From positions 625,001 through 689,000 of the forward strand of contig NZ_JACHNC010000001.1 in the NCBI RefSeq assembly GCF_014205215.1: a DNA stretch of 64,000 nt, read 5' to 3'. Positions within the stretch are counted from its first letter, which is position 1. Each line of letters begins with the position of its first letter. The position numbers and the translations under genes were made by a program. Origin of the DNA: Actinoplanes lobatus. GTDB lineage: Bacteria; Actinomycetota; Actinomycetes; Mycobacteriales; Micromonosporaceae. This document shows, piece after piece, positions 1-64,000 of this stretch. The notes under the pieces are model-generated. The model was not told the DNA's origin, made no database searches, and saw only the letters and a program-made list of their open reading frames with translations.

Positions 1-3000
1 CGCAGGCCGTCCACCCGCCAGGACCGCAGCACAGACCACGTCCGCTGCTGGTCGTCGAAGCCGATGTCCACTGCCAGCCCGGCGGTGTGCAGGACCGTGC
101 CGTCGGCGGAGAAGGCGATCGCGTACGCCGTCTGGTCACCCAGATCGACCACGCCCCGGTCCCGGCGCTGTCCGAGGTCGTACAGATGCACCGCACCGAA
201 CTTGGCGTCGACCGGATCGGCGAGGGAGGCGCCCACCGCGACCGCCAGAAGGTTGCCGTCCGCGGTGACGGCCGCGTCCTTGGGCTCCCGGCTCAGCGGC
301 ACGATCCGCTCCCGTTTCCCGGTGTCGTCCCACAGTTCCAGGCCCCAGCTCGTACCGGTGGTGGTGGCCACCGCGAGCACGCCGCCGGCCCCGTAGACGA
401 CGCCGCGCGGCTCGCCACCGGTCTCGAACTCGGTGATCAGCTCGCGGGTGGCGGTGTCCCAGACGCGGACCTCGCCGGTGTCGCTGCCGGCCGCGAGCCG
501 GGCGCCGTCCGGGGAGAACGCCAGGTCGAGGACGCCGCCGTCGGTGTTCAGCCAGCTCGACTGGCGGCGGAACACGACCGTCGGCGCGTCCCGGCCGGTG
601 ACCACCGCGATCTGGCCGTTCGCCGAGGTCGCGGCCCCGCCGAAGGCGCCGATGCCGGTGTCCAGCTCGCCGGTCCCGTCGCCGGTCAGCGAGTACAGGC
701 TCGCGGTACGCCGCAGGCCGGTGCTGATCACCGTGCCGTCCGGGGTCACGGTGACCCGGCCGGGCCCGGGGGTCATGCCGGCCTCGGCGGTGAGGTCGCG
801 CAGCCGTTTCCCGGACGGCACCGCCCACTGGATCACGTCGCCCTGCTCGCTGGTGGTCACCAACGTGCCGTCGGGGGCGAAGGCCACGTAGGCGAGGCCG
901 CCGGTCAGCGTGGTCATCAGCCGGCCGTCGGACACCCGCCGGATCTCGGTCTTCCGGTCGACGTCGGTCTCCGCCAGGTACCGGCCGTCCGGGCTCACCG
1001 CCAGGTCGTTGCCGGTGACCGGGCCGGCCGGGAGAGTGCCGGTGGCCGTGCCGCTCTCCGCGTCCCACCGGCCCAGCGAGAACTGGCCGTCGACGACCTC
1101 GCGGCGGCTCGCCAGCACGGTGCCGGTGCCGGGCAGCCAGGCCACCGGCCCCCAGCCGTCGAGCTCGTGCGCCAGCCGGCCGGTGGCCGCCTCCCAGATC
1201 CGCAGACCATCCCACTGGAACGAGCCGCCGGCCAGGAACCGGCCGTCCGGGGAGAACGCCAGCCCGGCCACCGCGACCGCTTTCGGGAAGCCCAGCGGCT
1301 CCCCGACCGGGGACAGGGTGGCGGTGTCCCAGAGCTGGGCCGTGCCGCGCGTGTCACCGACCGCGATCCGGGAACCGTCCGGGCTGACCGCCACCACGCT
1401 GCCGCCCGGCCCGCTGCCCAGCCGCCCCCGGAACCGGACCATCTGGGTGGACAGCAGCGCGCTCCGGGCCTCCGTGGTGGGCGCCTCCCGCCAGGCGTCG
1501 AGGGCCCTGCCCACGGCCTGGGTCTCGTCCTGTTCCAGGGCCCGCAGCGCTTCCAGCGCGTACTGCCGGGAGCGGGACTCCCGGCCGCTGGCCTCGGCCT
1601 CCTCCCGCTGGTCCAGCACCACGAGGCCGCCGCCGACCGCGAGCAGCAGGGCCGCCGCCAGCCCGGCCGCGAGCCGCCGCAGCCGACGGGTGACCTTCCG
1701 CTGTTCCGCCTGCTCCCGGTCGGCGGCGGCGCCACCGGCCGCGAGGTACTCCCCCACCACCGGGGGCACGCCGTCGCCGGCCGGCACCCGCTCCCGGGCG
1801 GCGAGCAGGCGGGAGCCGCGGGGCAGCAGGTCCGGGTCGCGGCCGGAGCGTTCCCAGTCCCGGGCGGCCTCGGTGACCGACCGGCGCAGCAGCAGGTCCT
1901 CGCGGGCCTCGTCGACCCAGCCGGCCAGCCGCGGCCAGCTGGTCAGCAGCGCCTCGTGGCTGATCTCCACGGTGTCCGCGCCGACCGTGACGAGGCGGGC
2001 CCTGACCAGGCGGCGCAGCACCCGGGAGTCGCTGGCCGCCCGCTCGCCGCGCCGGCGCACCGCGGCGCCGTCACCGGTGACAGTGACCAGGGCGAGCAGG
2101 GCGTCGCGCAGCCGGTCCCGCTCGTCCGGCGGCAGGTCCAGGTAGATCCGCTCGGCGGTCTCGGCGATCGCGTGCCGGATCCCGCCGGTGGCCCGGTACG
2201 CCGCCACGGTCAGCCGGATCCCCTCCCGCCGGTCCCAGGTGGCCCGCAGGGCGTGCGCCAGCAGCGGCAGCGCGCCCGGCTCGTAACCGTCCCGCCCCTC
2301 CGCGCCCAGGTCGTGCAGCAACAGGTCGGGCAGGCCCGGCTCGACGGTGAGGCCGGCGTGCTCGGCCGGTTCCACCACGGCCCGGCGGACCGCGTCGCTG
2401 TCCAGCGGCCCGAGCACCAGGTGGCCGGCGGCCAGCACCTTCGCCAGCGGCGGCAGCGCCGCGCAGGCCGGGTAGAAGTCGGACCGGACGGCGATCACCA
2501 CGAGCGCCGGGGCCGCGCTGGTCAGCGCGGTCGCGTAGGCCAGACGCTCGACCGGGTCGGGGCACTGGGTGAACAGCTCCTCGAACTGGTCCACCACGAT
2601 CACCGGGCGGTGCCCGGCGGCGGCCGCCTTCGCCGCCAGCTCACCGAGGCGGGCCGGTTCCGCGCGGACCTGCCGGAGCAGCTCGCCGGCGGCGTCCGAG
2701 GCGGTCTCCGGCTCACGCCCGTCGTCCGGGACGGTCAGCCGGTGCAGACGGGCCACGAGATCGTCGAGTGGGCGTACCCCCGGGTTGGTCAGAACCCACC
2801 GCCAGGCCGCCGCTTCCGCGCCCAGCGCGCCCCCGCCGAGAGCCGGGAGCAGACCGGCGCGCAGCAGCGACGACTTGCCGACGCCGGACACCCCGGTGAC
2901 GACCAGCGGACGCCCGCCCACCGCCTGCTCGGCGAGGCGGCTCAGCAGCTGCGCGACGGTCTGCTCCCGGCCGCGGAAACGGGGCGCGTCCTCCGGCTGG

Positions 3001-3743
3001 AAACTGACCAGCCCGGGGTACGGCGGGACCGCGCCCCCCGGCACGTCGGCCGGCACGTCGTCGCCGTCGGGCAGCTGTTCCCGGGTGACCGCGACCAGCC
3101 GGCGGCGCACCTCGTCGAGCTGCCGGGTGAGCACGACGGTCTGGTTCGCGAACTCCTGCCGCAGACCGTCGACGCTCTGCCGCACCTCGGCGATCATCCA
3201 GCCCAGCTCGCCGACGCCGAGCCCGAGCTCCCGGAACGCGGCCTCCAGCAGGTGCCGCAGCTCGTCGTCGGTGACCGCGGCCTCGGCGATCGCCGCGCCG
3301 ACCGCGTCCACCGCGCGCAGCACCCGGGAGACCTCCTCGTGCAGCGCCGTGCCGCGCTCGTCAGCGGCGGCGAGCAGCGGGAGCAGGTCGGCCGCGATCG
3401 CGTCCCGCCACTGCTCCTGGCTCCAGCCGCCGGCCTCCGGCTCGGTGTCGCGCAGGCGCTTCGCGGCGCCGGCCATCGCCTCGGCCAGGAAGTTGCTGCC
3501 CAGCCCGCCGATCTGGTCGAGCGCGGCGGCGTACGCCCCGGTGGCGCCCAGGTGCGCCCCGGCCACCGGAGCCACCGTCGAGGCGGTCAGAAAGGCGAGG
3601 ATCGCGTACGGGCTGGCGGCGCGCAGCCGGGCCCGGGTGCGACGGCCGGCGTCCCGGACCCAGGCGCGCACCCCGGCGCGGGCGCGTTCGGCCGCGGGTC
3701 CCCCGGTGGGTTCGGGCTCGGTCACGGAAACCTCCGTGGACAT
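1..3743 (-). CDS. STAND-type ATPase with WD40 repeats (partial, 3' end outside window)
   Basis: The gene reads leftward from ATG 3743 and runs off the window, so about 1,247 residues are visible and the C-terminus is missing. Order of parts: a non-catalytic N-terminus with a hydrophobic stretch near residues 46-65; an nSTAND1-type NTPase with Walker A GVSGVGKSSLL near residue 285 and Walker B VIVVDQFEELF; a winged-helix-like region; a transmembrane helix near residues 687-707 (LAAGLAAALLLAVGGGLVVL); then WD40 blades marked by AVSPDGSRIAVGD-type and LWDTAT-type motifs. Family knowledge: such proteins are sensor/switch ATPases, often membrane anchored, with the propeller as ligand sensor. The trigger and output are unknown. 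No partner gene lies beside it on the same strand. Confidence 0.9.
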   Translation of the reverse strand, partial: MSTEVSVTEPEPTGGPAAERARAGVRAWVRDAGRRTRARLRAASPYAILAFLTASTVAPVAGAHLGATGAYAAALDQIGGLGSNFLAEAMAGAAKRLRDTEPEAGGWSQEQWRDAIAADLLPLLAAADERGTALHEEVSRVLRAVDAVGAAIAEAAVTDDELRHLLEAAFRELGLGVGELGWMIAEVRQSVDGLRQEFANQTVVLTRQLDEVRRRLVAVTREQLPDGDDVPADVPGGAVPPYPGLVSFQPEDAPRFRGREQTVAQLLSRLAEQAVGGRPLVVTGVSGVGKSSLLRAGLLPALGGGALGAEAAAWRWVLTNPGVRPLDDLVARLHRLTVPDDGREPETASDAAGELLRQVRAEPARLGELAAKAAAAGHRPVIVVDQFEELFTQCPDPVERLAYATALTSAAPALVVIAVRSDFYPACAALPPLAKVLAAGHLVLGPLDSDAVRRAVVEPAEHAGLTVEPGLPDLLLHDLGAEGRDGYEPGALPLLAHALRATWDRREGIRLTVAAYRATGGIRHAIAETAERIYLDLPPDERDRLRDALLALVTVTGDGAAVRRRGERAASDSRVLRRLVRARLVTVGADTVEISHEALLTSWPRLAGWVDEAREDLLLRRSVTEAARDWERSGRDPDLLPRGSRLLAARERVPAGDGVPPVVGEYLAAGGAAADREQAEQRKVTRRLRRLAAGLAAALLLAVGGGLVVLDQREEAEASGRESRSRQYALEALRALEQDETQAVGRALDAWREAPTTEARSALLSTQMVRFRGRLGSGPGGSVVAVSPDGSRIAVGDTRGTAQLWDTATLSPVGEPLGFPKAVAVAGLAFSPDGRFLAGGSFQWDGLRIWEAATGRLAHELDGWGPVAWLPGTGTVLASRREVVDGQFSLGRWDAESGTATGTLPAGPVTGNDLAVSPDGRYLAETDVDRKTEIRRVSDGRLMTTLTGGLAYVAFAPDGTLVTTSEQGDVIQWAVPSGKRLRDLTAEAGMTPGPGRVTVTPDGTVISTGLRRTASLYSLTGDGTGELDTGIGAFGGAATSANGQIAVVTGRDAPTVVFRRQSSWLNTDGGVLDLAFSPDGARLAAGSDTGEVRVWDTATRELITEFETGGEPRGVVYGAGGVLAVATTTGTSWGLELWDDTGKRERIVPLSREPKDAAVTADGNLLAVAVGASLADPVDAKFGAVHLYDLGQRRDRGVVDLGDQTAYAIAFSADGTVLHTAGLAVDIGFDDQQRTWSVLRSWRVDGL

Positions 3744-3855
3744 CGACGCTTTTCGCAGTCCCATGATGGCACCGGCGGGCCAGCGGGCAACCCTGCCCGT
3801 ACGGGCGGGACCTTCGGCCGGTCACCGGATCGCCCCGGCGTGGCCCAATGGAGGC

Positions 3856-4020
3856 ATGACCACCACGACCCAGGCACCTGAGCAGCCCGCCCGGATCTAC
3901 CCGACCCCGACCGGGGAGCCCTGCCCGTATCTGGTGCGGGCCGACGGGACCGTAATGGGTGACGGCGCCTGCCGGGGTTGTGGCTCCTGCCTGCTGGGGG
4001 CGCACTGGGCCGACAAGTGA
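3856..4020 (+). CDS. 54-residue Cys-rich small protein, unknown function
   Basis: This short frame starts at ATG 3856 and has four cysteines: one at CPYLV near residue 23, then CRGCGSC near residues 39-45. It lies between the divergent STAND gene and the glycosyltransferase. A GGAGG lies one base before the ATG, which is too close for an ideal ribosome site, so the start is uncertain. The CxxCxxC-like cluster could bind zinc or iron, but no family is recognised. Small conserved Cys-rich proteins of this size are common in actinomycetes; this is inference from composition and codon-position bias only. Confidence 0.5.
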   Translation: MTTTTQAPEQPARIYPTPTGEPCPYLVRADGTVMGDGACRGCGSCLLGAHWADK

Positions 4021-4059
4021 CGATGGCGGAAGGTTGCCCGGTCCCCGTACGGTGGGGCC

Positions 4060-5571
4060 GTGGTCGATGCTCTCAGTGACACTGCGATTACCCAACGCAT
4101 GGAGGTCGGTCGCAGGCCGATCGCGTGGTGGCCGGTCGGCCTGATCGCGGCGAGCGCCGCGCTGCTGCTGCTCTACACCGCCGACGGGTACGGCTACCAC
4201 CGGGACGAGCTCTGCTTCCGCATGCTCGGCGAGCATCCACAGTGGGGCTACACCGACCAGCCGCCGTTCACGCCGATGCTGGTCCGGTTCGGGATCGAGC
4301 TGTTCGGCGACGACCTGTGGTCGATCCGGGTGCTCCCGGCCGTACTGCTCGGGCTCACCGCCGTCGTGGCCGCCGGGATCGCCCGGGAGGCCGGCGGCGG
4401 CCCGATCGCCCAGTCGCTCGCCGCCACCGGGATCCTCGGCACCTTCCCGCTCACCGCCGCACACGTCGCCTCGACCGCGGCCACCGACCTGCTGGTCTGG
4501 CTCGGCGTGCTGCTCCTCGTGGTGCGCGCCCTGCTCTGGGAACGGCCACGGGCCTGGCTCGGCGCGGGTGTGGTGGCCGGGCTCGGGCTCTACAACAAGC
4601 ACCTGGTGATCCTGCTGCTGCTCTGCCTGGGCGCCGGGCTGCTGATCGCCGGGCCGCGGTCGGTGCTGCGCTCCCGGCATCTGTGGGGCGGCGTCGCGCT
4701 GGCCGTCCTGGTCGGCCTGCCGAACCTGATCTACCAGGTGCTCAACGGGTTCCCGCAGGCCGAGATGGCGGCCGCGATCGCCGAGAACAAGGGGACCGAG
4801 TCGCGGATCCTGCTGCTGCCGATGCAGATCGTCCTGCTCACCCTTCCTCCGGTGTGGATCGCCGGGATCGTCACGCTGTTCCGTGATCCCCGGCTGCGGC
4901 GCCTGCGGTCCATCGCCGTCGCCTATCCGCTGATGCTCGTTCTGGTGCTGGTCACCGCCGGGCAGCCGTACTATCCGCTCGGCCTGCTCCTCGGCCTGTT
5001 CGCGCTGGGCGCCGTGCCGACCGAGCGGTGGGTGATCGGGCGGGGCGGGCGGCAGGCGCTGCTCGCCGGCGGGGTGATCGTCTCCTCGGTGGCCGGCGTG
5101 ACGATGTCGCTGCCGGTGATCCCCGCGAAGGACGTGGCCGGCTCGTTCCCGGCCGCCGCCAACTCGACCATCCCCGACCAGATCGGCTGGCGGCAGTACG
5201 TGTGGCAGGTCGCCGCCGTGCACGCCGACCTGGATCCGGTGGAGCAGCGCAAGACGGTGCTGTTCACCGGCAACTACGGCGAGGCCGGGGCGCTCGACCG
5301 GTTCGGGCCGTCACTGGGGCTGCCCGAGGTCTACAGCGGGCACAACGCGCTGTACGAGTTCGGCCCGCCGCCGGAGTCGAAGACGATCATCCTGGCCGTG
5401 CTGCAGGCCCCGCCGGAGCGGGCGAACGAGCTGATCGGCGGCTGCGTGCCCAAGGCCACCCTGAGCAACACGCTCGGCGTGGAGAACGAGGAGGTCGGCG
5501 CCCGCGTCTACCTCTGCCGCCGCAACGAGCCGTGGTCGACGGTCTGGCCCCGCCTCCAGCACTACGACTGA
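4060..5571 (+). CDS. Glycosyltransferase family 39-type membrane protein
   Basis: A 503-residue polytopic membrane protein resembling the dolichyl-phosphate-mannose/ArnT superfamily. After the first membrane segment (about residues 22-40) comes the family's extracytoplasmic loop motif YGYHRDEL, followed by GYTDQPPF, and then roughly ten further hydrophobic segments. Such enzymes move a sugar from a polyprenyl-phosphate carrier to an acceptor outside the membrane; the acceptor here is unknown. The GTG start at 4060 is preceded by GGTGGGG; ATG 4099 is an alternative. The stop abuts the stop of the convergent phosphopantetheinyl transferase with no gap. Confidence 0.82.
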   Translation: MVDALSDTAITQRMEVGRRPIAWWPVGLIAASAALLLLYTADGYGYHRDELCFRMLGEHPQWGYTDQPPFTPMLVRFGIELFGDDLWSIRVLPAVLLGLTAVVAAGIAREAGGGPIAQSLAATGILGTFPLTAAHVASTAATDLLVWLGVLLLVVRALLWERPRAWLGAGVVAGLGLYNKHLVILLLLCLGAGLLIAGPRSVLRSRHLWGGVALAVLVGLPNLIYQVLNGFPQAEMAAAIAENKGTESRILLLPMQIVLLTLPPVWIAGIVTLFRDPRLRRLRSIAVAYPLMLVLVLVTAGQPYYPLGLLLGLFALGAVPTERWVIGRGGRQALLAGGVIVSSVAGVTMSLPVIPAKDVAGSFPAAANSTIPDQIGWRQYVWQVAAVHADLDPVEQRKTVLFTGNYGEAGALDRFGPSLGLPEVYSGHNALYEFGPPPESKTIILAVLQAPPERANELIGGCVPKATLSNTLGVENEEVGARVYLCRRNEPWSTVWPRLQHYD

Positions 5572-6213
5572 TCAGGGGTGGGCGACGGTCACCGCGGTCA
5601 CGACCAGCCCGTTCCCGATCAGGTAGCGGCCGCGCAGGGCCGGGAACGGCGCGTCCACCAGCAGCCGGGCCGTGAAGGCGCCCCCGGCCGGGTCGACGGT
5701 CAGGGCCGCCTCCTCGAAGCCGAGCCACCGCCCGGTCAGCGGGAACCACGCCTTGTAGACCGACTCCTTGGCGCTGAACAGCAGCCGGTCCCAGTGCACC
5801 GACGGGTCCTTTCCGGACAGTTCGGCGAGGTGCTCGACGTCGCCGGGGGCGGTGACCGCGCCGATCACCCGGGGCGGCAGCGGGGCGTGCGGCTCGGCGT
5901 CGACGCCGATGCCCGCCAGGTCGCCGGACCGGGCCACGGCCGCGCCACGGAACCCGGCGCAGTGGGTGAGGCTGCCGACCACATCGGACGGCCAGAGCGG
6001 TTCCCGGCGGGGGCCGCTGCGGATCGGGACGGCCGGCACGCCGATGCCCGCCAGCGCCTCGCGGGCGCAGCGGCGGGTGGTGACGAACTCGCGGCGGCGG
6101 CCGGCGACCGCCGTGGCGATCATGTCCTCCTCGCCCGTGAAGCACGGCTCGTCCTCGCGGTCGGTGTACGCCACGGCGGTGACCACCGGCGGGGGGAGGA
6201 GGATGTCCAGCAC
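5572..6213 (-). CDS. 4'-phosphopantetheinyl transferase (Sfp/EntD type)
   Basis: About 213 residues. It transfers the phosphopantetheine arm of CoA to the serine of carrier proteins. The family motifs are visible: GVDAEP (metal and CoA binding), and FSAKESVYKAW with the Glu and Lys of the KES signature. An Arg-rich stretch and SLTHCAGF before the first motif fit the EntD-like branch. GTG 6213 puts the N-terminus (VLDILLPPP) where the family normally starts; ATG 6243, with GAGG upstream, is a possible longer start. It is a candidate activator for the acyl carrier protein gene at 52059 in this window, but the distance makes any specific pairing speculative. Confidence 0.88.
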   Translation of the reverse strand: MLDILLPPPVVTAVAYTDREDEPCFTGEEDMIATAVAGRRREFVTTRRCAREALAGIGVPAVPIRSGPRREPLWPSDVVGSLTHCAGFRGAAVARSGDLAGIGVDAEPHAPLPPRVIGAVTAPGDVEHLAELSGKDPSVHWDRLLFSAKESVYKAWFPLTGRWLGFEEAALTVDPAGGAFTARLLVDAPFPALRGRYLIGNGLVVTAVTVAHP

Positions 6214-6343
6214 GACCGGGAGTGTGCCACCCCCGGTCGCCATCCGCCTCATCGGTGATATCTGGCATAGATCAACGAATCGGGCCATTCGGGAGTTACC
6301 AGGAAGGGCGGCATCCGAAACCTTCGGCGGGCACAATGGCGGC

Positions 6344-8782
6344 ATGGATCTTCGACAGGGCATCGGTCCGCGCCGACCGGGCAAGACCGCCGATGAGTTC
6401 CAGCAGGACCTGTTGAGCAACCTCTTCTACCGGCGTGGCACGACGGTCGAGTCGGCGAGCGCACGCGACGCGTACGAGACGCTCTCCCTCACCGTGCGGG
6501 ACCGGCTCGCCGAACGGCGGTCCCGGACCGCGGCCGCGCACTTCGCCACCAACCCCAGATGGGTCTACTACCTCTCCGCGGAGTACCTTCTCGGCGCCCA
6601 GCTGGAGCAGAACCTGCTCTACTCCGACACCGGCGACCTGGCCGCCGAGGCGGTCAAGACCCTCGGCTTCAGCCTGGAGGAGCTGGAGGACCTGGACATC
6701 GAACCGGGCCTCGGCAACGGCGGCCTGGGCCGTCTCGCCGCCTGCCTGGTCGACTCGATGGCCACCCGGGACATCCCGGCGGTCGGCTACGGCATCCGCT
6801 ACGACTTCGGCATCTTCCACCAGATCATCACCGAGGAGGGGCAGACCGAGCGCCCCGACGACTGGGCCTTCCACGGCAACCCGTGGGAGTTCCCGGCCCC
6901 CGACGACCGGCAGACCGTCGGCTTCTACGGGCACACCGAGCCGATCCCCGGCGAGCGGACCCGCAAGCGCTGGGTGCCCGGGGAGATCGTGCTCGGCGAG
7001 CCCAGCCACATGCTGGTCCCCGGCTACGGCACCGAGACGGTCAACATCGTCCGGCTGTGGCGGGCCCGGGGCAGTGAGGCGTCCTTCGACCTGAGCCGCT
7101 TCTCCGCCGGCCAGTACGCCGAGGCCGTCCAGGAGGCGGTGCGCGCCGAGAACATCAGCAAGGTCCTCTACCCCGACGACAGCACCGAGCTGGGCCGCGA
7201 GCTGCGGCTCAAGCAGCAGTACTTCCTGGTCTCCTGCTCACTGCGGGACATCATCCGGCGGTTCCGGCTGCGCAACGAGGGCTGGGCCGAGTTCGCCGAC
7301 AAGACCGTCATCCAGCTCAACGACACCCACCCGACGATCGCCATCGCCGAGCTGATGCGGCTGCTCGTCGACGAGTACGAGGTGGAGTGGGAGGAGGCCT
7401 GGTCGATCACCCGGCGGACGTTCGCGTACACCTGCCACACCCTGCTGCCGGAGGCGCTGGAGACGTGGCCGGTGCACATGTTCGAGCGGCTGCTCCCCCG
7501 GCACCTGGAGATCATCTACCTGATCAACATGCTGTTCCTACGGGAGGTCGAGGCCCGGTTCCCGGGTGACCACGACCGGGTGCGCCGCATGTCGATCATC
7601 GGCGAGGAGCCGGAGCGCCGGGTCCGGATGGCACACCTCGCGGTGGTCGGCACCGAGGCCGTCAACGGCGTCGCCGAACTGCACTCCAAGCTGCTGCGCG
7701 AGACCGTGCTCAACGACTTCGCCGAGCTGTGGCCGGCCAAGTTCCAGAACGTCACGAACGGCGTCTCACCCCGCCGGTTCGTCAGGATCGCCAACCCGCG
7801 GCTCTCCGACCTGATCACCGAAGGGCTCGGCGGCAACGACTGGCTCGGCGACCTGGAACGGCTCGCCGGGCTGGAGGCGCTCGCCGGCGACGCGTCGTTC
7901 CTGGAGCGCTGGCGGGCGATCAAGCGGGCCAACAAGGTCGACCTGGCGGTCGGCGACCCGGACTCGCTCACCGACGTGATGATCAAGCGGTTCCACGAGT
8001 ACAAGCGGCAGCAGCTCAAACTGCTGCACGTGATCGCCATGTACCACCGGATCCGCGCCGATCCCGGCGCCGACTGGGTGCCACGTACCGTGCTGTTCGC
8101 CGGGAAGGCGGCGCCCGCCTACCACGCGGCCAAGGAGATCATCCGGCTGATCGCCACGATCGCGGCCCGGATCGCCGCGGACCCGGTCGTCTCCCCGTAC
8201 CTCAAGGTGGTGTTCCCGGAGAACTACAACGTCACCCTGGCCGAGCGCATCATCCCCGCCGCCGACCTGAGCGAGCAGATCTCGCTGGCCGGCAAGGAGG
8301 CGTCCGGCACCGGCAACATGAAACTGGCCCTCAACGGCGCGGTCACCATCGGCACGCTGGACGGCGCCAACATCGAGATCCGGGCGCGGGTCGGCGCGGA
8401 GAACTTCTTCCTCTTCGGCATGGACGCGTACCAGGCCGCCAACGCCCACCAGCAGGGGTACAGCCCGTGGGCCTACTACGAGGGCGACGGCGAGCTGCGG
8501 GCCGCCCTCGACACCCTGCGCGCCGGCACGTTCGGCGAGGCGGGCCAGCGGGTCGCCGGCTCCCTGCTGGGCCGCGACGAGTACCTCACGCTCGCCGACT
8601 TCCGCTCCTACGTGGAAAGTCAGGACGAGGTCGACCAGGCCTGGCGCGACCCGCAGCGGTGGGCGCGCATGTCGGTCCTCAACACGGCACACAGCGGCTT
8701 CTTCAGCTCCGACCGCACGGTCTCCGACTACGCGGCCCGCATCTGGCGGGTCACCCCGGTCCCGGTCCCGAAGGAAGGCTGA
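6344..8782 (+). CDS. glgP: Glycogen/maltodextrin phosphorylase (GT35)
   Basis: 812 residues, the usual length for a bacterial alpha-glucan phosphorylase. It releases glucose-1-phosphate from the non-reducing ends of glycogen or maltodextrin using pyridoxal phosphate. The PLP-lysine region reads EASGTGNMKLALNG; active-site blocks EPGLGNGGLGRLAACL, QLNDTHPTIAI and FPENYNV are intact. ATG 6344 fits the family start (MDLRQ). Transcribed alone; the next gene on the same strand is more than 240 bases away. Confidence 0.95.
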   Translation: MDLRQGIGPRRPGKTADEFQQDLLSNLFYRRGTTVESASARDAYETLSLTVRDRLAERRSRTAAAHFATNPRWVYYLSAEYLLGAQLEQNLLYSDTGDLAAEAVKTLGFSLEELEDLDIEPGLGNGGLGRLAACLVDSMATRDIPAVGYGIRYDFGIFHQIITEEGQTERPDDWAFHGNPWEFPAPDDRQTVGFYGHTEPIPGERTRKRWVPGEIVLGEPSHMLVPGYGTETVNIVRLWRARGSEASFDLSRFSAGQYAEAVQEAVRAENISKVLYPDDSTELGRELRLKQQYFLVSCSLRDIIRRFRLRNEGWAEFADKTVIQLNDTHPTIAIAELMRLLVDEYEVEWEEAWSITRRTFAYTCHTLLPEALETWPVHMFERLLPRHLEIIYLINMLFLREVEARFPGDHDRVRRMSIIGEEPERRVRMAHLAVVGTEAVNGVAELHSKLLRETVLNDFAELWPAKFQNVTNGVSPRRFVRIANPRLSDLITEGLGGNDWLGDLERLAGLEALAGDASFLERWRAIKRANKVDLAVGDPDSLTDVMIKRFHEYKRQQLKLLHVIAMYHRIRADPGADWVPRTVLFAGKAAPAYHAAKEIIRLIATIAARIAADPVVSPYLKVVFPENYNVTLAERIIPAADLSEQISLAGKEASGTGNMKLALNGAVTIGTLDGANIEIRARVGAENFFLFGMDAYQAANAHQQGYSPWAYYEGDGELRAALDTLRAGTFGEAGQRVAGSLLGRDEYLTLADFRSYVESQDEVDQAWRDPQRWARMSVLNTAHSGFFSSDRTVSDYAARIWRVTPVPVPKEG

Positions 8783-8794
8783 GAAACGGCACCC

Positions 8795-8924
8795 GTACGT
8801 CCATGCCGAAGGCCGTGCCGATCCGGGCGACCGGCCCGCCGATCCGGCCGTCCAGGGGCGTCCAGTCGGCCAGGCCGAGGGCGGCGTCCTGGAGGTCGTC
8901 GAGCACAGCGCAGCGCGGCATCAT
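8795..8924 (-). pseudogene. D-2-hydroxyacid dehydrogenase relic with internal deletion
   Basis: Reading leftward from ATG 8924, the frame gives PRCAVLDDLQDAALGLADW, which matches the N-terminus of D-isomer-specific 2-hydroxyacid dehydrogenases. It passes within a few codons to GPVARIGTAFGMDV, which in that family lies just after the Rossmann glycine motif, well over 100 residues further on. The rest of the protein is absent and the frame then runs into the end of glgP. I read this as a gene reduced to two short pieces by an internal deletion and loss of its 3' part. Confidence 0.7.
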
Positions 8925-9026
8925 CGGTGGATGATATTCGCGTCTCACCGGCCGAACTGTTCTTGCCGGTAACCTGCCACGATCTCTAACGTCGTCGGGT
9001 CCGGTCCGAACAGGGGGTGCCCACCA

Positions 9027-9527
9027 GTGCGCGACGACGCGTTCCGCGCGTATTTCGAGCGGCATCACGCCTCGCTGTCGCGTCTGGCGTACCTGATGAC
9101 CGGCGAGTCCCAGGTGGCCGACGATCTGGCCGCCGACGCGCTGACCGAGGTGTGGCGGCACTGGGACCGGGTGAACGCGGCCGACGACCCGGTGGCGTAC
9201 GGCCACGGCATCGTGATGAACCTGTCCCGCCAGTGGGTGCGCCGGCGCGGCCGGGAACGCCTGCTGTCGTTCGGGTCACTGCGCCACGGCCGGGACACCG
9301 ACGTGCCGGCCGTCGTCGACGTGCGGGGAGCGCTGCGCCTGCTGCCCCACCGGCGGCGGGCCTGCGTGGTCCTGCGGTACGCCTTCGACCTGCCGGAACG
9401 CGAGGTGGCCGCGATCCTCGACATCTCCGTCGGCGCCGTGAAGAGCGCGACCTCCCGGGGCGCGCGACAACTTGCCGAGCTATTGGGCGACCATTTCCGC
9501 ATCGACGGCTGGGAGGCGGCGCGATGA
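9027..9527 (+). CDS. SigE-family ECF RNA polymerase sigma factor
   Basis: 166 residues from GTG 9027. Region 2 (FERHHASLSRLAYLMTGES, then DLAADALTEVWRHWDRV) and region 4 (LLPHRRRACVVLRYAFDLP, then a helix-turn-helix around EVAAILDISVGAVKSATSRG) are both complete. This matches the short Streptomyces/Actinoplanes SigE-type ECF group, which usually has a membrane partner encoded directly downstream. Its stop overlaps the start of the next gene by ATGA, so the pair is translationally coupled. Targets are unknown. Confidence 0.92.
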   Translation: MRDDAFRAYFERHHASLSRLAYLMTGESQVADDLAADALTEVWRHWDRVNAADDPVAYGHGIVMNLSRQWVRRRGRERLLSFGSLRHGRDTDVPAVVDVRGALRLLPHRRRACVVLRYAFDLPEREVAAILDISVGAVKSATSRGARQLAELLGDHFRIDGWEAAR

Positions 9528-10282
9528 GACTCTCCGACGATGGTCTGCGCGCCGCGCTGCGCTCCGAGGCGGCCGCCCACCAGCCCGACCGTGAGGCGAT
9601 GCTGGACCGCATCAGCACCGCCGCCATGCAGGACTCCGGCCGCCGCCGCGCGCCCCGCCGCGGCCCCCGGGCGCGGATGGCCACCGTGGTGGCCGCCGTG
9701 GTGGTCCTCTTCGGTGGCGGCGGCATCGGCACGTGGGCGCTGGCCAACTCGATCGACCGGGACGAGGCCACTCCGGCGCCGACCGTCACGCGCACCACCG
9801 CCGAACCCACCCCGGTGGACACCGCCCCGGAGACCACGAAACCCGCCCCGAGCCGGACCACGCCCAGCCGGAAGCCGTCGCCCGCCGCCCCGCCGCCGGC
9901 GCCCACCAGGGAGCGGCCCGGCGACGCACAGGGCCCGCTCTGGTCGGACGGCTCCATCGATCCCTCGGGCGCTTCGGTGGTCACCCTCAAAACCACCGCG
10001 GAACTGAGGACGCTCGAGGTGGTGATCCGGGTGGCCCGCACCGACGGCCTCACGTCCCGGGGCGGCACCAAGTCGACGCCCGGCGCGTCGGTGACGACCA
10101 CGGTGACCGAGGAGCCGGGCGCCTTCCTCTACCGCTTCACCCTGGCCTCCGCGGACACGCTGGCCCCGGGCACCTACACGTTCACCGCGAAATACGCCTC
10201 CCCGTCCGGCGGCCGCGACGCGGGCGGTGACACCTACGAGGCCACCTCCGGCGCTTTGAAGGTCAACGGCGACTTCTTCTAG
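9524..10282 (+). CDS. Single-pass membrane protein coupled to the ECF sigma factor
   Basis: 252 residues. A cytoplasmic N-terminal 50 residues (RLSDDGLRAALRSEA start) and a basic stretch are followed by one membrane helix near residues 51-72 (MATVVAAVVVLFGGGGIGTW), a Pro/Thr-rich linker, and an outer domain of about 120 residues that looks all-beta. The arrangement is that of the putative regulators found after SigE-family sigma genes, so it may sequester or signal to the sigma factor. No zinc-binding anti-sigma motif is present, so the role is inferred from position only. It overlaps the sigma gene by four bases. Confidence 0.8.
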   Translation: MRLSDDGLRAALRSEAAAHQPDREAMLDRISTAAMQDSGRRRAPRRGPRARMATVVAAVVVLFGGGGIGTWALANSIDRDEATPAPTVTRTTAEPTPVDTAPETTKPAPSRTTPSRKPSPAAPPPAPTRERPGDAQGPLWSDGSIDPSGASVVTLKTTAELRTLEVVIRVARTDGLTSRGGTKSTPGASVTTTVTEEPGAFLYRFTLASADTLAPGTYTFTAKYASPSGGRDAGGDTYEATSGALKVNGDFF

Positions 10283-10513
10283 AGATCGTCCGTGGTCGAG
10301 GTCCGCGTTCTTTTCCGGTACGCGTGTCCTCGTCCCGCCTTCTCAGGGCCGTCCCGTCCGGTCGGCGCCCGCTCACTGCCCGCTCCGGCCTGTGCCGCGC
10401 CCGCCGGGCGTAGATCGGTGCGCGGGCAGGCCGGCCCTCCCGCGACCTCCTCATGTGCCGCCGGCCCCGCTTGCGGCCGGCTCCCCGCCCTGCTCCGGTC
10501 CCGCTGGACGGGT

Positions 10514-10655
10514 GGTCGCGGTCTTGCTTCCCCGGCACCCGGATTGCCCACTCCCGGCCGTTACGCCGGCCGCCCCACGCGGACGGTCGCGGTCTTGCCT
10601 CCCAGGCACCCGGATTGCCCACTCCCGGCCGTTACGCCGGCCGCCCCGCGCGGAC
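10514..10655. repeat. Two 71-bp tandem direct repeats
   Basis: Units at 10514-10584 and 10585-10655 begin GGTCGCGGTCTTGC and differ at only a few positions; a third partial unit (GGTCGCG) begins at 10656. Each unit contains CGGCCGTTACGCCGGCCG, which can fold into a short hairpin. No coding role is visible. Confidence 0.85.
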
Positions 10656-11104
10656 GGTCGCGCTTACGTGAGGGTGGGCGCGCACGGCGGCGGTGTCGTG
10701 GTCGCCTGCGTGCCCTATCGCGGCGATGGCCGCCCACGTGGCGGCTTTCGTGTGCGTTTACCTCCGAAACCCGGCCGGCCGGAACTCCGCGTGAGCGAAA
10801 AGCTCCGTTCACCGGCTCCTGTGGTGGATCCGGGTAGCCACAGAGCCTGTTTCCCCGGTCGGTGGCCGCGATGGCGCGTCGCGGATGCGGATGACTGTGG
10901 CGTCGTCCCGGCTCGCCGGCGATCTTGGGTGATGGCAGCTTTCGGCCCGATCTTGATTCCTGGTTGTTGTTCGGCGGTCAACAATCGCCCATGATCCATT
11001 TCCGCTGGCAGACCTTGGGTGATCGGATACGCCCGGGAGTCTCCTTCTTGGCTGCCTACGGCCGAATCCGCAATCCCTCGCCAGCAGGACGCGCCACCCG
11101 GAGC

Positions 11105-11152
11105 GATCTTGAACGATTTACCACCGCCTCGGGTGGCAAATCGTTCAAGATC
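11105..11152. repeat. 48-bp palindromic repeat, isolated copy
   Basis: Left arm GATCTTGAACGATTT and right arm AAATCGTTCAAGATC are perfectly complementary over 15 bases. One mismatch and a further CCACC/GGTGG pairing extend the stem around a six-base loop. Length and design equal those of the five copies at 26803-27393, with GAACG in place of GGACG on both arms, so the pairing is kept. A GCGGCGGGCAAAGCGGG tail follows, like the tail after the last copy at 27393. Confidence 0.85.
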
Positions 11153-11433
11153 GCACAACAGCGGCGGGCAAAGCGGGCGAAACGGGCGCCTGTTTCCGGC
11201 GAAAGCCCCATTTTCCCCTAGTGCGGCGGATGGCGCCCCCATTCGGCGGTTCGCCCGACCGGGCGCTTGACTTAGAACCGCAAACACCCAAGAAGAAGAC
11301 TCCAGGACAGCCGCGATGGCACAAGATCGCGTCGCCGGCGACGATTAGCCAAGATCTAAATCGATGTTTGCGGATGGCTTGGGCGACTGGAGGGTGGCCA
11401 CCGAGGTCAGCCCGGCGGGGGCGGCAGAGCCTT

Positions 11434-11512
11434 GACCCGGCAGCGGGGTCGCGGGGCGCCGCGGAGCGGGCCCGGTGCGGTCGGGGACGGCGGAGCCCGT
11501 ACCGGAAATGGT
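11434..11512 (-). repeat. 3'-end element directly after the DUF6282 gene
   Basis: Read on the minus strand from the stop codon, it carries TTTCCGGTACGG, a hairpin-like segment, CCCC, GACCGCA, and further on GCCCGCTCCGCGGCGCC and CGCTGCCGGGTC. The same blocks in the same order follow the glutaryl-CoA dehydrogenase stop at 18747-18826, and the first half follows the vWA gene stop at 27547. Probably a mobile or conserved 3' untranslated element; possible terminator role. Confidence 0.7.
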
Positions 11513-12418
11513 TCATGTGGCGATGAAGCGTGAGTTGGCGACGGCCATGGTGTGGATCTCGGCCTCGGTGAAGCCCGCGCCGAGCAGGCGGTCGGCGAAG
11601 AGGGCGAGCCCGTCCTCGACCGGCGGGTTGAAGGGCTGGCCCAGGTCGCTGGAGAGCACCGAGTACTCCGGCCCGACGGCGCGGATGGTGGCGATCATGT
11701 CGTCCCAGGAGACCTTGCCGGTGTGCGGGGTGGTGAAGCAGCGCTCCAGGAGGGCGCCGAGTGAGGCCAGCCGGATCTGGTCGGCCGCGGGGAGGCGCTG
11801 CGAGGTGAACTCGGGGTGGGTGACGACGATGCGCCGGACGCCCTCCTCGCGGGCGGCCAGCACCACGGCGATGATCTCGGCGGCGGCGAGGTGGCCGGTG
11901 GCCAGGACCATGTCGTGCCGGGCGATCACCCGGAGCACCCGGCGGACCGGTTCGAGGACCCGGCCGTCGGGGGAGAGCACCTCGACGATGTCCGGGACGA
12001 TGCCCTGGGCGTGCAGGTCGGCCTGGAGGGCGCCCCACATGGCCGGTTTCGCGCCGGGCAGGTCGCCGGCGGTGCTGGTGCGCTGGTTGCGTGAGTCGAC
12101 CGTGGGCATCCAGACGATGCGGGCGCCGAGGCGGCCGGCGATCTCGACGGCGGCCGGGTTCATGCCGCCCATCGAGCCGTTCAGGGTGATGGCACCGAGC
12201 ACGTCGACGCCGGGGACGGCCGCGCGCACCACGGCGGCGCGCTCGGCCGTGGTGACATAGTGCGATTTGAGCACGAAACCGGCGAGGCCCACCGCCAGAC
12301 AGCGGTGGGCCAGGCCGAGATCGTCGATGCGGCGGTCCATCACGTCGGGCGCCACGTGCACGTGGGTGTCGTAGGCCCCGGCGACCAGTTCACGGGCGGC
12401 GGTGGACGGCTCGGACAC
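11513..12418 (-). CDS. DUF6282 family protein (amidohydrolase-like TIM barrel)
   Basis: 301 residues. The start YDTHVHVAPD carries the HxH motif typical of strand 1 of metal-dependent amidohydrolases; LKSHYV, IVVTHPEF and a late SSDLGQPFNP supply further possible metal ligands. The family is defined but, as far as I know, has no assigned substrate. A single gene, with a repeat element directly after its stop codon. It ends 22 bases before the stop-side of the pilin-like operon, which is on the same strand and upstream, so read-through from that operon is possible. Confidence 0.8.
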   Translation of the reverse strand: MSEPSTAARELVAGAYDTHVHVAPDVMDRRIDDLGLAHRCLAVGLAGFVLKSHYVTTAERAAVVRAAVPGVDVLGAITLNGSMGGMNPAAVEIAGRLGARIVWMPTVDSRNQRTSTAGDLPGAKPAMWGALQADLHAQGIVPDIVEVLSPDGRVLEPVRRVLRVIARHDMVLATGHLAAAEIIAVVLAAREEGVRRIVVTHPEFTSQRLPAADQIRLASLGALLERCFTTPHTGKVSWDDMIATIRAVGPEYSVLSSDLGQPFNPPVEDGLALFADRLLGAGFTEAEIHTMAVANSRFIAT

Positions 12419-12440
12419 GGCACCATGCTGTCACACCCCA

Positions 12441-13964
12441 TCACTTCTCAGTGATGTCGCCGATCGGGCTGAATCCGCTGAGGTTCGCCGGGGCGTTCCA
12501 CTTCTGCAACTCGGAGGCGCTGCATACGGCAACCTTGATGCGGCTGGTGCCGTCGCTGTGGGTGGTGTCCTTGGTCGCCTTGGCGAGATCCGTGGGTTGC
12601 AGGCAGAGCCCGGCCCGGTCCTCGATGCGGTAACTCTTCGTATAGGTCTTGTCCTGGTGACGCACCTTCCAGATCAGCCGGTCCGGCAGTGCGGAGACGC
12701 TCAGGTTGGTGGGGCATTTCTCCGCCGTCACCCAGCTCTCACTCTTCAACGGTGACTTGAGGCAATACTTCGTCCCACTGTTGGTGACGACGACCGGGCC
12801 CTCCTTCTCGGTGGCGGGTTCCACCGGGATCGGGTGCACCCAGATCTGGTTCCACTCGACGACGCCGCTCGGGTCCTGCTTGCAGAACCAGGCGATCATG
12901 TAGGCGTAGCCGGTGTCCTTGTTCGTGACGTCGAGACAGCGGCTGAACTGGGCATAGTTGACCAGCTGGTAGGTCTCCTCACCGGCCATGCCGGCGCCCA
13001 CGCCGGGGTCGAACCGCCAGACGTTCACCGTCGCGCCGGCGCTGCAGGTTCCCAGCTGCAGCGGGGTGTCGACCTTGCTGGCGGTCTTCAGGTTGAGGCA
13101 GAGGCTCTCCACCTTCCGATCCGGGCCCGCGGAGTGCATCACACTGTTGCCGTCGAGACTCCATTGGAACTGCGTCGCGATGGCGGTTCCGCTCGGGCAG
13201 GGCTGGAACACGGTCCCGGTGCCACTCTTGTGCGCGTCGGCACCCGCGTACAGGCACATGCCCTTGGTGGCGGTGGTCGTCTCCGAGTTGACCAGGCGTA
13301 TGTACAGCTCCTTGGTGTACTGGAACTGCTGTGTGCTGCCGCCGTCGCACTTGCGCATGACGATCGCCGCGCCGGGCGCCGGGGACTTCTGCACCCCGTC
13401 CATGCACAGGTCACCGATGGTGGAGGAGGAGATCCGGATGGCACCGCCGTCGACGTTCGAGTTGTCGATGGCGAACGTGTAGGTGCCGTTCAGGGTGCGC
13501 GAGCCGTACTTCGGCGACTCGCCGGCCTTGGCCAGGTTGAGGGTGCCGATACCCTGCGACTCGAGCTTCGCGGTCTTCGGCACCACCTTGGTGAGCGGGC
13601 AGGCCAGCTCCACGTCGTTCTCGTCGTAGTAGGTGATGGTCACCTTGTAGGCGAGCTTCTCACCGGCCGCGGACAAACCGGCGTCGCCTTCGACCACGCA
13701 CTTGGGGAGATCCTCCAGCAGACCCCGGATGTCGCCTTCGGCCACTTTCTCGGAGGCGGCGGCGACGCGGGCCATCACCACGTCCATACCGATGCGGGCA
13801 CCGTTGAGAGCGGTGTCGCGGTCGACGAAGCTGCGGGTGGCGACGACCTGGCGGACGATCGTCGGAAGGAAGGCCGCGGACAGGGCCAGGCCTACGAAGG
13901 TGACCATCATCACCATCGGCAGCGATCCGCGGTCGTCACCGGCGCCGCGGCGCAGCTTCATCAT
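12441..13964 (-). CDS. PilX-like pilus-assembly protein with ricin-B-type lectin repeats
   Basis: 507 residues. The N-terminus (RGSLPMVMMVTFVGLALSAA) is one hydrophobic helix after a short basic leader, as in PilX/minor-pilin-like proteins, but it lacks the Phe-Thr-Leu-Ile-Glu cleavage signature of its two operon partners. The rest is secreted, with many Cys residues and QxW-type repeats such as STQQFQY, ATQFQWSL and LQKWNAP, each preceded by C-L blocks (LCMDGVQ, MCLYAG, LCLNLK, RCLDVT, LCLQPT). These are marks of beta-trefoil ricin-B lectins, here probably two trefoils. Third gene of an operon joined by ATGA overlaps. Likely a sugar-binding tip or shaft protein; this is inference. Confidence 0.72.
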   Translation of the reverse strand: MMKLRRGAGDDRGSLPMVMMVTFVGLALSAAFLPTIVRQVVATRSFVDRDTALNGARIGMDVVMARVAAASEKVAEGDIRGLLEDLPKCVVEGDAGLSAAGEKLAYKVTITYYDENDVELACPLTKVVPKTAKLESQGIGTLNLAKAGESPKYGSRTLNGTYTFAIDNSNVDGGAIRISSSTIGDLCMDGVQKSPAPGAAIVMRKCDGGSTQQFQYTKELYIRLVNSETTTATKGMCLYAGADAHKSGTGTVFQPCPSGTAIATQFQWSLDGNSVMHSAGPDRKVESLCLNLKTASKVDTPLQLGTCSAGATVNVWRFDPGVGAGMAGEETYQLVNYAQFSRCLDVTNKDTGYAYMIAWFCKQDPSGVVEWNQIWVHPIPVEPATEKEGPVVVTNSGTKYCLKSPLKSESWVTAEKCPTNLSVSALPDRLIWKVRHQDKTYTKSYRIEDRAGLCLQPTDLAKATKDTTHSDGTSRIKVAVCSASELQKWNAPANLSGFSPIGDITEK

Positions 13965-14635
13965 TTCGGCCTTCCTTTACCGCAGTCTTCGCTGTACGTG
14001 GGCGCCGCTTCGCCGGTCATGTTCTGTGAGGTGAAGACGCTGTCGAACGGCATGGTGACCGTGCCCTCCCGGACCTGGAACCGCAGCCGGGTCATCTGGA
14101 AGGCGTTGCCGAAGCCGGTGCCGACCCCCACGGTTCCGGCGGTCTCCTTGGCGTACGGGGTGTCCCCGGGTTTGTAGACGGTGAACGGCTTGACCCCGCT
14201 CTCCAGGATCACGCCGCCGGCCAGCGCGGCCGAGGGCCCCGGAGTCTGGGTCGCCCCACTGGACCGGACCCAGTGGGCGAGGCTCAGCACGCCATTCTCG
14301 AGCTTGAGCTGCCTGCACTCGACCTTCTCAGGGGTTTTCGCCGGCGCAGGGAGGGCGTACTCCATGTACCAGGCGCCGTCGTACTCGCCAGGCTCGGACA
14401 TATTGGTGGCGTATCGCAGTTCCTTGTCCAGCCGACGGAAACTGTTGTCCAGTTGCTCGCGGGCGATGGAGGTGTGCTCAATGCGCTTGGCGCCGGAGTA
14501 GACCTGAATGACGGCGGTCGTCACCGCGGCCATCACCACCGCCATGATCGACGTGGTGATCATGATCTCGATGAGGGAGAAGCCTTCCTCATCACCCGTT
14601 CGACGATGTCGCACTCGGGCCTCCCCGCGGCTCAA
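13961..14635 (-). CDS. Prepilin-like protein, PilW/PulJ type
   Basis: 224 residues. A charged leader of 17 residues is followed by the type IV prepilin signature GFSLIEIMIT and a single hydrophobic helix (IMAVVMAAVTTAVIQVYSGA), the site for a PilD-like peptidase that cuts before Phe. A globular domain of about 180 residues follows. Start and stop overlap the neighbours by ATGA, so all three genes are coupled. No pilus ATPase, PilC or peptidase gene lies in this window; they must be elsewhere if the system works. Confidence 0.82.
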   Translation of the reverse strand: MSRGEARVRHRRTGDEEGFSLIEIMITTSIMAVVMAAVTTAVIQVYSGAKRIEHTSIAREQLDNSFRRLDKELRYATNMSEPGEYDGAWYMEYALPAPAKTPEKVECRQLKLENGVLSLAHWVRSSGATQTPGPSAALAGGVILESGVKPFTVYKPGDTPYAKETAGTVGVGTGFGNAFQMTRLRFQVREGTVTMPFDSVFTSQNMTGEAAPTYSEDCGKGRPK

Positions 14636-16413
14636 CTGACTCTCCAGACGAAGGTGTAGATCACGGTCTCCACCGGGTTGGAGCTGACCGCGGTGAGGGT
14701 GACGGTGTAGGTGCCAGCCAGCGACGGTGCACCGAAAATGGTGTCCTGGCCGTTCTGCCAGGACGTGCCCGCCGGCAATCCGACCACCGTGACCTTGACG
14801 CCATTCGCGCCGACCGTGGCGGCGTTGGTCGTCACCGGCAACGTCACCTGCGCACCGAGGACGGAGTCCACCTGTGCGGCCGGAGACGTGAAGGCCAAGC
14901 CGGACGCGGAGGTCACGAGCAGCTCGAAGGTGGTGCTCACCGTGGAGCCGCGTCCGTCCGTCACGGTGATAGTCGGCAGGTAGCGGCCGGCGATGAGCAC
15001 CGGAGACCCGGAGATCACCCCGGTGGACGAGCCGATCCTCAATTCCGCGGGCAGACCGGACGCTGCATAGGTGTACATCCCGTCACCACCCGCCGCCACC
15101 GTGTTCAGGGTGAAGGTCGATGCCACGGCGATCCGCTGCGACGGAATCGCCTGCACGGTCAATGGGTCGAGAACGGTGTGAGTGTGCGTGACTCTGCCGG
15201 CCACGTCATTGGCATCGGTGGCGATGATGGTCGTGGTGAAGGTCCGGGCCGCGGTTCCGGTGATCAGACCCGTCTTCGAGTCGATCACGAAGCCGGTGGG
15301 CAGCGACGTCTCGACCGTGTAGGTGAACGGCCCCACACCTCCGGTGACAACCGGCTGGATCCGGACGGCGTCCCCGACACGGCTCGCCGTGGCGGTGGGC
15401 ACCGTGACCGTCGGCGGATCGACGACCTCCCAGACCAGGTTGAGGTCGGCGTCGGTGTCGGAGCGCTTCGAGGCGACACCCTCCGGCGGGGTGCTCTCGG
15501 TCACCTTGATGGTCGTATTCGTGGTGGCGAACGACCACTTGCCGGTCCTGGTCGGCGTACCCGACACCTCACCGGTCTCCGCGTTGATCACGAGACCGTC
15601 GGGCAGGTTGGTGGCGCTCCACGTGTTGGGCAGGTTACCGCCGGTGGCCTTCAGGTAGACCGAGACGTCGGAGCGCCCCCGGTAGAAGGTCCGCATGAAC
15701 GGCATACGGATGAGCGGCGTCGGCCGCTTGGAGCTGAACACCGCATTGTCCTTGACCCGGGATACCAGGGTCGAAGCGACGTAGGCGCACCGGGCGGCCG
15801 GGCAGCTCTTGTGCTGCCAGGAGATGAGCACGACGACCCGGTAGTACTTCAAAATCGAGGTGGTGTCAGTCGGCCGCTTGGGGTCGCCGACCGCGAGCGG
15901 GCGGACGCAGTCGTCCCGTTCCGCCGCCTTCGCGGCGAATGGGTAGACGTCGCAGCCCGACACGAGGAGCCGCTGCTCGAAGGCCATGCCTCCGGCGGAG
16001 ATCTTCTGCGTCGCGGTCGGCAGCGGTGCATTGTCGCCCTTGCCGACGGCGTCCGGGTCGTAGGCGTATTCACCCTGCACACTGTCGAAGGGTGTGGCCA
16101 TGGCGTCCAGGTACGGTGTCACCTCGTCCTTGAACGGACCGGACTGCAGCTCCTGCCACTGCGCCTTGACCTTCGCCTCACCGCGGCCATCGAGCAGCGC
16201 CGACCCCTCCAGCGCGCGAACCTGCTCCAGCGCGCCGGCGGCGACCTGCGCGGCCTGCCGCTGGTCGCGCTGCTGGGCGACCGCAAGGGCCCCGTTCACG
16301 TAGAACGTGCCCAGTCCAGCCATGGCTGTACTCAGGACCGCCAGGGAGACGAGCACCTCGATGAGGGTGAAGCCCTCGTCATCGGTGCGTCGGCCGAACG
16401 GTACGCTGCGCAT
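14632..16413 (-). CDS. Prepilin-like protein with C-terminal Ig-like/cadherin-like modules
   Basis: 593 residues, first gene of the three-gene operon. The leader MRSVPFGRRTDDEG is followed by GFTLIEVLVSLAVLS, a textbook type IV prepilin signature with Glu at +5. After a pilin-sized domain (about residues 30-235) come three or four repeats of a beta-sandwich marked by LPDGLVINAETGEVSGTP, LPTGFVIDSKTGLITGT and LPAELRIGSSTGVISGSP. These are the putative-Ig (He_PIG) signature. A minor pilin of unusual size, suited to display an adhesive stalk; the binding target is unknown. Confidence 0.82.
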   Translation of the reverse strand: MRSVPFGRRTDDEGFTLIEVLVSLAVLSTAMAGLGTFYVNGALAVAQQRDQRQAAQVAAGALEQVRALEGSALLDGRGEAKVKAQWQELQSGPFKDEVTPYLDAMATPFDSVQGEYAYDPDAVGKGDNAPLPTATQKISAGGMAFEQRLLVSGCDVYPFAAKAAERDDCVRPLAVGDPKRPTDTTSILKYYRVVVLISWQHKSCPAARCAYVASTLVSRVKDNAVFSSKRPTPLIRMPFMRTFYRGRSDVSVYLKATGGNLPNTWSATNLPDGLVINAETGEVSGTPTRTGKWSFATTNTTIKVTESTPPEGVASKRSDTDADLNLVWEVVDPPTVTVPTATASRVGDAVRIQPVVTGGVGPFTYTVETSLPTGFVIDSKTGLITGTAARTFTTTIIATDANDVAGRVTHTHTVLDPLTVQAIPSQRIAVASTFTLNTVAAGGDGMYTYAASGLPAELRIGSSTGVISGSPVLIAGRYLPTITVTDGRGSTVSTTFELLVTSASGLAFTSPAAQVDSVLGAQVTLPVTTNAATVGANGVKVTVVGLPAGTSWQNGQDTIFGAPSLAGTYTVTLTAVSSNPVETVIYTFVWRVS

Positions 16414-16516
16414 CTCACTCCCGACTGCTGCCTGGGCAGGGTTCTACCGAGGCATTCATCGGCAGGGCGCCGCGAGAGTGAAGGATTCGCCGCCCCCGGG
16501 GGCAGGCGCCGCGGGG

Positions 16517-17515
16517 TCAGCCGGTGCGTTCCGCGATGTAGTGGCAGAACTGCTCCAGCGTCTGCCGGGCGGCCCCGGCGGGCAGCGTGCCGACACTGCG
16601 GCGGGCCGCCTCGGCGTAGCCGTGCACGGTCTCCCGGGCCTGCTTCAGAGCGGCCGACTCGCGCAGCAGGGCCAGCGCCTCGGCGTGCTCACCATCGTCG
16701 GTGAGCGGGCCCTTGCTGAGCAGTTCCCGCAGACGGGGGCTGCCGGCGGAGGGGTCGGACAGGGCGTAGAGCACCGGCAGGGTGGGCACGCCCTCGCGCA
16801 GGTCGGTGCCGGGCGTCTTGCCGGACTGGGCCGACTCGGACGCGATGTCGAGCAGGTCGTCGGAGAGCTGGAAGGCGATCCCGATGGCGGTGCCGAACGC
16901 GGCGAGCGTCTCCACGTGCTCCGGGGACAGCCCGGAGTACAGGCCGCCGAACCGGGCCGAGGTGGCGATCAGCGAGGCCGTCTTGTCCTCGACGGCGCGC
17001 AGGTGGTGCCGGATCGGGTCGCCGCCGCGCGGGCCGACGGTCTCGGCGAGCTGGCCGCGGACCAGCTGCGACAGGGTGGCGGCCTGGAGGCGGACCGCCT
17101 CGTCGCCCAGGCCTGCGGCCATCGACGCGGCCCGGGCCAGCAGGAAGTCGCCGACGTACACGGCCAGCCGGTTGCTCCACCGCGAGTTCGCGCTGGCCGC
17201 GCCGCGCCGCAGGGACGCCTCGTCCATCACGTCGTCGTGGTAGAGGGTGGCCAGGTGGGTCAGCTCCATGAGCACCGCTGCCGGCAGCAGTTCGGGGCGG
17301 CCCGGGTCGCCGAACTGGGCGCACAGCGCCACCACCATCGGGCGGAACCGCTTGCCGCCGGCCCGCACCAGATGCGCCGCGACCTCGGCGACCAGCGGGT
17401 CGGGGCTGGCCACGGCGGTGTACAGCCCGGTCTCCACATCCGCCAGGAAGCCCGAGACGGCGTCCCGGACGGACGGATCGACGAGGTCACTGAGTCCCGG
17501 TATCGCGGCCGCCAT
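16517..17515 (-). CDS. Long-chain trans-polyprenyl diphosphate synthase
   Basis: 332 residues. Condenses isopentenyl diphosphate units onto an allylic primer. The first Asp-rich motif is LYHDDVMDEA and the second QLSDDLLDIA; the substrate Lys/Arg region GGKRFRPM is present. In actinobacteria such enzymes make the menaquinone side chain; chain length cannot be read from the sequence with certainty. ATG 17515 is chosen; a TTG two codons earlier is also open. It is divergent from the acyl-CoA dehydrogenase with 64 bases between starts. Confidence 0.92.
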   Translation of the reverse strand: MAAAIPGLSDLVDPSVRDAVSGFLADVETGLYTAVASPDPLVAEVAAHLVRAGGKRFRPMVVALCAQFGDPGRPELLPAAVLMELTHLATLYHDDVMDEASLRRGAASANSRWSNRLAVYVGDFLLARAASMAAGLGDEAVRLQAATLSQLVRGQLAETVGPRGGDPIRHHLRAVEDKTASLIATSARFGGLYSGLSPEHVETLAAFGTAIGIAFQLSDDLLDIASESAQSGKTPGTDLREGVPTLPVLYALSDPSAGSPRLRELLSKGPLTDDGEHAEALALLRESAALKQARETVHGYAEAARRSVGTLPAGAARQTLEQFCHYIAERTG

Positions 17516-17579
17516 GATCAAGAGGCTAGATCACCCGGCTGAGAGCACGCTGATCAGGCCCTCGGTGCAGAATCGACCC

Positions 17580-18746
17580 ATGACCGTCACCGATCCACTC
17601 GACCTGCTCGACATCGACAGCCTGCTCAGCGACGAGGAGCGACAGATCCGGGAGACGGTGGCCCGGTTCGTGGCCGACCACGTCCGCCCGCACGTGGCGG
17701 ACTGGTTCGAGGCCGGCACCTTCCCCCGCGAGCTCGCCCCCGAGCTGGGCAAACTGGGCGTGCTCGGGATGCACCTGGAGGGGTACGGCTGCGCCGGCGC
17801 CAGCGCTGTGGCGTACGGCCTGGCCTGCCTGGAACTGGAGGCCGGCGACTCCGGGCTGCGCAGCTTCGTCTCGGTGCAGGGCTCGCTCGCGATGTTCTCG
17901 ATCTGGAAGTACGGCTCCGAGGAGCAGCGCCAGGAGTGGCTGCCCCGGATGGCGGCCGGCGAGGCGATCGGCTGCTTCGGACTGACCGAGCCGGACTTCG
18001 GCAGCGACCCGGCCAACATGCGCACCCGCGCGGTCCGCGACGGCGGCGACTGGATCCTGAACGGCTCCAAGATGTGGATCACCAACGGCAGCATCGCCGA
18101 CGTGGCCACCGTCTGGGCGCAGACCGAGGACGGCATCCGCGGCTTCCTCGTACCGAAGGACACCCCCGGCTTCACCACGCGGACCATCAAGCGGAAGCTG
18201 TCACTGCGCGCCTCGATCACCGGTGAGCTGGCCCTCGACGACGTCCGGTTGCCCGCTTCGGCCATGCTGCCCGGGGCGAAGGGTCTGGGCGCCCCGCTGA
18301 GCTGCCTGAGCGAGGCCCGGTTCGGCATCGTCTTCGGCTCGGTCGGCGCGGCCCTCGACTCGCTGCGCACCACGATCGACTACGCGAACAACCGCGTCCA
18401 GTTCGGCAAGCCGATCGCCGCCTTCCAGCTCACCCAGGGCAAGCTGGCCGACATGGCGGTCGACCTCGGCACGTCCGCCCTGCTCGCGCTGCACCTGGGC
18501 CGGCTCAAGGACGCCGGCCGGCTCAAGCCGCACCAGATCAGCGTCGGCAAGCTCAACAACGTGCGCCGGGCGCTGGCCACCGCCCGCGAGTGCCGCGGCA
18601 TCCTGGGCGGCAGCGGCATCACCCTGGAGTACTCCCCGCTGCGCCACGCCAACAACCTCGAATCGGTGGTCACCTACGAGGGCACCTCGGAGATCCACAC
18701 GCTGGTCATCGGCCAGACGCTCACCGGCCACGCCGCCTACCGATAA
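17580..18746 (+). CDS. Glutaryl-CoA dehydrogenase-like acyl-CoA dehydrogenase
   Basis: 388 residues. FAD-binding and substrate blocks (CFGLTEPDFGSDP, KMWITNGSIADVATVWA) and the C-terminal VTYEGTSEIHTLVIGQ, which holds the catalytic Glu, match the glutaryl-CoA dehydrogenase branch better than straight-chain enzymes. That enzyme converts glutaryl-CoA to crotonyl-CoA in lysine and aromatic degradation. Start ATG 17580. A single gene; a repeat element begins immediately after its stop codon. Confidence 0.85.
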   Translation: MTVTDPLDLLDIDSLLSDEERQIRETVARFVADHVRPHVADWFEAGTFPRELAPELGKLGVLGMHLEGYGCAGASAVAYGLACLELEAGDSGLRSFVSVQGSLAMFSIWKYGSEEQRQEWLPRMAAGEAIGCFGLTEPDFGSDPANMRTRAVRDGGDWILNGSKMWITNGSIADVATVWAQTEDGIRGFLVPKDTPGFTTRTIKRKLSLRASITGELALDDVRLPASAMLPGAKGLGAPLSCLSEARFGIVFGSVGAALDSLRTTIDYANNRVQFGKPIAAFQLTQGKLADMAVDLGTSALLALHLGRLKDAGRLKPHQISVGKLNNVRRALATARECRGILGGSGITLEYSPLRHANNLESVVTYEGTSEIHTLVIGQTLTGHAAYR

Positions 18747-18826
18747 ACCCGTTTCCGGTACGGCGTGCGCCGGCCCCAACCGCAGTCCGCCCGCTCCGCG
18801 GCGCCGGGCGATCTCGCTGCCGGGTC
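18747..18826 (+). repeat. 3'-end element directly after the glutaryl-CoA dehydrogenase gene
   Basis: It begins right after the stop codon with TTTCCGGTACGG, then CGGCG-TG-CGCCG (a 5-bp hairpin), CCCC, AACCGCA, a 17-base block GCCCGCTCCGCGGCGCC, and CGCTGCCGGGTC. Against the copy at 11434-11512 it aligns over the full length with one gap and roughly four of five bases identical by eye. The outer CGGT and ACCG can also pair around the hairpin. Confidence 0.7.
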
Positions 18827-18873
18827 CCGCCCGCGAGGCGCCGCCGGGCGGAGATCGGTGGTCCGGCCACCAG

Positions 18874-19098
18874 CTACTGGTAGCCGCGGATCTGGCAGAA
18901 CGCCTGGGTCAGGTCGCCGCCGCGGGCGTCCCAGAGCTCGCCGCCGCTGAGCTCGGCGACCTCCCGCATCTGCGCCTCGGCGGCCTCACCGAACAGGACC
19001 GGGAAGACCGGGATCGGCTCGGCGTCCCGGGGCCGCTGCCGCACGTGCCGGCGATAGTCGGCGAGGACCCGGCCGCGGTTGCTCTCGCCGTCGGTCAT
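18874..19098 (-). pseudogene. C-terminal fragment of a vWA-domain protein
   Basis: The frame MTDGESNRGRVLADYRR, VFPVLFGEAAEAQMREVAEL, ending QIRGYQ and a stop, matches the end of the substrate-binding/vWA proteins of actinobacteria. The MIDAS strand (normally DxSxS) and all upstream parts are gone. Its 5' end is fused directly to a kinase gene start, with reading frames that do not match, so it cannot be translated as one protein. Confidence 0.75.
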
Positions 19099-19256
19099 CA
19101 GCGCTCGCGCAGCTCCGGATCCAGCAGCGCGGCCGGGGTCAGCAGCTTGAGCGCGACGGTCCGGCCGGTGTGGCTGTCGACGGCCTCCCACACCTCGCCC
19201 ATTCCGCCCTTCCCCAAGAGCGTGATCTTCTGATAGCGGCCGGTCTCCTCGGGCAC
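19098..19256 (-). pseudogene. Ser/Thr protein kinase gene reduced to its first 52 codons
   Basis: From GTG 19256, with GGAG six bases before, the frame reads RYQKITLLGKGGMGEVWEA (the glycine-rich ATP loop) and TVALKLLTP (the ATP-anchoring Lys). It then stops at RER-TGA, where the sequence switches to the vWA fragment. The stop codon shares bases with the ATG of that fragment. This is a deletion scar that removed most of the kinase and most of the next gene. Confidence 0.78.
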
Positions 19257-19470
19257 ACTCCACTCCGGATCCTGAACACGACAAGGAGCGTGGACTTCGG
19301 CGTCATCGTACGACCGTGCCGCAGCAGGTCAGGGCACCGTTCACACCGCGAAAGCGTTGATATCGACCGGGATCGGGGGCTCTTCGCCCGACGTTCACCC
19401 GCCGTTCACAGGATCTTGAATCGAGGGGTGGTCCGCCCGTACCCGTGCCGTATGTTTATGATCTTGCCGC

Positions 19471-20718
19471 GTGATCCATAGAAAACTGTCCTTAGTGGCA
19501 GCAATAGGATTGATCGCGGCCTCTGCGTTCCTGGGTGCCACCCCCGCGCTCGCCGACGAGACCGAGACCGAACCGCCCGTGGTCGAGCTGGTGCTCGACG
19601 TGAGCGGATCGATGAAGGCCGCCGACGTCGAGGGCGGTGCGACCCGGATGGCCGTCGCCAAGCAGGCCTTCAACGAGGTCGTCGACTCGCTGCCGGAGAC
19701 CACCCAGCTCGGGATCCGGGTGCTGGGCGCCACCTACGCCGGCAAGAACAAGCGGCTCGGCTGTCAGGACACCCAGCAGATCGTCAAGGTCGGCACCGTC
19801 AACCCGGTCGCCGCCAAGAACGCCATCGCCACCCTGAAACCGACCGGCTTCACCCCGATCGGCCTGGCCCTGCGCGAGGCGGCGGCGGATCTGGGCGACA
19901 CCGGATCGGTACGCCGGATCGTGCTGATCACCGACGGCGAGGACACCTGCACGCCGCCCGACCCGTGCGACGTCGCCCGGGAACTGGCCGCGCAGGGCAC
20001 CGAGCTGGTCATCGACACGCTCGGCCTGGCGCCCGACGAGAAGACCCGCAAGCAGCTGGTCTGCATCTCGCAGGCGACCGGTGGCACGTACGCCGCGGCG
20101 CAGAGCGAGGACGAGCTGACCGACCGGATCAAGCAGCTGGTCGACCGGGCCGCGCTGCCGCCGCCGGTGACCCCGGCCGCGGTGACCGGCGCGAAGGACT
20201 GTGCCAAGGCGCCGCTCCTGGCGGCCGGCGTCTACACCGACCGGGAGCTGATCGGCGAGCACCGCTACTACCGGGTCGCCGTCGACTCCGGTGACGAGCT
20301 GCGCGCCTCGGTGAGCGTGGCGCTGGACCGGCCGCTGAACCGCGACTACGGCGTACTGATCAAGGCGGCCACGATGGACGGCCGTGAGCTGGTCCGCGGG
20401 GTGGACGCGAGCAGCGGCCGCGCCGACGTCATCTCGGCGGGCCTGCGCTGGTCCGGCGACGAGGAACCGGATCTCTCCGCGACCTCGGACATCTGCCTGG
20501 AGGTCAGCAACTCGTTCGCCTCGGCCACCGCGGCCGGCGCCCCCGGCATGCCGGTCGAGTTGAGCATCGGCCTGGCCCCGGCCTCCGAGGCGCCGGACGC
20601 GCCCGGCCTGGGCCGTGGCCTGCTGTTGCTGTTCGTGCTGGCGATCGCCGGACTGGTGGCCGGTGTGCTGGCCGGATGGCTGACCCGCTGGTGGGTCGCC
20701 AAGTGGGGAGTGAACTGA
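19471..20718 (+). CDS. Secreted, membrane-anchored vWA-domain protein
   Basis: 415 residues. Signal peptide (AAIGLIAASAFLGATPALA, cut near residue 28), then a vWA domain with complete MIDAS LVLDVSGSMK, a late Thr in PTGFTPIG and LITDGEDTC. A beta-rich domain of about 150 residues follows, with a C-terminal membrane helix (LLLLFVLAIAGLVAGVLAGWL) and a short cytoplasmic tail. Start GTG 19471. It overlaps the next gene by TGATG, so the two outer-surface proteins are made together. Confidence 0.88.
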   Translation: MIHRKLSLVAAIGLIAASAFLGATPALADETETEPPVVELVLDVSGSMKAADVEGGATRMAVAKQAFNEVVDSLPETTQLGIRVLGATYAGKNKRLGCQDTQQIVKVGTVNPVAAKNAIATLKPTGFTPIGLALREAAADLGDTGSVRRIVLITDGEDTCTPPDPCDVARELAAQGTELVIDTLGLAPDEKTRKQLVCISQATGGTYAAAQSEDELTDRIKQLVDRAALPPPVTPAAVTGAKDCAKAPLLAAGVYTDRELIGEHRYYRVAVDSGDELRASVSVALDRPLNRDYGVLIKAATMDGRELVRGVDASSGRADVISAGLRWSGDEEPDLSATSDICLEVSNSFASATAAGAPGMPVELSIGLAPASEAPDAPGLGRGLLLLFVLAIAGLVAGVLAGWLTRWWVAKWGVN

Positions 20719-21488
20719 TGCGCAGTCTGTCGGCCCTGATCGCCCTCGGTTTCATCATGTTGCCCTCCCCCGCGCTCGCCGACCCCTCGGAGGAGCCGAA
20801 GCCGGCCGCCGGGATCAACTCGGCCGGCACCTCCTTCCTGACCGCGGTGACGATCGCCGCCGGCCAGCCGGTAAAGGTCGGCGCGGTCACCGGTGACTAC
20901 CTCTACTGGTCGTTCCCCGCCGAGGCCGGGCAGCGCCCGGAGCTGGCGGTCACGGTGGACCTGTCGAAGGCCGCCGACCGTACCGGCGCCCAGTCCTGGA
21001 CCGTCGAGGTGTTCGACGGGCTGCGGCGGCGGCAGGCGTGCGTGGGCGGCGAGCAGAGCCCGGTCGCGGCGGCCTCCGACACCGAGCTCACCCTCGGCTG
21101 CCGGCTGCGGCAGGTCCGGTCCTGGGCCGAGCCGTGGGACGGTGACCCGCTTCCGGGCACCTACTACGTACGGCTCTCCAGCACCGACCTGCCGGAGAAG
21201 GACCTGGGCCTGCCGATCGACGTGGCCCTGAGCCTCGATCTTTTAAATGGTGACACCAGCGCCGACCAGGGATCGCTGGCGGCGCCGCTGGTGCCGGACA
21301 ACCGCCCGGGTGAGGTGCTGACCGCCGCCCCGTCCCCGTCGGCGACGGCCGAGGCCGAGGCCGACGGCATCTCGCTGGACTGGCTGCCGGACTTCTCGTC
21401 CCGCTGGGTGTGGACGGCCGCCGGTGGCGTGATCGCCGCGATCACCGGCCTGATCGGGTTCTCCTGGACCCGAAGGCGCCGGGCCTGA
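20718..21488 (+). CDS. Secreted, membrane-anchored partner of the vWA protein
   Basis: 256 residues. N-terminal signal peptide ending SPALADP, a beta-rich outer domain with two Cys residues (RRRQACVGG and LGCRLRQV) that may form a disulfide, a Pro/Ser/Ala linker, and a C-terminal membrane helix (WTAAGGVIAAITGLIGF) before RRRRA. No named domain is recognised. Its outer domain resembles in style the region after the vWA domain of its neighbour (GDYLYWSFPAEAG versus EHRYYRVAVDSG), so the two may share a fold. Followed by a strong terminator. Confidence 0.75.
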   Translation: MRSLSALIALGFIMLPSPALADPSEEPKPAAGINSAGTSFLTAVTIAAGQPVKVGAVTGDYLYWSFPAEAGQRPELAVTVDLSKAADRTGAQSWTVEVFDGLRRRQACVGGEQSPVAAASDTELTLGCRLRQVRSWAEPWDGDPLPGTYYVRLSSTDLPEKDLGLPIDVALSLDLLNGDTSADQGSLAAPLVPDNRPGEVLTAAPSPSATAEAEADGISLDWLPDFSSRWVWTAAGGVIAAITGLIGFSWTRRRRA

Positions 21489-21494
21489 TCCGAT

Positions 21495-21520
21495 GAAAGG
21501 GGGGCCTCGGCCCCCCTTTC
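21495..21520. terminator. Bidirectional intrinsic terminator
   Basis: A perfect 12-bp stem, GAAAGGGGGGCC and its complement GGCCCCCCTTTC, with only TC between. It lies between the convergent secreted-protein operon and the transporter gene, and has an A-run before it and a T-run after it, so it can serve both strands. Confidence 0.88.
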
Positions 21521-21523
21521 CCG

Positions 21524-22912
21524 TTACAGCTTGTCGAGCTGGGTGACGACCATCGCGACGGCGAAGAAGCCGTAGAAGCCGATCGCCACGATCATGCCGC
21601 CGAGCCGCCAGCCACGCATCCGCACCGGCGCCGGCAGGTCCCGGGTGTTCAGCTTCACCAGCAGGATCGAGTAGAGCAGCGTCACCACCGAGGCCGCGCA
21701 GGTGGAGACGATCAGCAGGCCGAGCGGCTGGGTGAAGCCGGCCAGCAGGATGGCCGAGCCGAGCACGATCTCCGCCCACACCACGGTCAGGTAGATCCGC
21801 GGCTCGGTCCAGCGCGCGGAGCCGGCGAGGTAGTTGCGGCGCAGGAAGTCCGACGCCACCCGGCCGATGATGTCGAGCAGGCCCATCGCGGCGGCCCACA
21901 GCGACACCGCGGCCACCGCCAGGAACAGCAGCTTGAGCCACGGGCCGACCTCGTCCGCGAAGATCTCGCCCTGGATCCGCAGGAACGACGGGTCCGACTT
22001 GAGGTCGCCCCGGCCGAACAGCGTCTCGTACGCGAGCAGGCTCATCACGCCGATGGTCACGAAGCAGACCGCCACGAACGTGACCAGATGCTCGACGTTG
22101 GCCCGCTTCCACCACACCTTCCAGCGGCCCATCGACGTCTCGTCGAGCGGGAACGTGTACCGGTCGCCGCCGCCGGCCGCCTCCTCCTGCCCGGTGATCG
22201 GGGAGATCAGCCGGGGTACGTGGGCGCCCATGCCGTACCGCTTGTCCCGGATCCAGTTGCTCAGCACCAGGTTGTGCACGCCACCGGCGCCGGCCGCGCC
22301 GATCGCACTGAGCAGCATGGTGAAGGTGATGCCGTCCGGGATCTGCCCGAACTCGGTGACCGTGGCCTTCGCGCCGTCACCCCAGGTGCTCAGTGAGATC
22401 ACGAAGACGACCACGACGGCCAGGAAGAACAGCGTCAGGGCGACCTTGACGGCCTCGACCCGCTCGACGGTCCGGTAGACCACCTTGGACAGCGACAGCA
22501 GCACGCCGATGATCACCAGGGTGGCCACCGTGATCCAGACCGGGTCGCCACCCCCGATCAGGTACGTGAAGACGGTCGAGCCGCTGGTCGCCCAGCCGGG
22601 CCAGACGTACTGGAAGGCGCCGGCCAGGCAGATGATGACGCCCCAGCCCTTCCACCAGCGGGAGAAGCCGGCGACCACGGTCTGCCCGGTGGCCAGGGTG
22701 TAGCGCTCGATCTCCATGTTGATGACGAACTGCACGGCCAGCGTGGTGAACGCCAGCCAGAGCAGGCCCAGGCCGCCGATCGCGGTCAGGTACGGCCAGA
22801 GGATGATCTCGCCGGCCGCCAAGCCGATGCCGACGGCGACGACGCCGGGGCCGATCATCCGGCGTAGCGAGAGGGGTTCGGGGAGTTCACGAGTGGTGGT
22901 CTCGGTCAGCAT
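21524..22912 (-). CDS. Atypical Nramp-related membrane transporter
   Basis: 462 residues, about 11 membrane helices. The fold and order match the Nramp family: TM1 begins GPGVVAVGIGLAAGE and TM6 contains AAGAGGVHNLVLSNW. Canonical Nramp metal-binding residues are not conserved: TM1 lacks the Asp-Pro-Gly-Asn motif and TM6 has Gly-Val-His where Met-Pro-His is expected. The substrate may therefore not be a plain divalent metal. It overlaps the preceding AroE-type gene by seven bases (ATGCTGA), tying it to the shikimate cluster. Either it supplies metal for the dehydratase or it carries an organic acid; neither is shown. Confidence 0.78.
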   Translation of the reverse strand: MLTETTTRELPEPLSLRRMIGPGVVAVGIGLAAGEIILWPYLTAIGGLGLLWLAFTTLAVQFVINMEIERYTLATGQTVVAGFSRWWKGWGVIICLAGAFQYVWPGWATSGSTVFTYLIGGGDPVWITVATLVIIGVLLSLSKVVYRTVERVEAVKVALTLFFLAVVVVFVISLSTWGDGAKATVTEFGQIPDGITFTMLLSAIGAAGAGGVHNLVLSNWIRDKRYGMGAHVPRLISPITGQEEAAGGGDRYTFPLDETSMGRWKVWWKRANVEHLVTFVAVCFVTIGVMSLLAYETLFGRGDLKSDPSFLRIQGEIFADEVGPWLKLLFLAVAAVSLWAAAMGLLDIIGRVASDFLRRNYLAGSARWTEPRIYLTVVWAEIVLGSAILLAGFTQPLGLLIVSTCAASVVTLLYSILLVKLNTRDLPAPVRMRGWRLGGMIVAIGFYGFFAVAMVVTQLDKL

Positions 22913-23730
22913 TGCCGCTCCAGGATCTGGGAGAGGTGAAGCAACATCCGCGCGATATCGGGGGTACGCCCGGTGAACAGCTCGAACGCCGCGGCGGCCT
23001 GGTAGGCGCACATCGCCGTGCCGCCGATCGTCCGCAGACCGCGGGCACGGGCGGCACGCAGCAGCTCCGTCTCCAACGGCATGTAGACGATGTCGGCGAC
23101 CCACAGGCCACGGTGGAGCGACTCTGCGGGAAGCGGCGTTCCCGGGTGGTGGTGCATGCCGATCGGGCTGGCGTTGACCAGCCCGTCGGCGTCGGCGAGC
23201 AGCTCCGGCGTGGCCGTCGTCGCATGGCGCGCGCCGATCCGGTCGGCAAGCTCCGCGCCGCGGGCCCTGTCCGGGTCCACGATCGTCAGCCGCTCGGCGC
23301 CCAGTTCACGCAACGCATGGGCACAGGCCGCCCCGGCGCCGCCCGCGCCCAGTTGCACGACATGGCGGACGGCCACATCGGGCAGTTGGGAACGGAAGGA
23401 CTCGGCGAAGCCGTACGCGTCGGTGTTGTGCCCCTGCCGTCGGCCGTCCCGGAAGACCACGGTGTTGACCGCATTGATGTCGCGGGCCAGCGGGGACAGG
23501 TCGTCGAGGTGTTCGATCACCTGCTGCTTGAACGGGTGGGTGATGTTGAGCCCGGCGAAACCGGCGCGGTCGGCCTCGTCGAGGAGCCGTTCGAGATCCG
23601 CGGTCTTCCCGGTGTCGAACAGCGTGTAGGTGAGCCCGAGGTGGTGGTGGCGCCCCTCGGCCTCGTGCAGCGCCGGTGACAGCGACGTGCCGATTCCGGC
23701 TCCGATCAACCCACACCGGAACGCCGCCAT
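22906..23730 (-). CDS. Shikimate/quinate dehydrogenase (AroE family, catabolic type)
   Basis: 274 residues. Substrate loop GTSLSPALHEAEG, catalytic Lys in NITHPFKQQV and Asp in GHNTDAYGF are all present. The nucleotide motif is GAGGAGAACAHAL followed by IVDPDRAR; an acidic residue there favours NAD over NADP, as in catabolic enzymes such as the C. glutamicum quinate/shikimate dehydrogenase, while biosynthetic AroE has NRT. The Ser-x-Ser loop suggests shikimate rather than quinate. ATG 23730 has GGAG six bases before. First gene of a two-gene operon divergent from the TetR gene. Confidence 0.88.
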   Translation of the reverse strand: MAAFRCGLIGAGIGTSLSPALHEAEGRHHHLGLTYTLFDTGKTADLERLLDEADRAGFAGLNITHPFKQQVIEHLDDLSPLARDINAVNTVVFRDGRRQGHNTDAYGFAESFRSQLPDVAVRHVVQLGAGGAGAACAHALRELGAERLTIVDPDRARGAELADRIGARHATTATPELLADADGLVNASPIGMHHHPGTPLPAESLHRGLWVADIVYMPLETELLRAARARGLRTIGGTAMCAYQAAAAFELFTGRTPDIARMLLHLSQILERQC

Positions 23731-23744
23731 ATCGATCTCCACTT

Positions 23745-23768
23745 CTAATGTACGAACTGGTACGTTAG
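23745..23768. promoter_or_regulatory. TetR-type operator between divergent genes
   Basis: A 24-bp imperfect palindrome with arms CTAATGTAC and GTACGTTAG. It lies in the 90 bases between the dehydrogenase start (23730) and the TetR gene start, the standard place for an autoregulatory TetR operator. Probably controls both directions; the inducer would be expected to be shikimate, dehydroshikimate or protocatechuate (inference). Confidence 0.7.
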
Positions 23769-23820
23769 TTATCGGGTGTGACGGCGGCCACTGTCAAGAC
23801 TCACGGCAGACTTACTTTCC

Positions 23821-24462
23821 ATGACACAGGAGAAGGCCGTGGTGGAGAGACAGCGCGACGCGGAACGCACCCGCACCGAACTCCTCGACGTGGCCACCGA
23901 GGAGTTCGCCGAGAACGGCTACAGCGGCGCCCGGGTCGACGAGATCGCCGCCCGCACCCGCACCACGAAACGGATGATCTACTACTACTTCGGCGGCAAG
24001 GAGCAGCTCTACCTGGCGGTTCTCGAGCGGGCGTACGCCGAGATCAGAGCCGCCGAACGCACCGTCGACGTCGACCACCTGGACCCGGTCGCCGCGGTCC
24101 GCCGCCTCGCCGAGGTCACCTTCGACCACCACGAGGCACACCCGGCCTTCATCAAACTGGTCGGCGTCGAGAACGCGCAGCACGCCAAACACATGAACCA
24201 CGTGGCCCGGCTGGTCGACCTGAACAGCTCGGCCGTCGACCTGCTCCGCGGCGTCCTCGACCGGGGCCGCGCGGAAGGCGCCTTCCGCGACGACGTCGAC
24301 GCCCTCGACGTACACATGATGATCAGTTCGTTCTGCTTCTTCCGCGTCGCCAACCGCCACACCTGGGGCGCGCTCTTCGACCGGGACCTGCTCGACGAGT
24401 CCCGCCGCGGGCACTACCGCACCATGCTCGGCGACCTGGTGACCGGCTATTTGAGAAAGTGA
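23821..24462 (+). CDS. TetR-family regulator of the shikimate cluster
   Basis: 213 residues. The helix-turn-helix is complete (ATEEFAENGYSGARVDEIAA and TTKRMIYYYFGGKEQLYLAV), followed by an all-helical ligand domain. ATG 23821 has no clear ribosome site; GTG 23839, six bases after GGAG, may be the real start, giving VVERQRDAERTR. The gene ends six bases before the dehydratase gene, so the two form one transcript facing the dehydrogenase-transporter operon. Confidence 0.9.
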   Translation: MTQEKAVVERQRDAERTRTELLDVATEEFAENGYSGARVDEIAARTRTTKRMIYYYFGGKEQLYLAVLERAYAEIRAAERTVDVDHLDPVAAVRRLAEVTFDHHEAHPAFIKLVGVENAQHAKHMNHVARLVDLNSSAVDLLRGVLDRGRAEGAFRDDVDALDVHMMISSFCFFRVANRHTWGALFDRDLLDESRRGHYRTMLGDLVTGYLRK

Positions 24463-24468
24463 GATCCG

Positions 24469-26517
24469 ATGCGCCGGTCGATCGCTACGGTTTGTGTTTC
24501 CGGCACCCTTGACGACAAGCTGACGGCGGCGGCCGCGGCCGGTTTCGACGGCATCGAGCTGTTCGAGAACGACCTCGTGGTCTCCCCGTGGTCACCGGCC
24601 GGGATCCGGCGGCGCTGCGCCGACCTGGGCCTCACCATCGACCTGTACCAGCCGTTCCGCGACTTCGAAGCGGTGCCGGACGAACTGCTCAAGGCCAACC
24701 TCTCGCGGGCCGAACGCAAATTCGAGGTGATGGCCGAACTCGGGACCGACACCGTCCTGGTGTGCTCGTCGGTGTCCCCCGCCGCCGTCGACGACGACGA
24801 TCTGGCGACCGCACACCTGTCACTGCTGGCCGACCGGGCGGCGGCACACGGGATGCGGATCGCGTACGAGGCCCTGGCCTGGGGCCGTCACGTGTCCACG
24901 TGGGACCACTCGTGGCGGATAGTCCAGCAGGCTGATCATCCCGCTCTCGGGCTCTGCCTCGACTCGTTCCACGTACTGTCCCGCGAGATCCCCCCGGACG
25001 GCATCGCCGGCATCACCCCCGGCAAGATCTTCTTCCTGCAGTTGGCCGACGCCCCGCACCTGCGGATGGACGTGCTCCAGTGGAGCCGCCACCACCGCCT
25101 CTTCCCCGGCCAGGGCGCCTTCGACCTGCCCCGCTTCCTCGGCCTGGTGCTGTCCGCCGGCTACTCCGGCCCGCTGTCGCTCGAGGTCTTCAACGATGTC
25201 TTCCGCCAGTCGGATCCCGCCCGAACCGCGGTCGACGCGATGCGCTCCCTCACCCTCCTCGAAGACCGCCTCGCCACCCTCCCCGCCGCACCCCGCACCT
25301 CCCCCACCCCCGCCTCCACCGCGCCTCACGCCTCCACCGCCGCGCCCCACGCCTCCGCCACCCCGCCCCACGCCTCCGCCACCGCCGCCGCGCCCCACGC
25401 CTCCGCCTCCGCCACCGCGCCCCACGCTTCCACCGCCGCGCCCCACGCCTCCGCCACCGCGCCCCACGCCTCCGCCTCCGCGCCCCACGCCGCCCCCGCC
25501 GTTCAGCTCGCGGACCGGCCCGGCGTTCGGCGTCTTCCTCCCGCTCCGCGGCTGACCGGGCACGCCTTCACCGAATTCGCCGTCGACGGGCACTCGGGGC
25601 CCGAACTGCGGTCCGCCCTACGGGGTCTCGGCTTCGCGCACACCGGCCAGCACCGCACCAAACCGGTCGAACTCTGGGAACAGGGCGCCTGCCGGATCGT
25701 CCTGAACAGCGCGGTCACCCACCCCGGCCCCGCCGCGATCAGCGCCTTCGCCGTCACATCGGAGAATCCGCCGCTCTCCCTGGCCCGGGCCGAGGCGCTG
25801 TCCGCCCCCGCCCACCTCAACGTGCGCGAGCCCGGCGAGGCCGAACTCGCCGCGATCACCGCCCCGGACGGCACCAGCGTCCTCGTCACCCACCCCGGCG
25901 ACAACTGGCGCTCCGACTTCCTGCCCACCGGCACACCGGCCGGCCCCGGCGCCGGGCTGCTCACCGTCGACCATCTCGGCCTGACCCAGCCATTCGACCA
26001 CTTCGACGAGGCCGGGCTCTTCTACCACTCGGTGCTCGGCCTCGAACACCTTCCCACCGAGGAGTACGCAGCACCGTACGGCCTGATGCGCTCCCGCGCC
26101 GTATCCGATCCGCAGAGGACGGTCCGCGTCGCCCTGACCGTGGCCCTGCTCCGCCGCGGCGAATGGGCGCCCGCCGTCTCCGACCCTCAACACGTAGCAT
26201 TCGCGACCGCCGACCTGATCGCCACCGCCCGCGCCCTGAGCCTGCCGCCGCTGCCGGTCCCGGCCAACTACTACGCCGACCTGGCCGCCCGCTTCGGCCT
26301 CACCGACGACTTCGTGGCCACCCTCCGCGAGCACGGCATCCTGTTCGACCGCGACCCCTCCGGCGGCGAACTGCTCCACCTCTACACCCCGGTCTTCGGC
26401 GGCCGCGTCTTCTTCGAAATCACCGAACGCCGCGCCGGCTACGACCGCTTCGGCGAACCCAACGCCCCCGTACGCATGGCCGCCCAACGCCACCGCCGCC
26501 TGACCACCACCCCTTAG
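24469..26517 (+). CDS. 3-dehydroshikimate dehydratase fused to an HPPD-like dioxygenase domain
   Basis: 682 residues. N-terminal TIM barrel (about 1-270) of the QuiC1/QsuB type, converting 3-dehydroshikimate to protocatechuate. The four metal ligands fall at Glu134 (YEALAWG), Asp165 (CLDSFHV), Gln191 (LQLADAP) and Glu239 (SLEVFND), the positions I recall for characterised QuiC1. The C-terminal half is a 4-hydroxyphenylpyruvate-dioxygenase-like VOC pair with His near 500 (TVDHLGL), His near 574 (QHVAFAT) and Glu near 649 (FFEITER), the Fe-binding triad. The linker (about 274-344) is an Ala-Pro-His-Ala-Ser repeat. Known fusions do not show HPPD activity; the role of the domain here is open. Confidence 0.9.
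   Translation: MRRSIATVCVSGTLDDKLTAAAAAGFDGIELFENDLVVSPWSPAGIRRRCADLGLTIDLYQPFRDFEAVPDELLKANLSRAERKFEVMAELGTDTVLVCSSVSPAAVDDDDLATAHLSLLADRAAAHGMRIAYEALAWGRHVSTWDHSWRIVQQADHPALGLCLDSFHVLSREIPPDGIAGITPGKIFFLQLADAPHLRMDVLQWSRHHRLFPGQGAFDLPRFLGLVLSAGYSGPLSLEVFNDVFRQSDPARTAVDAMRSLTLLEDRLATLPAAPRTSPTPASTAPHASTAAPHASATPPHASATAAAPHASASATAPHASTAAPHASATAPHASASAPHAAPAVQLADRPGVRRLPPAPRLTGHAFTEFAVDGHSGPELRSALRGLGFAHTGQHRTKPVELWEQGACRIVLNSAVTHPGPAAISAFAVTSENPPLSLARAEALSAPAHLNVREPGEAELAAITAPDGTSVLVTHPGDNWRSDFLPTGTPAGPGAGLLTVDHLGLTQPFDHFDEAGLFYHSVLGLEHLPTEEYAAPYGLMRSRAVSDPQRTVRVALTVALLRRGEWAPAVSDPQHVAFATADLIATARALSLPPLPVPANYYADLAARFGLTDDFVATLREHGILFDRDPSGGELLHLYTPVFGGRVFFEITERRAGYDRFGEPNAPVRMAAQRHRRLTTTP
25290..25500 (+). 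repeat. Coding tandem repeat in the dehydratase linker
   Basis: About ten imperfect units built on GCGCCCCACGCCTCCGCC encode Ala-Pro-His-Ala-Ser-Ala/Thr. The units vary in length by whole codons, so the frame is kept. It separates the dehydratase and dioxygenase-like halves and probably varies in length between strains. Confidence 0.85.
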
Positions 26518-26800
26518 CCCTCCCACCCACCACCCGAACCGCCCACCCCAAACCGCCCACCCCGCACCGCACCACCGCGCACCGCCTTCCCACCCACCGC
26601 ACCACCACGCACCGTGCACCGCGCGCCACCGCGCCACCGCGCCACCGCGCACCGCGCGCCACCGCGCCGCCGCGCACCGTGCACCGCGCGCCACCGCACC
26701 ACCGCGCACCGCCTTCCCACCCACCGCACCACCACGCACCGTGCACCGCGCGCCACCGCGCCACCGCGCCACCGCGCAAGGCCTGGCGCCTCGGCAGCCA
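26518..26800. repeat. Low-complexity CACCGC-rich tract with a 127-bp duplication
   Basis: The region after the dehydratase stop is made of CACCGCGCGCCACCGCGCC-type units. A block beginning ACCGCCTTCCCACCCACC at 26581 recurs at 26708, an offset of 127 bases. Open frames cross it on both strands but are composition artefacts. Confidence 0.75.
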
Positions 26801-26802
26801 GC

Positions 26803-26850
26803 GATCTTGGACGTTCTCCCACCGGATTCGGCGGCAAAACGTCCAAGATC
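26803..26850. repeat. 48-bp palindrome, cluster copy 1
   Basis: Arms GATCTTGGACGTT and AAACGTCCAAGATC with ACC/GGC pairing inside. First of five copies; followed by CCGCTACCCGGGCGCGACCC, which also follows copy 3. Confidence 0.85.
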
Positions 26851-26939
26851 CCGCTACCCGGGCGCGACCCCATCGCCCGCATCCGCCACCCACCCCGGAA
26901 GCCGTCCCACCGCAGCCGGACCGCCCACCCGCAGCCGAC

Positions 26940-26987
26940 GATCTTGGACGATTTCCTACCGGATTCGGTGGCAAGACGTCCAAGATT
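26940..26987. repeat. 48-bp palindrome, cluster copy 2
   Basis: Arms GATCTTGGACG and CGTCCAAGATT, interior CTACCGGATTCGGTGG. The last base of the right arm has changed from C to T. Confidence 0.85.
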
Positions 26988-27126
26988 CCGCCACCCTTGC
27001 GCCCCACCATCCGCAGCCGCCGCCACCCACCCACTCAGGGCGCCACCCAACCGCGGCCGGAACCACCGGGCCGGAGCCACCGCAGCCGCGACTCCCGCCC
27101 ACTGCCAGGCGCCGCCCACAGCCGGC

Positions 27127-27174
27127 GACCTTGGACGTCTTGCCACCAAATCCGGTGGCAAGACGTCCAAGATC
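27127..27174. repeat. 48-bp palindrome, cluster copy 3
   Basis: Arms GACCTTGGACGTCTTGCCACC and GGTGGCAAGACGTCCAAGATC pair over almost the full arm; the interior is AAATCC. Confidence 0.85.
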
Positions 27175-27262
27175 CCGCTACCCGGGCGCGACCCCATCGC
27201 CCGCATCCGCCGCCCCCGCCGGGCGCCGCCCGCCGCAGCCGGACCGCCCACCCGCAGCCGAC

Positions 27263-27310
27263 GATCTTGGACGTTTTCCTACCAAATCCGGTGGGAAAAC
27301 GTCCAAGATC
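27263..27310. repeat. 48-bp palindrome, cluster copy 4
   Basis: Arms GATCTTGGACGTTTTCC and GGAAAACGTCCAAGATC are perfectly complementary over 17 bases. Copies 3 and 4 with their spacer repeat the copy 1-copy 2 unit (about 136 bases), showing a segmental duplication. Confidence 0.88.
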
Positions 27311-27345
27311 CGGCCGACCTGGTTGCCCGGGCACCAACATCCGGC

Positions 27346-27393
27346 GACCTTGGACGGTCGACCACCAAATCCGGTGGGAAAACGTCCAAGATC
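27346..27393. repeat. 48-bp palindrome, cluster copy 5
   Basis: Arms GACCTTGGACG and CGTCCAAGATC with interior ACCACCAAATCCGGTGGG. Followed by G-rich tandem units like those after the isolated copy at 11105. Confidence 0.85.
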
Positions 27394-27404
27394 TGCGTGG
27401 GGGG

Positions 27405-27489
27405 TCGGCGGCGGGCAAGGCGCGACGGGCGCGACGGGGCGGCGGCGGGCAAGGCGCGACGGGTCGGCGGCGGGCAAGGCGCGACGGGC
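27405..27489. repeat. Three G-rich direct repeats
   Basis: Three units containing GGCGGCGGGCAAGGCGCGAC, the middle one separated by an extra GCGCGACGGG. They sit between palindrome copy 5 and the 3'-end element of the vWA gene. Confidence 0.75.
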
Positions 27490-27508
27490 GGGACGGGCGG
27501 GAGGGGGT

Positions 27509-27547
27509 GGATGCGGTTGGGGGGCTTCAGCCCGTACCGGAAAGGGG
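27509..27547 (-). repeat. 3'-end element directly after the vWA gene
   Basis: On the minus strand, straight after the TAA, it reads CCCC-TTTCCGGTACGG, then GGGCT-GA-AGCCC as a 5-bp hairpin, CCCC, AACCGCA. This is the first half of the 80-bp element at 18747-18826, with a different hairpin sequence that still pairs. Confidence 0.7.
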
Positions 27548-28624
27548 TTAAGGGCGACGGATCGCCGGGCCTCGATTCCACCAGAGGGAGAGGGTCACGC
27601 CGGTGACCACCAGGAGCGTGCCCAGGAGGAGGAACCAGGCGCTGATCTCGACGTCCCGCTTGGTGAGGCCGAACTCGCGGGGCAGGTCGGCGAGGACGTC
27701 GGTGAGCTGTTCGGCGTCCTCGGCCTTGAAGTAGCGGCCGCCGCTCAGGTCGGCCACCTGGGTGAGGGCTTCCTCGTCGATCTCGCGGTTGCCGCCGCCC
27801 CGCCCACCGCCGCCGAAGCCGCCTCCGCCGAAGCTTCCGCCGGTGAAGGCCGAGTCGCCGCTGACCTGGTCGGGGGTGCAGACCATCTGCTGCGGGTCGG
27901 TGGTGCCGAAGCCGATCGTGTAGACGCGCAGCCGGCGGGCGGCGGCCTGCTGGGCGGCGGTGACCGGGTCGACGCCGGTGGTGTTGGAGCCGTCGGTGAG
28001 GACGACGATGGTGTCCGGCTGGTAGTCGATCGGCGTGCCGTCCGGGGTTTCGGGCAGTTCGACGCCGGTGCCGGCCACCTCGGGGTTGATCTCGGCGATC
28101 GCGTCGATCGAGGTGAGGATGGCCTGGCCGATGGCGGTGCCGCGGCCGGTCTTGAGGTTCTCGATGGCCTTCAGCAGGGGGGCCTTGTCGGCGGTCGGCG
28201 CGACCAGCAGGCCGGCGATGCCGGAGAAGGCGACCAGGCCGATCCGGGTGTCGCCCTCTTGGGCCTCGACGAACTCGCGGGCCGCGTCGACGGCGACGGC
28301 CAGCCGGTTCGGGGCGATGTCGGTGTTGCACATCGAGCCGGAGACGTCGATGGCGAGCAGGATGGTGGTGTCGTTGGATGGCACCGTGACCGATGCCTGT
28401 GGCCGGGCCACGCCGCCGGCCAGGGCGAACAGTCCGGCCAGGAACAGGTAGACGGGGATCCGGCGGCGCCAGGCGGTGCGCCCGGGCAGGGCGGCACGGA
28501 TCAGCGCGATGCTGGAGACGGTGACCGCGGTCCGCTTGCGGCGCCGGTTCAGCCACCAGCGGGCGGTCAGCAGGAGCGGTACGGCCAGCACCGCCAGCAG
28601 CGCCCACGGCCAGCTCAGCGACAT
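27548..28624 (-). CDS. BatA-like vWA membrane protein
   Basis: 358 residues. Two N-terminal membrane helices (residues 6-22 and about 57-75), a vWA domain with intact MIDAS AIDVSGSMC and VVLTDGSN, a Gly-rich loop (GGSFGGGGFGGGGRGGG near residue 265) unusual for the family, and a C-terminal helix (WFLLLGTLLVVTGVTL). Last gene of the HtrA-MoxR-DUF58-vWA-vWA operon; its ATG overlaps the stop of the preceding gene. In Bat/MoxR systems such proteins act outside or in the membrane under control of the AAA+ ATPase; the client is unknown. Confidence 0.9.
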   Translation of the reverse strand: MSLSWPWALLAVLAVPLLLTARWWLNRRRKRTAVTVSSIALIRAALPGRTAWRRRIPVYLFLAGLFALAGGVARPQASVTVPSNDTTILLAIDVSGSMCNTDIAPNRLAVAVDAAREFVEAQEGDTRIGLVAFSGIAGLLVAPTADKAPLLKAIENLKTGRGTAIGQAILTSIDAIAEINPEVAGTGVELPETPDGTPIDYQPDTIVVLTDGSNTTGVDPVTAAQQAAARRLRVYTIGFGTTDPQQMVCTPDQVSGDSAFTGGSFGGGGFGGGGRGGGNREIDEEALTQVADLSGGRYFKAEDAEQLTDVLADLPREFGLTKRDVEISAWFLLLGTLLVVTGVTLSLWWNRGPAIRRP

Positions 28625-29577
28625 CAGATGATCCTTCCGTGCCAGCGGATGCCCAGCAGCCCGCCGAGGGTGAGGAGCAGCAGGGCCGCCGCGGTGAACG
28701 GCGCGGTCAGCTCGATCGGCTCCTTCTCGGTGGTGAGCCGCAGGTCGATCGAGTCGGTGCTGGCGGCGAGCGCGCCCGCGTCGCCGGCCGCGTAGTAGGT
28801 GCCGCCGGTGACCTGGGCGACCGCGGTCAGCAGGGTCTCGTCGAGGGCGGTGGCCAGTTGGAAGCCGTCCACTTCGACGGTTCCGCCCTTGGCGGTGCCG
28901 ACGCCGACGGTCTGGATCCGCACGCCGGCGGCCGCGGCGAGTTCGGCGGCGGCCTGTACGTCGGGCCCGCCGGTTTCCTCGCCGTCGGAGAAGACCACGA
29001 TGGTGGCCGACGGCCAGTAGCCGAGGTCGGGCGCGGCACCGTTCTGTTCGGGCAGGTTGACCGGTTTGCCGGTGATGGTGCCGAGCGCGACCAGGATGGC
29101 CTTGCCGAGGGAGGTGCCGCCGCTGGGCGACACCCGTTCGATGGCGGCGATGGCGGCCGCGTGGTCGTCGGTGGGCGCCTGTGTGAGCAGGGCCTCGCTG
29201 CCGAAGACCAGTACGCCGACGTCGACGGTGTCCGGCTGGTCCTCGACGAAGCCTTTGGCGGCCTGCTGGGCGGCGGCCAGACGGCTCGGGGCGACGTCGC
29301 CGGCCGACATGCTGTTGGAGATGTCGAAGGCGAGCAGTACGGTGCCGGCGACCCGGGGTACGGCGACCTCGGCCTGCGGGCGGGCCAGGCCGATCAGCAT
29401 GACCGGGACGGCGGCGAGGATCAGCGCGTACGGCAGATGCCGCCGCTTCCCCAGGCTTTTGAAGCCGGCCGCTTCGAGGGCCGCCGCACGCCTCTTGGCG
29501 AGTCCGACATATCCGGCTACCGCTGCGGCGCTCAGCAGGACGGCGACGGCGATCACGGCCGGGTAGAGGAAGGTCAC
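28624..29577 (-). CDS. BatA/BatB-like vWA membrane protein
   Basis: 317 residues with the same plan as the next gene: two N-terminal helices, vWA domain, C-terminal helix (FTAAALLLLTLGGLLGI). The MIDAS reads AFDISNSMS, which keeps the Asp and both Ser residues, and VVFSDGEE follows. Its start overlaps the DUF58 stop by ATGA and its stop overlaps the next ATG. Paired vWA proteins in tandem are typical of Bat operons. Confidence 0.9.
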   Translation of the reverse strand: MTFLYPAVIAVAVLLSAAAVAGYVGLAKRRAAALEAAGFKSLGKRRHLPYALILAAVPVMLIGLARPQAEVAVPRVAGTVLLAFDISNSMSAGDVAPSRLAAAQQAAKGFVEDQPDTVDVGVLVFGSEALLTQAPTDDHAAAIAAIERVSPSGGTSLGKAILVALGTITGKPVNLPEQNGAAPDLGYWPSATIVVFSDGEETGGPDVQAAAELAAAAGVRIQTVGVGTAKGGTVEVDGFQLATALDETLLTAVAQVTGGTYYAAGDAGALAASTDSIDLRLTTEKEPIELTAPFTAAALLLLTLGGLLGIRWHGRII

Positions 29578-30458
29578 CGGGGCCTCCGTCCGGAACGGCG
29601 GACCATGTCGACCAGGGTGGCGAGCATGTCCTGGTCGGTGGTGATCCGGTGGGGGTCGACGCCGGCCCGGCGCATGGCCTCGGCGACCTCCCGCTCGCGG
29701 GCGCCGACCTGTTCGGTGAGGCGGGCGCGCAGCAGCGGGTCGCTGGTGTCGACGAGCAGCTGTTCGCCGGTCTCGGCGTCCTCGACGAGGATCAGGCCGA
29801 GGTCGGGCAGTTCCAGTTCGGCGGGGTCGACGACGCGGATGACGACGACCTCGTGGCGGTGGGCGAGCCGGGCGAGCGGGCGGTCCCAGCCGGGGTCGCC
29901 GATGAAGTCGGACATCACGAAGACGAGGCTGCGCCTTTTCGAGGTCGTCGTGGCGGCCAGGTTGAGCATGGCCGCAAGGTCCGTCGTTTTGTCCGACTTT
30001 TTCGGAACATTTCCGGTCAGTTCGCGCGCGATCCGCAAAACCTGATCCCGCCCCGTCCGCGGTGGGACCACCCGGCGAGAAGCGTTGTCGAACAGGATCG
30101 CCCCGACCCGGTTCCCCCCTTGGGAGATCAACCGCCCGATACTGATCGCCAGATCGGCCGCGGTCGACTCCTTACCGGCACCCCCACCGAAGCGCATCGA
30201 CGCCGACCGGTCGATCACCAGCCAGGCGGTCATCTCGCGATCCTCGGTGTACAACCGCACGAACGGCTCGTCCACCCGCGCCGTCACGTTCCAGTCGATG
30301 TGCCGGACGTCGTCCTCGGGGGTGTAGGCCCGCAGGTCGGTGAAGTCGAGCCCGGCCCCGTGCCACACGGTCCGGTAGGAACCCTGCAGGCGCCCGTCGA
30401 GGCGGCGCCCGAGCTTCCACTCGAGGCGCCGCAGCAGCCGATCGGGGGCCGTCGTCAT
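29574..30458 (-). CDS. DUF58 domain protein
   Basis: 294 residues. The conserved DUF58 block HGAGLDFTDLRAYTPEDDVR, HIDWNVTAR and the degenerate vWA-like LVIDRSASM are present, with SDFIGDPGW further on. No membrane segment. DUF58 proteins are nearly always encoded with MoxR ATPases and vWA proteins and probably bridge them. Coupled by ATGA overlaps at both ends. Confidence 0.92.
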   Translation of the reverse strand: MTTAPDRLLRRLEWKLGRRLDGRLQGSYRTVWHGAGLDFTDLRAYTPEDDVRHIDWNVTARVDEPFVRLYTEDREMTAWLVIDRSASMRFGGGAGKESTAADLAISIGRLISQGGNRVGAILFDNASRRVVPPRTGRDQVLRIARELTGNVPKKSDKTTDLAAMLNLAATTTSKRRSLVFVMSDFIGDPGWDRPLARLAHRHEVVVIRVVDPAELELPDLGLILVEDAETGEQLLVDTSDPLLRARLTEQVGAREREVAEAMRRAGVDPHRITTDQDMLATLVDMVRRSGRRPR

Positions 30459-31447
30459 CGAGTCCGGCCCGCCGGCTCCGGGAACGTCATGTTCGCCAGG
30501 ATCTTGGCGATGATCAGATCCGCGGTGACCTCGTCGGAGAGCGCCTCGTAGGAGAGCACGAGCCGGTGCCGCAGCACGTCCAGGGCCAGGTCGCCGAGGT
30601 CCTCGGGCACCACGTACTCGCGGCCGCGGATGTAGGCCAGCGCCCGGGCGGCCAGCACCAGGCTGATCGAGGACCGCGGGCTGGCGCCGAAGGTGACGTA
30701 CCGGGCCAGGTCGGTGAGCCCCACCCGGGCCGGGTCACGGGTGGCGTGCGACAGGTTGACCGCGAACTCGATCAGCGACGGGTCGACGTAGACCCGGTCG
30801 ACCTCCTCCTGGAGCCCGGTGAGGATCTCCGGGTCGATGATCGACTGGATCGCGGCGGCCCGGGCCAGGGCCCGCTCGACCACCACGAACTCCTCGGTCA
30901 CGCTCGGGTAGCCGACGACCACCTTCATCATGAACCGGTCGACCTGGGCCTCGGGCAGCGGATAGACGCCCTCGTTCTCGATCGGGTTCTGGGTGGCCAT
31001 CACCAGGAACGGGCTGGGCAGCTTGTGGGTCTCCCGGCCGATGGTGACCTGGCGTTCCTGCATGGTCTCCAGCAGGGCGCTCTGCACCTTGGCGGGCGCC
31101 CGGTTGATCTCGTCGGCGAGCAGCAGGTTGGTGAAGACCGGACCGAGCTGGACCTGGAACTCGCCGGTCCGCTGGTTGTAGATCCGGGTGCCGATGATGT
31201 CGGCGGGCACCAGGTCGGGGGTGAACTGCACCCGGTGGAAGTCGCCGCCGATCGCCTCGGCCAGGGATTTCACGGCGAGCGTCTTGGCCAGGCCGGGCAC
31301 GCCCTCGACCAGGATGTGCCCGCGGGCCAGCAGCGCCACGATCAGGCGTTCCAGCAGGTTGTCCTGGCCGACGATGGTCTTCTTGACCTCGTACAGCACC
31401 TTCTCGATCGGGCCGGCGGAGGCGGGCGGGGCGTCGGTCCAGCTCAT
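30455..31447 (-). CDS. MoxR-family AAA+ ATPase
   Basis: 330 residues. Walker A GVPGLAKT, Walker B LLLADEINRAP, sensor 1 MATQNP and the arginine-finger region PLPEAQVDRF are complete. MoxR ATPases act as chaperones that switch on vWA-domain partners, which fits the three genes downstream. Starts 28 bases after the HtrA gene stop, on the same strand. Confidence 0.94.
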   Translation of the reverse strand: MSWTDAPPASAGPIEKVLYEVKKTIVGQDNLLERLIVALLARGHILVEGVPGLAKTLAVKSLAEAIGGDFHRVQFTPDLVPADIIGTRIYNQRTGEFQVQLGPVFTNLLLADEINRAPAKVQSALLETMQERQVTIGRETHKLPSPFLVMATQNPIENEGVYPLPEAQVDRFMMKVVVGYPSVTEEFVVVERALARAAAIQSIIDPEILTGLQEEVDRVYVDPSLIEFAVNLSHATRDPARVGLTDLARYVTFGASPRSSISLVLAARALAYIRGREYVVPEDLGDLALDVLRHRLVLSYEALSDEVTADLIIAKILANMTFPEPAGRTR

Positions 31448-31474
31448 GCGTCCATCGCTTTCTTCTCAAGCTTC

Positions 31475-32326
31475 TCAGAGGGGAGGCGACTGTCCGTCGC
31501 CCTCGCCGGTGCCGCCGAGCGCCGCCCCGATCGGCACGGCGAACCCGATGCCGATGAAGGTGCCGGCGCCGCTCGGGTTGGCCAGCGCGATCACGATCCC
31601 GATCACCTGCCCGCGGTCGTTGATCAGCGGTCCGCCCGAGTTGCCGGGGTTGACCGCCGCGTCGAACTGGATGAGGCCTTCGATTCCCTGCCCACCATCG
31701 TCGCCGTTCAGCTTCCGGTTCAGCCCGGAGACGACGCCGCTGGTGGTGCTGAAGACCAGCCCGAGCGGGTTGCCGATCGCCACCACGTCGTCGCCGACCG
31801 CGGCACCGCCGCCGAGCACCGCCGGGACCAGCGTCTCCGGCAGTTTCTCCGGGGTGAGCATGGCGATGTCCCGCGACGGGTCCTCGCTCCGCAGCTTGGC
31901 CGCGGCCTTGGTGCCGTCGGCGTAGGTGAGCTCGATCGTCTCGGCGCCGTCGACCACGTGCAGGGCGGTCAGGACGGTGCCGTCGGCGTTGGCGATCACG
32001 CCGGTGCCGCTGCCCGCCTCGGCGCGGTCCCGCGAGTCGTGCCCGGTGGTCTCGATGACCACCACCGACGGGGTGAGCGTCTGGTAGATCTGCGCCACGG
32101 TGAGGGGCGCGTCCGAGGCGGACGGCACGGCCGACGGGGCGGTCGCGGCAGGCGTGCCGTCATCACCCCCACCGCGTACGGCCACGAGCACCGTGATCGC
32201 CACGGCCCACACCACGATCGCCCCGATGAGCACCCGGCGACGCAGATCAGCGGTGTTCCATCGGCTCTTCCGCTCCTCCGGAGGGGGTTCCGGTGTCTCG
32301 GCTCCCTCCGGGCGGAGCACCGTCAT
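31475..32326 (-). CDS. Membrane-anchored HtrA-like serine protease without PDZ domain
   Basis: 283 residues. A cytoplasmic N-terminus of about 30 residues, one membrane helix (VLIGAIVVWAVAITVLVAV), an Ala/Pro/Ser linker, then a trypsin-like domain with His in TALHVVD, Asp in DPSRDIAML and Ser in NPGNSGGPL. It ends soon after the protease domain, so the C-terminal PDZ domain usual in HtrA/DegP is absent. First gene of the MoxR operon; it may process or answer to the vWA complex (inference). GTG 32329 is an alternative start one codon earlier. Confidence 0.88.
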   Translation of the reverse strand: MTVLRPEGAETPEPPPEERKSRWNTADLRRRVLIGAIVVWAVAITVLVAVRGGGDDGTPAATAPSAVPSASDAPLTVAQIYQTLTPSVVVIETTGHDSRDRAEAGSGTGVIANADGTVLTALHVVDGAETIELTYADGTKAAAKLRSEDPSRDIAMLTPEKLPETLVPAVLGGGAAVGDDVVAIGNPLGLVFSTTSGVVSGLNRKLNGDDGGQGIEGLIQFDAAVNPGNSGGPLINDRGQVIGIVIALANPSGAGTFIGIGFAVPIGAALGGTGEGDGQSPPL

Positions 32327-32506
32327 CACGGCACGACCGCCACACTCAGCATTTCTCGACCCTAGAAGCCATTCCTAAGAATTTGCCAAGAGAGTGCTCA
32401 TGGTTTCCGGTACGCGACATCACCCATAAGCCCACGAAGCGGATGTTGCCGGGAGTTCCCTATCAGGGTGACCCGCGAGTAACGTGTCCCGCCTAGGGGG
32501 AATGCC

Positions 32507-34405
32507 ATGAGCACGACTCAGCGCAAAACCACCGACGTCTCCGAGAAGCAGGCCCGCCAGACCGCGGAGGCCGCCCGCGAGTCCGAGTGGACCCGTCCCA
32601 GCTTCGGCAAGGAGCTGTTCCTCGGCCGGTTCCGGCTCGACCTGATCGACCCACCACCGGCGGCTACGCCCCGGCCCGCGTTCCTGGACCGGCTGGAGGA
32701 GTTCCTGCGGTCCGAAGTGGACGGCGCCCGGATCGAGCGGGAGGCGCGGATCCCCGACGAGGTCTTCCAGGGTCTCGCCCGGCTGGGCGCCTTCGGCATG
32801 AAGATCGACGAGGAGTTCGGCGGTCTCGGTCTGTCCAACCTGCACTACTGCAAGGCGCTGACCATGACCGGCTCGGTGAACGCCTCGGTGGCCGCGCTGC
32901 TCTCCGCACACCAGTCGATCGGTGTGCCGCAGCCGCTCAAGCTGTTCGGCACCGAGGCGCAGAAGCGGGCGTTCCTGCCCCGGCTGGCGGCCGGCGAGGT
33001 GTCCGCGTTCCTGCTCACCGAACCGGACGTCGGCTCCGACCCGGCCCGGCTGGGCACGGTGGCCGAGCCGGTGGAGGGCGGCTTCCGGCTCAACGGGGTG
33101 AAGCTGTGGGCCACCAACGGCACGGTCGCCACCCTGCTGGTGGTGATGGCCCGGGTCCCGGAGAAGGGGATCACCGCGTTCGTGGTGGAGGGCGACGCGC
33201 CGGGCATCACGGTCGAGCGGCGCAACGCGTTCCTCGGGCTGCGCGGCCTGGAGAACAGCGTGACCCGCTTCCACGACGTGTTCGTGCCGGCGGAGAACGT
33301 GATCGGTGGCCTCGGCAAGGGCCTGCGGATCGCGCTGACCACGCTGAACACCGGCCGGCTGTCGCTGCCGGCGATGTGCGTCGGCGCCGGCAAGCGGGCG
33401 CTGGCGATCGCCCGGGAGTGGTCGGCCGACCGCGTCCAGTGGGGCCGCCCGGTCGGTACCCACGAGGCGGTGGCCAAGAAGATCGCCTTCATCGCCGCCA
33501 CGACGTACGCCATGGAGTCCATGCTCGACCTCTGCTGCCGGATCGCCGACGACCACCGCAACGACATCCGGATCGAGGCCGCCCTGGTCAAGCTGTTCGC
33601 CAGCGAGATGTCGTGGCTGGTGGCCGACGAGCTGATCCAGATCCGCGGCGGCCGCGGTTACGAGACGGCCGAGTCGCTGGACGCCCGCGGCGAACGGGCC
33701 GCCGAGGCCGAGCAGATCCTCCGCGACCTGCGGATCAACCGGATCTTCGAGGGCTCGACCGAGATCATGCACCTGCTCATCGCCCGGGAGGCGGTCGACG
33801 CGCACCTGTCGGTGGCCGGCGACATCATCGACCCGGACGCCGATCTCGCCCGCAAGGCTCGCGCCGGGGCGCGAGCCGGGGCGTTCTACGCACGCTGGCT
33901 GCCCACGCTCACGGTCGGTTCGGGGCAGAACCCTTCGGCGTACGGGGAATTCGGTCCCCTGGCGCACCACCTGCGGTGGGTGGAACGCACCTCGCGACGG
34001 CTGGCCCGGTCCACGTTCTACGCGATGTCCCGCTGGCAGGGCCGGATGGAGCGCAAGCAGGCGTTCCTGGGCCGGATCGTGGACATCGGCGCCGAGTTGT
34101 TCGCGATGGCCGCGGTGGTCTCCCGGGCACACGCCGAACGCGACGACCGTCCCGCCGGCCGGGAGCTGGCCGACCTGTTCTGCCGGCAGGCGCGGCTGCG
34201 GGCCGAGGCGCACCTGGCCGCCCTGTGGGACAACACCGACGCCCTGGACGCGAAGGCCGCCGAGCGGGTGCTCGGCGGCCGGTACGCGTTCCTGGAGGAG
34301 GGGGTGATCCACCCGCCGGCGGACAAGCCGTGGGTGGCGGCGTGGGAGCCCGGCGCCAGCACCGCCGAGGACGTCCGCCGCCGGATCCCACCCCCGTCCG
34401 GCTGA
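32507..34405 (+). CDS. Long-form acyl-CoA dehydrogenase (VLCAD/ACAD9-like)
   Basis: 632 residues, longer than the usual 380-400 because of a helical C-terminal extension (about residues 450-620) as in very-long-chain enzymes. Core blocks SAFLLTEPDVGSDPARLG, KLWATNGTVATLL and INRIFEGSTEIMHLLIARE, with the catalytic Glu, are intact. It introduces the alpha-beta double bond into fatty acyl-CoA, passing electrons to ETF. A good ribosome site (GGGGGAATGCC) precedes ATG 32507. Convergent with fprA. Confidence 0.92.
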   Translation: MSTTQRKTTDVSEKQARQTAEAARESEWTRPSFGKELFLGRFRLDLIDPPPAATPRPAFLDRLEEFLRSEVDGARIEREARIPDEVFQGLARLGAFGMKIDEEFGGLGLSNLHYCKALTMTGSVNASVAALLSAHQSIGVPQPLKLFGTEAQKRAFLPRLAAGEVSAFLLTEPDVGSDPARLGTVAEPVEGGFRLNGVKLWATNGTVATLLVVMARVPEKGITAFVVEGDAPGITVERRNAFLGLRGLENSVTRFHDVFVPAENVIGGLGKGLRIALTTLNTGRLSLPAMCVGAGKRALAIAREWSADRVQWGRPVGTHEAVAKKIAFIAATTYAMESMLDLCCRIADDHRNDIRIEAALVKLFASEMSWLVADELIQIRGGRGYETAESLDARGERAAEAEQILRDLRINRIFEGSTEIMHLLIAREAVDAHLSVAGDIIDPDADLARKARAGARAGAFYARWLPTLTVGSGQNPSAYGEFGPLAHHLRWVERTSRRLARSTFYAMSRWQGRMERKQAFLGRIVDIGAELFAMAAVVSRAHAERDDRPAGRELADLFCRQARLRAEAHLAALWDNTDALDAKAAERVLGGRYAFLEEGVIHPPADKPWVAAWEPGASTAEDVRRRIPPPSG

Positions 34406-34409
34406 GGGC

Positions 34410-35762
34410 TCAGCCGCGCGAGATGGCGGTCATCTCGTCGCGGTCGACGACCTTGATCCGCTTGCGGCCGTGCGGCTCGCCGAGCGCGATCTCGTGGGCG
34501 TCCAGCAGCTGCCAGCCGGCCCAGGTGGTGATCGGCAGGCCGCGCTGCTCCAGGTAGGCGACCGGGGCGTCCGGGTCGCCCTCCGGGGCGAGCGGCAGCC
34601 GGCCCTGCTCCTGGTCCTCCAGGAGGCTGGCGACCGTCTCACCGGAGCAGCCCTTGGTGTGGCCGATCAGGCCGACCGGGCCGCGCTTGATCCAGCCGGC
34701 CACGTAGGTGCCGGGGACGTGCTCGCCGTCGAGGTCGATGACCCGGCCGGCGGCGTGCGGGATGGTGCCGGTACGGGTGTCGAACGGCAGGTCCGGCAGC
34801 GCGGAGCTGAGGTAGCCGACCGCACGGTAGACGGCCTGCACGTCCCAGTCGGTGAACTCGCCGGTGCCGCGCACCCAGCCGTCGCCGGTCAGCTCCTGGG
34901 TCTCGGTACGCAGGCCGACGACCTTGCCGTCCTCGCCGAGCACCTCGACCGGGGCCTGGAGGAAGTACAGGTGCAGGCGGCGCGGACGGTCCCGCGGGTC
35001 GCGGACGGCCCAGTTCTGGAGGATGTCCACGCACATCTTGATGTGCCGGGTCTGGCGCATCGCCTCGAGGCTGGCCTCGTCGAACTCGATGCCCTCGGGG
35101 TGGACGATCACCTCGACGTTCTCCGAGTGGTCCAGCTCGCGCAGTTCCTGCGGGGTGAACTTGACCTGGCCCGGGCCGCGGCGGGAGAACAGGTGCACGT
35201 CGGTGACCGGGCTGGACCTGAGGGCCTGGTAGACGTTGTCCGGGATCTCGGTGACCAGCAGCTCGTCGGCGGTCTTGGCGAGGATCCGGGCGACGTCGAT
35301 GGCCACGTTGCCGGCGCCGATGACGGCGACCTCGCGGGCCTCCAGCGGCCAGTCGCGCGGCACGTCCGGGTGCCCGTTGAACCAGGAGGCGAAGTCCGCG
35401 CCACCGAAGCTGCCCTGGAGGTCGATGCCCGGGATGTCGAGGGACCGGTCCTTCTCCGCGCCGGTGGAGATGACCGTGGCGTCGTAGAAGCGGTTCAGCT
35501 CCTCCGGCTTGACGTCGACGCCGTACGAGACGTTGCCGATGAACCGGATCCGGGGGTTGTCCAGGACCCGGAAGAGCGCGTTGACGATCTCCTTGATCCG
35601 CGGGTGGTCCGGGGCCACGCCGTACCGGATGAGACCGTAGGGGGTCGGCAGCTTGTCGAAGATGTCGACGGTGACCGTCTCCGATGCCTTGATCAGATGG
35701 TCGGCGGCGTAGATACCGGCCGGGCCGGCTCCGATGACGGCAACTCGCAGGGGGCGGTTCAT
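34410..35762 (-). CDS. fprA: Ferredoxin/adrenodoxin-type NADP reductase (FprA)
   Basis: 450 residues. FAD motif VAVIGAGPAGIYAADHL, second motif YGLIRYGVAPDH, NADP motif VAVIGAGNVAIDVARIL and the C-terminal YVAGWIKRGPVGLIGHTK identify the adrenodoxin-reductase family, called FprA in mycobacteria. It passes electrons from NADPH to ferredoxins that feed P450s or other enzymes. An upstream 16-bp perfect palindrome suggests control by a MerR/SoxR-like factor. Confidence 0.95.
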   Translation of the reverse strand: MNRPLRVAVIGAGPAGIYAADHLIKASETVTVDIFDKLPTPYGLIRYGVAPDHPRIKEIVNALFRVLDNPRIRFIGNVSYGVDVKPEELNRFYDATVISTGAEKDRSLDIPGIDLQGSFGGADFASWFNGHPDVPRDWPLEAREVAVIGAGNVAIDVARILAKTADELLVTEIPDNVYQALRSSPVTDVHLFSRRGPGQVKFTPQELRELDHSENVEVIVHPEGIEFDEASLEAMRQTRHIKMCVDILQNWAVRDPRDRPRRLHLYFLQAPVEVLGEDGKVVGLRTETQELTGDGWVRGTGEFTDWDVQAVYRAVGYLSSALPDLPFDTRTGTIPHAAGRVIDLDGEHVPGTYVAGWIKRGPVGLIGHTKGCSGETVASLLEDQEQGRLPLAPEGDPDAPVAYLEQRGLPITTWAGWQLLDAHEIALGEPHGRKRIKVVDRDEMTAISRG

Positions 35763-36078
35763 GGTCGCTTCCTAACTCGCGCTTCGATTCCGTCAGCCAA
35801 GATCGACGGCAGGCCGAAGCGACTCTAAAACCTCAACCTAGGTTGAGATCAATGCCGCCTCCCTCGACAAAGCAGGCAAAGCGGACTTAGGGTACCCTCA
35901 TGCAGGGCTCTGACCTGGGAAAACATTCACTTCTGTGTAACGGGTCTCCCTGCTCACCCGTGAGACGCCCCCCTGAGCCCCCGGTCATCGGCTTCTGGGG
36001 TTCCCGGCAGGCGCCGTATCGAGCCTTACTGATCTGGCGTTACCGATCGGTAGCCCTGCCCACCCGAAGGAGCGTTCG
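35763..36078. other. Divergent intergenic region between fprA and the phospholipase gene
   Basis: 316 bases without a gene. It holds the palindrome at 35832 and an AT-richer part near 35900-35945. The ribosome site AAGGAG for the phospholipase lies at its right end. No RNA gene is recognised. Confidence 0.6.
35832..35847. promoter_or_regulatory. Perfect palindrome upstream of fprA, MerR/SoxR-like operator
   Basis: CTCAACCTAGGTTGAG is a perfect 16-bp inverted repeat flanked by AAAC and ATC. SoxR and related MerR regulators bind palindromes of the type CTCAA...TTGAG, and redox flavoenzymes are common SoxR targets in actinomycetes. The regulator gene itself is not in the window. Confidence 0.6.
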
Positions 36079-36591
36079 ATGACCCGCATCCACCCTCTCC
36101 GCGCGCTGCTCACCACCGTCGCCTCGGTGACCGTCCTGCTCGGGGTGACCACCCCGGCGTACGCCGTCACCCCCGCCGAGAAGCTCCAGGTCCTCGCCTC
36201 CTTCACCCAGAACAGCGCGGACTCCTACAACAGCTGGAACGCCGCCCGGCAGAACCAGGGCGCATGGGCCGCCTACGGGTTCGACTGGGAGACCAACTAC
36301 TGCACCGCCAGCCCCGACAAGCCGCTCGGCTTCGACTTCACCCTCGCCTGCCAGCGGCACGACTTCGGGTACGGCAACTACGAGGCGGTGGGCGCCTTCT
36401 CCGCCAACAAGTCCCGCCTCGACGACGCCTTCTACGCCGACCTCAAGCGCAAGTGCGGCACCTACTCCGCCGCCGTCCGCCCCGCCTGCAACAGCCTGGC
36501 CTGGACCTACTACGAGGCCGTGGTCGTCTTCGGCTCGACCGCCGCGGTCCAGCCCGCCGACATCGAGGCCGCCGAGGCCCTGCTCGGCTGA
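36079..36591 (+). CDS. Secreted phospholipase A2 (actinobacterial type)
   Basis: 170 residues. Signal peptide cut after TTPAYA (about residue 29). The mature protein of about 140 residues carries the catalytic pair in CQRHDFGYGNY and four Cys residues (YCTAS, LACQRH, RKCGTY, PACNS) that can form two disulfides, as in the Streptomyces violaceoruber enzyme. It hydrolyses the sn-2 ester of phospholipids outside the cell, usually with calcium. AAGGAG lies nine bases before ATG 36079. A single gene. Confidence 0.92.
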   Translation: MTRIHPLRALLTTVASVTVLLGVTTPAYAVTPAEKLQVLASFTQNSADSYNSWNAARQNQGAWAAYGFDWETNYCTASPDKPLGFDFTLACQRHDFGYGNYEAVGAFSANKSRLDDAFYADLKRKCGTYSAAVRPACNSLAWTYYEAVVVFGSTAAVQPADIEAAEALLG

Positions 36592-36687
36592 ACCGCCCCG
36601 CACCCGGCCACGAGGACGAGCAGCGCCCCGATCGCCGTACCCGGCCATCCGGGCGCTGTTCGGGCCATCGGCCACACGGCCGCCCGG

Positions 36688-37452
36688 TCAGGCTCGCGTG
36701 GCGCTTTCGAGAGAGGCGGACGGCTCGTTCTGCCCGAGCAGCAGCGCGTAGGCGGCCCCCGCGATGAGACCGCCGGCGAGTGGCGCGACGATGAACAGCC
36801 ACAGTTGGCCGATGGCGTCACCGCCCGCGAACAGCGCCGGGCCGATCGATCGCGCCGGGTTCACGGAGGTGTTCGTCACCGGAATGCTGACCAGGTGGAT
36901 CAGCGTGAGGCCGAGACCGATCGCGATCGGTGCGAAGCCGCGCGGCGCCCGGGTGTCCGTCGCACCCAGGATGACGAACAGGAACACGGCGGTCAGCAGA
37001 ACCTCCGTGATCAGTGCGGCGAGCAGCGAGTAGCCACCGGGTGAGCGGTCGCCGTACCCGTTTGTCGCGAAGCCCGATTCCACGGCGTCGAACCCCGGTC
37101 TGCCGGACGCGATGACGTACAGCACACCGGCGCCGGCGATCGCCGCGACGACCTGGGTCACGACGTAGGCCGGGGTGTCTCGCCAGCGGAACTGGCCGGC
37201 CGCGGCGAGACCGACGGTCACCGCCGGGTTGAAATGACCGCCCGAGATGTGCCCGACGGCGTACGCCATCGTCATCACGGACAATCCGAACGCCAGCGCC
37301 ACGCCGAGAAAGCCGATACCGAGCTGTACGTCGGCGGGGCTGAGAAACACGGCGGCGAGAACAGCCGAGCCACAGCCGGCGAAGACCAGCCAGAAGGTGC
37401 CGAGGAATTCGGCGGCGATTCGTTTGCGCAGCGCCGGCGCGGGCGTGGACAT
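36688..37452 (-). CDS. Aquaporin (AqpZ-like MIP channel)
   Basis: 254 residues with six membrane helices and both NPA loops ([11 protein letters not shown] and [12 protein letters not shown]). The first-helix signature [19 protein letters not shown] is that of the water-selective AqpZ branch. Start ATG 37452 with GGGAG before it; an upstream in-frame start is less likely. Confidence 0.94.
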
Positions 37453-37518
37453 GTCGCCAGGCTCCCACGACACGGCGGCGCGTGAAGCGTTTTCCCTGCC
37501 GGTTACGCCCCTGTGCGT

Positions 37519-39332
37519 TCATGTCACGGACCCGGACTCACGGCTGCGGTCGGTACGGGACCCGACTGCGCCGGTTCCGGCGTACGCGTTGAGGGTGGTC
37601 ACGTCGATGGACGTCTCGGCAGGCAGGGTGAAGGTGAAGCGGGTGCCGCCACCGGGGTTGTCGGTGGCGGTGATGGTGCCGCCGTGGCGTTCCACGGTGC
37701 GTTTGCAGATGGCCGGCCCGAGACCGGTGCCGCCGTAGCCTTGGCCGCGGTGGGCCCGGTGGAAGGTGTCGAAGACGGCGTCGTGCTGTCCGGCGGGGAT
37801 GCCGATGCCGTTGTCGGCGATGGTGACCGTGACGGTGTCGCCCTCGCGGCTGCTGGCGACGGTGATGTGTGGGGTGACGCCCACGGCGGTGTCGGCGGCG
37901 GCTTCGGTCCAGCCCTCGACGGTGGTCAGCGGGTTGAGCAGGTCGTGGGCGACGACGCCGGCGAAGCCGGCGAGTTCGTCGCGATGGCGGGTCTCAGCGG
38001 TGATGTCGCGCAGCAGCACGACGGAGCTGTGGGTGGCGCCGTCCGGGCCGATCAGGGTGTCGCGGTGCTGCGCACGATCCGTGCCTCCGACAGGTCGGGG
38101 TTGCGCACGGTGACATCCAGGACGTGGATCTTCCCGTCCGCGGCGGTGATCCGCCAGGGCAGATCGCCGTCGGTGAACGGGCTGCCGTCGAGGTGCCGGA
38201 ACCCGTAGAAGCCGACCGGGTCGGGCATGTCGGATGACCGGATGCGGCCGAGCAGGGAGACGGCGGCGGGGTTGTGCATCAGCAGGCGCCCGTCGCGGTC
38301 GGTGACGGTCACTCCGTCAGCCATGGAGTTGACGATCGCGTTCATCAGCTTCGCCTGCCGGGATGCCTGCTCCTTCTCGTCGGCGAGTTCGGTGGTCAGT
38401 GTGGCCCGTTCGTCGCGGCCCAGGGCCAGGGCCAGACCGATCAGGGAGACCATGGAGATGAACACCTGTGCGATCAGCACCCGGTACGCCGACGAGCCGA
38501 GATCCGCGAAGGGGCCGACATCGTGCAGCGTGGCCAGGGCGATGGCGATGGCGATGCATACGTTGTGTGCCACCAAGTACGTGGTGGACAGGCGGACCCC
38601 GGCCCATACGGTCAGCGCGATCAGCGGGAACACCATCGACACGCCGGGCGCGGTCAGGGTGTAGCCGTACCCGGCCAGCAGGCACAGGGTCACAGCCGCG
38701 TACTCGGCCACGCGGGCACCGGTCGGGGTGACACGGTTTCGTTGCCGCCATCCGGCGATGAGAGATCCGTACCGGGCGCGGCAGGTCGCGAGCAGGGTCT
38801 CGACGTGCAGTGTGACCGCGCCGTAGAGCAGCATGCTCGCGACGTCGAGGAAGAACCAGGTGGCCGTCGCCGGGCCCGAGGGCATGCCCGTGATCAGCCA
38901 CAGGCCCGCGGCGCCCACCATGGCGCCGACCGTTGCGGCCGTAGCGACGACCGCCAGCAGCGCCCACAGGTCGCGAGGACGGCGCAGCCTCGCGGCGTCG
39001 TCACCGTCGGATCCGGGGTACGCGCGCGGCAGCAGACGCAGGAACACCGAGACCTGCACCAGACCGGTGACGGCGCAAATCGCGGCCACCGCCGGGCCGG
39101 CGCCGGCGGCCAGGTTCATGGCCATGATCACGGCCACCAAGGCGACCGGGTCCGCCCAGCGCACGCGGGCCCTCCGCTGCGCGGTGAACCACATCACCGC
39201 GATCCCGGCCGCCGGCCAGACCAGGGGCACGCCGCTCTGCCGGGTCATCTCCACCCGGATCAGGCTCTCCATGGCCAGGAAGATCGCGGCGAACGCGGTC
39301 GTACGCAGCAACGACGCCGAGATGCTCTGCAT
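37519..39332 (-). pseudogene. MASE1-PAS sensor histidine kinase broken by frameshift and internal deletion
   Basis: From ATG 39332, a membrane sensor (MASE1-like, about eight helices) and a PAS domain (NAIVNSMADGVTVTDRDGRL) end early at TATP-stop near 38052. The continuation, LIGPDGATHSSVVLLRDITA, is in another frame, one base out, near 38066. The second part has the phospho-acceptor box FAGVVAHDLLNPLTTVEGW, then jumps directly to GVTPHITVASSREGD. The second dimerisation helix and the N-box are missing, while DNGIGIPAG and GYGGTGLGPAICKR (Leu to Pro in the G2 box) follow. Two independent lesions mean no working kinase. Confidence 0.85.
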
Positions 39333-39633
39333 CAGGGCTCACTCCCGATGGCGGTGGTACCGATGGTCGGCTGCCACACCGCTAAGCACAACCGCGTGCG
39401 GATGAACCGCCTGGGCCGGTAGTCCCCGGCGCCCGTAGGCCTCGCCAGATCAGGCTACGACGCCCGCGACGCGACTGCCCGGCCGACACCGCGATTGCCG
39501 CTCCGCTCGACCGGTGTCAGTGGTGAGGGCTCGGCGGCGCCGGCCGGGTGAGGTAGGCGACGGTGACGGTGTTCAAGGGTCCGGCCAGGGCTCGGCGGCG
39601 CGGCCGATCCGGCGAATCGGCCCGTCGAGCGGA
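39333..39633. other. Intergenic region with no clear gene
   Basis: About 300 bases between the VapC stop and the broken kinase. Minus-strand text around 39525-39585 reads TVTVAYLTRPAPPSPHH before a stop and could be the tail of a lost enzyme gene, but it is too short to name. Confidence 0.4.
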
Positions 39634-40050
39634 TCAAGGGGTGATCGGCTGGTCGATCCGGACCATCGCGATGCCGGGGCGTACCTTTGCGATGGCGTCG
39701 AAGTCGGCATCGACGTGCGCGAGGGTCAGGCCGTGTGACTCGGCGGTCAACGCGATGATGAGATCCATCGGCGACGGCCCGCGATGGTGGCCGATCTTGA
39801 TCAGGTCTCGCTGGATCGCGAGCACTTGCCGCCAAGGATCATCAAGCGCCGGGACCCAGCCGAACGTACGGCGCAGCACTGCGGTGAACGGCTCGAAGTC
39901 ACGGCCCGCCCGAACGCCGACCATGAGTTCGGACTCGACCGGCGGGCAGATCGCGACGACGCCTTGCGCGACCAGCCGGGGCCACGCTCCGCCGATCTGC
40001 CCACGCAGGAGCCGCCACACTGCTGAGGTGTCGGCCAGATAATCGGTCAC
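39634..40050 (-). CDS. VapC-type PIN-domain toxin
   Basis: 138 residues. Acidic residues of the PIN nuclease are at DTSAVWRLL (N-terminus), ESELMVGVRAG, MDLIIALTA and HVDADFDAIA. The toxin cleaves RNA, often tRNA or rRNA, when freed of its antitoxin. Its ATG overlaps the antitoxin stop by four bases. Confidence 0.9.
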   Translation of the reverse strand: MTDYLADTSAVWRLLRGQIGGAWPRLVAQGVVAICPPVESELMVGVRAGRDFEPFTAVLRRTFGWVPALDDPWRQVLAIQRDLIKIGHHRGPSPMDLIIALTAESHGLTLAHVDADFDAIAKVRPGIAMVRIDQPITP

Positions 40051-40265
40051 CGGCCCGAGCGTTCGTACTCGTCCAGGGCCTCGAAGTCGAGATAGTCCGC
40101 GGCGTTCTCCTGCAGCCAGGCGAGTCCGCGTGCCCGGTCCTCGCCGTTGGTGCCGGCCGCGATTACCAGCGCCTGATTGATCGTGTCCCGCTTGGTCTTG
40201 GTACCCAGCTGCCGCTGCGCCAGCGCAAGGCTTGCTTCGTCAAGGTCGACTACGGTCCGACTCAT
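40047..40265 (-). CDS. VapB-type antitoxin
   Basis: 72 residues. The N-terminus SRTVVDLDEASLALAQRQLG and TKRDTINQALVIA form a ribbon-helix-helix of the VapB type; the C-terminal tail (YLDFEALDEYERSGR) would wrap the toxin. First gene of the pair and probably autorepressing. The pair lies 490 bases outside the integrative element's left end. Confidence 0.88.
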   Translation of the reverse strand: MSRTVVDLDEASLALAQRQLGTKTKRDTINQALVIAAGTNGEDRARGLAWLQENAADYLDFEALDEYERSGR

Positions 40266-40754
40266 CAGCGCCTCCCTCGTGATATACAGCCTGGCACACA
40301 GATATCAGTGTAGGCGCCCGGACTCACAACCAACGACTGCGGCATGGCCCTCGGCACTCGCACCACCCGGTCGATGAAAGCGACCCTCAGCATGGACAGG
40401 CCCTCAGCGACGAGTTCAGCCCTCAGTTCGGCACGGAGCTGTGGGAGAACGCCTACCTGGTCGGATGGCGGGCTGCCCTGCTGCGACGAGACCTGACCCG
40501 GGTGGTAACCATCGCGCAGGAGGGCAGCCATCACCCAAGATCTACGCCGGACTGTAGCCAGCGTGACCGGCCGCCATGACGCTGACCGGATCTTGCAACA
40601 GGAGGCGAAATCACGCGACGGAGTGCCTTGACATCGACGTCAGCGGTAATCAGGAAACACAGTCCACAGAGGCGACTGATCACCACATCGGCCTTCCCGC
40701 AGACCGAAAAACCGCCCCGTCGACTGCGATGGGCGGTTCGGATGCTGCCTGCTC
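40266..40754. other. Intergenic stretch left of the integrative element, with a possible gene relic
   Basis: No intact gene. On the plus strand near 40400-40535 a frame without a start reads FGTELWENAYLVGWRAALLR and continues RDLTRVVTIAQEG, which has protein-like composition but no named family; it may be a relic. GATCTTGGGTGATGGC (minus strand, 40527-40542) also occurs at 10921. Confidence 0.4.
40710..40738 (-). terminator. Intrinsic terminator left of attL
   Basis: On the minus strand AACCGCCC and GGGCGGTT pair around a 13-base loop and are followed by a run of T. It lies 17 bases beyond the tRNA-Val fragment, where the tRNA transcript would have ended before the element inserted. Confidence 0.75.
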
Positions 40755-40801
40755 GTGGGCGATACTGGGATCGAACCAGTGACCTCTTCCGTGTCAAGGA
40801 A
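40755..40801 (-). repeat. Attachment site: duplicated 3' part of tRNA-Val (left end)
   Basis: 47 bases identical to 44303-44349 inside the intact tRNA-Val gene: the anticodon stem-loop with GAC, the T arm and the 3' acceptor strand. The match stops abruptly at both ends. This is the usual product of tyrosine-recombinase integration into a tRNA 3' half. Confidence 0.92.
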
Positions 40802-41090
40802 CGGTCCCGCAGCCGGCGACCAACAACTTCGCCATGACCCGCATGTATGCGGCGCAAGTGGCGGTAGTTCAGCGCCGTTTAACGCCGTTCAGCGCCGTTT
40901 GCGACAGGGTGATGCTCCCAAATCTGCTCCCACCCACCGAGTGTCGGTGGCGGCGGTCAACGTGGGTGGTGCGCGACGGTCACAGATCTTGGCCGGTGAG
41001 GATAGGGGACGACGCGCCACTCGCCGACGCCGACTTCCGGCGCCGCTGACATCACGCTCGATACAACGAGCGCGACAGCGGAGGACGGCG

Positions 41091-41390
41091 ATGGCCAGCA
41101 CAGCCAAGACCTTCAAACGATGCGGATGCCGCAACCAGCAGGGCAACCGACTGGAACAGAACTGCCCACGCCTGCCCGAGCGCGGCCACGGGCTCCTGGT
41201 ACTTCCAGTGCTACGCGCCGAACCTGCTCGGCCGTTCCGAACGCATCCGCCGCAGCGGCTACCCGTCCCAGGCCGCTGCCCGGCAAGCCCGCGACGACAC
41301 CCTCGCCGACAGCGCCGCCCGGCGCACTGGCGACGGCTGGACCCTCGAACGCTGGCTCCGCCACGGCTCGACACCCGAACCCGAATCCCG
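41091..41390 (+). pseudogene. Tyrosine recombinase (integrase) N-terminal fragment with two frameshifts
   Basis: ATG 41091 with GGAGG six bases before. The first frame gives TFKRCGCRNQQGNRL and CPRLPERGHG, the start of actinobacterial phage-type integrases. After one extra G near 41191, the next frame gives SWYFQCYAPNLLGRSERIRR and SGYPSQAAARQARDD. A lost base near 41364 shifts to LDTRTRI, after which similarity ends. The catalytic domain is gone. Confidence 0.82.
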
Positions 41391-41587
41391 GCCGCGGATG
41401 GAAAGCAGCTTCTCTGTTTGTCACAACGGCCCGACCGATTTCTGTGGACGACACCGTGGTGCAGCCTCGGTGCGGCATCGGTGTACTCCGTGGCGCCGCT
41501 CAGATACTGGGATTCCCGCACCGATCTCGAAGGGGGCGGTGATAGCCGCGCACCTGATGAGTCTTGACGGGAAACTGGGAGTCCAGA
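41391..41587. other. Unassigned sequence between integrase relic and chemotaxis gene
   Basis: No similarity is recognised and no clear coding bias is seen. It supplies the upstream region and ribosome site of the chemotaxis gene. Confidence 0.4.
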
Positions 41588-43222
41588 TTGAGCGCTTCTG
41601 GTAGTGCTGTGAAATCGCCCGCTGCATCCGCGCGCCGACGCTCGTTCAACGATCTCAGCGTCAACCTCAAGATCGTCAGCGCGGTGGCGGTGTCGTCCCT
41701 GGTCGCGCTGTCTGTCAGCGTCCTGGGCTGGCAAGGGCTGGGAGAGACCAACGGGTACGCCGACAAGCTCTACAACAGCAACGTCACCAGCGTGACCGCG
41801 CTGGGGGACCTGAAAGCGGCGTTCTTGAAGACCCGGCTCGACATGATGAGCCATGCGACCCTGCCCGACAAGGCGAACAAGGCCGAATACCGCAAGGCGT
41901 TCGCCGCCGACCAGAAGGCGGCGGCAGCGGCCTTCGCCGCCTACCGGGACAGCCACCCGGCCAGCGATGTCGCGGTCATCGACCAGTTGGAGGCGGACTA
42001 CGACGAGTACGTGAAGATCGCCGAGGAGAAGCTGCTCCCGGCGAGCGACCGTAACGACCTGACCACCTGGCGGAAGATCCGCGAGGTCGAGACCGTGCCG
42101 GTGGCCAAGCGGGCGACGGCAAGCCTCGCGGCCATGGGCACCGTCGAGAACGCCGACGCCGAGGCCACCGCCGGCGCGGCCCAGGAGTCGTACGACTCGA
42201 ATCTCACCATCTCGATCGTCATGCTCCTGGTAGGGCTGACCGCCGGTCTCGGCCTGGGTGTGTTCGTCGCCCGGCAGATCGTCCGGTCGCTGCGCAAGGT
42301 TCATGCCGTCTGTGACAGCCTGGCCGCGGGCGATCTCACGCAGACCGCGGGTCTGACCTCTCTCGACGAGCCGGGCCGGATGGGCCGTGCGCTGGACGCG
42401 GCAGTGGCACGGCTGCGTGAGACGGTCACCACGATCGGCGGGTCGGCGGTCACGCTGGCCGGCGCGTCAAGGGAACTGTCCGGGGTCAGCTCGCAGCTCC
42501 AGTCCGGCGCCGCGGACGCCGCCGCGCAGGCCGGTGCGGCGTCGCAGGCCACCGAGGAGGTCAACGCGGGCGTGCAGACGATCGCGGCGGGCGCGGAGGA
42601 GATGAGCGCGTCGATCGCCGAGATCGCCAGCAACGCCGGGCAGGCCGCCCAGGTCGCCAACCAGGCGATGAGCGTCGCCGAGCGCACCACCGCGCAGGTC
42701 GCCGAGCTGGGCACGGCCAGCGCCGAGATCGGTGACGTGGTCAAGCTGATCACCGTCATCGCCGAGCAGACCAACCTGCTGGCGCTCAACGCCACCATCG
42801 AGGCCGCCCGGGCGGGCGAGCTCGGCAAGGGCTTCGCGGTCGTGGCCGGCGAGGTCAAGGACCTGGCACAGCAGACCGCCAAGGCCACCGAGGAGATCAC
42901 CACCCGGATCGCGGCGATCCAGTCCTCCAGCACCACGGCCACCGAGGCGATCAGCGAGATCACCCAGGTCATCCAGCAGATCAGCGACTACACCACCACG
43001 ATCGCCTCGGCCGTGGAGGAGCAGACCGCCACCACCTCGGAGATGAGCCGGTCGGTGTCCGACGTCGCGACGAACACCGGCGGTCTGGCCGGCACCGTGT
43101 CCCACGTCGCCCAGGGCGCCGCCGCCACCGCCGACAGCGCCAGCTCCACCCAGCAGGCCGCCGCCGACCTCACCACGCTCTCCGGCGAACTTACCGCCAT
43201 CGTCAACGGATTCCGCCACTAG
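41588..43222 (+). CDS. Methyl-accepting chemotaxis protein
   Basis: 544 residues from TTG 41588, six bases after GGGAG; TTG 41564 is possible but lacks a good site. First membrane helix ([20 protein letters not shown]), an extracellular four-helix-bundle sensor of about 150 residues, second helix ([20 protein letters not shown]), HAMP domain ([20 protein letters not shown]), and a full signalling hairpin with tip [20 protein letters not shown]. No C-terminal receptor-docking pentapeptide. It signals through CheA/CheW encoded elsewhere. Intact, despite lying in a decayed element, which suggests it is kept by selection. Confidence 0.94.
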
Positions 43223-43342
43223 GTGACTGGTGTTAAACGCGGGTTGATCAGAGTCTTGATCGACCCGCGTTGGTATTTGGAGGTCGCTGCGGGTTGGCTC
43301 GCGGATCGTTGTCGGGCTGAATCGTTGCTGGCGAAGAGCGTC

Positions 43343-43890
43343 TCAGCGGGAGATCGACGGTCGGTGGTGCAACGTTCCGGAGGCCGGCCTGACCGGGGGT
43401 AATGGCCGTGCCGGTGGCGAAACCGGTGCCGCTTCGATGGGGTCGTTTCCCGCCTGCCGGTCGAATTTGAGGTACTCGGTGACGGCACGCCGGGCGAACA
43501 CCGGGCCCATAGCGAGAACGGCCAGCGGGCGCGGGAATGCGGCCTTCTGGGCCAGCTGCCGGACACGGGCCTGGACACCTTCAGCATGTCGGCGATCTCG
43601 GCGACCCCCACCAGTTCCTGAACCGGCTCCGCCGCGCCGGTGCGGCGGGTGTAGGTCGTGAGCATCTGCAGGTCGACGTTTGCCGACCTCAGGAACTCCC
43701 CGATCGCGGCCAGGCCTGGCCGTGCCGCGTCAGCTGCGATCCCGTCGAGCTGACGTGTGGTAATGGTGACGTGGCCGGTCATCTCGAACGAAACGACGAC
43801 TTCCGGTTTTTCGCGGCTCAGGCTGTCCAGCCGGACCCTGATCGCATCGTGATGACGAGGCCGTTGGAACTGTGCCGAGATCAACCACAT
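43343..43890 (-). pseudogene. DNA-binding (helix-turn-helix) gene with a frameshift
   Basis: From ATG 43890 the frame gives HHDAIRVRLDSLSREKPEVV, LVGVAEIADMLKVSR, then turns to nonsense near 43565. In the adjacent frame the text continues ARVRQLAQKAAFPRPLAVLA and MGPVFARRAVTEYLKFDRQ, the usual second half of small excisionase-like or MerR-like helix-turn-helix proteins, with a stop at 43343. One indel therefore splits a gene of about 180 codons. Confidence 0.72.
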
Positions 43891-44249
43891 CGCTCTGTCC
43901 GCGGCTCAGTCGACGCGCTCCAACGCGGTGCCGTGCTGATCTGCGAAGGCCAGAACGAACAGGCGCTCCGATCTGGTGGTCAGCCGGATGGGTCGGCGCC
44001 TCGTCGCATAAAAGGGCGCTCGGAGCAGTCGCCTGCTGACACGCTCGTGACAGAAACCGGATGTCACCCAGGCGGCGGGACCGCTGACAACGAGACGTGA
44101 GATCTGGCAGGTCGTTGCGGCGCGGTTCAGCCGTCGGTGCCCGATGGAAGGGCTAGGGCGAGGAACCGACGGTAGGCGCCGGGGTTCGCAGATCATCCAA
44201 AGATGATCTTGCGCTCCCAAACTGCTCCCAATGTAAGCAGCAAAACAAC
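43891..44249. other. Right part of the integrative element, no intact gene
   Basis: Minus-strand text at about 43912-44100 (IRLTTRSERLFVLAFADQHG, then TALERVD and a stop at 43906) looks like the tail of a lost gene. Nothing else is recognisable. Confidence 0.4.
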
Positions 44250-44285
44250 AACGGCCCGTTACCGATAAATCGGTTACGGGCCGTT
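44250..44285 (-). terminator. Terminator after the tRNA cluster
   Basis: AACGGCCCGTTACCGAT pairs with ATCGGTTACGGGCCGTT around AA, with a single mismatch, and a T-rich run follows on the minus strand. It lies 15 bases past the tRNA-Val CCA end. Confidence 0.82.
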
Positions 44286-44300
44286 TACCTGCACAAACTC

Positions 44301-44375
44301 TGGTGGGCGATACTGGGATCGAACCAGTGACCTCTTCCGTGTCAAGGAAGCGCGCTCCCGCTGCGCCAATCGCCC
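44301..44375 (-). tRNA. tRNA-Val (GAC), CCA encoded
   Basis: Acceptor GGGCGAT pairs with ATCGCCC; D arm GGCGCAGCGGGAGC; anticodon stem CTTCC/GGAAG around TTGACAC, anticodon GAC; T arm with GGTTCGATCCC; encoded ACCA end. The 3' 47 bases are duplicated at 40755, so this is the attachment gene of the integrative element, whose insertion left it intact. Confidence 0.96.
44303..44349 (-). repeat. Attachment site (right end) within tRNA-Val
   Basis: Identical over 47 bases to 40755-40801. It runs from the variable side of the anticodon stem to the CCA end. Confidence 0.92.
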
Positions 44376-44385
44376 TGGTGATGCG

Positions 44386-44456
44386 AGGTGGAGACGGGAT
44401 TTGAACCCGTGTACACGGCTTTGCAGGCCGTTGCCTCGCCTCTCGGCCACTCCACC
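44386..44456 (-). tRNA. tRNA-Cys (GCA)
   Basis: Acceptor GGTGGAG/CTCCACC, D arm GGCCGAGAGGC, anticodon loop CTGCAAA with GCA, T arm GGGTTCAAATCCC, discriminator U. CCA is not encoded. It is 10 bases upstream of tRNA-Val on the same strand. Confidence 0.96.
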
Positions 44457-44495
44457 GTGGCGGCCGAAGCAAATGATCAGCAACAGCCTTCTCCG

Positions 44496-44567
44496 AGCGG
44501 AAGACGGGATTCGAACCCGCGACCCTCACCTTGGCAAGGTGATGCGCTACCACTGCGCCACTTCCGC
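44496..44567 (-). tRNA. tRNA-Gly (GCC)
   Basis: Acceptor GCGGAAG/CTTCCGC, D arm GGCGCAGTGGTAGC, anticodon loop TTGCCAA with GCC, T arm GGGTTCGAATCCC, discriminator U. CCA is not encoded. First gene of the Gly-Cys-Val cluster, a common actinobacterial order. Confidence 0.96.
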
Positions 44568-44661
44568 GTGCCGCGCCGGTTTCCCTGGCGACGGATGAAA
44601 CCTTAGCCGAGCCACCGGGGAGATGCCAAAGCGGCCCCCGGTTTTCTCCTCGTGGCGCTGG

Positions 44662-44850
44662 TCAGCGGTTATCGCCGAGCAGCCGGCGGACCTCGGCGAC
44701 CAGCTCCGCCTGGAACGCCGCGACGCTGCCGTCGACGACGCCGATCCGGTAGTCGTCGCCGGTCTCCGGATGGTGGGCGCGCTGCCGGTCGCGCAATCCG
44801 GCCGAGCCGTCGGCGTGACCTGTGGCGTACGCCTCGAATGCTTCTTCCAT
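44662..44850 (-). CDS. Small acidic protein of unknown function (62 residues)
   Basis: ATG 44850 has GAGGAGG a few bases before. The product begins MEEAFEAYATGHADGSAGLR and has HHPETGDDYRIGVVDGSVAA and a helical end. Short proteins of this look, with the ATGHADG/DRQR pattern, are common in Micromonosporaceae, but I know no function. It lies just upstream of the tRNA cluster on the same strand. Confidence 0.68.
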   Translation of the reverse strand: MEEAFEAYATGHADGSAGLRDRQRAHHPETGDDYRIGVVDGSVAAFQAELVAEVRRLLGDNR

Positions 44851-45128
44851 GGGGGCCTCCTCGAACACGCGCGACAATCTCGCACGCCCGGGTTCGCCGC
44901 AATACCGGTCACCCGTCGGAGCAGGCCGGACCGATCGGCAGCGGTACGTCAGCCGGATGTCGGTGGGTGGACGGCCGTCCCGGAGGGCCCCCGAGTCATC
45001 CGAACGGATCGGCGCGCGGCACCCGGTAGGTCCATGGCGGTCTGACAGTCACCCCTCAATCGCGGCACAGACTCCGCACAAGCGGGCTCCGCACGATGGG
45101 TTCCGGGACGAGCCTAGGAGCCACGAAG

Positions 45129-45830
45129 ATGACATCGAAAGACCAGATCAACCCGGATACCGAGCCGGCCACCGAGGCCGTCGACCCGTGGGCCGCGCCC
45201 GCCGCGCCGCAGGCCACCCCGGACGAGCCACCCACCGCGGTGGACATCGAGCCGGTAGAGACCCAGCCGGTAGAGACCCAGCCGGCAGAGACCCAGCCGG
45301 CAGAGACCCAGCCCGTCGAGGCCAAGCCGATGGAGGCACAACCGGGCGAGGTCCAGCCGGTCGAGCATGTCGCGCCGTCGGCCGGCGGGACGGGCAGCAC
45401 CACGCCGCCCGGCCCGCCGCTGCCGCCGCTGGCCGCGCCGGCGGCCAAGGGCCGGTTCAGCCGGAGCCCGAAGCTGGTGCTGATCGCCGCCGTGCTGATC
45501 ACCGCGATCGCCAGCTCCGGGATCACGGCCGGGGTGATGACGGCGATCGACAGGGACACTGCTCCGGCCGCCACCACCCAGCAGAACGGCACCGGGCAGC
45601 GCGGGCCCGGCATGCGCGGCGGGGGCGGCATGCCGGGTGGCGGCGGATTCCCGGGCGGCGCCCAGCAGGGCTCCGGCGACACGGGAGGCGGACAGCAAGG
45701 CTCCGCTGACTCGGGCGGCGCCCAGCAGGGCTCCACTGACTCGGGCGGCGCCCAGCAGGGCTCCACTGACTCGGGCGGCGGCCAGCAAGGCTCCGGCGAC
45801 TCGGGCAGCCGGCAGGGAACCGGGACCTGA
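45129..45830 (+). CDS. Single-pass membrane protein with repeat tails
   Basis: 233 residues. Acidic N-terminus with four copies of GLU-Thr-Gln-Pro-Val/Ala (near residues 42-61), a Pro-rich stretch, one membrane helix (LVLIAAVLITAIASSGITAG), then a Gly-rich outer tail GGGGMPGGGGFPGG and five ten-residue Gln-Gln-Gly-Ser repeats. The plan resembles actinobacterial proteins that precede a trypsin-like protease domain, but no enzyme domain is here. TAGGAG nine bases before ATG 45129. Function unknown. Confidence 0.7.
   Translation: MTSKDQINPDTEPATEAVDPWAAPAAPQATPDEPPTAVDIEPVETQPVETQPAETQPAETQPVEAKPMEAQPGEVQPVEHVAPSAGGTGSTTPPGPPLPPLAAPAAKGRFSRSPKLVLIAAVLITAIASSGITAGVMTAIDRDTAPAATTQQNGTGQRGPGMRGGGGMPGGGGFPGGAQQGSGDTGGGQQGSADSGGAQQGSTDSGGAQQGSTDSGGGQQGSGDSGSRQGTGT
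45251..45310 (+). repeat. Four 15-bp tandem repeats in coding sequence
   Basis: Units GCCGGTAGAGACCCA (two) and GCCGGCAGAGACCCA (two) encode the Glu-Thr-Gln-Pro repeat in the N-terminal tail. Confidence 0.85.
45661..45810 (+). repeat. Five 30-bp tandem repeats in coding sequence
   Basis: Each unit follows CCCAGCAGGGCTCC-xxx-GAC-TCGGGCGGCG and encodes ten residues. Units 3 and 4 are identical, which suggests recent slippage or unequal exchange. The frame is kept in all five. Confidence 0.88.
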
Positions 45831-45869
45831 TCGACGGCGCGGCGGCGGTGGGCGACCGCCGCCGCCGTG

Positions 45870-46292
45870 TCAGACGCCGAGCCAGGACGGGTCGGTAGCC
45901 AGCTCCCGCAGCCGCCCGGCCGGGTCGGCGACCAGCCGCCGGGTCGCCCGGTCCATCAGCCCGGCCACCCCGGTCACCCGGGCGATCGGCACCCCGTCGG
46001 CCCGGGTGTAGTCCTGCTCGACCCGGAACGTCTTGCCGTCGCCCCAGACGAAACGGCAGGTCACGTCCACCTCGTCGCCGGCCCGCAGCTCTTTCAGGTA
46101 GCGGATCGTGGTCTCCAGCACCACCGGCCCGACACCGGCGCGGACCAGCACGTCGGGGCCGACACCGGCGGCGAGGAAGCACTGCCAGCGGGCGTGCTCG
46201 CCGTACTGGAGATAGACCGCCTGATTGACGTGGCCCTGGAGATCCAGCTCGTAACCACGGACCGCGACACGCACCTGGAAGAGGTCAGCCAT
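45870..46292 (-). CDS. Acyl-CoA thioesterase, hot-dog fold (YbgC/FadM-like)
   Basis: 140 residues. Starts VRVAVRGYELDLQGHVNQAVYL, where Asp-x-x-Gly-His-Val-Asn is the 4HBT active-site loop, followed by GEHARWQCFL and an ETTIRYLKELRAGDEV block. It hydrolyses acyl-CoA or a related thioester. It is divergent from the AfsR-type regulator with about 105 bases between. Confidence 0.88.
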   Translation of the reverse strand: MADLFQVRVAVRGYELDLQGHVNQAVYLQYGEHARWQCFLAAGVGPDVLVRAGVGPVVLETTIRYLKELRAGDEVDVTCRFVWGDGKTFRVEQDYTRADGVPIARVTGVAGLMDRATRRLVADPAGRLRELATDPSWLGV

Positions 46293-46397
46293 CACCCGAT
46301 CCTGGCACACCCCGGTGGCGCGGGATCGAGAACCACATAGACGCTGACGATTCCCCGCCCTAGGCTGGGCCGGCGCGAGGTCCGTGTCCGAGGGGGT

Positions 46398-49300
46398 GTG
46401 GTGCAGTTCCGGCTGCTGGGTCCGGTGGATGCATCCGAGGGGGCGCGCATCGTCGCGCTCGGCGCGCTCAAGCAGCGGCATCTGCTGGCCGCGCTGCTGT
46501 TCGACGGCGGGCATCCGGTCACCTTCGAGACGCTGATCGACCGGCTCTGGGGTGACGGGCCGCCGGCCGACGCCCGCGGCGCGCTCTACGGCTATGTGGC
46601 CCGGCTGCGCCGGGTGGTCAAGGACAGCACCGGTGTGACCCTGGTCCGCTGGTCCGGCGGCTACACGTTGCAGGTCCCGGACGGCGCGGTGGACCTGTTC
46701 CGGTTCCGTGAGCTGCTGGAGTCGGCCCGGTCCGCCCGGCCCGGCGACCGGCTGGCCGCGCTGGACGAGGCACTCGGGCTGTGGCGTGGCGAGGCGCTGG
46801 CCGGGCTGCCCGGCGAGTGGGCCCGGCTGACCCGGGAGAGCCTGGAGCAGCAGCGGCTCGCGGTGCTGGCCGACTGGGCGGCGGCCGCGGTGGAGGCGGG
46901 ACGGCCCGCCGGGGCGGTCGACCGGCTGGCCGCGGCGCTGGCCCGGGATCCACTGTGTGAGCCGCTGATCGCGGCCATGATGCGTGCGTTGCACGCCTCC
47001 GGGCGTACCGTCGAGGCTCTTGATCTTTTTGCCCGCTCGCGTAACCGGATCGTCGATGAGCTGGGCGCGGAGCCCGGGCGGCTGTTGCGCGAAGCGCACA
47101 CCGCCATCCTGCGATCGCCGGCCCCGTCCGTGCCGGAGCGTGCCGGGCCCGCGCTGCCGGAGGCGGCCGGGAAGCCGTTCCTGCTGCCGCCGGATCTGCC
47201 CGACTACACCGGTTTCGACGAGCGGGTGGCCGAGACGGTGGCGGCGTTGCGGGTGCCCCGGGCCAGTCCGGTGGTGGTGGTCTCCGGGCCGGGCGGCGCC
47301 GGGAAGACGGCGTTCGCGGTGCATGTGGCGCATGCCGTCCGGGACCATTTTCCAGACGGGTTGCTCTTTCTGGACGTCGGCGGCGCGGACCCGCTGGAGC
47401 CGGCCGAGGCGCTGAGCCGGCTGCTGCGCATGCTCGGCGTCACCGACGCGGACGCGCAAGGCAATCCGGATCTCCGCGAGCGTGAGGCACGCTACCGGGC
47501 CGAGCTGGCCGGCCGGCGGGTGCTGGTGGTCGTCGACGACGCGGTGCGGGCCCGGCAGGTTCATCCGTTCCTGCCCGGGGACGCCGGTTCGGCGCTGCTG
47601 GTGACCAGCCGGTTCCGGCTGGCCACGGTGCCCGCCACCGGCCGGGTCGAGCTGGGCATGATGTCGCTGGGCGAGGCGTGGGCGCTGCTCACCCGGGTGA
47701 TCGGCGCGGCCCGGACGGACGCCGATCCGGAGCAGACCGCCCGCCTCATCGGGTTGTGCGCGCGGCTGCCGCTGGCCGTCCGGGTGGCCGGCGCCCGGCT
47801 GGTGGCCCGGCCGCACTGGGCGGTCGCCCAGCTCGCCGACCGGCTCGACGACGAGCGCCGCCGACTGGACGAGCTGGCCGTCGACGACATGGAGGTGCGG
47901 GCCGGGCTGGCTGTCGGCTACCGCGGGCTGAGCCCGCGGGCGCAGGCCGCGTTCCGGGCGCTGGGCAGCCTGGACCCGCCGTCGCTGACCGCGCTCACCG
48001 TGGCGGCGCTGCTCGGCACCGGCCTGGAGGAGGCGGGCGACCTGGTCGAGGAGATCACCGACGCGCGGCTGCTCGACGTCATCGGCACGGACGGGTCGTG
48101 CATCCGCTACCGCATGCACGACCTGGTCCGCCTGTACGCCGGTGAGCTGAGCCGGGCCGAACCGGAGGCCGCCCGGGCGACCGTGACCGGGGCGCTCGCC
48201 GCGTTGTTGCGCCTGGTGGAGCGCCTGGCCGAGCAGCTTCCGGTGGCCACTCCGCGGCTCTACCACCCGGCGGGCCTGCCGGAGCCGCCGGCGCACTGGA
48301 CCACCACCATCGACCGGGTCGACCTGCACTGCTGGTTCGCCCACGAGGAGCCGGCCCTGATCGCCGCGGTGGAGCGGGCCGCCTCTCTGGATCTGGTCGA
48401 GCCGGCGTGCGGGCTGGCCGACGCGCTGGTGTTCGCGTCGTTCGCGGCCCGGAACAACTTCGACGGCTGGGAGCGTACGCACACCGCCGTCAGCGTGGCC
48501 GCCCGCCGGGCCGGGAACCGTCTCGCCGAGGCCGCCATGGAGTGCGGTATCGGCCAGCTGCGCTATGCCCAGGACCGGTTCCCGGAGTCGCGGGAGCACT
48601 TCTCCCGGGCGGCCGGGCTGTTCGAGGCGGCCGGGCACGACCGCGGACAGGCGGTGGCGCTGAACGGCCTCGGCACCGTGAGCCGGGAACTGGGCGAGCA
48701 CACCACCGCGCTGCCGCAGATCAACCGGGCCCGGGAGATGCTGGACCGGCTGGGTGACGACGCCGGGGTGGCGCACGCCTACTACAGCCTCGGTTTCGCG
48801 CACCGGGAGCTGGGCCACGACGCGGTCGCGCTGGGCCACTTCGCGTCCGCGCTGGAGCGGTACCGGCGGATCGGCCACCGGCGCGGCGAGCTGATCTCGA
48901 TCCGCGGCATCGGCCTGGTGCACCGGGCCCGTGGCGAACTGGCCGAGGCCGCCGAGCACTGTGCCTCGGCGCACGCCATCGCCACCGAGATCGGCGATCC
49001 GCACCTGGCCGCCTACACGGCGCAGGCGCTGGCCAAGGTGTGGATCCGGCAGGGCGATCCGGAACGGGGGCGGGATCCGCTGCGGACCGCGCTGGACGCC
49101 ACCACCGGGCGGCGCGACGGGTACGGGACGGCGCTGGTCACCCGTACCCTCGGTGAGCTGCATCTGGCGGCCGGGCGTCCGGCTGAGGCGATCGGGCTGC
49201 TGGAGTCGGCTGCCGAGCAGTGGCGGGCCATCGGGATGGAGCTGGGGCGGGCGCGGACGCTACGGGATCTGGGCGCCGCCCGCCGCGCGGCCGGCGATCA

Positions 49301-49526
49301 CGACGCCGCGCACCGGGACTGGGCGGCGGCCGGGGAGGTCTTTCAGGAGCTGGGCGTACGGGAACGCACCGAGCTGACCGGGTGGCGTGCCCGGTTCGGC
49401 TGTCACTGCCCGCCGGAGACCGTCTCGGCGGCCCGCATCACCCGCAGCACGTTGCCGCCGGCCAGCGCCGCCAGGTCCGCGTCGGACCAGCGGCGGGCCG
49501 CCAGTTCCCCGAACAACCGGGGGTAG
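46398..49526 (+). CDS. AfsR/SARP-type regulator (BTAD, NB-ARC, TPR)
   Basis: 1,042 residues from GTG 46398. Order: winged-helix DNA-binding domain (QFRLLGPVDASEGARIVALG to about 95), bacterial transcriptional activation domain (to about 245), NB-ARC ATPase with P-loop GPGGAGKTAF near 295 and RVLVVVDDAV, MHDLVRLYAGEL near 575, then TPR repeats. Such proteins activate secondary-metabolite genes. The only biosynthetic genes nearby are the PKS operon from 52059, a plausible target. The last 41 codons overlap the 3' end of the convergent dipeptidase gene. Confidence 0.9.
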   Translation: MVQFRLLGPVDASEGARIVALGALKQRHLLAALLFDGGHPVTFETLIDRLWGDGPPADARGALYGYVARLRRVVKDSTGVTLVRWSGGYTLQVPDGAVDLFRFRELLESARSARPGDRLAALDEALGLWRGEALAGLPGEWARLTRESLEQQRLAVLADWAAAAVEAGRPAGAVDRLAAALARDPLCEPLIAAMMRALHASGRTVEALDLFARSRNRIVDELGAEPGRLLREAHTAILRSPAPSVPERAGPALPEAAGKPFLLPPDLPDYTGFDERVAETVAALRVPRASPVVVVSGPGGAGKTAFAVHVAHAVRDHFPDGLLFLDVGGADPLEPAEALSRLLRMLGVTDADAQGNPDLREREARYRAELAGRRVLVVVDDAVRARQVHPFLPGDAGSALLVTSRFRLATVPATGRVELGMMSLGEAWALLTRVIGAARTDADPEQTARLIGLCARLPLAVRVAGARLVARPHWAVAQLADRLDDERRRLDELAVDDMEVRAGLAVGYRGLSPRAQAAFRALGSLDPPSLTALTVAALLGTGLEEAGDLVEEITDARLLDVIGTDGSCIRYRMHDLVRLYAGELSRAEPEAARATVTGALAALLRLVERLAEQLPVATPRLYHPAGLPEPPAHWTTTIDRVDLHCWFAHEEPALIAAVERAASLDLVEPACGLADALVFASFAARNNFDGWERTHTAVSVAARRAGNRLAEAAMECGIGQLRYAQDRFPESREHFSRAAGLFEAAGHDRGQAVALNGLGTVSRELGEHTTALPQINRAREMLDRLGDDAGVAHAYYSLGFAHRELGHDAVALGHFASALERYRRIGHRRGELISIRGIGLVHRARGELAEAAEHCASAHAIATEIGDPHLAAYTAQALAKVWIRQGDPERGRDPLRTALDATTGRRDGYGTALVTRTLGELHLAAGRPAEAIGLLESAAEQWRAIGMELGRARTLRDLGAARRAAGDHDAAHRDWAAAGEVFQELGVRERTELTGWRARFGCHCPPETVSAARITRSTLPPASAARSASDQRRAASSPNNRG

Positions 49527-50494
49527 CCGGACACGTCGTCGAGCCCGGCCGGCATGTCGCCGCAGCCGTCGAAGTCGCCGCCGATGCCGACGTGCTCGAT
49601 CCCGGCCACCTCTCGGACGTGTTCGACGTGGTCGGCCACCTGCTCCACCGTCACCGGCGGGGGCGGGCCGTCCGGCTGCCGCTCCCAGGCCCACCGGTCG
49701 GCGGTCAGGAACGCCGGGACGAACGTCACCATGCACACGCCGCCGTTGCCGGGCAGCCGGGTCAGCACGTCGTCGGGCACGTTGCGGGGGTGGCCGCAGA
49801 GCGCCCGCGCCGACGAGTGGCTGAAGATCACCGGCGCGGTGCTGACGTTCAGGGCGTCGTGCATCGTGGTGTCGGCGACGTGCGACAGGTCGACCAGCAT
49901 GCCGATCCGGTTCATCTCGGCGATCACCTCACGGCCGAAGTCGCTCAGGCCACCGAGCCGGGGTACGTCGGTGGCGCTGTCCGCCCAGGCGACGTTCTGG
50001 TTGTGGGTCAGGGTCAGATACCGTACGCCCAGCTCGGCCAGCATGCGCAGGACGGCGAGCGAGTCGCAGATGCTGTGGCCGCCCTCGGCCCCGATCAGCC
50101 CGGCGATGCGCCCGGCCCGGAAGGCCTCCTCCACCTGGTCCGCGGTCCGCGCCGGCGCCAGCCGGCCGGAGTGCAGCCGGGTCATCTCGTGGACGAGGTC
50201 GATCTGCTGGAGGGTGCGCACCACGGCGGCGGCCGGTGGCAGGTCGCCGGGCACGTAGACCGACCAGAACTGGGCGCCGACCCGTCCGGCGGTGAGCCGC
50301 GGCAGGTCGGTGCGGGTCCGTGGATGCGGTTGATCCAGGGCGAACTTCTCCAGCTCGGCCGGGGAGACCGGGCCTCCGGCCAGGGTGCGCAGCGCGTCCG
50401 GCAGATCGTTGTGCCCGTCGATCAGCGGGTACGTGCTGAGCAGGCGGGCGATTCGGTCGCCCCCGTCACGAGCAGACTCGTCGATCGGCCACAC
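49403..50494 (-). CDS. Membrane-dipeptidase family metallopeptidase (M19)
   Basis: 363 residues from GTG 50494. Zinc ligands of renal dipeptidase appear as LIDGHNDL, the bridging Glu in GAEGGHSICD, His in LVDLSHV and VIFSHSSARAL, and Asp in HVGIGGDFDGC. It cleaves dipeptides, possibly with D-residues, or beta-lactams. No signal peptide. The 3' end overlaps the regulator gene on the other strand by 124 bases. Confidence 0.92.
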   Translation of the reverse strand: MWPIDESARDGGDRIARLLSTYPLIDGHNDLPDALRTLAGGPVSPAELEKFALDQPHPRTRTDLPRLTAGRVGAQFWSVYVPGDLPPAAAVVRTLQQIDLVHEMTRLHSGRLAPARTADQVEEAFRAGRIAGLIGAEGGHSICDSLAVLRMLAELGVRYLTLTHNQNVAWADSATDVPRLGGLSDFGREVIAEMNRIGMLVDLSHVADTTMHDALNVSTAPVIFSHSSARALCGHPRNVPDDVLTRLPGNGGVCMVTFVPAFLTADRWAWERQPDGPPPPVTVEQVADHVEHVREVAGIEHVGIGGDFDGCGDMPAGLDDVSGYPRLFGELAARRWSDADLAALAGGNVLRVMRAAETVSGGQ

Positions 50495-50584
50495 CCGCGG
50501 TCACACCCCATCCGAAGCCGTGTCTCGTCCCGGCGACGTCCTCAGGCTGCCACGGGCGTCTGCCGGTTTTCTGGCACGTTTCTG

Positions 50585-51745
50585 TCAGGCGGGTGGGAGG
50601 GCCGCGCCCCAGCGGTGGAACTGGGCCCGCGCCTGGCGCTCGGACCGGGCCAGCAGCCGGGCGCGGCCTCCGGGCAGCCGGCCGAGACCCTGGCTGACCA
50701 GCAGGTTCGCGCCGATCCGGGCGAGGCCGTACCACGGCGGGCGGTAGGGCAGGCCGAGGTCGCGCAGGGCGGCCCGGCCGAGCAGCCAGCAGCTCACCGA
50801 CAGGGCCCGCTCCCGCTCGTAGCGGCGCCGCCAGCCGGTCGTCACGTCGTCGGTCATGTCGATGAGCGCGCGGGCCAGGGCGACGCTGTTGCCGTCCGGC
50901 GGCGGATCGTGGGACAGGAAGTGGTAGAGCAGCCGCCGGCCGCGGCGCTCGGTGTGCGGCAGCCAGTCCTCGTCGACGCCCATCAGCCAGCCGATGTAGC
51001 TCCACAGGTGCATCACCGCGTGGGCGTCGGCGCGGGACACCCGTACGCCCAGGAGGCGCAGGTGCAGCAGGAAGCTGGTGCTGAAGACGCCGAGGGTGCT
51101 GGCCTGGTCGTACTGGTTGACGGGCACGCCGCGCAGCTCCCAGTCCCAGGCCGGATCGGCCTCCAGGCGGGCGTTGACCAGCGCGTGCATGACCCGGACG
51201 TGCAGGCTGAGCCGGTAGCCCTCGGCGCCCGGCCGGAGGCCGCCCGGTGCGGTGACCGCGCGCCACCAGATCGAGGTCTCCTGGATCCGGCGCAGCGTCT
51301 CGCCGCCGGCCAGCCGCCCGGTCCGCACCAGCGGCTCCAGGGCGGCCGCGGTGCGGTAGCCGCCGAGCAGCGACCCGTACGCCAGGACCAGGCCGGCGTC
51401 CATGCCGAACGTCCGGCAGGCCTCGGCGCCGCGGGCCAGCAGCGTGTCGTCCACCCAGGACGGCCGCTGCCCGACCGCGTCGTAGAAGGCCCGCAGCGGC
51501 TCCGGCACATCGCCGTCCGGGCCGGCGACGAGCGCCCGGTGCAGCTCGTTCGGCCGCACCGCCCGGACCAGTTCGGCCGCGAGCTCGTCGCGGCGTATCA
51601 GGCCGGCGCCGAGCGCGGCCACTTCCTCTCCGGTGGGGTTCGCTCCCGGGCCGGCGACCAGCCGCAGCGGGCGGGCCGCCCGCTCGGACCACTCACGGTC
51701 GGCGCCGAACCGGGTGGGTACCCGCAGATCCGCGTGCGTCGTCAT
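50585..51745 (-). CDS. DUF2236 (MpaB/latex-clearing-like) oxygenase-family protein
   Basis: 386 residues. All-helical; conserved motifs include WWRAVTAPGGL, RVMHALVNARLE, PVNQYDQASTL, and HLWSYIGWLMGVDEDWLP with His residues that may bind heme or metal. The family includes the MpaB lyase and, more distantly, rubber oxygenase Lcp. It lies next to the PKS operon, divergent from it, so it may act on the polyketide; this is speculative. Confidence 0.82.
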   Translation of the reverse strand: MTTHADLRVPTRFGADREWSERAARPLRLVAGPGANPTGEEVAALGAGLIRRDELAAELVRAVRPNELHRALVAGPDGDVPEPLRAFYDAVGQRPSWVDDTLLARGAEACRTFGMDAGLVLAYGSLLGGYRTAAALEPLVRTGRLAGGETLRRIQETSIWWRAVTAPGGLRPGAEGYRLSLHVRVMHALVNARLEADPAWDWELRGVPVNQYDQASTLGVFSTSFLLHLRLLGVRVSRADAHAVMHLWSYIGWLMGVDEDWLPHTERRGRRLLYHFLSHDPPPDGNSVALARALIDMTDDVTTGWRRRYERERALSVSCWLLGRAALRDLGLPYRPPWYGLARIGANLLVSQGLGRLPGGRARLLARSERQARAQFHRWGAALPPA

Positions 51746-51785
51746 GAACCGACGATAAGTGAATCAGGATTCGCACGCTACCGGC

Positions 51786-51884
51786 TCAGGCCGCGGCCGC
51801 TTTCAGATCCGCGGCCCGGTCGGTGCGCTCCCAGGTGAACTCGGGCGGCTCCCGCCCGAAGTGGCCGTAGGCGAGCTCCCTCAC
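51786..51884 (-). pseudogene. 3' fragment of metK (S-adenosylmethionine synthetase)
   Basis: The minus-strand frame [19 protein letters not shown], then AADLKAAAA and a stop, is the conserved end of MetK. Similarity stops upstream at AYGHF, six bases from a perfect 28-bp palindrome. No other part of metK is present, so this is a stray gene end, left by recombination or carried in with the PKS segment. Confidence 0.85.
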
Positions 51885-51890
51885 CTTACC

Positions 51891-51918
51891 GTGGCGCCCG
51901 CCGATCGGCGGGCGCCAC
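51891..51918. repeat. Perfect 28-bp GC-rich palindrome beside the metK fragment
   Basis: Half-site GTGGCGCCCGCCGA followed at once by its exact complement. It could act as a terminator or be a recombination hot spot; the metK similarity breaks next to it. Confidence 0.85.
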
Positions 51919-52058
51919 GTCGTCTCCTCCCCCGGGCGGGCGCATCATCCCTGGTAGGAGGCCTTTATCAGCACGCCGGTGGAAGACTGAACGTCCACAC
52001 CGACCTAGCGTCGTGACGACGCCCGGCCAGGGCGCTCTGATGAGGAGGAGAAGCCCGG
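51919..52058. promoter_or_regulatory. Leader of the polyketide synthase operon
   Basis: 140 bases between the palindrome and the ACP gene. GAGGAGGAGAAG ends about six bases before ATG 52059 and is the ribosome site. No direct-repeat SARP box that I can support by eye. Confidence 0.5.
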
Positions 52059-52310
52059 ATGGCATCCCAAGCCTTCACCGAAAACGATCTGCGCACCCTG
52101 CTGCTGGCGGTCGGCGCCGACCCCGGCATCGGCTCCGCCGACTACGGCCGCTCGTTCACCGACCTGGATCTGGACTCGCTGGCCCGGACCGAGATCGCCA
52201 CCCGGATCCAGGACCGGTACGGCGTCGAAGTCGAGCCGCGACTGGACGCCGACAGCACGCCGGAGAGCCTGCGCTCCCTGGTCAACGACCTCGCCGCCGC
52301 GAACAGCTGA
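52059..52310 (+). CDS. Acyl carrier protein of type II PKS
   Basis: 83 residues. Phosphopantetheine attachment at Ser in DLDLDSLARTEIATR, with the flanking helices normal for PKS carrier proteins of the spore-pigment/WhiE group. First gene of the four-gene operon; ten bases before the cyclase gene. Confidence 0.92.
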   Translation: MASQAFTENDLRTLLLAVGADPGIGSADYGRSFTDLDLDSLARTEIATRIQDRYGVEVEPRLDADSTPESLRSLVNDLAAANS

Positions 52311-54440
<2,130 letters not shown>

Positions 54441-54442
<2 letters not shown>

Positions 54443-54463
54443 GCGAGCTTGCGAGCGAATCAT
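54441..54463 (+). repeat. Short dispersed repeat between KS-alpha and CLF
   Basis: AGCGAGCTTGCGAGCGAATC with flanking bases begins in the KS stop codon. I recall this motif as a frequent intergenic repeat in Micromonosporaceae genomes; this is from memory, and this window has only one copy. Confidence 0.5.
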
Positions 54464-54485
54464 CGAACTCGGTCCAGGTGTCGCG

Positions 54486-55757
54486 ATGAACGCGCGGATG
54501 CCGGTGATCACCGGCATCGGCGTGGTGGCGCCGACCGGCGTGGGCGTGGCCGAGCACTGGCGCAACTCGCTGGCCGGCACCGCCCGGATCGCCCCGATCT
54601 CGGCCCCCGAGCCGCCCGCCCCCACGAATGGCTCCCCCTCCTCGGCCGACCGGGGTCTGCCGATCTCGGTCGCCGGGGAGGTGGCCGGCTTCACGCACAC
54701 CGAGTTCGTGGAGAACCGGCTCGCCGTACAGACCGACCGGTGGACCTGGATGGCGCTGGCCGCCACCGGGATGGCGCTCACCGACGCGGACCTGGATCCG
54801 CGCCGGGAGGTGCCGATGGACCTGTCGGTGGTGACGGCGAGCGGCTCGGGCGGCAACGCGTTCGGGCAGCGGGAGATCCAGGCGCTCTGGCGGGACGGGC
54901 CGCGGACGGTCAGCGCGTACCAGTCGATCGGCTGGTTCTACGCCGCGAGCAGCGGGCAGATCTCCATCCGGCACCAGCTCAAGGGCGCGTGCGGGGTGCT
55001 GGTCGCGGACGGTGCGGGCGGCATCGACGCGGTCGCCCAGGCTCGCCGGCTGATCCGCCGGGGCAGTTCGGCGGTGGTGGCCGGGGGCACCGAGGCGCCG
55101 CTGTCGCCGTACGCGCTGGCCTGCCAGAGCAGCGTGGGCACCCTGCACCGAGGCGCCGACCCGGCGCTCGCGTACCGGCCGTTCGCGGCCGGCGCGAGCG
55201 GCTACGTGCCGGGCGAGGGCGGCGCGATGCTGGTGCTGGAGGCGGCACACCGGGCCCGGGGCCGGGCGGCACAGGTCTACGCCGAGATCGCCGGCACCGC
55301 CTCCACCCACGACGCGCACCATCCGTCCGAGCCGGCCCCGGACCACCGCCAGCTGGCCCGGGCCATGCGCACCGCACTGGACCGGGCCGGCGTCTCCCCG
55401 GACCGGATCGGCGTGGTCTTCGCCGACGGCGCCGGGGACCCGCTCCGCGACCGCCTGGAGGCCGCGGCGATCGCCGAGGTGTTCGGTGGCCGCCGGGTGC
55501 CGGTGACCGTGCCGAAGACGATGACCGGCCGGCTCTGCTCGGGCGCGGCCGCGCTCGATCTGGCCTGGGCGGCGCTGGCCCTGCGGCACGACGTGGTGCC
55601 GCCGACCGTCAACGTGGACCCGGCCGACGTCGCCGCGTCCGGGCTGGACCTGGTCACCGAGGCCCGCGAGGGCGCCGGCCTGCGGGCCGCGCTGGTGGTG
55701 GCGCGGGGCGTGGGCGGCTTCAACGCCGCGGCCGTGCTCACCGCCCCCGCCGCCTGA
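54486..55757 (+). CDS. Type II PKS chain length factor (KS-beta) with altered active-site Gln
   Basis: 423 residues. The catalytic Cys of KS-alpha is absent, as expected. The normal CLF replacement, Gln in V-x-x-Gln-Ala-Gly-Gly, is here Gly176 (VLVADGAGGIDAVAQ). KS-alpha-like His is also absent (VVFADGAGDPL). CLF sets chain length and, with Gln, supports malonyl decarboxylation for priming. The change raises the question how priming occurs. No ketoreductase, oxygenase or methyltransferase follows, and a terminator ends the operon. Confidence 0.9.
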   Translation: MNARMPVITGIGVVAPTGVGVAEHWRNSLAGTARIAPISAPEPPAPTNGSPSSADRGLPISVAGEVAGFTHTEFVENRLAVQTDRWTWMALAATGMALTDADLDPRREVPMDLSVVTASGSGGNAFGQREIQALWRDGPRTVSAYQSIGWFYAASSGQISIRHQLKGACGVLVADGAGGIDAVAQARRLIRRGSSAVVAGGTEAPLSPYALACQSSVGTLHRGADPALAYRPFAAGASGYVPGEGGAMLVLEAAHRARGRAAQVYAEIAGTASTHDAHHPSEPAPDHRQLARAMRTALDRAGVSPDRIGVVFADGAGDPLRDRLEAAAIAEVFGGRRVPVTVPKTMTGRLCSGAAALDLAWAALALRHDVVPPTVNVDPADVAASGLDLVTEAREGAGLRAALVVARGVGGFNAAAVLTAPAA

Positions 55758-55777
55758 CACACCCGCACACGAGAACG

Positions 55778-55802
55778 GGCCCCCGCATCGGATGCGGGGG
55801 CC
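55778..55802. terminator. Terminator between PKS operon and surface-protein gene
   Basis: GGCCCCCGCATC and GATGCGGGGGCC form a perfect 12-bp stem with one base between. It lies 20 bases after the CLF stop and 42 before the convergent gene's stop. Confidence 0.85.
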
Positions 55803-55843
55803 TGCCCGCGGCGCCGGAGGAGCCGGAGTGACGCCCACCCGTC

Positions 55844-57490
55844 CTATCTGGTGCCGGCCACCACCGTGGCGACCTGGGTGCCGTTGAGCGTGCCGCCCAG
55901 GTAGAGGCCGCCGCCGACAGCGGTGCCGGAGACGCTTCCGCCGGTCCGGATCGCGTAGGTCGTACCCCGGGCGATCTGGTTGGAGGAGAAGACCACGCCG
56001 CGGAACGCCTTCGCCGCGGTGTACGACGCGATCTGCGTGCCGGAGGTGGTGGCGATGTGCACCACGGTGCCGGCCGGCTGGTTGGCGCTGAGGGTGACCG
56101 ACACCCAGCCCTGCCCGGAGGTCGGGAGGGTGCTGGTGGTGGCGCTGATCCCGGTGGAGATCAGGGTGCCGGCGGTGATGGTGAGGGCGCCGTTGGAGTC
56201 CAGGCCGCCCTCGCCGCCGCCGCGGGTGCCGGAGCCGCTGACCACGACCGTGCCGCCGCCGATGGTGAGGGCGCCGTTGGAGTCGAGGCCGTCGGTGCCG
56301 CCGCTGACGCTCACGGTGCCGCCGGTGATCGAGATGAGCGCGTTCGGGGAGTTCTGCATCTCCCCGTAGGCCGGGTCGGAGGCGTTGAACGCGTCGTCGG
56401 AGGCGGTGGCCGAGACGGTGCCGCCGGTCACGTACACCTTGAGGCCCTCCACCCCCTCGTACGACTTGGTGACGTTGACCGTGCCGCCGCCGATCCGCAC
56501 GTCGGTCTCCGCGTGCACGCCGTCGTCACCGCTGGACACGGTCGTGGTGCCGCCGTCGATGGTGACCGCGGCGTCGGAGTGGACGCCGTCGTCGGTGGCG
56601 GTGACGTTGACCGTGCCGTCGCTGATCACGCTGAGCACGCCGGCCTTGAGGCCCTTCGCCGAGTCGGCGCCGGTGGTCTTCGCCGTGATCGAGCCGCCGT
56701 TGACGATCACGTCGGTCTGGCCGGTGAGCGCGTCGCCGGTCGAGGTGACGTTGACGGTGCCGCCGGTGACCGCCACGTACCCGCGGGTGGCGTCCTCCTC
56801 GTTGTCCGACTTGAGGCCGTCGCCACCGGCCGTCGCGGTGATCGAGCCACCGGAGACGATCACGTAGTCCTGGCCGCGGATGGCGTCGTCCGGCGCCGTC
56901 GCGGTGATCGTGCCACCCGCGATGACCAGGCCGTCCTTGACGTTGATGGCGTCGTTGGCGTTGCCGGTGACGATCAGCGACCCGGTGCCGGCGATGGTCG
57001 TGTCGGCGGCCGAGGCGAGCGGGGCGTCGGCGGAGGCGGTGCCGTCGGTCAGCCGGTTGGTGGTGCCGGCCGTCAGGTGCACCAGCACCTCGTCGGCGGC
57101 GACGACGTTGATGGCGCCGGTGCTGCCGGTGATCGTCACACCGTTGAGGATGAGCCGGACGATGCCGGTGCCGGTGCTGTTGACGACGATCTGGCCGCTG
57201 GTGAGGGTGCCGCTGAACCGGTAGGTGCCGGCCGCCGTGACGGTCACCGTGCTGCCGGAGACGGTCACGTTGGAGCTGGTCGTGGTGGCGCTCGTGCCGG
57301 TCAGGGTGACCGCCGCGACGTCCGACTCGTTCCAGGTCAGGTCGGCGGCGCTCAGGTGCGAGGCCTGGTTGGCGGCGAGCGCGGCCGCGGCGGCGGGCCC
57401 GGCCGCGAACGCCGGGGCGGGTGCCACCCAGGCGGCCAGGGCGGTGGCGGTCAGCACCGCGGGGACGGCCAGACGGGGGATTCTGGGCAT
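55844..57490 (-). CDS. Secreted Cthe_2159-type carbohydrate-binding beta-helix protein
   Basis: 548 residues. Signal peptide cut after PAPAFA. The body consists of beta-helix rungs with the repeated pattern x-GGT-x-x-V (VSGGSITATAGGDGLKSD, VTGGTVNVTSTGDALTG, IDGGTTTVSSGDDGVHAE), typical of the Cthe_2159 family, which binds acidic polysaccharides and calcium. No cell-wall sorting signal, so it is released or loosely held. Last gene of a three-gene operon with the VTC-domain polymerase and a DUF4956 protein. Confidence 0.85.
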   Translation of the reverse strand: MPRIPRLAVPAVLTATALAAWVAPAPAFAAGPAAAAALAANQASHLSAADLTWNESDVAAVTLTGTSATTTSSNVTVSGSTVTVTAAGTYRFSGTLTSGQIVVNSTGTGIVRLILNGVTITGSTGAINVVAADEVLVHLTAGTTNRLTDGTASADAPLASAADTTIAGTGSLIVTGNANDAINVKDGLVIAGGTITATAPDDAIRGQDYVIVSGGSITATAGGDGLKSDNEEDATRGYVAVTGGTVNVTSTGDALTGQTDVIVNGGSITAKTTGADSAKGLKAGVLSVISDGTVNVTATDDGVHSDAAVTIDGGTTTVSSGDDGVHAETDVRIGGGTVNVTKSYEGVEGLKVYVTGGTVSATASDDAFNASDPAYGEMQNSPNALISITGGTVSVSGGTDGLDSNGALTIGGGTVVVSGSGTRGGGEGGLDSNGALTITAGTLISTGISATTSTLPTSGQGWVSVTLSANQPAGTVVHIATTSGTQIASYTAAKAFRGVVFSSNQIARGTTYAIRTGGSVSGTAVGGGLYLGGTLNGTQVATVVAGTR

Positions 57491-57526
57491 GGTGGGTCCT
57501 TATGTTCGGGGACGAATTGCCTGGGT

Positions 57527-58261
57527 TCAGCAGGAGAAATGACGGCGCATGAGACGGCGCCAGGGGACGGCGGGCAGATCGGGGCGCAACGCTGCGAGCC
57601 CGGTCGCGTACTTGGAGATGCTGGTGGGCCGGTGCCCGCGGGCCCACAGCAGCCGGTCGACCGGGGAGACGGCCGATCCGGTCTTGGTCTCGACCACCGC
57701 GACGTGCGGGAGGGTCAGTGCGGTGCCGTCCACGCCGGTCCAGGTGAGATCGACGTCGACGGTCGCCCGGGAGTCGTCCGCGGGCTGGTAGAACGTGGTT
57801 CGCCGGTAGTGCGTGAGCAGCGTCGGCGCGAGGTCCAGCCCGGCGCTGTGGCCCAGCACGTCGTCGACGAACCAGCGGCCCGGCTCGACCGTGTCGTGGT
57901 CGCATGCCTGGTAGGGCAGCCGGTTCTTGACGGTTCCGCCGCGGTAGCCCTCGGTCTTCACCTCGAGCCAGCACAGCGCCGAGTCCAGATAGGTCCGGGT
58001 GCGGACCTTGAACCGCCGCCGCCGGCGGTGCGCGGTGAGCCGGTAGCTGACCAGGTCCGGGGTGTCGAAGTAGACCGACCGGTAGCGGAACGTCCGCTCG
58101 CCGTCGATCTCCAGCACCCGGGTCCGCGGATCGAGGAGTTCCACCAGTTCCTGGGCCGCTTCCAGGGGAAGGACGTACTTGCGGTCGACCCGCGTCTGCA
58201 ACTCGGCCTTGTCGGTGAGCTCGGCCAGCGAGATCGGATCCAGGTGGGTGGTCGCGCTCAC
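57527..58261 (-). CDS. VTC-domain polyphosphate polymerase
   Basis: 244 residues. The VTC tunnel motifs are present: the basic TRVDRKYVLP near the N-terminus, RSVYFDTPDLVSY, RRRFKVRTRTYL, CWLEVKTEG with the metal Glu, and VVETKTG. VTC domains make polyphosphate from ATP. Start overlaps the DUF4956 stop by ATGA; 36 bases separate its stop from the next gene. No SPX domain, as is normal in bacteria. Confidence 0.88.
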   Translation of the reverse strand: MSATTHLDPISLAELTDKAELQTRVDRKYVLPLEAAQELVELLDPRTRVLEIDGERTFRYRSVYFDTPDLVSYRLTAHRRRRRFKVRTRTYLDSALCWLEVKTEGYRGGTVKNRLPYQACDHDTVEPGRWFVDDVLGHSAGLDLAPTLLTHYRRTTFYQPADDSRATVDVDLTWTGVDGTALTLPHVAVVETKTGSAVSPVDRLLWARGHRPTSISKYATGLAALRPDLPAVPWRRLMRRHFSC

Positions 58262-58839
58262 CGGTTCACTCCGGCAAGCGACGGCGCTTTCCTTCCCTGG
58301 GCGTACGAGTAGCGCACGTCGACCACGGTCGTCTCGTTGACCAGGTCCAGCCGCTCGATGGTGGCCTTGTGCACGCGCGCCCCGAGGATGCCCTCCAGCT
58401 GCACGGTCAGGGTGAGCGGGTCGGTGACGGCACTGTCCAGCACCAGCACCTGCCGTCCGTACGACCGGAACAGCCGTGGGTGGTCACCCAGGTACATGAC
58501 CATCAGGATCAGCCCCATCAGCGCCGGCGCCAGCCACTGCTCCCCACCGCTGAGCGGCCCGAGGATGCCCAGCGCGAGGGCCGAGAAGTAGTACGCCACC
58601 TCGTGCTGGTCCAGTTCGGTGGATCGCAGCCGGATGATCGACAGCACGCCGAAGAGCCCGAGCCCGAGGCCCGCGCCGACCGTGCTGGAGCTGAGCGACC
58701 CGGCCACCGCGAGGACGCCCACGTTGACGCCGAGATAGGCCACCACCAGGTCCCGCCGCCGGTGCCGGGGAAAATACAGCCCGAAGACCAGAAGGGACAC
58801 CGCTACGAGGTCTAGCGCAAACATGGCGAGCCGGGGCAT
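58258..58839 (-). CDS. DUF4956 membrane protein
   Basis: 193 residues. Four membrane helices in the first 125 residues (FALDLVAVSLLVFGLYF, YLGVNVGVLAVAGSL, GLGLGLFGVLSII, and LAPALMGLILMVMYLG), with the family's conserved GLFGVLSIIRLRSTEL loop and a C-terminal cytoplasmic domain. DUF4956 is commonly encoded with VTC-domain polymerases and is taken to be its membrane partner. ATG 58839 is chosen (MPRLAMF). Confidence 0.85.
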   Translation of the reverse strand: MPRLAMFALDLVAVSLLVFGLYFPRHRRRDLVVAYLGVNVGVLAVAGSLSSSTVGAGLGLGLFGVLSIIRLRSTELDQHEVAYYFSALALGILGPLSGGEQWLAPALMGLILMVMYLGDHPRLFRSYGRQVLVLDSAVTDPLTLTVQLEGILGARVHKATIERLDLVNETTVVDVRYSYAQGRKAPSLAGVNR

Positions 58840-59072
58840 AGTGACACGACCTCTCGAGGCTTCCGGCCGGACCTCCCCCGTGAACACCGTCCGGACCGCA
58901 GGTTACATATCGATGAACTTCGATTAGACGGTAACCGCGCCCGGCCGCTTTTCCATCGAACAAAACCTCAGAGCTACCTCAAAGACCCCTGTGTTCCAGC
59001 TGTCCCGGTCGATACCGATTCTTGATCAATAAGGGACACCGCGCAGGTGGGGCGGGGAACTACCGTGCGACC

Positions 59073-59846
59073 GTGCACAACCAAGTTCCTTCCGACCCCA
59101 TCCAGCAGCCGGCGACGCCGGCCGCTGCTCCGCCCCCCTTTCCCCCCGCGCCTCCGCAGCCCTTTCCGCCCGCCCCCGGCGCCGGACCGCAGCCGTTCGG
59201 CGGACCGGTAGCCCCCGGCCAGTACCCGCCGGGCTGGTCGGGCGACCCGTTCGCGCCGGCACCGAAGGAGGGCACCAACGGGTGGGCGATCGCCGGCCTG
59301 CTGACCACCTTCCTCGTCAGCGGCCTCGTCGGGGCCGTCTTCGCCGTCATCGCGCTGCGAAAGATCAAACGGCAGCCCCAGCGCGGCCGCGGGCTCGCCA
59401 TCGCCACCCTGATCATTGCCGGACTGCAGGTCCTGTTCATCGCCGCGATCATCGGCGTCCTCGTCGTCGACGAGCGGCGGGACGCGGCAGCCGGGATCGA
59501 CGACGTCGTGGTCACCGAACTGAAGGCCGGCGACTGCATCCGTGACTTCGACGGCTCATCGGCGATCTACGACCTCCCGACGGTGGCCTGCACCGATCCG
59601 CACCAGGCGGAGATCTACCACGTCTACACCTTCCCGGAGGGCTCCTACCCCGGCACGGCCCAGGTCGAGGCGGAGAGCGACAAGCGGTGCGGCGCGGCCT
59701 TCGAGCCGTACCTGACCCCGCAGACCGAGAACATGGACATCTACTACCTCTACCCGCGAGACGCCCGCGAATGGCGGCAGGACCGGAGCATCTCCTGCAT
59801 CGTGGTCGCCCCGAGCGGCACCCTCACCGCCCCGCTCACCAAGTGA
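59073..59846 (+). CDS. DUF4190/septum-formation-like membrane protein
   Basis: 257 residues from GTG 59073; an in-frame ATG at 59022 is open but less likely. Pro-rich cytoplasmic N-terminus, two membrane helices (WAIAGLLTTFLVSGLVGAVF and LAIATLIIAGLQVLFIAAII) as in DUF4190, then an outer domain with LKAGDCIRDFDG, VACTDPHQAEIYHVY and DRSISCIV, which matches the septum-formation-related domain with paired Cys. Possible role at the cell envelope. A single gene followed by a strong terminator. Confidence 0.82.
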   Translation: MHNQVPSDPIQQPATPAAAPPPFPPAPPQPFPPAPGAGPQPFGGPVAPGQYPPGWSGDPFAPAPKEGTNGWAIAGLLTTFLVSGLVGAVFAVIALRKIKRQPQRGRGLAIATLIIAGLQVLFIAAIIGVLVVDERRDAAAGIDDVVVTELKAGDCIRDFDGSSAIYDLPTVACTDPHQAEIYHVYTFPEGSYPGTAQVEAESDKRCGAAFEPYLTPQTENMDIYYLYPRDAREWRQDRSISCIVVAPSGTLTAPLTK

Positions 59847-59848
59847 CC

Positions 59849-59881
59849 GGTCCGGCCACGCCCTCTGGGCGTGGCCGGACC
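59849..59881. terminator. Terminator between convergent genes
   Basis: GGTCCGGCCACGCCC and GGGCGTGGCCGGACC form a perfect 15-bp stem with TCT as loop, starting three bases after the stop codon and ending 13 before the convergent gene's stop. Confidence 0.9.
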
Positions 59882-59894
59882 CATCATCACGTGT

Positions 59895-60590
59895 TCACGG
59901 CCCGACGCGGCCGCCCTCCGGCTCCGCGTCCTCGATCGCGTCGTTGGCGTTGTCCTGCATCACCATGTCGACGGCCGACCCCAGCACCGCACCCGTCACG
60001 GTGCCGCTGGCGACGGCGCCGCCGCTCACCGGTCCGCTCCACCAGGTGGCCGCGGCGGCCCCGGCCGCGCCGGTGATCGCTCCCATCACGTCCGCGCGGG
60101 CCACCTGGGACTTGTCGATTCCCCCGCCGGCCTTCTTCGCGGCGCCGTCGGGATCGGACCACATCGACACGCTGCCGATCAGCACGCCGGCCACGAGGTC
60201 GGCGATGTGCTGCTCGGGGGCGGTGAGTGACCCGCCGAGCCGTTCGTCGAGCGCCGTGACGCGGTCGGTGACCGTCGCGGCGGTCGTGTCGGCCGCGCCG
60301 GCGATCGCCAGGTAACCGTCCAGCAGGGTGTCGAGCGCCTCGCTCCAGTCGGCAGCGGGATCCTTGCCGCTGCGTGCCGACGCGACGACCGACCGGGACC
60401 ACGTCACGAAGTCGGGCCGCGCGCTCCTGGTCGTCTCGCCGCGCCGGAGTGTCAGCTCGAACGCGACGTCGATGACGGCATCGACGACCCGTCTTTCCTC
60501 GCGAAGCTCCGTGAGGATCGCCAGCACGTCGCGCTCGTGTCGCTCGGCCGCGGCGCCACCTGGGGTGGTGCTCTTCGTCGGCGTACTCAT
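59895..60590 (-). CDS. Unknown protein with helical N-terminus and glycine-zipper-like end
   Basis: 231 residues. The first 130 are soluble and helical (ERHERDVLAILTELREERRV, then LDTLLDGYLAIAGAAD). Residues about 170-215 are Gly/Ala rich (VMGAITGAAGAAAATWW, VASGTVTGAVLGSAVD) and could insert in a membrane or form a Gly-zipper. No family recognised. Start overlaps the preceding small gene by ATGA, so the two are a unit. A divergent AfsR-type regulator lies upstream of the pair. Confidence 0.75.
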   Translation of the reverse strand: MSTPTKSTTPGGAAAERHERDVLAILTELREERRVVDAVIDVAFELTLRRGETTRSARPDFVTWSRSVVASARSGKDPAADWSEALDTLLDGYLAIAGAADTTAATVTDRVTALDERLGGSLTAPEQHIADLVAGVLIGSVSMWSDPDGAAKKAGGGIDKSQVARADVMGAITGAAGAAAATWWSGPVSGGAVASGTVTGAVLGSAVDMVMQDNANDAIEDAEPEGGRVGP

Positions 60591-60895
60591 TTCTTTGTGA
60601 TCTTGATTGAGGTCGACGTGCCGTTCTCGTCGGTCGTCGTCGTGGTCGTCGTGGTGCCGCGGTCGTCGCTGGTGGTGGTCGTGGTGGTCGTGGTGCCTCC
60701 GGACCGGACCGTCACCGAGGTGACGAGGGTGCCACCCGAGATCGAGAACGACTCGGTCACCTGCGTCGCCCCATCGGCTTTGCGGGCGTCGCCGGCCTCG
60801 CTGACCCGCAGGGTGAACGTGCTGGCCTCGAACGCCTGCTGCTTGCCGTCGATCTCGAGCACGCCGACGAGGGTCTGGTTGAGCTGGTCTGTCAT
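60587..60895 (-). CDS. Small beta-rich protein with two poly-Thr tracts
   Basis: 102 residues. A soluble N-terminal half (TLVGVLEIDGKQQAFEAST, SFSISGGTLVTSVTVRSGG) is followed by two runs of eight Thr separated by SDDRG, and a basic end SIKITKK. No signal peptide. The runs are encoded by mixed ACG/ACC/ACT codons, so they are not a simple DNA slippage product. First gene of the pair; function unknown. Confidence 0.72.
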   Translation of the reverse strand: MTDQLNQTLVGVLEIDGKQQAFEASTFTLRVSEAGDARKADGATQVTESFSISGGTLVTSVTVRSGGTTTTTTTTSDDRGTTTTTTTTDENGTSTSIKITKK

Positions 60896-61103
60896 GAACC
60901 GGCCTTCCGTGGGTTGGGATGGGTGACAAGACCTCCCGAGGATGGGCGGCCGACCCTGGGCGAACGTTGGCGAATCCTTGAATCCGCCGGTCAGGGCATC
61001 CCAGGATCGGGTCGGTGACAGAGCGTTGAACAATGGGCGCCGCACGGGCCAGGCTGAGCGGTAGGGACGTACCGGGGGCGCTGGCACTGAGGCGGTGGTC
61101 GAG
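60896..61103. other. Divergent promoter region of the small-gene pair and the second AfsR-type gene
   Basis: About 208 bases without a gene. GAAGGCCGG lies before the small gene start. Candidate promoter elements cannot be named with confidence. Confidence 0.4.
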
Positions 61104-63935
61104 ATGGCTGTGGAGTTCCGTCTGCTCGGCGACCTCGAGGTACGCATCGACGGCCACCCGGTCGACATCGGCCACGTCCAGCAGCGCTCCGTGCTCGTGG
61201 CCCTGCTTCTGGACACGAACCGGGTCGTGCCGGTGGACCGGCTTCTGGAGCGGGTGTGGGGCGACCATCCGCCCCAGCGGGCACGCGGCACGCTCTACAG
61301 CTACCTGTCCCGGCTCCGGAAGGTCCTGGCCACCGAGGACGTGACCATCGCCCGGCGGCCCGGCGGCTACGTGCTCACGGCGGATCCCGGCACGGTGGAC
61401 GTGCACCGGTTCCGGCACCTCGTCGCGCAGGCCCGCACGGCCGACGACGAGACCGCCGTGGCGCTGCTCACCCGGGCGCTCGCGCTCTGGCGCGGATCGC
61501 CCCTGGCCACGTCCGGCACGCCGTGGCTCACCGCGGTCCGGGACGGGCTGGAGATGGCCCGATGGGCCGCCGAACTGGACCGCAACGAGGTCGCGCTCCG
61601 TTGCGGCCGGCACGCGGAACTGCTGGGCGAGCTGCCGGCATGCGCCGCCGCGCACCCGCTGGACGAACGCGTCGCCGGTCAGCTGATGCTGGCCCTGTAC
61701 CGGGCCGGCAGGCGGGGCGACGCGCTGGCGTGTTACCAGCGGATCCGGCGGCACCTCGCCGACGATCTGGGCATCGACCCGAGCCCACCGCTGCACGACC
61801 TGCACCGGCGGGTCCTGACCGCCGACCCGGCCCTGACCGTCCCGCCGCGGGCCCGGCGGCCGGCGGCGACCGTGGCGCGTGCTCCGGTACCGCGCCAGCT
61901 CCCCGCGCCGCCGCGCGCGTTCACCGGCCGGACCGTCGAGCTGGCCGAACTGACCGCCACGGTGGACTCCGGGTCCGATCAGGGCGGCGGCGCGGTGACG
62001 ATCTCGGTGATCGACGGCACCGGCGGCATCGGGAAGACCTGGCTGGCGCTGCGGTGGGCGTACGACAACCTGCCGTGCTTCCCCGACGGGCAGCTCTACG
62101 TGAACCTGCGCGGGTTCGACCCGGCCATCGACCCGGTGCCTCCCGCCGTGGCCGTACGCGGGTTCCTCGACGCGCTCGGGGTGTCACCCGAGGCCATCCC
62201 GCCCGACCCCACCACGCAGGCCGCGCTGTACCGCAGCCTCGTCGCGGACCGCCGGATCCTGATCGTCCTGGACAACGCCCGCGACAGCGCCCAGGTGATC
62301 CCGCTGGTACCCGCCACCGGCACGGTCCTCGTCACCAGCCGCCACCAGCTCACCAGCCTGATCACCGAACACGGCGCCCGGCCGCTCCCGCTCGACGTGC
62401 TGCCCGAGGCCGATGCCCGGCAACTCCTCACCGGCCACCTCGGCGCCGACCGGGTCGCCGCCGAACCCGAGGCGGTCACCGCGCTCCTCCGGCATTGCGC
62501 GGGTCTGCCGCTGGCACTGGGTGTCGTCGCCGCCCGCGCCTCGGTCCGCCCCGACCTGCCGCTCGCGGCGCCGGCCGCCGAACTGCACGAGACCACCACC
62601 CGGCTGGACGCGCTGGACGGCGGCGAGCTGGCGGTGAGTCTCCGTACCGTGCTGTCGTGCTCGTCCACCGCCCTGCCGCGGGACGCCGCGCGGATGTTCG
62701 GGCTGCTCGGCCTCGCGCCGGGCCCGGACATCGGCCTGCCCGCCGCCGCGAGTCTCGCCGGCCTGCCGCCGGCCGCCGCCCGCGTCCTGCTGCGCCGGCT
62801 CATCGCCGCGCACCTGCTCAACGAGCCGGTGTCCGGCCGCTACCGCATGCACGACCTGGTCCGGTTGTTCGCGGCAGAACAGGCCGGCGCGGACTGCGCG
62901 GACCCCGCCGGTGAACGGCACGCGGCGCTGCGCCGCGTGCTCGGCCACTACCTGCACACCGCGCACGCCGCGGACCGGCTGCTCGCCCCGCACCGCGATC
63001 CGATCATCCCCGGCCCGCCGCCGACCGGGACCACACCGGAGGAGTTCGCCGACCACAACGAGGCGCTGGCCTGGTTCACCGCCGAGCACGCCGCGCTGCT
63101 CGCCACCGTCGACCGGGCCGCCGACGCCGGGATCGACACGCACATCTGGCACCTCGCGTGGGCGCTGACCACCTACTTCAACCGGCGTGGGCACTGGTAC
63201 GACCACGCCGCGACCTACACCGCCGCACTGCGGGCGACCAGGCGCATGGCCGACCGGCACGCACAGGCCCACGCCCACCGGGGCCTCGCCGTGGCGTACA
63301 CCTGGTTCGGTCGCCACGACGACGCCCACACCCACCTCGACCATGCCCTCGGACTGTTCGGTGAGCTCGGTGACCTCGCCGGACAGGCACTCAGCCGCCG
63401 CACCCTCGCCCGGGTCTGGGCACAACAGGGCGAACACCGGCAGGCCCTCCCCCACGACGAGCGGGCCCTCGCCCTCTACCAGGCCGCCGGCCACCGCAGC
63501 GGGCAGGCCACCGCGCTCAACGCCATCGGGTGGCACCACGCACACCTCGACGACCACCAGCAGGCCCTCACCTACTGCCAACGGGCCCTGGCCCTGCACC
63601 AGGAACTCGGCGACCGCCACGGCACCGCCGCCACCTGGGACAGCCTCGGCTACATCCACCTCCACCTCGGCCACCACCAGCGGGCCACCGAGTGCTACCA
63701 GCATGCGCTCGACCTGTTCCGCGACCTCGACGACCGGTACCAGCAGGCCGAGACGGCCATGAACCTGGGCGACACCTGCCGGACCGTCGGCGACATCGAC
63801 ACCGCGCACACCCACTGGCGGCACGCGCTGGACGTCCTGGACGAACTCGGCCACCCCCGCGCCGAACAGGTCCGCGCCAGGCTGAGCCACGGACCCGCCC
63901 GTCCGTACGGCCGCCTGCCCGTTCGCAGCGGCTGA
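61104..63935 (+). CDS. AfsR/SARP-type regulator (BTAD, NB-ARC, TPR)
   Basis: 943 residues from ATG 61104; GTG 61095 and GTG 61110 are close alternatives. Winged helix (VEFRLLGDLEVRIDGHPVD), activation domain to about residue 240, NB-ARC with P-loop DGTGGIGKTWLAL near 305 and RRILIVLDNAR, RYRMHDLVRLFAAEQ, then five or more TPR units rich in His (HHQRATECYQHALDLFRDLD). Similar in plan to the regulator at 46398 but clearly diverged. No biosynthetic genes are adjacent inside the window; its nearest neighbours are the two small unknown genes, divergent from it. Confidence 0.9.
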   Translation: MAVEFRLLGDLEVRIDGHPVDIGHVQQRSVLVALLLDTNRVVPVDRLLERVWGDHPPQRARGTLYSYLSRLRKVLATEDVTIARRPGGYVLTADPGTVDVHRFRHLVAQARTADDETAVALLTRALALWRGSPLATSGTPWLTAVRDGLEMARWAAELDRNEVALRCGRHAELLGELPACAAAHPLDERVAGQLMLALYRAGRRGDALACYQRIRRHLADDLGIDPSPPLHDLHRRVLTADPALTVPPRARRPAATVARAPVPRQLPAPPRAFTGRTVELAELTATVDSGSDQGGGAVTISVIDGTGGIGKTWLALRWAYDNLPCFPDGQLYVNLRGFDPAIDPVPPAVAVRGFLDALGVSPEAIPPDPTTQAALYRSLVADRRILIVLDNARDSAQVIPLVPATGTVLVTSRHQLTSLITEHGARPLPLDVLPEADARQLLTGHLGADRVAAEPEAVTALLRHCAGLPLALGVVAARASVRPDLPLAAPAAELHETTTRLDALDGGELAVSLRTVLSCSSTALPRDAARMFGLLGLAPGPDIGLPAAASLAGLPPAAARVLLRRLIAAHLLNEPVSGRYRMHDLVRLFAAEQAGADCADPAGERHAALRRVLGHYLHTAHAADRLLAPHRDPIIPGPPPTGTTPEEFADHNEALAWFTAEHAALLATVDRAADAGIDTHIWHLAWALTTYFNRRGHWYDHAATYTAALRATRRMADRHAQAHAHRGLAVAYTWFGRHDDAHTHLDHALGLFGELGDLAGQALSRRTLARVWAQQGEHRQALPHDERALALYQAAGHRSGQATALNAIGWHHAHLDDHQQALTYCQRALALHQELGDRHGTAATWDSLGYIHLHLGHHQRATECYQHALDLFRDLDDRYQQAETAMNLGDTCRTVGDIDTAHTHWRHALDVLDELGHPRAEQVRARLSHGPARPYGRLPVRSG

Positions 63936-64000
63936 ACCGCTCAGGTCGCGGCCCGGCCTGCCGAACAGATGTTCATGGCCGGGCCACTGCTGGCCGCGGT

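What the first reader, a model, noticed from the sequence alone, without database searches (positions are those of the whole stretch)
11434..27547. A structured element directly follows the stop codons of three unrelated genes
After the DUF6282 gene (11512), the glutaryl-CoA dehydrogenase gene (18747) and the vWA gene (27547), the next bases always give TTTCCGGTACGG, a hairpin, CCCC, and (A/G)ACCGCA. The hairpin sequence differs between copies (CGGCG-TG-CGCCG versus GGGCT-GA-AGCCC) but still pairs, and the outer CGGT/ACCG can pair too; the first copy has a weaker ACGG/CCGT stem. Two copies extend to about 80 bases with a shared 17-base block. This looks like a 3' untranslated structure kept in design. 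A shorter TTTTCCGGTACGCG occurs 30 bases after the stop at 10282. It could be an unusual terminator, an RNA-stability element or a mobile sequence that targets gene ends.
Basis: seen in the sequence. Interest (0 to 1): 0.72.

Follow-up and report, generated by a model that had tools for sequence, protein, structure and literature searches.

The report
Polar repeat behind converging genes
A DNA repeat of about 120 bases, estimated at several hundred copies in this bacterium's genome, sits just behind the stop codons of genes that run towards each other and mostly points the same way relative to its gene; it may end transcription or be a selfish repeat that settles at gene ends.

Summary
The three sites are real and belong to a large dispersed repeat family. 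The genome holds 160 exact TTTCCGGTACG (reversed word: 0). A profile finds 18 copies in 464 contiguous kb (reversed sequence: 0), roughly 400 per genome. Among 200 genomes of the family, strong amplification is confined to the window's genus. The repeat is about 120 nt. Its conserved head lies a few to about 60 nt behind a stop codon, in sense. Copies occupy 13 of 71 convergent gene gaps against 1 of 304 others. Of 34 neighbouring copy pairs, 33 face each other, 1 is same-strand, 0 back-to-back.

A linear skeleton is conserved, C-rich on the sense strand. Copies are gained, lost and type-switched between close species; variable positions diverge about three times faster than four-fold sites.

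Best reading: a REP-like repeat family, not palindromic and without a recognised RAYT, plausibly a strand-specific (Rho-type) 3'-end terminator; a selfish repeat parked in safe sites is equally likely.

The parts
10283..10434 (+). H-type copy with 5' extension starting right after the TAG stop of the gene ending at 10282; head TTTCCGGTACG at 10312-10322
   Evidence: (HMM 86.0 bits, 10309-10434)
11392..11516 (-). G-type copy behind the DUF6282 gene; head at 11498-11508 (minus strand)
   Evidence: (65.6 bits)
10579..11393 (.). Non-coding repeat core between the two facing copies; pieces recur elsewhere in the genome
   Evidence: 83% over 820 bp, inverted, at interval 142253-143746; 17 other fetched own regions with at least 250 bp of summed, partly overlapping matches; no Pfam match, no codon signal
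18744..18869 (+). G-type copy filling the gap between two convergent genes; head at 18752-18762
   Evidence: (56.4 bits), orthologs
27496..27550 (-). Truncated G-type copy (5' half only) behind the vWA gene; head at 27533-27543 (minus strand)
   Evidence: (14.9 bits, E 0.01); the related genome G205 has a similarly truncated form
32404..32414 (+). Bare head word in a divergent intergenic region, no body; not counted as a copy

Best explanation
It is a dispersed, polar, genus-restricted repeat family of about 120 nt (about AACCCnTTTCCGGTACGS ... CCGTCCCG ... CGCGA ... CTGCC ... TCC ... GTGCCGCGCCCGCCGGGC..AGATCGGTGG) that occupies the 3' ends of convergently transcribed genes. SHOWN: copy number, position, polarity, facing rule, gain/loss between close species, conserved linear skeleton, no covarying hairpin of the kind proposed. 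INFERRED: each copy serves the gene whose stop codon it follows as a strand-specific 3'-end signal. The C-rich, G-poor transcript right behind the stop codon would be a Rho-utilisation site that ends transcription before the opposing gene. New copies arise by copying or recombination from other copies, so the family spreads and is homogenised like other intergenic repeats.
For: Position: in 63 of 74 exact copies with a co-oriented gene ending within 90 nt, the head lies 3-60 nt behind its stop. Of 114 copies with both neighbours called, 93 have a co-oriented gene upstream (67 convergent, 26 tandem), against 18 and 3 with an opposed one. Convergent regions 13/71 against 1/304 others (p 1.8e-9); in species G205 7/59 against 1/272. 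Facing rule 33:1:0, as expected if each copy belongs to its own gene. Composition: C-G skew +0.162 in 113 copies, against 0.053 at convergent and 0.018 at tandem ends without the exact head; +0.134 at 18 sites of three other species (12 of 30 sites dropped: 10 in called genes, 2 in a tandem repeat). Folding is little stronger than in shuffles (z -0.60, against -1.40 at other convergent ends). In 9 orthologous copies conserved columns differ at 23/366 (6.3%), against 96/898 (10.7%) in element-free convergent gaps (p 0.005), and GGTACG at 0/54 (see evidence against). The head with its position recurs in three other species, mostly with other bodies.
Against: No transcript data were available. 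58 of 71 (own) and 52 of 59 (G205) convergent gene pairs do without a copy, and tandem gaps, where terminators are needed too, held one in 1 of 233 and 1 of 213. Other, unrelated repeats pile up in the same convergent gaps, so convergent placement alone needs no function. Read by eye, own 458725 lies behind a classical hairpin plus T-run and G205 308610 behind a strong hairpin. The composition test counts related copies, so its p-value overstates independence. Skeleton conservation is not significant against four-fold sites (6.3% against 8.6%, p 0.13). The 9 orthologous pairs were picked because both members were recognisable (two of them by an exact-head search), which favours a conserved head; at 78751 own has a changed head, CTCGTACG.
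Confidence: 0.4

Rival explanations
1. A selfish or neutral mobile repeat (REP/MITE-like, moved by an unknown enzyme) that survives only where it does no harm. Convergent 3' gaps are the safest place; the insertion step prefers gene ends in one orientation, or the polarity reflects the insertion chemistry.
For: Gain/loss between species: of 12 own copies in 464 kb that could be compared, 10 sites carry a head or copy in G205 and 2 do not on that strand. Of 8 further assessable gene ends 4 are shared and 4 are not (one has only an opposing copy). Uneven amplification within the genus (4 to 251 head words per genome). Other repeats share the same sink. Some facing copies enclose 0.5-2 kb of non-coding repeat DNA.
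Against: A parked neutral repeat inserted at random should not give 33 facing: 1 same-strand: 0 back-to-back. No transposase of the REP kind was recognised: of 6 PF01797 matches two are complete and stand beside a TnpB-like ORF (IS605 type, judged by eye), four are partial and were not examined further. No target-site duplication was noticed by eye (not formally tested).
Confidence: 0.4
2. A DNA-level element for chromosome mechanics: a binding site (gyrase or a nucleoid protein) that handles positive supercoils trapped between converging genes, as proposed for BIMEs (recalled).
For: Strong preference for convergent gaps; conservation of linear sequence blocks rather than of RNA pairing.
Against: Does not explain why each copy starts behind its own gene's stop codon and why pairs face each other; no binding data.
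Confidence: 0.12
3. One reading: a conserved structured RNA element (hairpin plus outer stem) in the 3' untranslated region.
For: Individual copies can fold locally (for example CGGCG-TG-CGCCG). In some of the smallest convergent gaps two heads meet as a palindrome (own interval 213816, G205 207545, G172 175307 and 342727). One isolated complementary column pair.
Against: as above; no Rfam match at gathering score in the window apart from tRNAs, and two sub-threshold matches elsewhere in six loci.
Confidence: 0.06

Closest known systems
REP / BIME repeats with RAYT transposases
   Same: Dispersed intergenic copies in high number, downstream of genes and often between convergent genes, units often close together in opposite orientation; termini may supply a TAG stop codon (passages of PMC3733652); in E. 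coli 446 of 4,072 predicted REPs lie within 15 nt of a stop codon (passages of PMC12306157).
   Different: About 120 nt, not a 20-40 bp palindrome; rare in tandem gaps; strict polarity behind the stop codon and facing pairs; no RAYT recognised in the genome.
MIRU repeats of mycobacteria (recalled)
   Same: Actinobacterial repeats tied to stop codons and with fixed orientation relative to genes.
   Different: MIRUs (from memory) sit between tandem genes of operons; these sit between convergent genes. No sequence comparison was made.
Intrinsic and Rho-dependent terminators
   Same: Directly behind stop codons, strand-specific, C-rich transcript (Rho type, recalled).
   Different: No conserved hairpin plus U-tract of its own; a 120-nt homologous repeat rather than a composition-only site; termination untested.
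DNA uptake sequences used as terminators in Neisseria (recalled)
   Same: A short conserved word behind stop codons, sometimes as a head-to-head palindrome.
   Different: Here the word is usually one end of a longer repeat; competence was not examined.

Membership tests
REP/BIME | 20-40 bp palindromic unit | tested here: not met
   Copy ends are about -7 to +118 around the head for G copies; no covarying helix
REP/BIME | RAYT (Y1 transposase of the REP kind) in the genome | tested here: inconclusive
   6 PF01797 matches in own genome. The two complete ones stand beside a TnpB-like ORF (by eye); four partial ones were not examined. No copy lies within the six fetched loci
REP/BIME | Intergenic, downstream of genes, not divergent | tested here: met
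   0 of 71 divergent, 1 of 233 tandem, 13 of 71 convergent regions
MITE / DNA transposon | Terminal inverted repeats and target-site duplication | tested here: inconclusive
   Single copies have unlike ends. Facing pairs act as inverted repeats but are 0.758 identical on average, maximum 0.885. No duplication seen by eye in own/G205 comparisons; no formal test
Intrinsic terminator | Stable hairpin followed by a U-tract | tested here: not met
   Whole-copy z -0.60 against -1.40 for other convergent ends. The pattern scan of 10200-28000 finds 3 sites, 5.6 expected; one, in the H 5' extension at 10291, lies at a copy
Rho-dependent terminator (rut) | C-rich, G-poor transcript behind the stop codon | tested here: met
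   C-G skew +0.162 against 0.053 and 0.018. Composition only; 38% and 26% of control ends also reach a C/G ratio of 1.3 (copies 78%)
Rho-dependent terminator (rut) | Loss of termination when Rho is inhibited | not testable with these tools
   Needs Term-seq with bicyclomycin
Structured RNA family | Compensatory base changes | tested here: not met
Known Rfam family | Score above gathering threshold | tested here: not met
   Only three tRNAs in the window; two matches below gathering score, away from the heads, in six loci

The most novel reading that the evidence does not exclude
A transmissible terminator: a repeat that copies itself to gene ends, places its head at a stop codon and its body downstream in sense, and so installs strand-specific transcription stops between converging genes; in this lineage some facing pairs bound kilobase-long non-coding islands. 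This would be a class of intergenic repeat in which site, orientation and function are coupled.
Probability: 0.25. Interest if true: 0.75.

Novelty: new variant of a known kind. Interest (0 to 1): 0.55.

Why it matters
If real as read, it gives a natural set of roughly 400 comparable gene ends per genome (extrapolated) to ask how converging genes avoid read-through in a GC-rich bacterium. The polarity rule (33 facing, 1 same-strand, 0 back-to-back) is sharp and can be tested directly by Term-seq. It also shows that 3' sequences that look like differing but pairing hairpins can be a repeat without covariation.

Tried and rejected
Hairpin claim: tested several ways and rejected. RAYT mobilisation: no RAYT-like gene recognised, four partial matches not followed. 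Coding capacity of the island between the facing window copies: four ORFs without Pfam match at E 0.1 and no codon signal. Facing pairs as terminal repeats of one transposon: within-pair identity 0.758 against 0.718 when re-paired (0 of 2000 reach it), so linked in type but far from identical; in the window the pair is one H and one G copy. Non-allelic conversion as the cause of fast divergence: own-specific 12-mers recur in other own copies only slightly more often than G205-specific ones (284/679 against 241/687, not independent, own higher in 5 of 7 copies), so suggestive only. Literature: PMC searches for Actinoplanes or Micromonosporaceae with repeat words gave 0 papers, and the listings show none that by title or abstract start describes this element; most subscription journals are not held. 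The first gene-caller run put 42 of 160 exact heads inside genes; by eye many read as coding words, and a few (for example 4932461, 251594) look like true copies in miscalled genes. Six of the 18 '--' copies lie at 53-57 nt and may reflect spurious antisense ORFs in the H extension; I did not resolve this. In one search the 'core' columns were off by one base; one search recounts them (0/54 instead of 2/54) and confirms that the column registers agree.
Full report
OBSERVATION. The three copies and the shorter fourth one are present as described. The head TTTCCGGTACG starts 4-5 nt after the stops of the DUF6282, acyl-CoA dehydrogenase and vWA genes (Pfam) and 29 nt after the stop at 10282. The full pattern occurs 3 times in the window against a mean of 0.00 in shuffles.

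SCALE. The window's genome (10.4 Mb, 2 contigs) has 160 exact TTTCCGGTACG and none of the reversed word. I retrieved all 160. By my own codon-usage gene caller, which is not a curated annotation, 118 are intergenic and 42 lie inside called genes. Many intergenic ones belong to a repeat with two main subfamilies: G (TTTCCGGTACGG..., as in the three reported copies) and H (mostly TTTCCGGTACGC..., some with a 5' extension; the fourth copy); 77 of the 118 have a BLAST partner at E 1e-10. A profile HMM built from 66 copies outside a test interval finds 18 copies in 464 contiguous kb (17 at E<1e-3, the truncated vWA copy at 0.01) and none at E<1 in the reversed sequence; in 400 kb of the close relative G205 it finds 11, reversed 0. 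Extrapolated, that is about 400 copies per own genome. Pairwise BLAST extents put G copies at about -7 to +118 around the head; H copies can reach -44 and beyond +160.

SPREAD. Of 200 genomes of the family, only genomes of the window's genus show strong amplification of TTTCCGGTACGS: 142 in own, 251, 192, 117, 75 and 70 in the next highest, down to 4; genomes of other genera have 0-13, which overlaps the low end of the genus. From family make-up and genome size I infer Micromonosporaceae, genus probably Actinoplanes; this is unverified.

PLACE AND POLARITY. In the contiguous own interval 13 of 71 convergent gene pairs hold a copy, against 1 of 233 tandem and 0 of 71 divergent (Fisher p 1.8e-9); in G205 7 of 59 against 1 of 272 (p 3e-5). 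Among 122 HMM hits in the fetched own regions, 2 overlap called genes and 6 lack a called neighbour; of the remaining 114, the gene upstream of the head is co-oriented in 93 (67 convergent, 26 tandem) and opposed in 21 (18, 3) (binomial p 5e-12). Stop-to-head distances in 74 exact copies (genes ending up to 90 nt upstream only) peak at 3-6 nt, with a second hump at 20-70 nt. Taking 134 unique own copies, 34 neighbouring pairs lie within 3 kb: 33 face each other, 1 is same-strand, 0 back-to-back. Most of these regions were fetched because they hold one exact head, so the second copy is an unbiased witness of orientation. Thus the head is anchored near the stop codon of one gene and the body reads away from it. 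The single occupied tandem gap (interval 142253-143746) also holds a facing pair.

STOP CODON OVERLAP. Several H copies with the extension begin at a TAG (TAG-AGATC...), and at 767296 own has TAG where G205 has TGA. Close G copies follow TAA in 7 of 19 cases, against 29 of 368 genes in the interval. The element may therefore supply the stop, as reported for GTAG REPs (passage).

STRUCTURE. Folding the proposed arms within a copy gives no lower energy than combining arms of different copies (G n=43, H n=53; p between 0.17 and 1.0 over six arm definitions). Counting the structures of copies 2 and 3 on 14 copies gives no excess of pairing or covariation over shuffles (for the second structure 88 of 500 shuffles reach the covariation score). 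The outer pair never varies there because those copies were picked by a pattern that contains it. In all 118 intergenic copies ACCG is in the right place in 21. Mutual information across 120 copies below 90% identity shows one isolated complementary pair (columns 87-111) and no run of adjacent pairs. Dinucleotide-shuffle z for whole copies is -0.60 (n=75), against -1.40 for other convergent ends (n=85) and -1.32 for tandem ends (120 of 124 used). Rfam has no match at gathering score (six loci at E up to 1). What is conserved is linear: TTTCCGGTACG, CCCG, CCGTCCCG, CGCGA, CTGCC, TCC, GTGCCGCGCCCGCCGGGC, AGATCGGTGG.

COMPOSITION. The first 80 nt are C-rich on the sense strand: C-G skew +0.162 in 113 copies, against +0.053 (85 convergent ends) and +0.018 (124 tandem ends); +0.134 at 18 of 30 sites of three other species, 12 being dropped as coding or tandem-repeat. 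The copies are related, so this is one property of a family rather than 113 independent events.

EVOLUTION. Orthologs of the two genes were sought in 60 genus genomes (49 of 60 for vWA; 60 of 60 for the dehydrogenase); 30 loci of each were read by eye. Several species keep a diverged copy directly behind the same stop, while others have nearly empty convergent gaps (23 nt in G161, 1 nt in G210 at the dehydrogenase gene). Between own and G205 (four-fold divergence 8.6% over 109 genes) a head or copy is shared at 10 of 12 comparable sites in the interval; 5 more had no ortholog in the fetched stretch and 1 was mis-assigned. Of 15 further gene ends, 8 could be assessed: 4 shared, 4 not (one of these has only an opposing copy in G205); 3 were unclear and 4 had no match, two of them because I left them out of the query (767296 is also in the interval). 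At 78751 own has an H copy where G205 has a different type. Across 9 orthologous copies, conserved columns differ at 23/366 (6.3%), GGTACG at 0/54, variable columns at 159/630 (25.2%) (recounting). Element-free gaps differ by 10.7% (convergent, 96/898), 5.5% (tandem) and 5.9% (divergent). The skeleton is thus conserved against convergent gaps (p 0.005) but not significantly against four-fold sites (p 0.13), and the pairs were chosen for being recognisable in both species. Fast change at variable columns with a kept skeleton is what exchange among copies would give; the direct k-mer test is only weakly positive.

OTHER SPECIES. In 400 kb of G172, 15 exact heads (reversed 0): 7 convergent and in sense, 2 tandem sense, 1 tandem antisense, 5 in called genes. 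Of 72 matches to CCCNTTTCCGGTACGS in three species, 30 came with loci: 12 convergent-sense, 4 tandem sense, 4 with an opposed left gene, 10 in called genes; only 4 of the 30, all from G126, match the own HMM, so the head is shared more widely than the body. In some of the shortest gaps two heads meet as a palindrome (G172 175307, 342727; own 213816; G205 207545).

ISLANDS. Some facing pairs enclose 0.5-2 kb of non-coding DNA made of other repeats. The window's 10435-11391 is 96% covered by sequence found elsewhere in 464 kb. Its core 10579-11393 recurs in inverted orientation between the facing copies at 142292 and 143633 of the interval (83%), and pieces recur in 17 other fetched own regions (at least 250 bp of summed matches). 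No Pfam family in four ORFs and no codon signal.

INTERPRETATION. The identity as a dispersed polar repeat is solid. Function is not shown. The facing rule favours a cis role for the upstream gene; C-richness, lack of conserved structure and position behind the stop favour Rho-type termination; near-absence from tandem gaps and the general repeat load of convergent gaps favour a parked selfish repeat. I give both about 0.4. The recount did not change these odds.

LITERATURE SEEN. Passages of PMC12306157 and PMC3733652, and the start of the latter's abstract; search listings only for the rest. MIRU, Neisseria uptake-sequence terminators, BIME-gyrase, TnpB and rut features are recalled.

Noticed in passing
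window 11105-11152, 26803-26850, 26940, 27164, 27263-27310, 27383: A second repeat family with palindromic units GATCTTG(G/A)ACG...CGT(C/T)CAAGATC; in 464 own kb 15 exact words (9 of them in the window), 12 of 15 in convergent gaps, reversed-word control 0.
   Followed up: partly
window 10514-10662: Tandem repeat inside the non-coding island: two copies 71 bases apart, 96% alike over 78 bases.
   Followed up: no
own genome, GTGTCGAGGCA sites in the 464-kb interval: Another intergenic word, 7 of 7 in convergent gaps in own (reversed-word control 2), absent from the fetched G205 and G172 stretches: convergent gaps look like a general repeat sink here.
   Followed up: partly
interval positions 213816 (own) and 207545 (G205): 48- and 44-nt convergent gaps filled by a palindrome of two heads with the T-run on the 5' and the A-run on the 3' side, the reverse of a classical bidirectional terminator.
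   Followed up: partly
window 26518-27495: Nearly 1 kb of intergenic DNA before the truncated vWA copy that starts and ends in C-rich low-complexity units (CACCGCGC..., CCCGTCGCG...); no BLAST match elsewhere in 464 kb at E 1e-6.
   Followed up: no
window 44304-44567 (minus): Three tRNA genes in a row.
   Followed up: no
own genome 7151369, 7989186: Two closely alike IS605-type tnpA genes (by eye) beside oppositely oriented TnpB-like ORFs, plus four partial PF01797 matches.
   Followed up: partly
own genome 2.0-2.5 Mb and 6.5-7.0 Mb: Two half-megabase bins with no intergenic exact head, while the other 19 bins hold 2-12.
   Followed up: no
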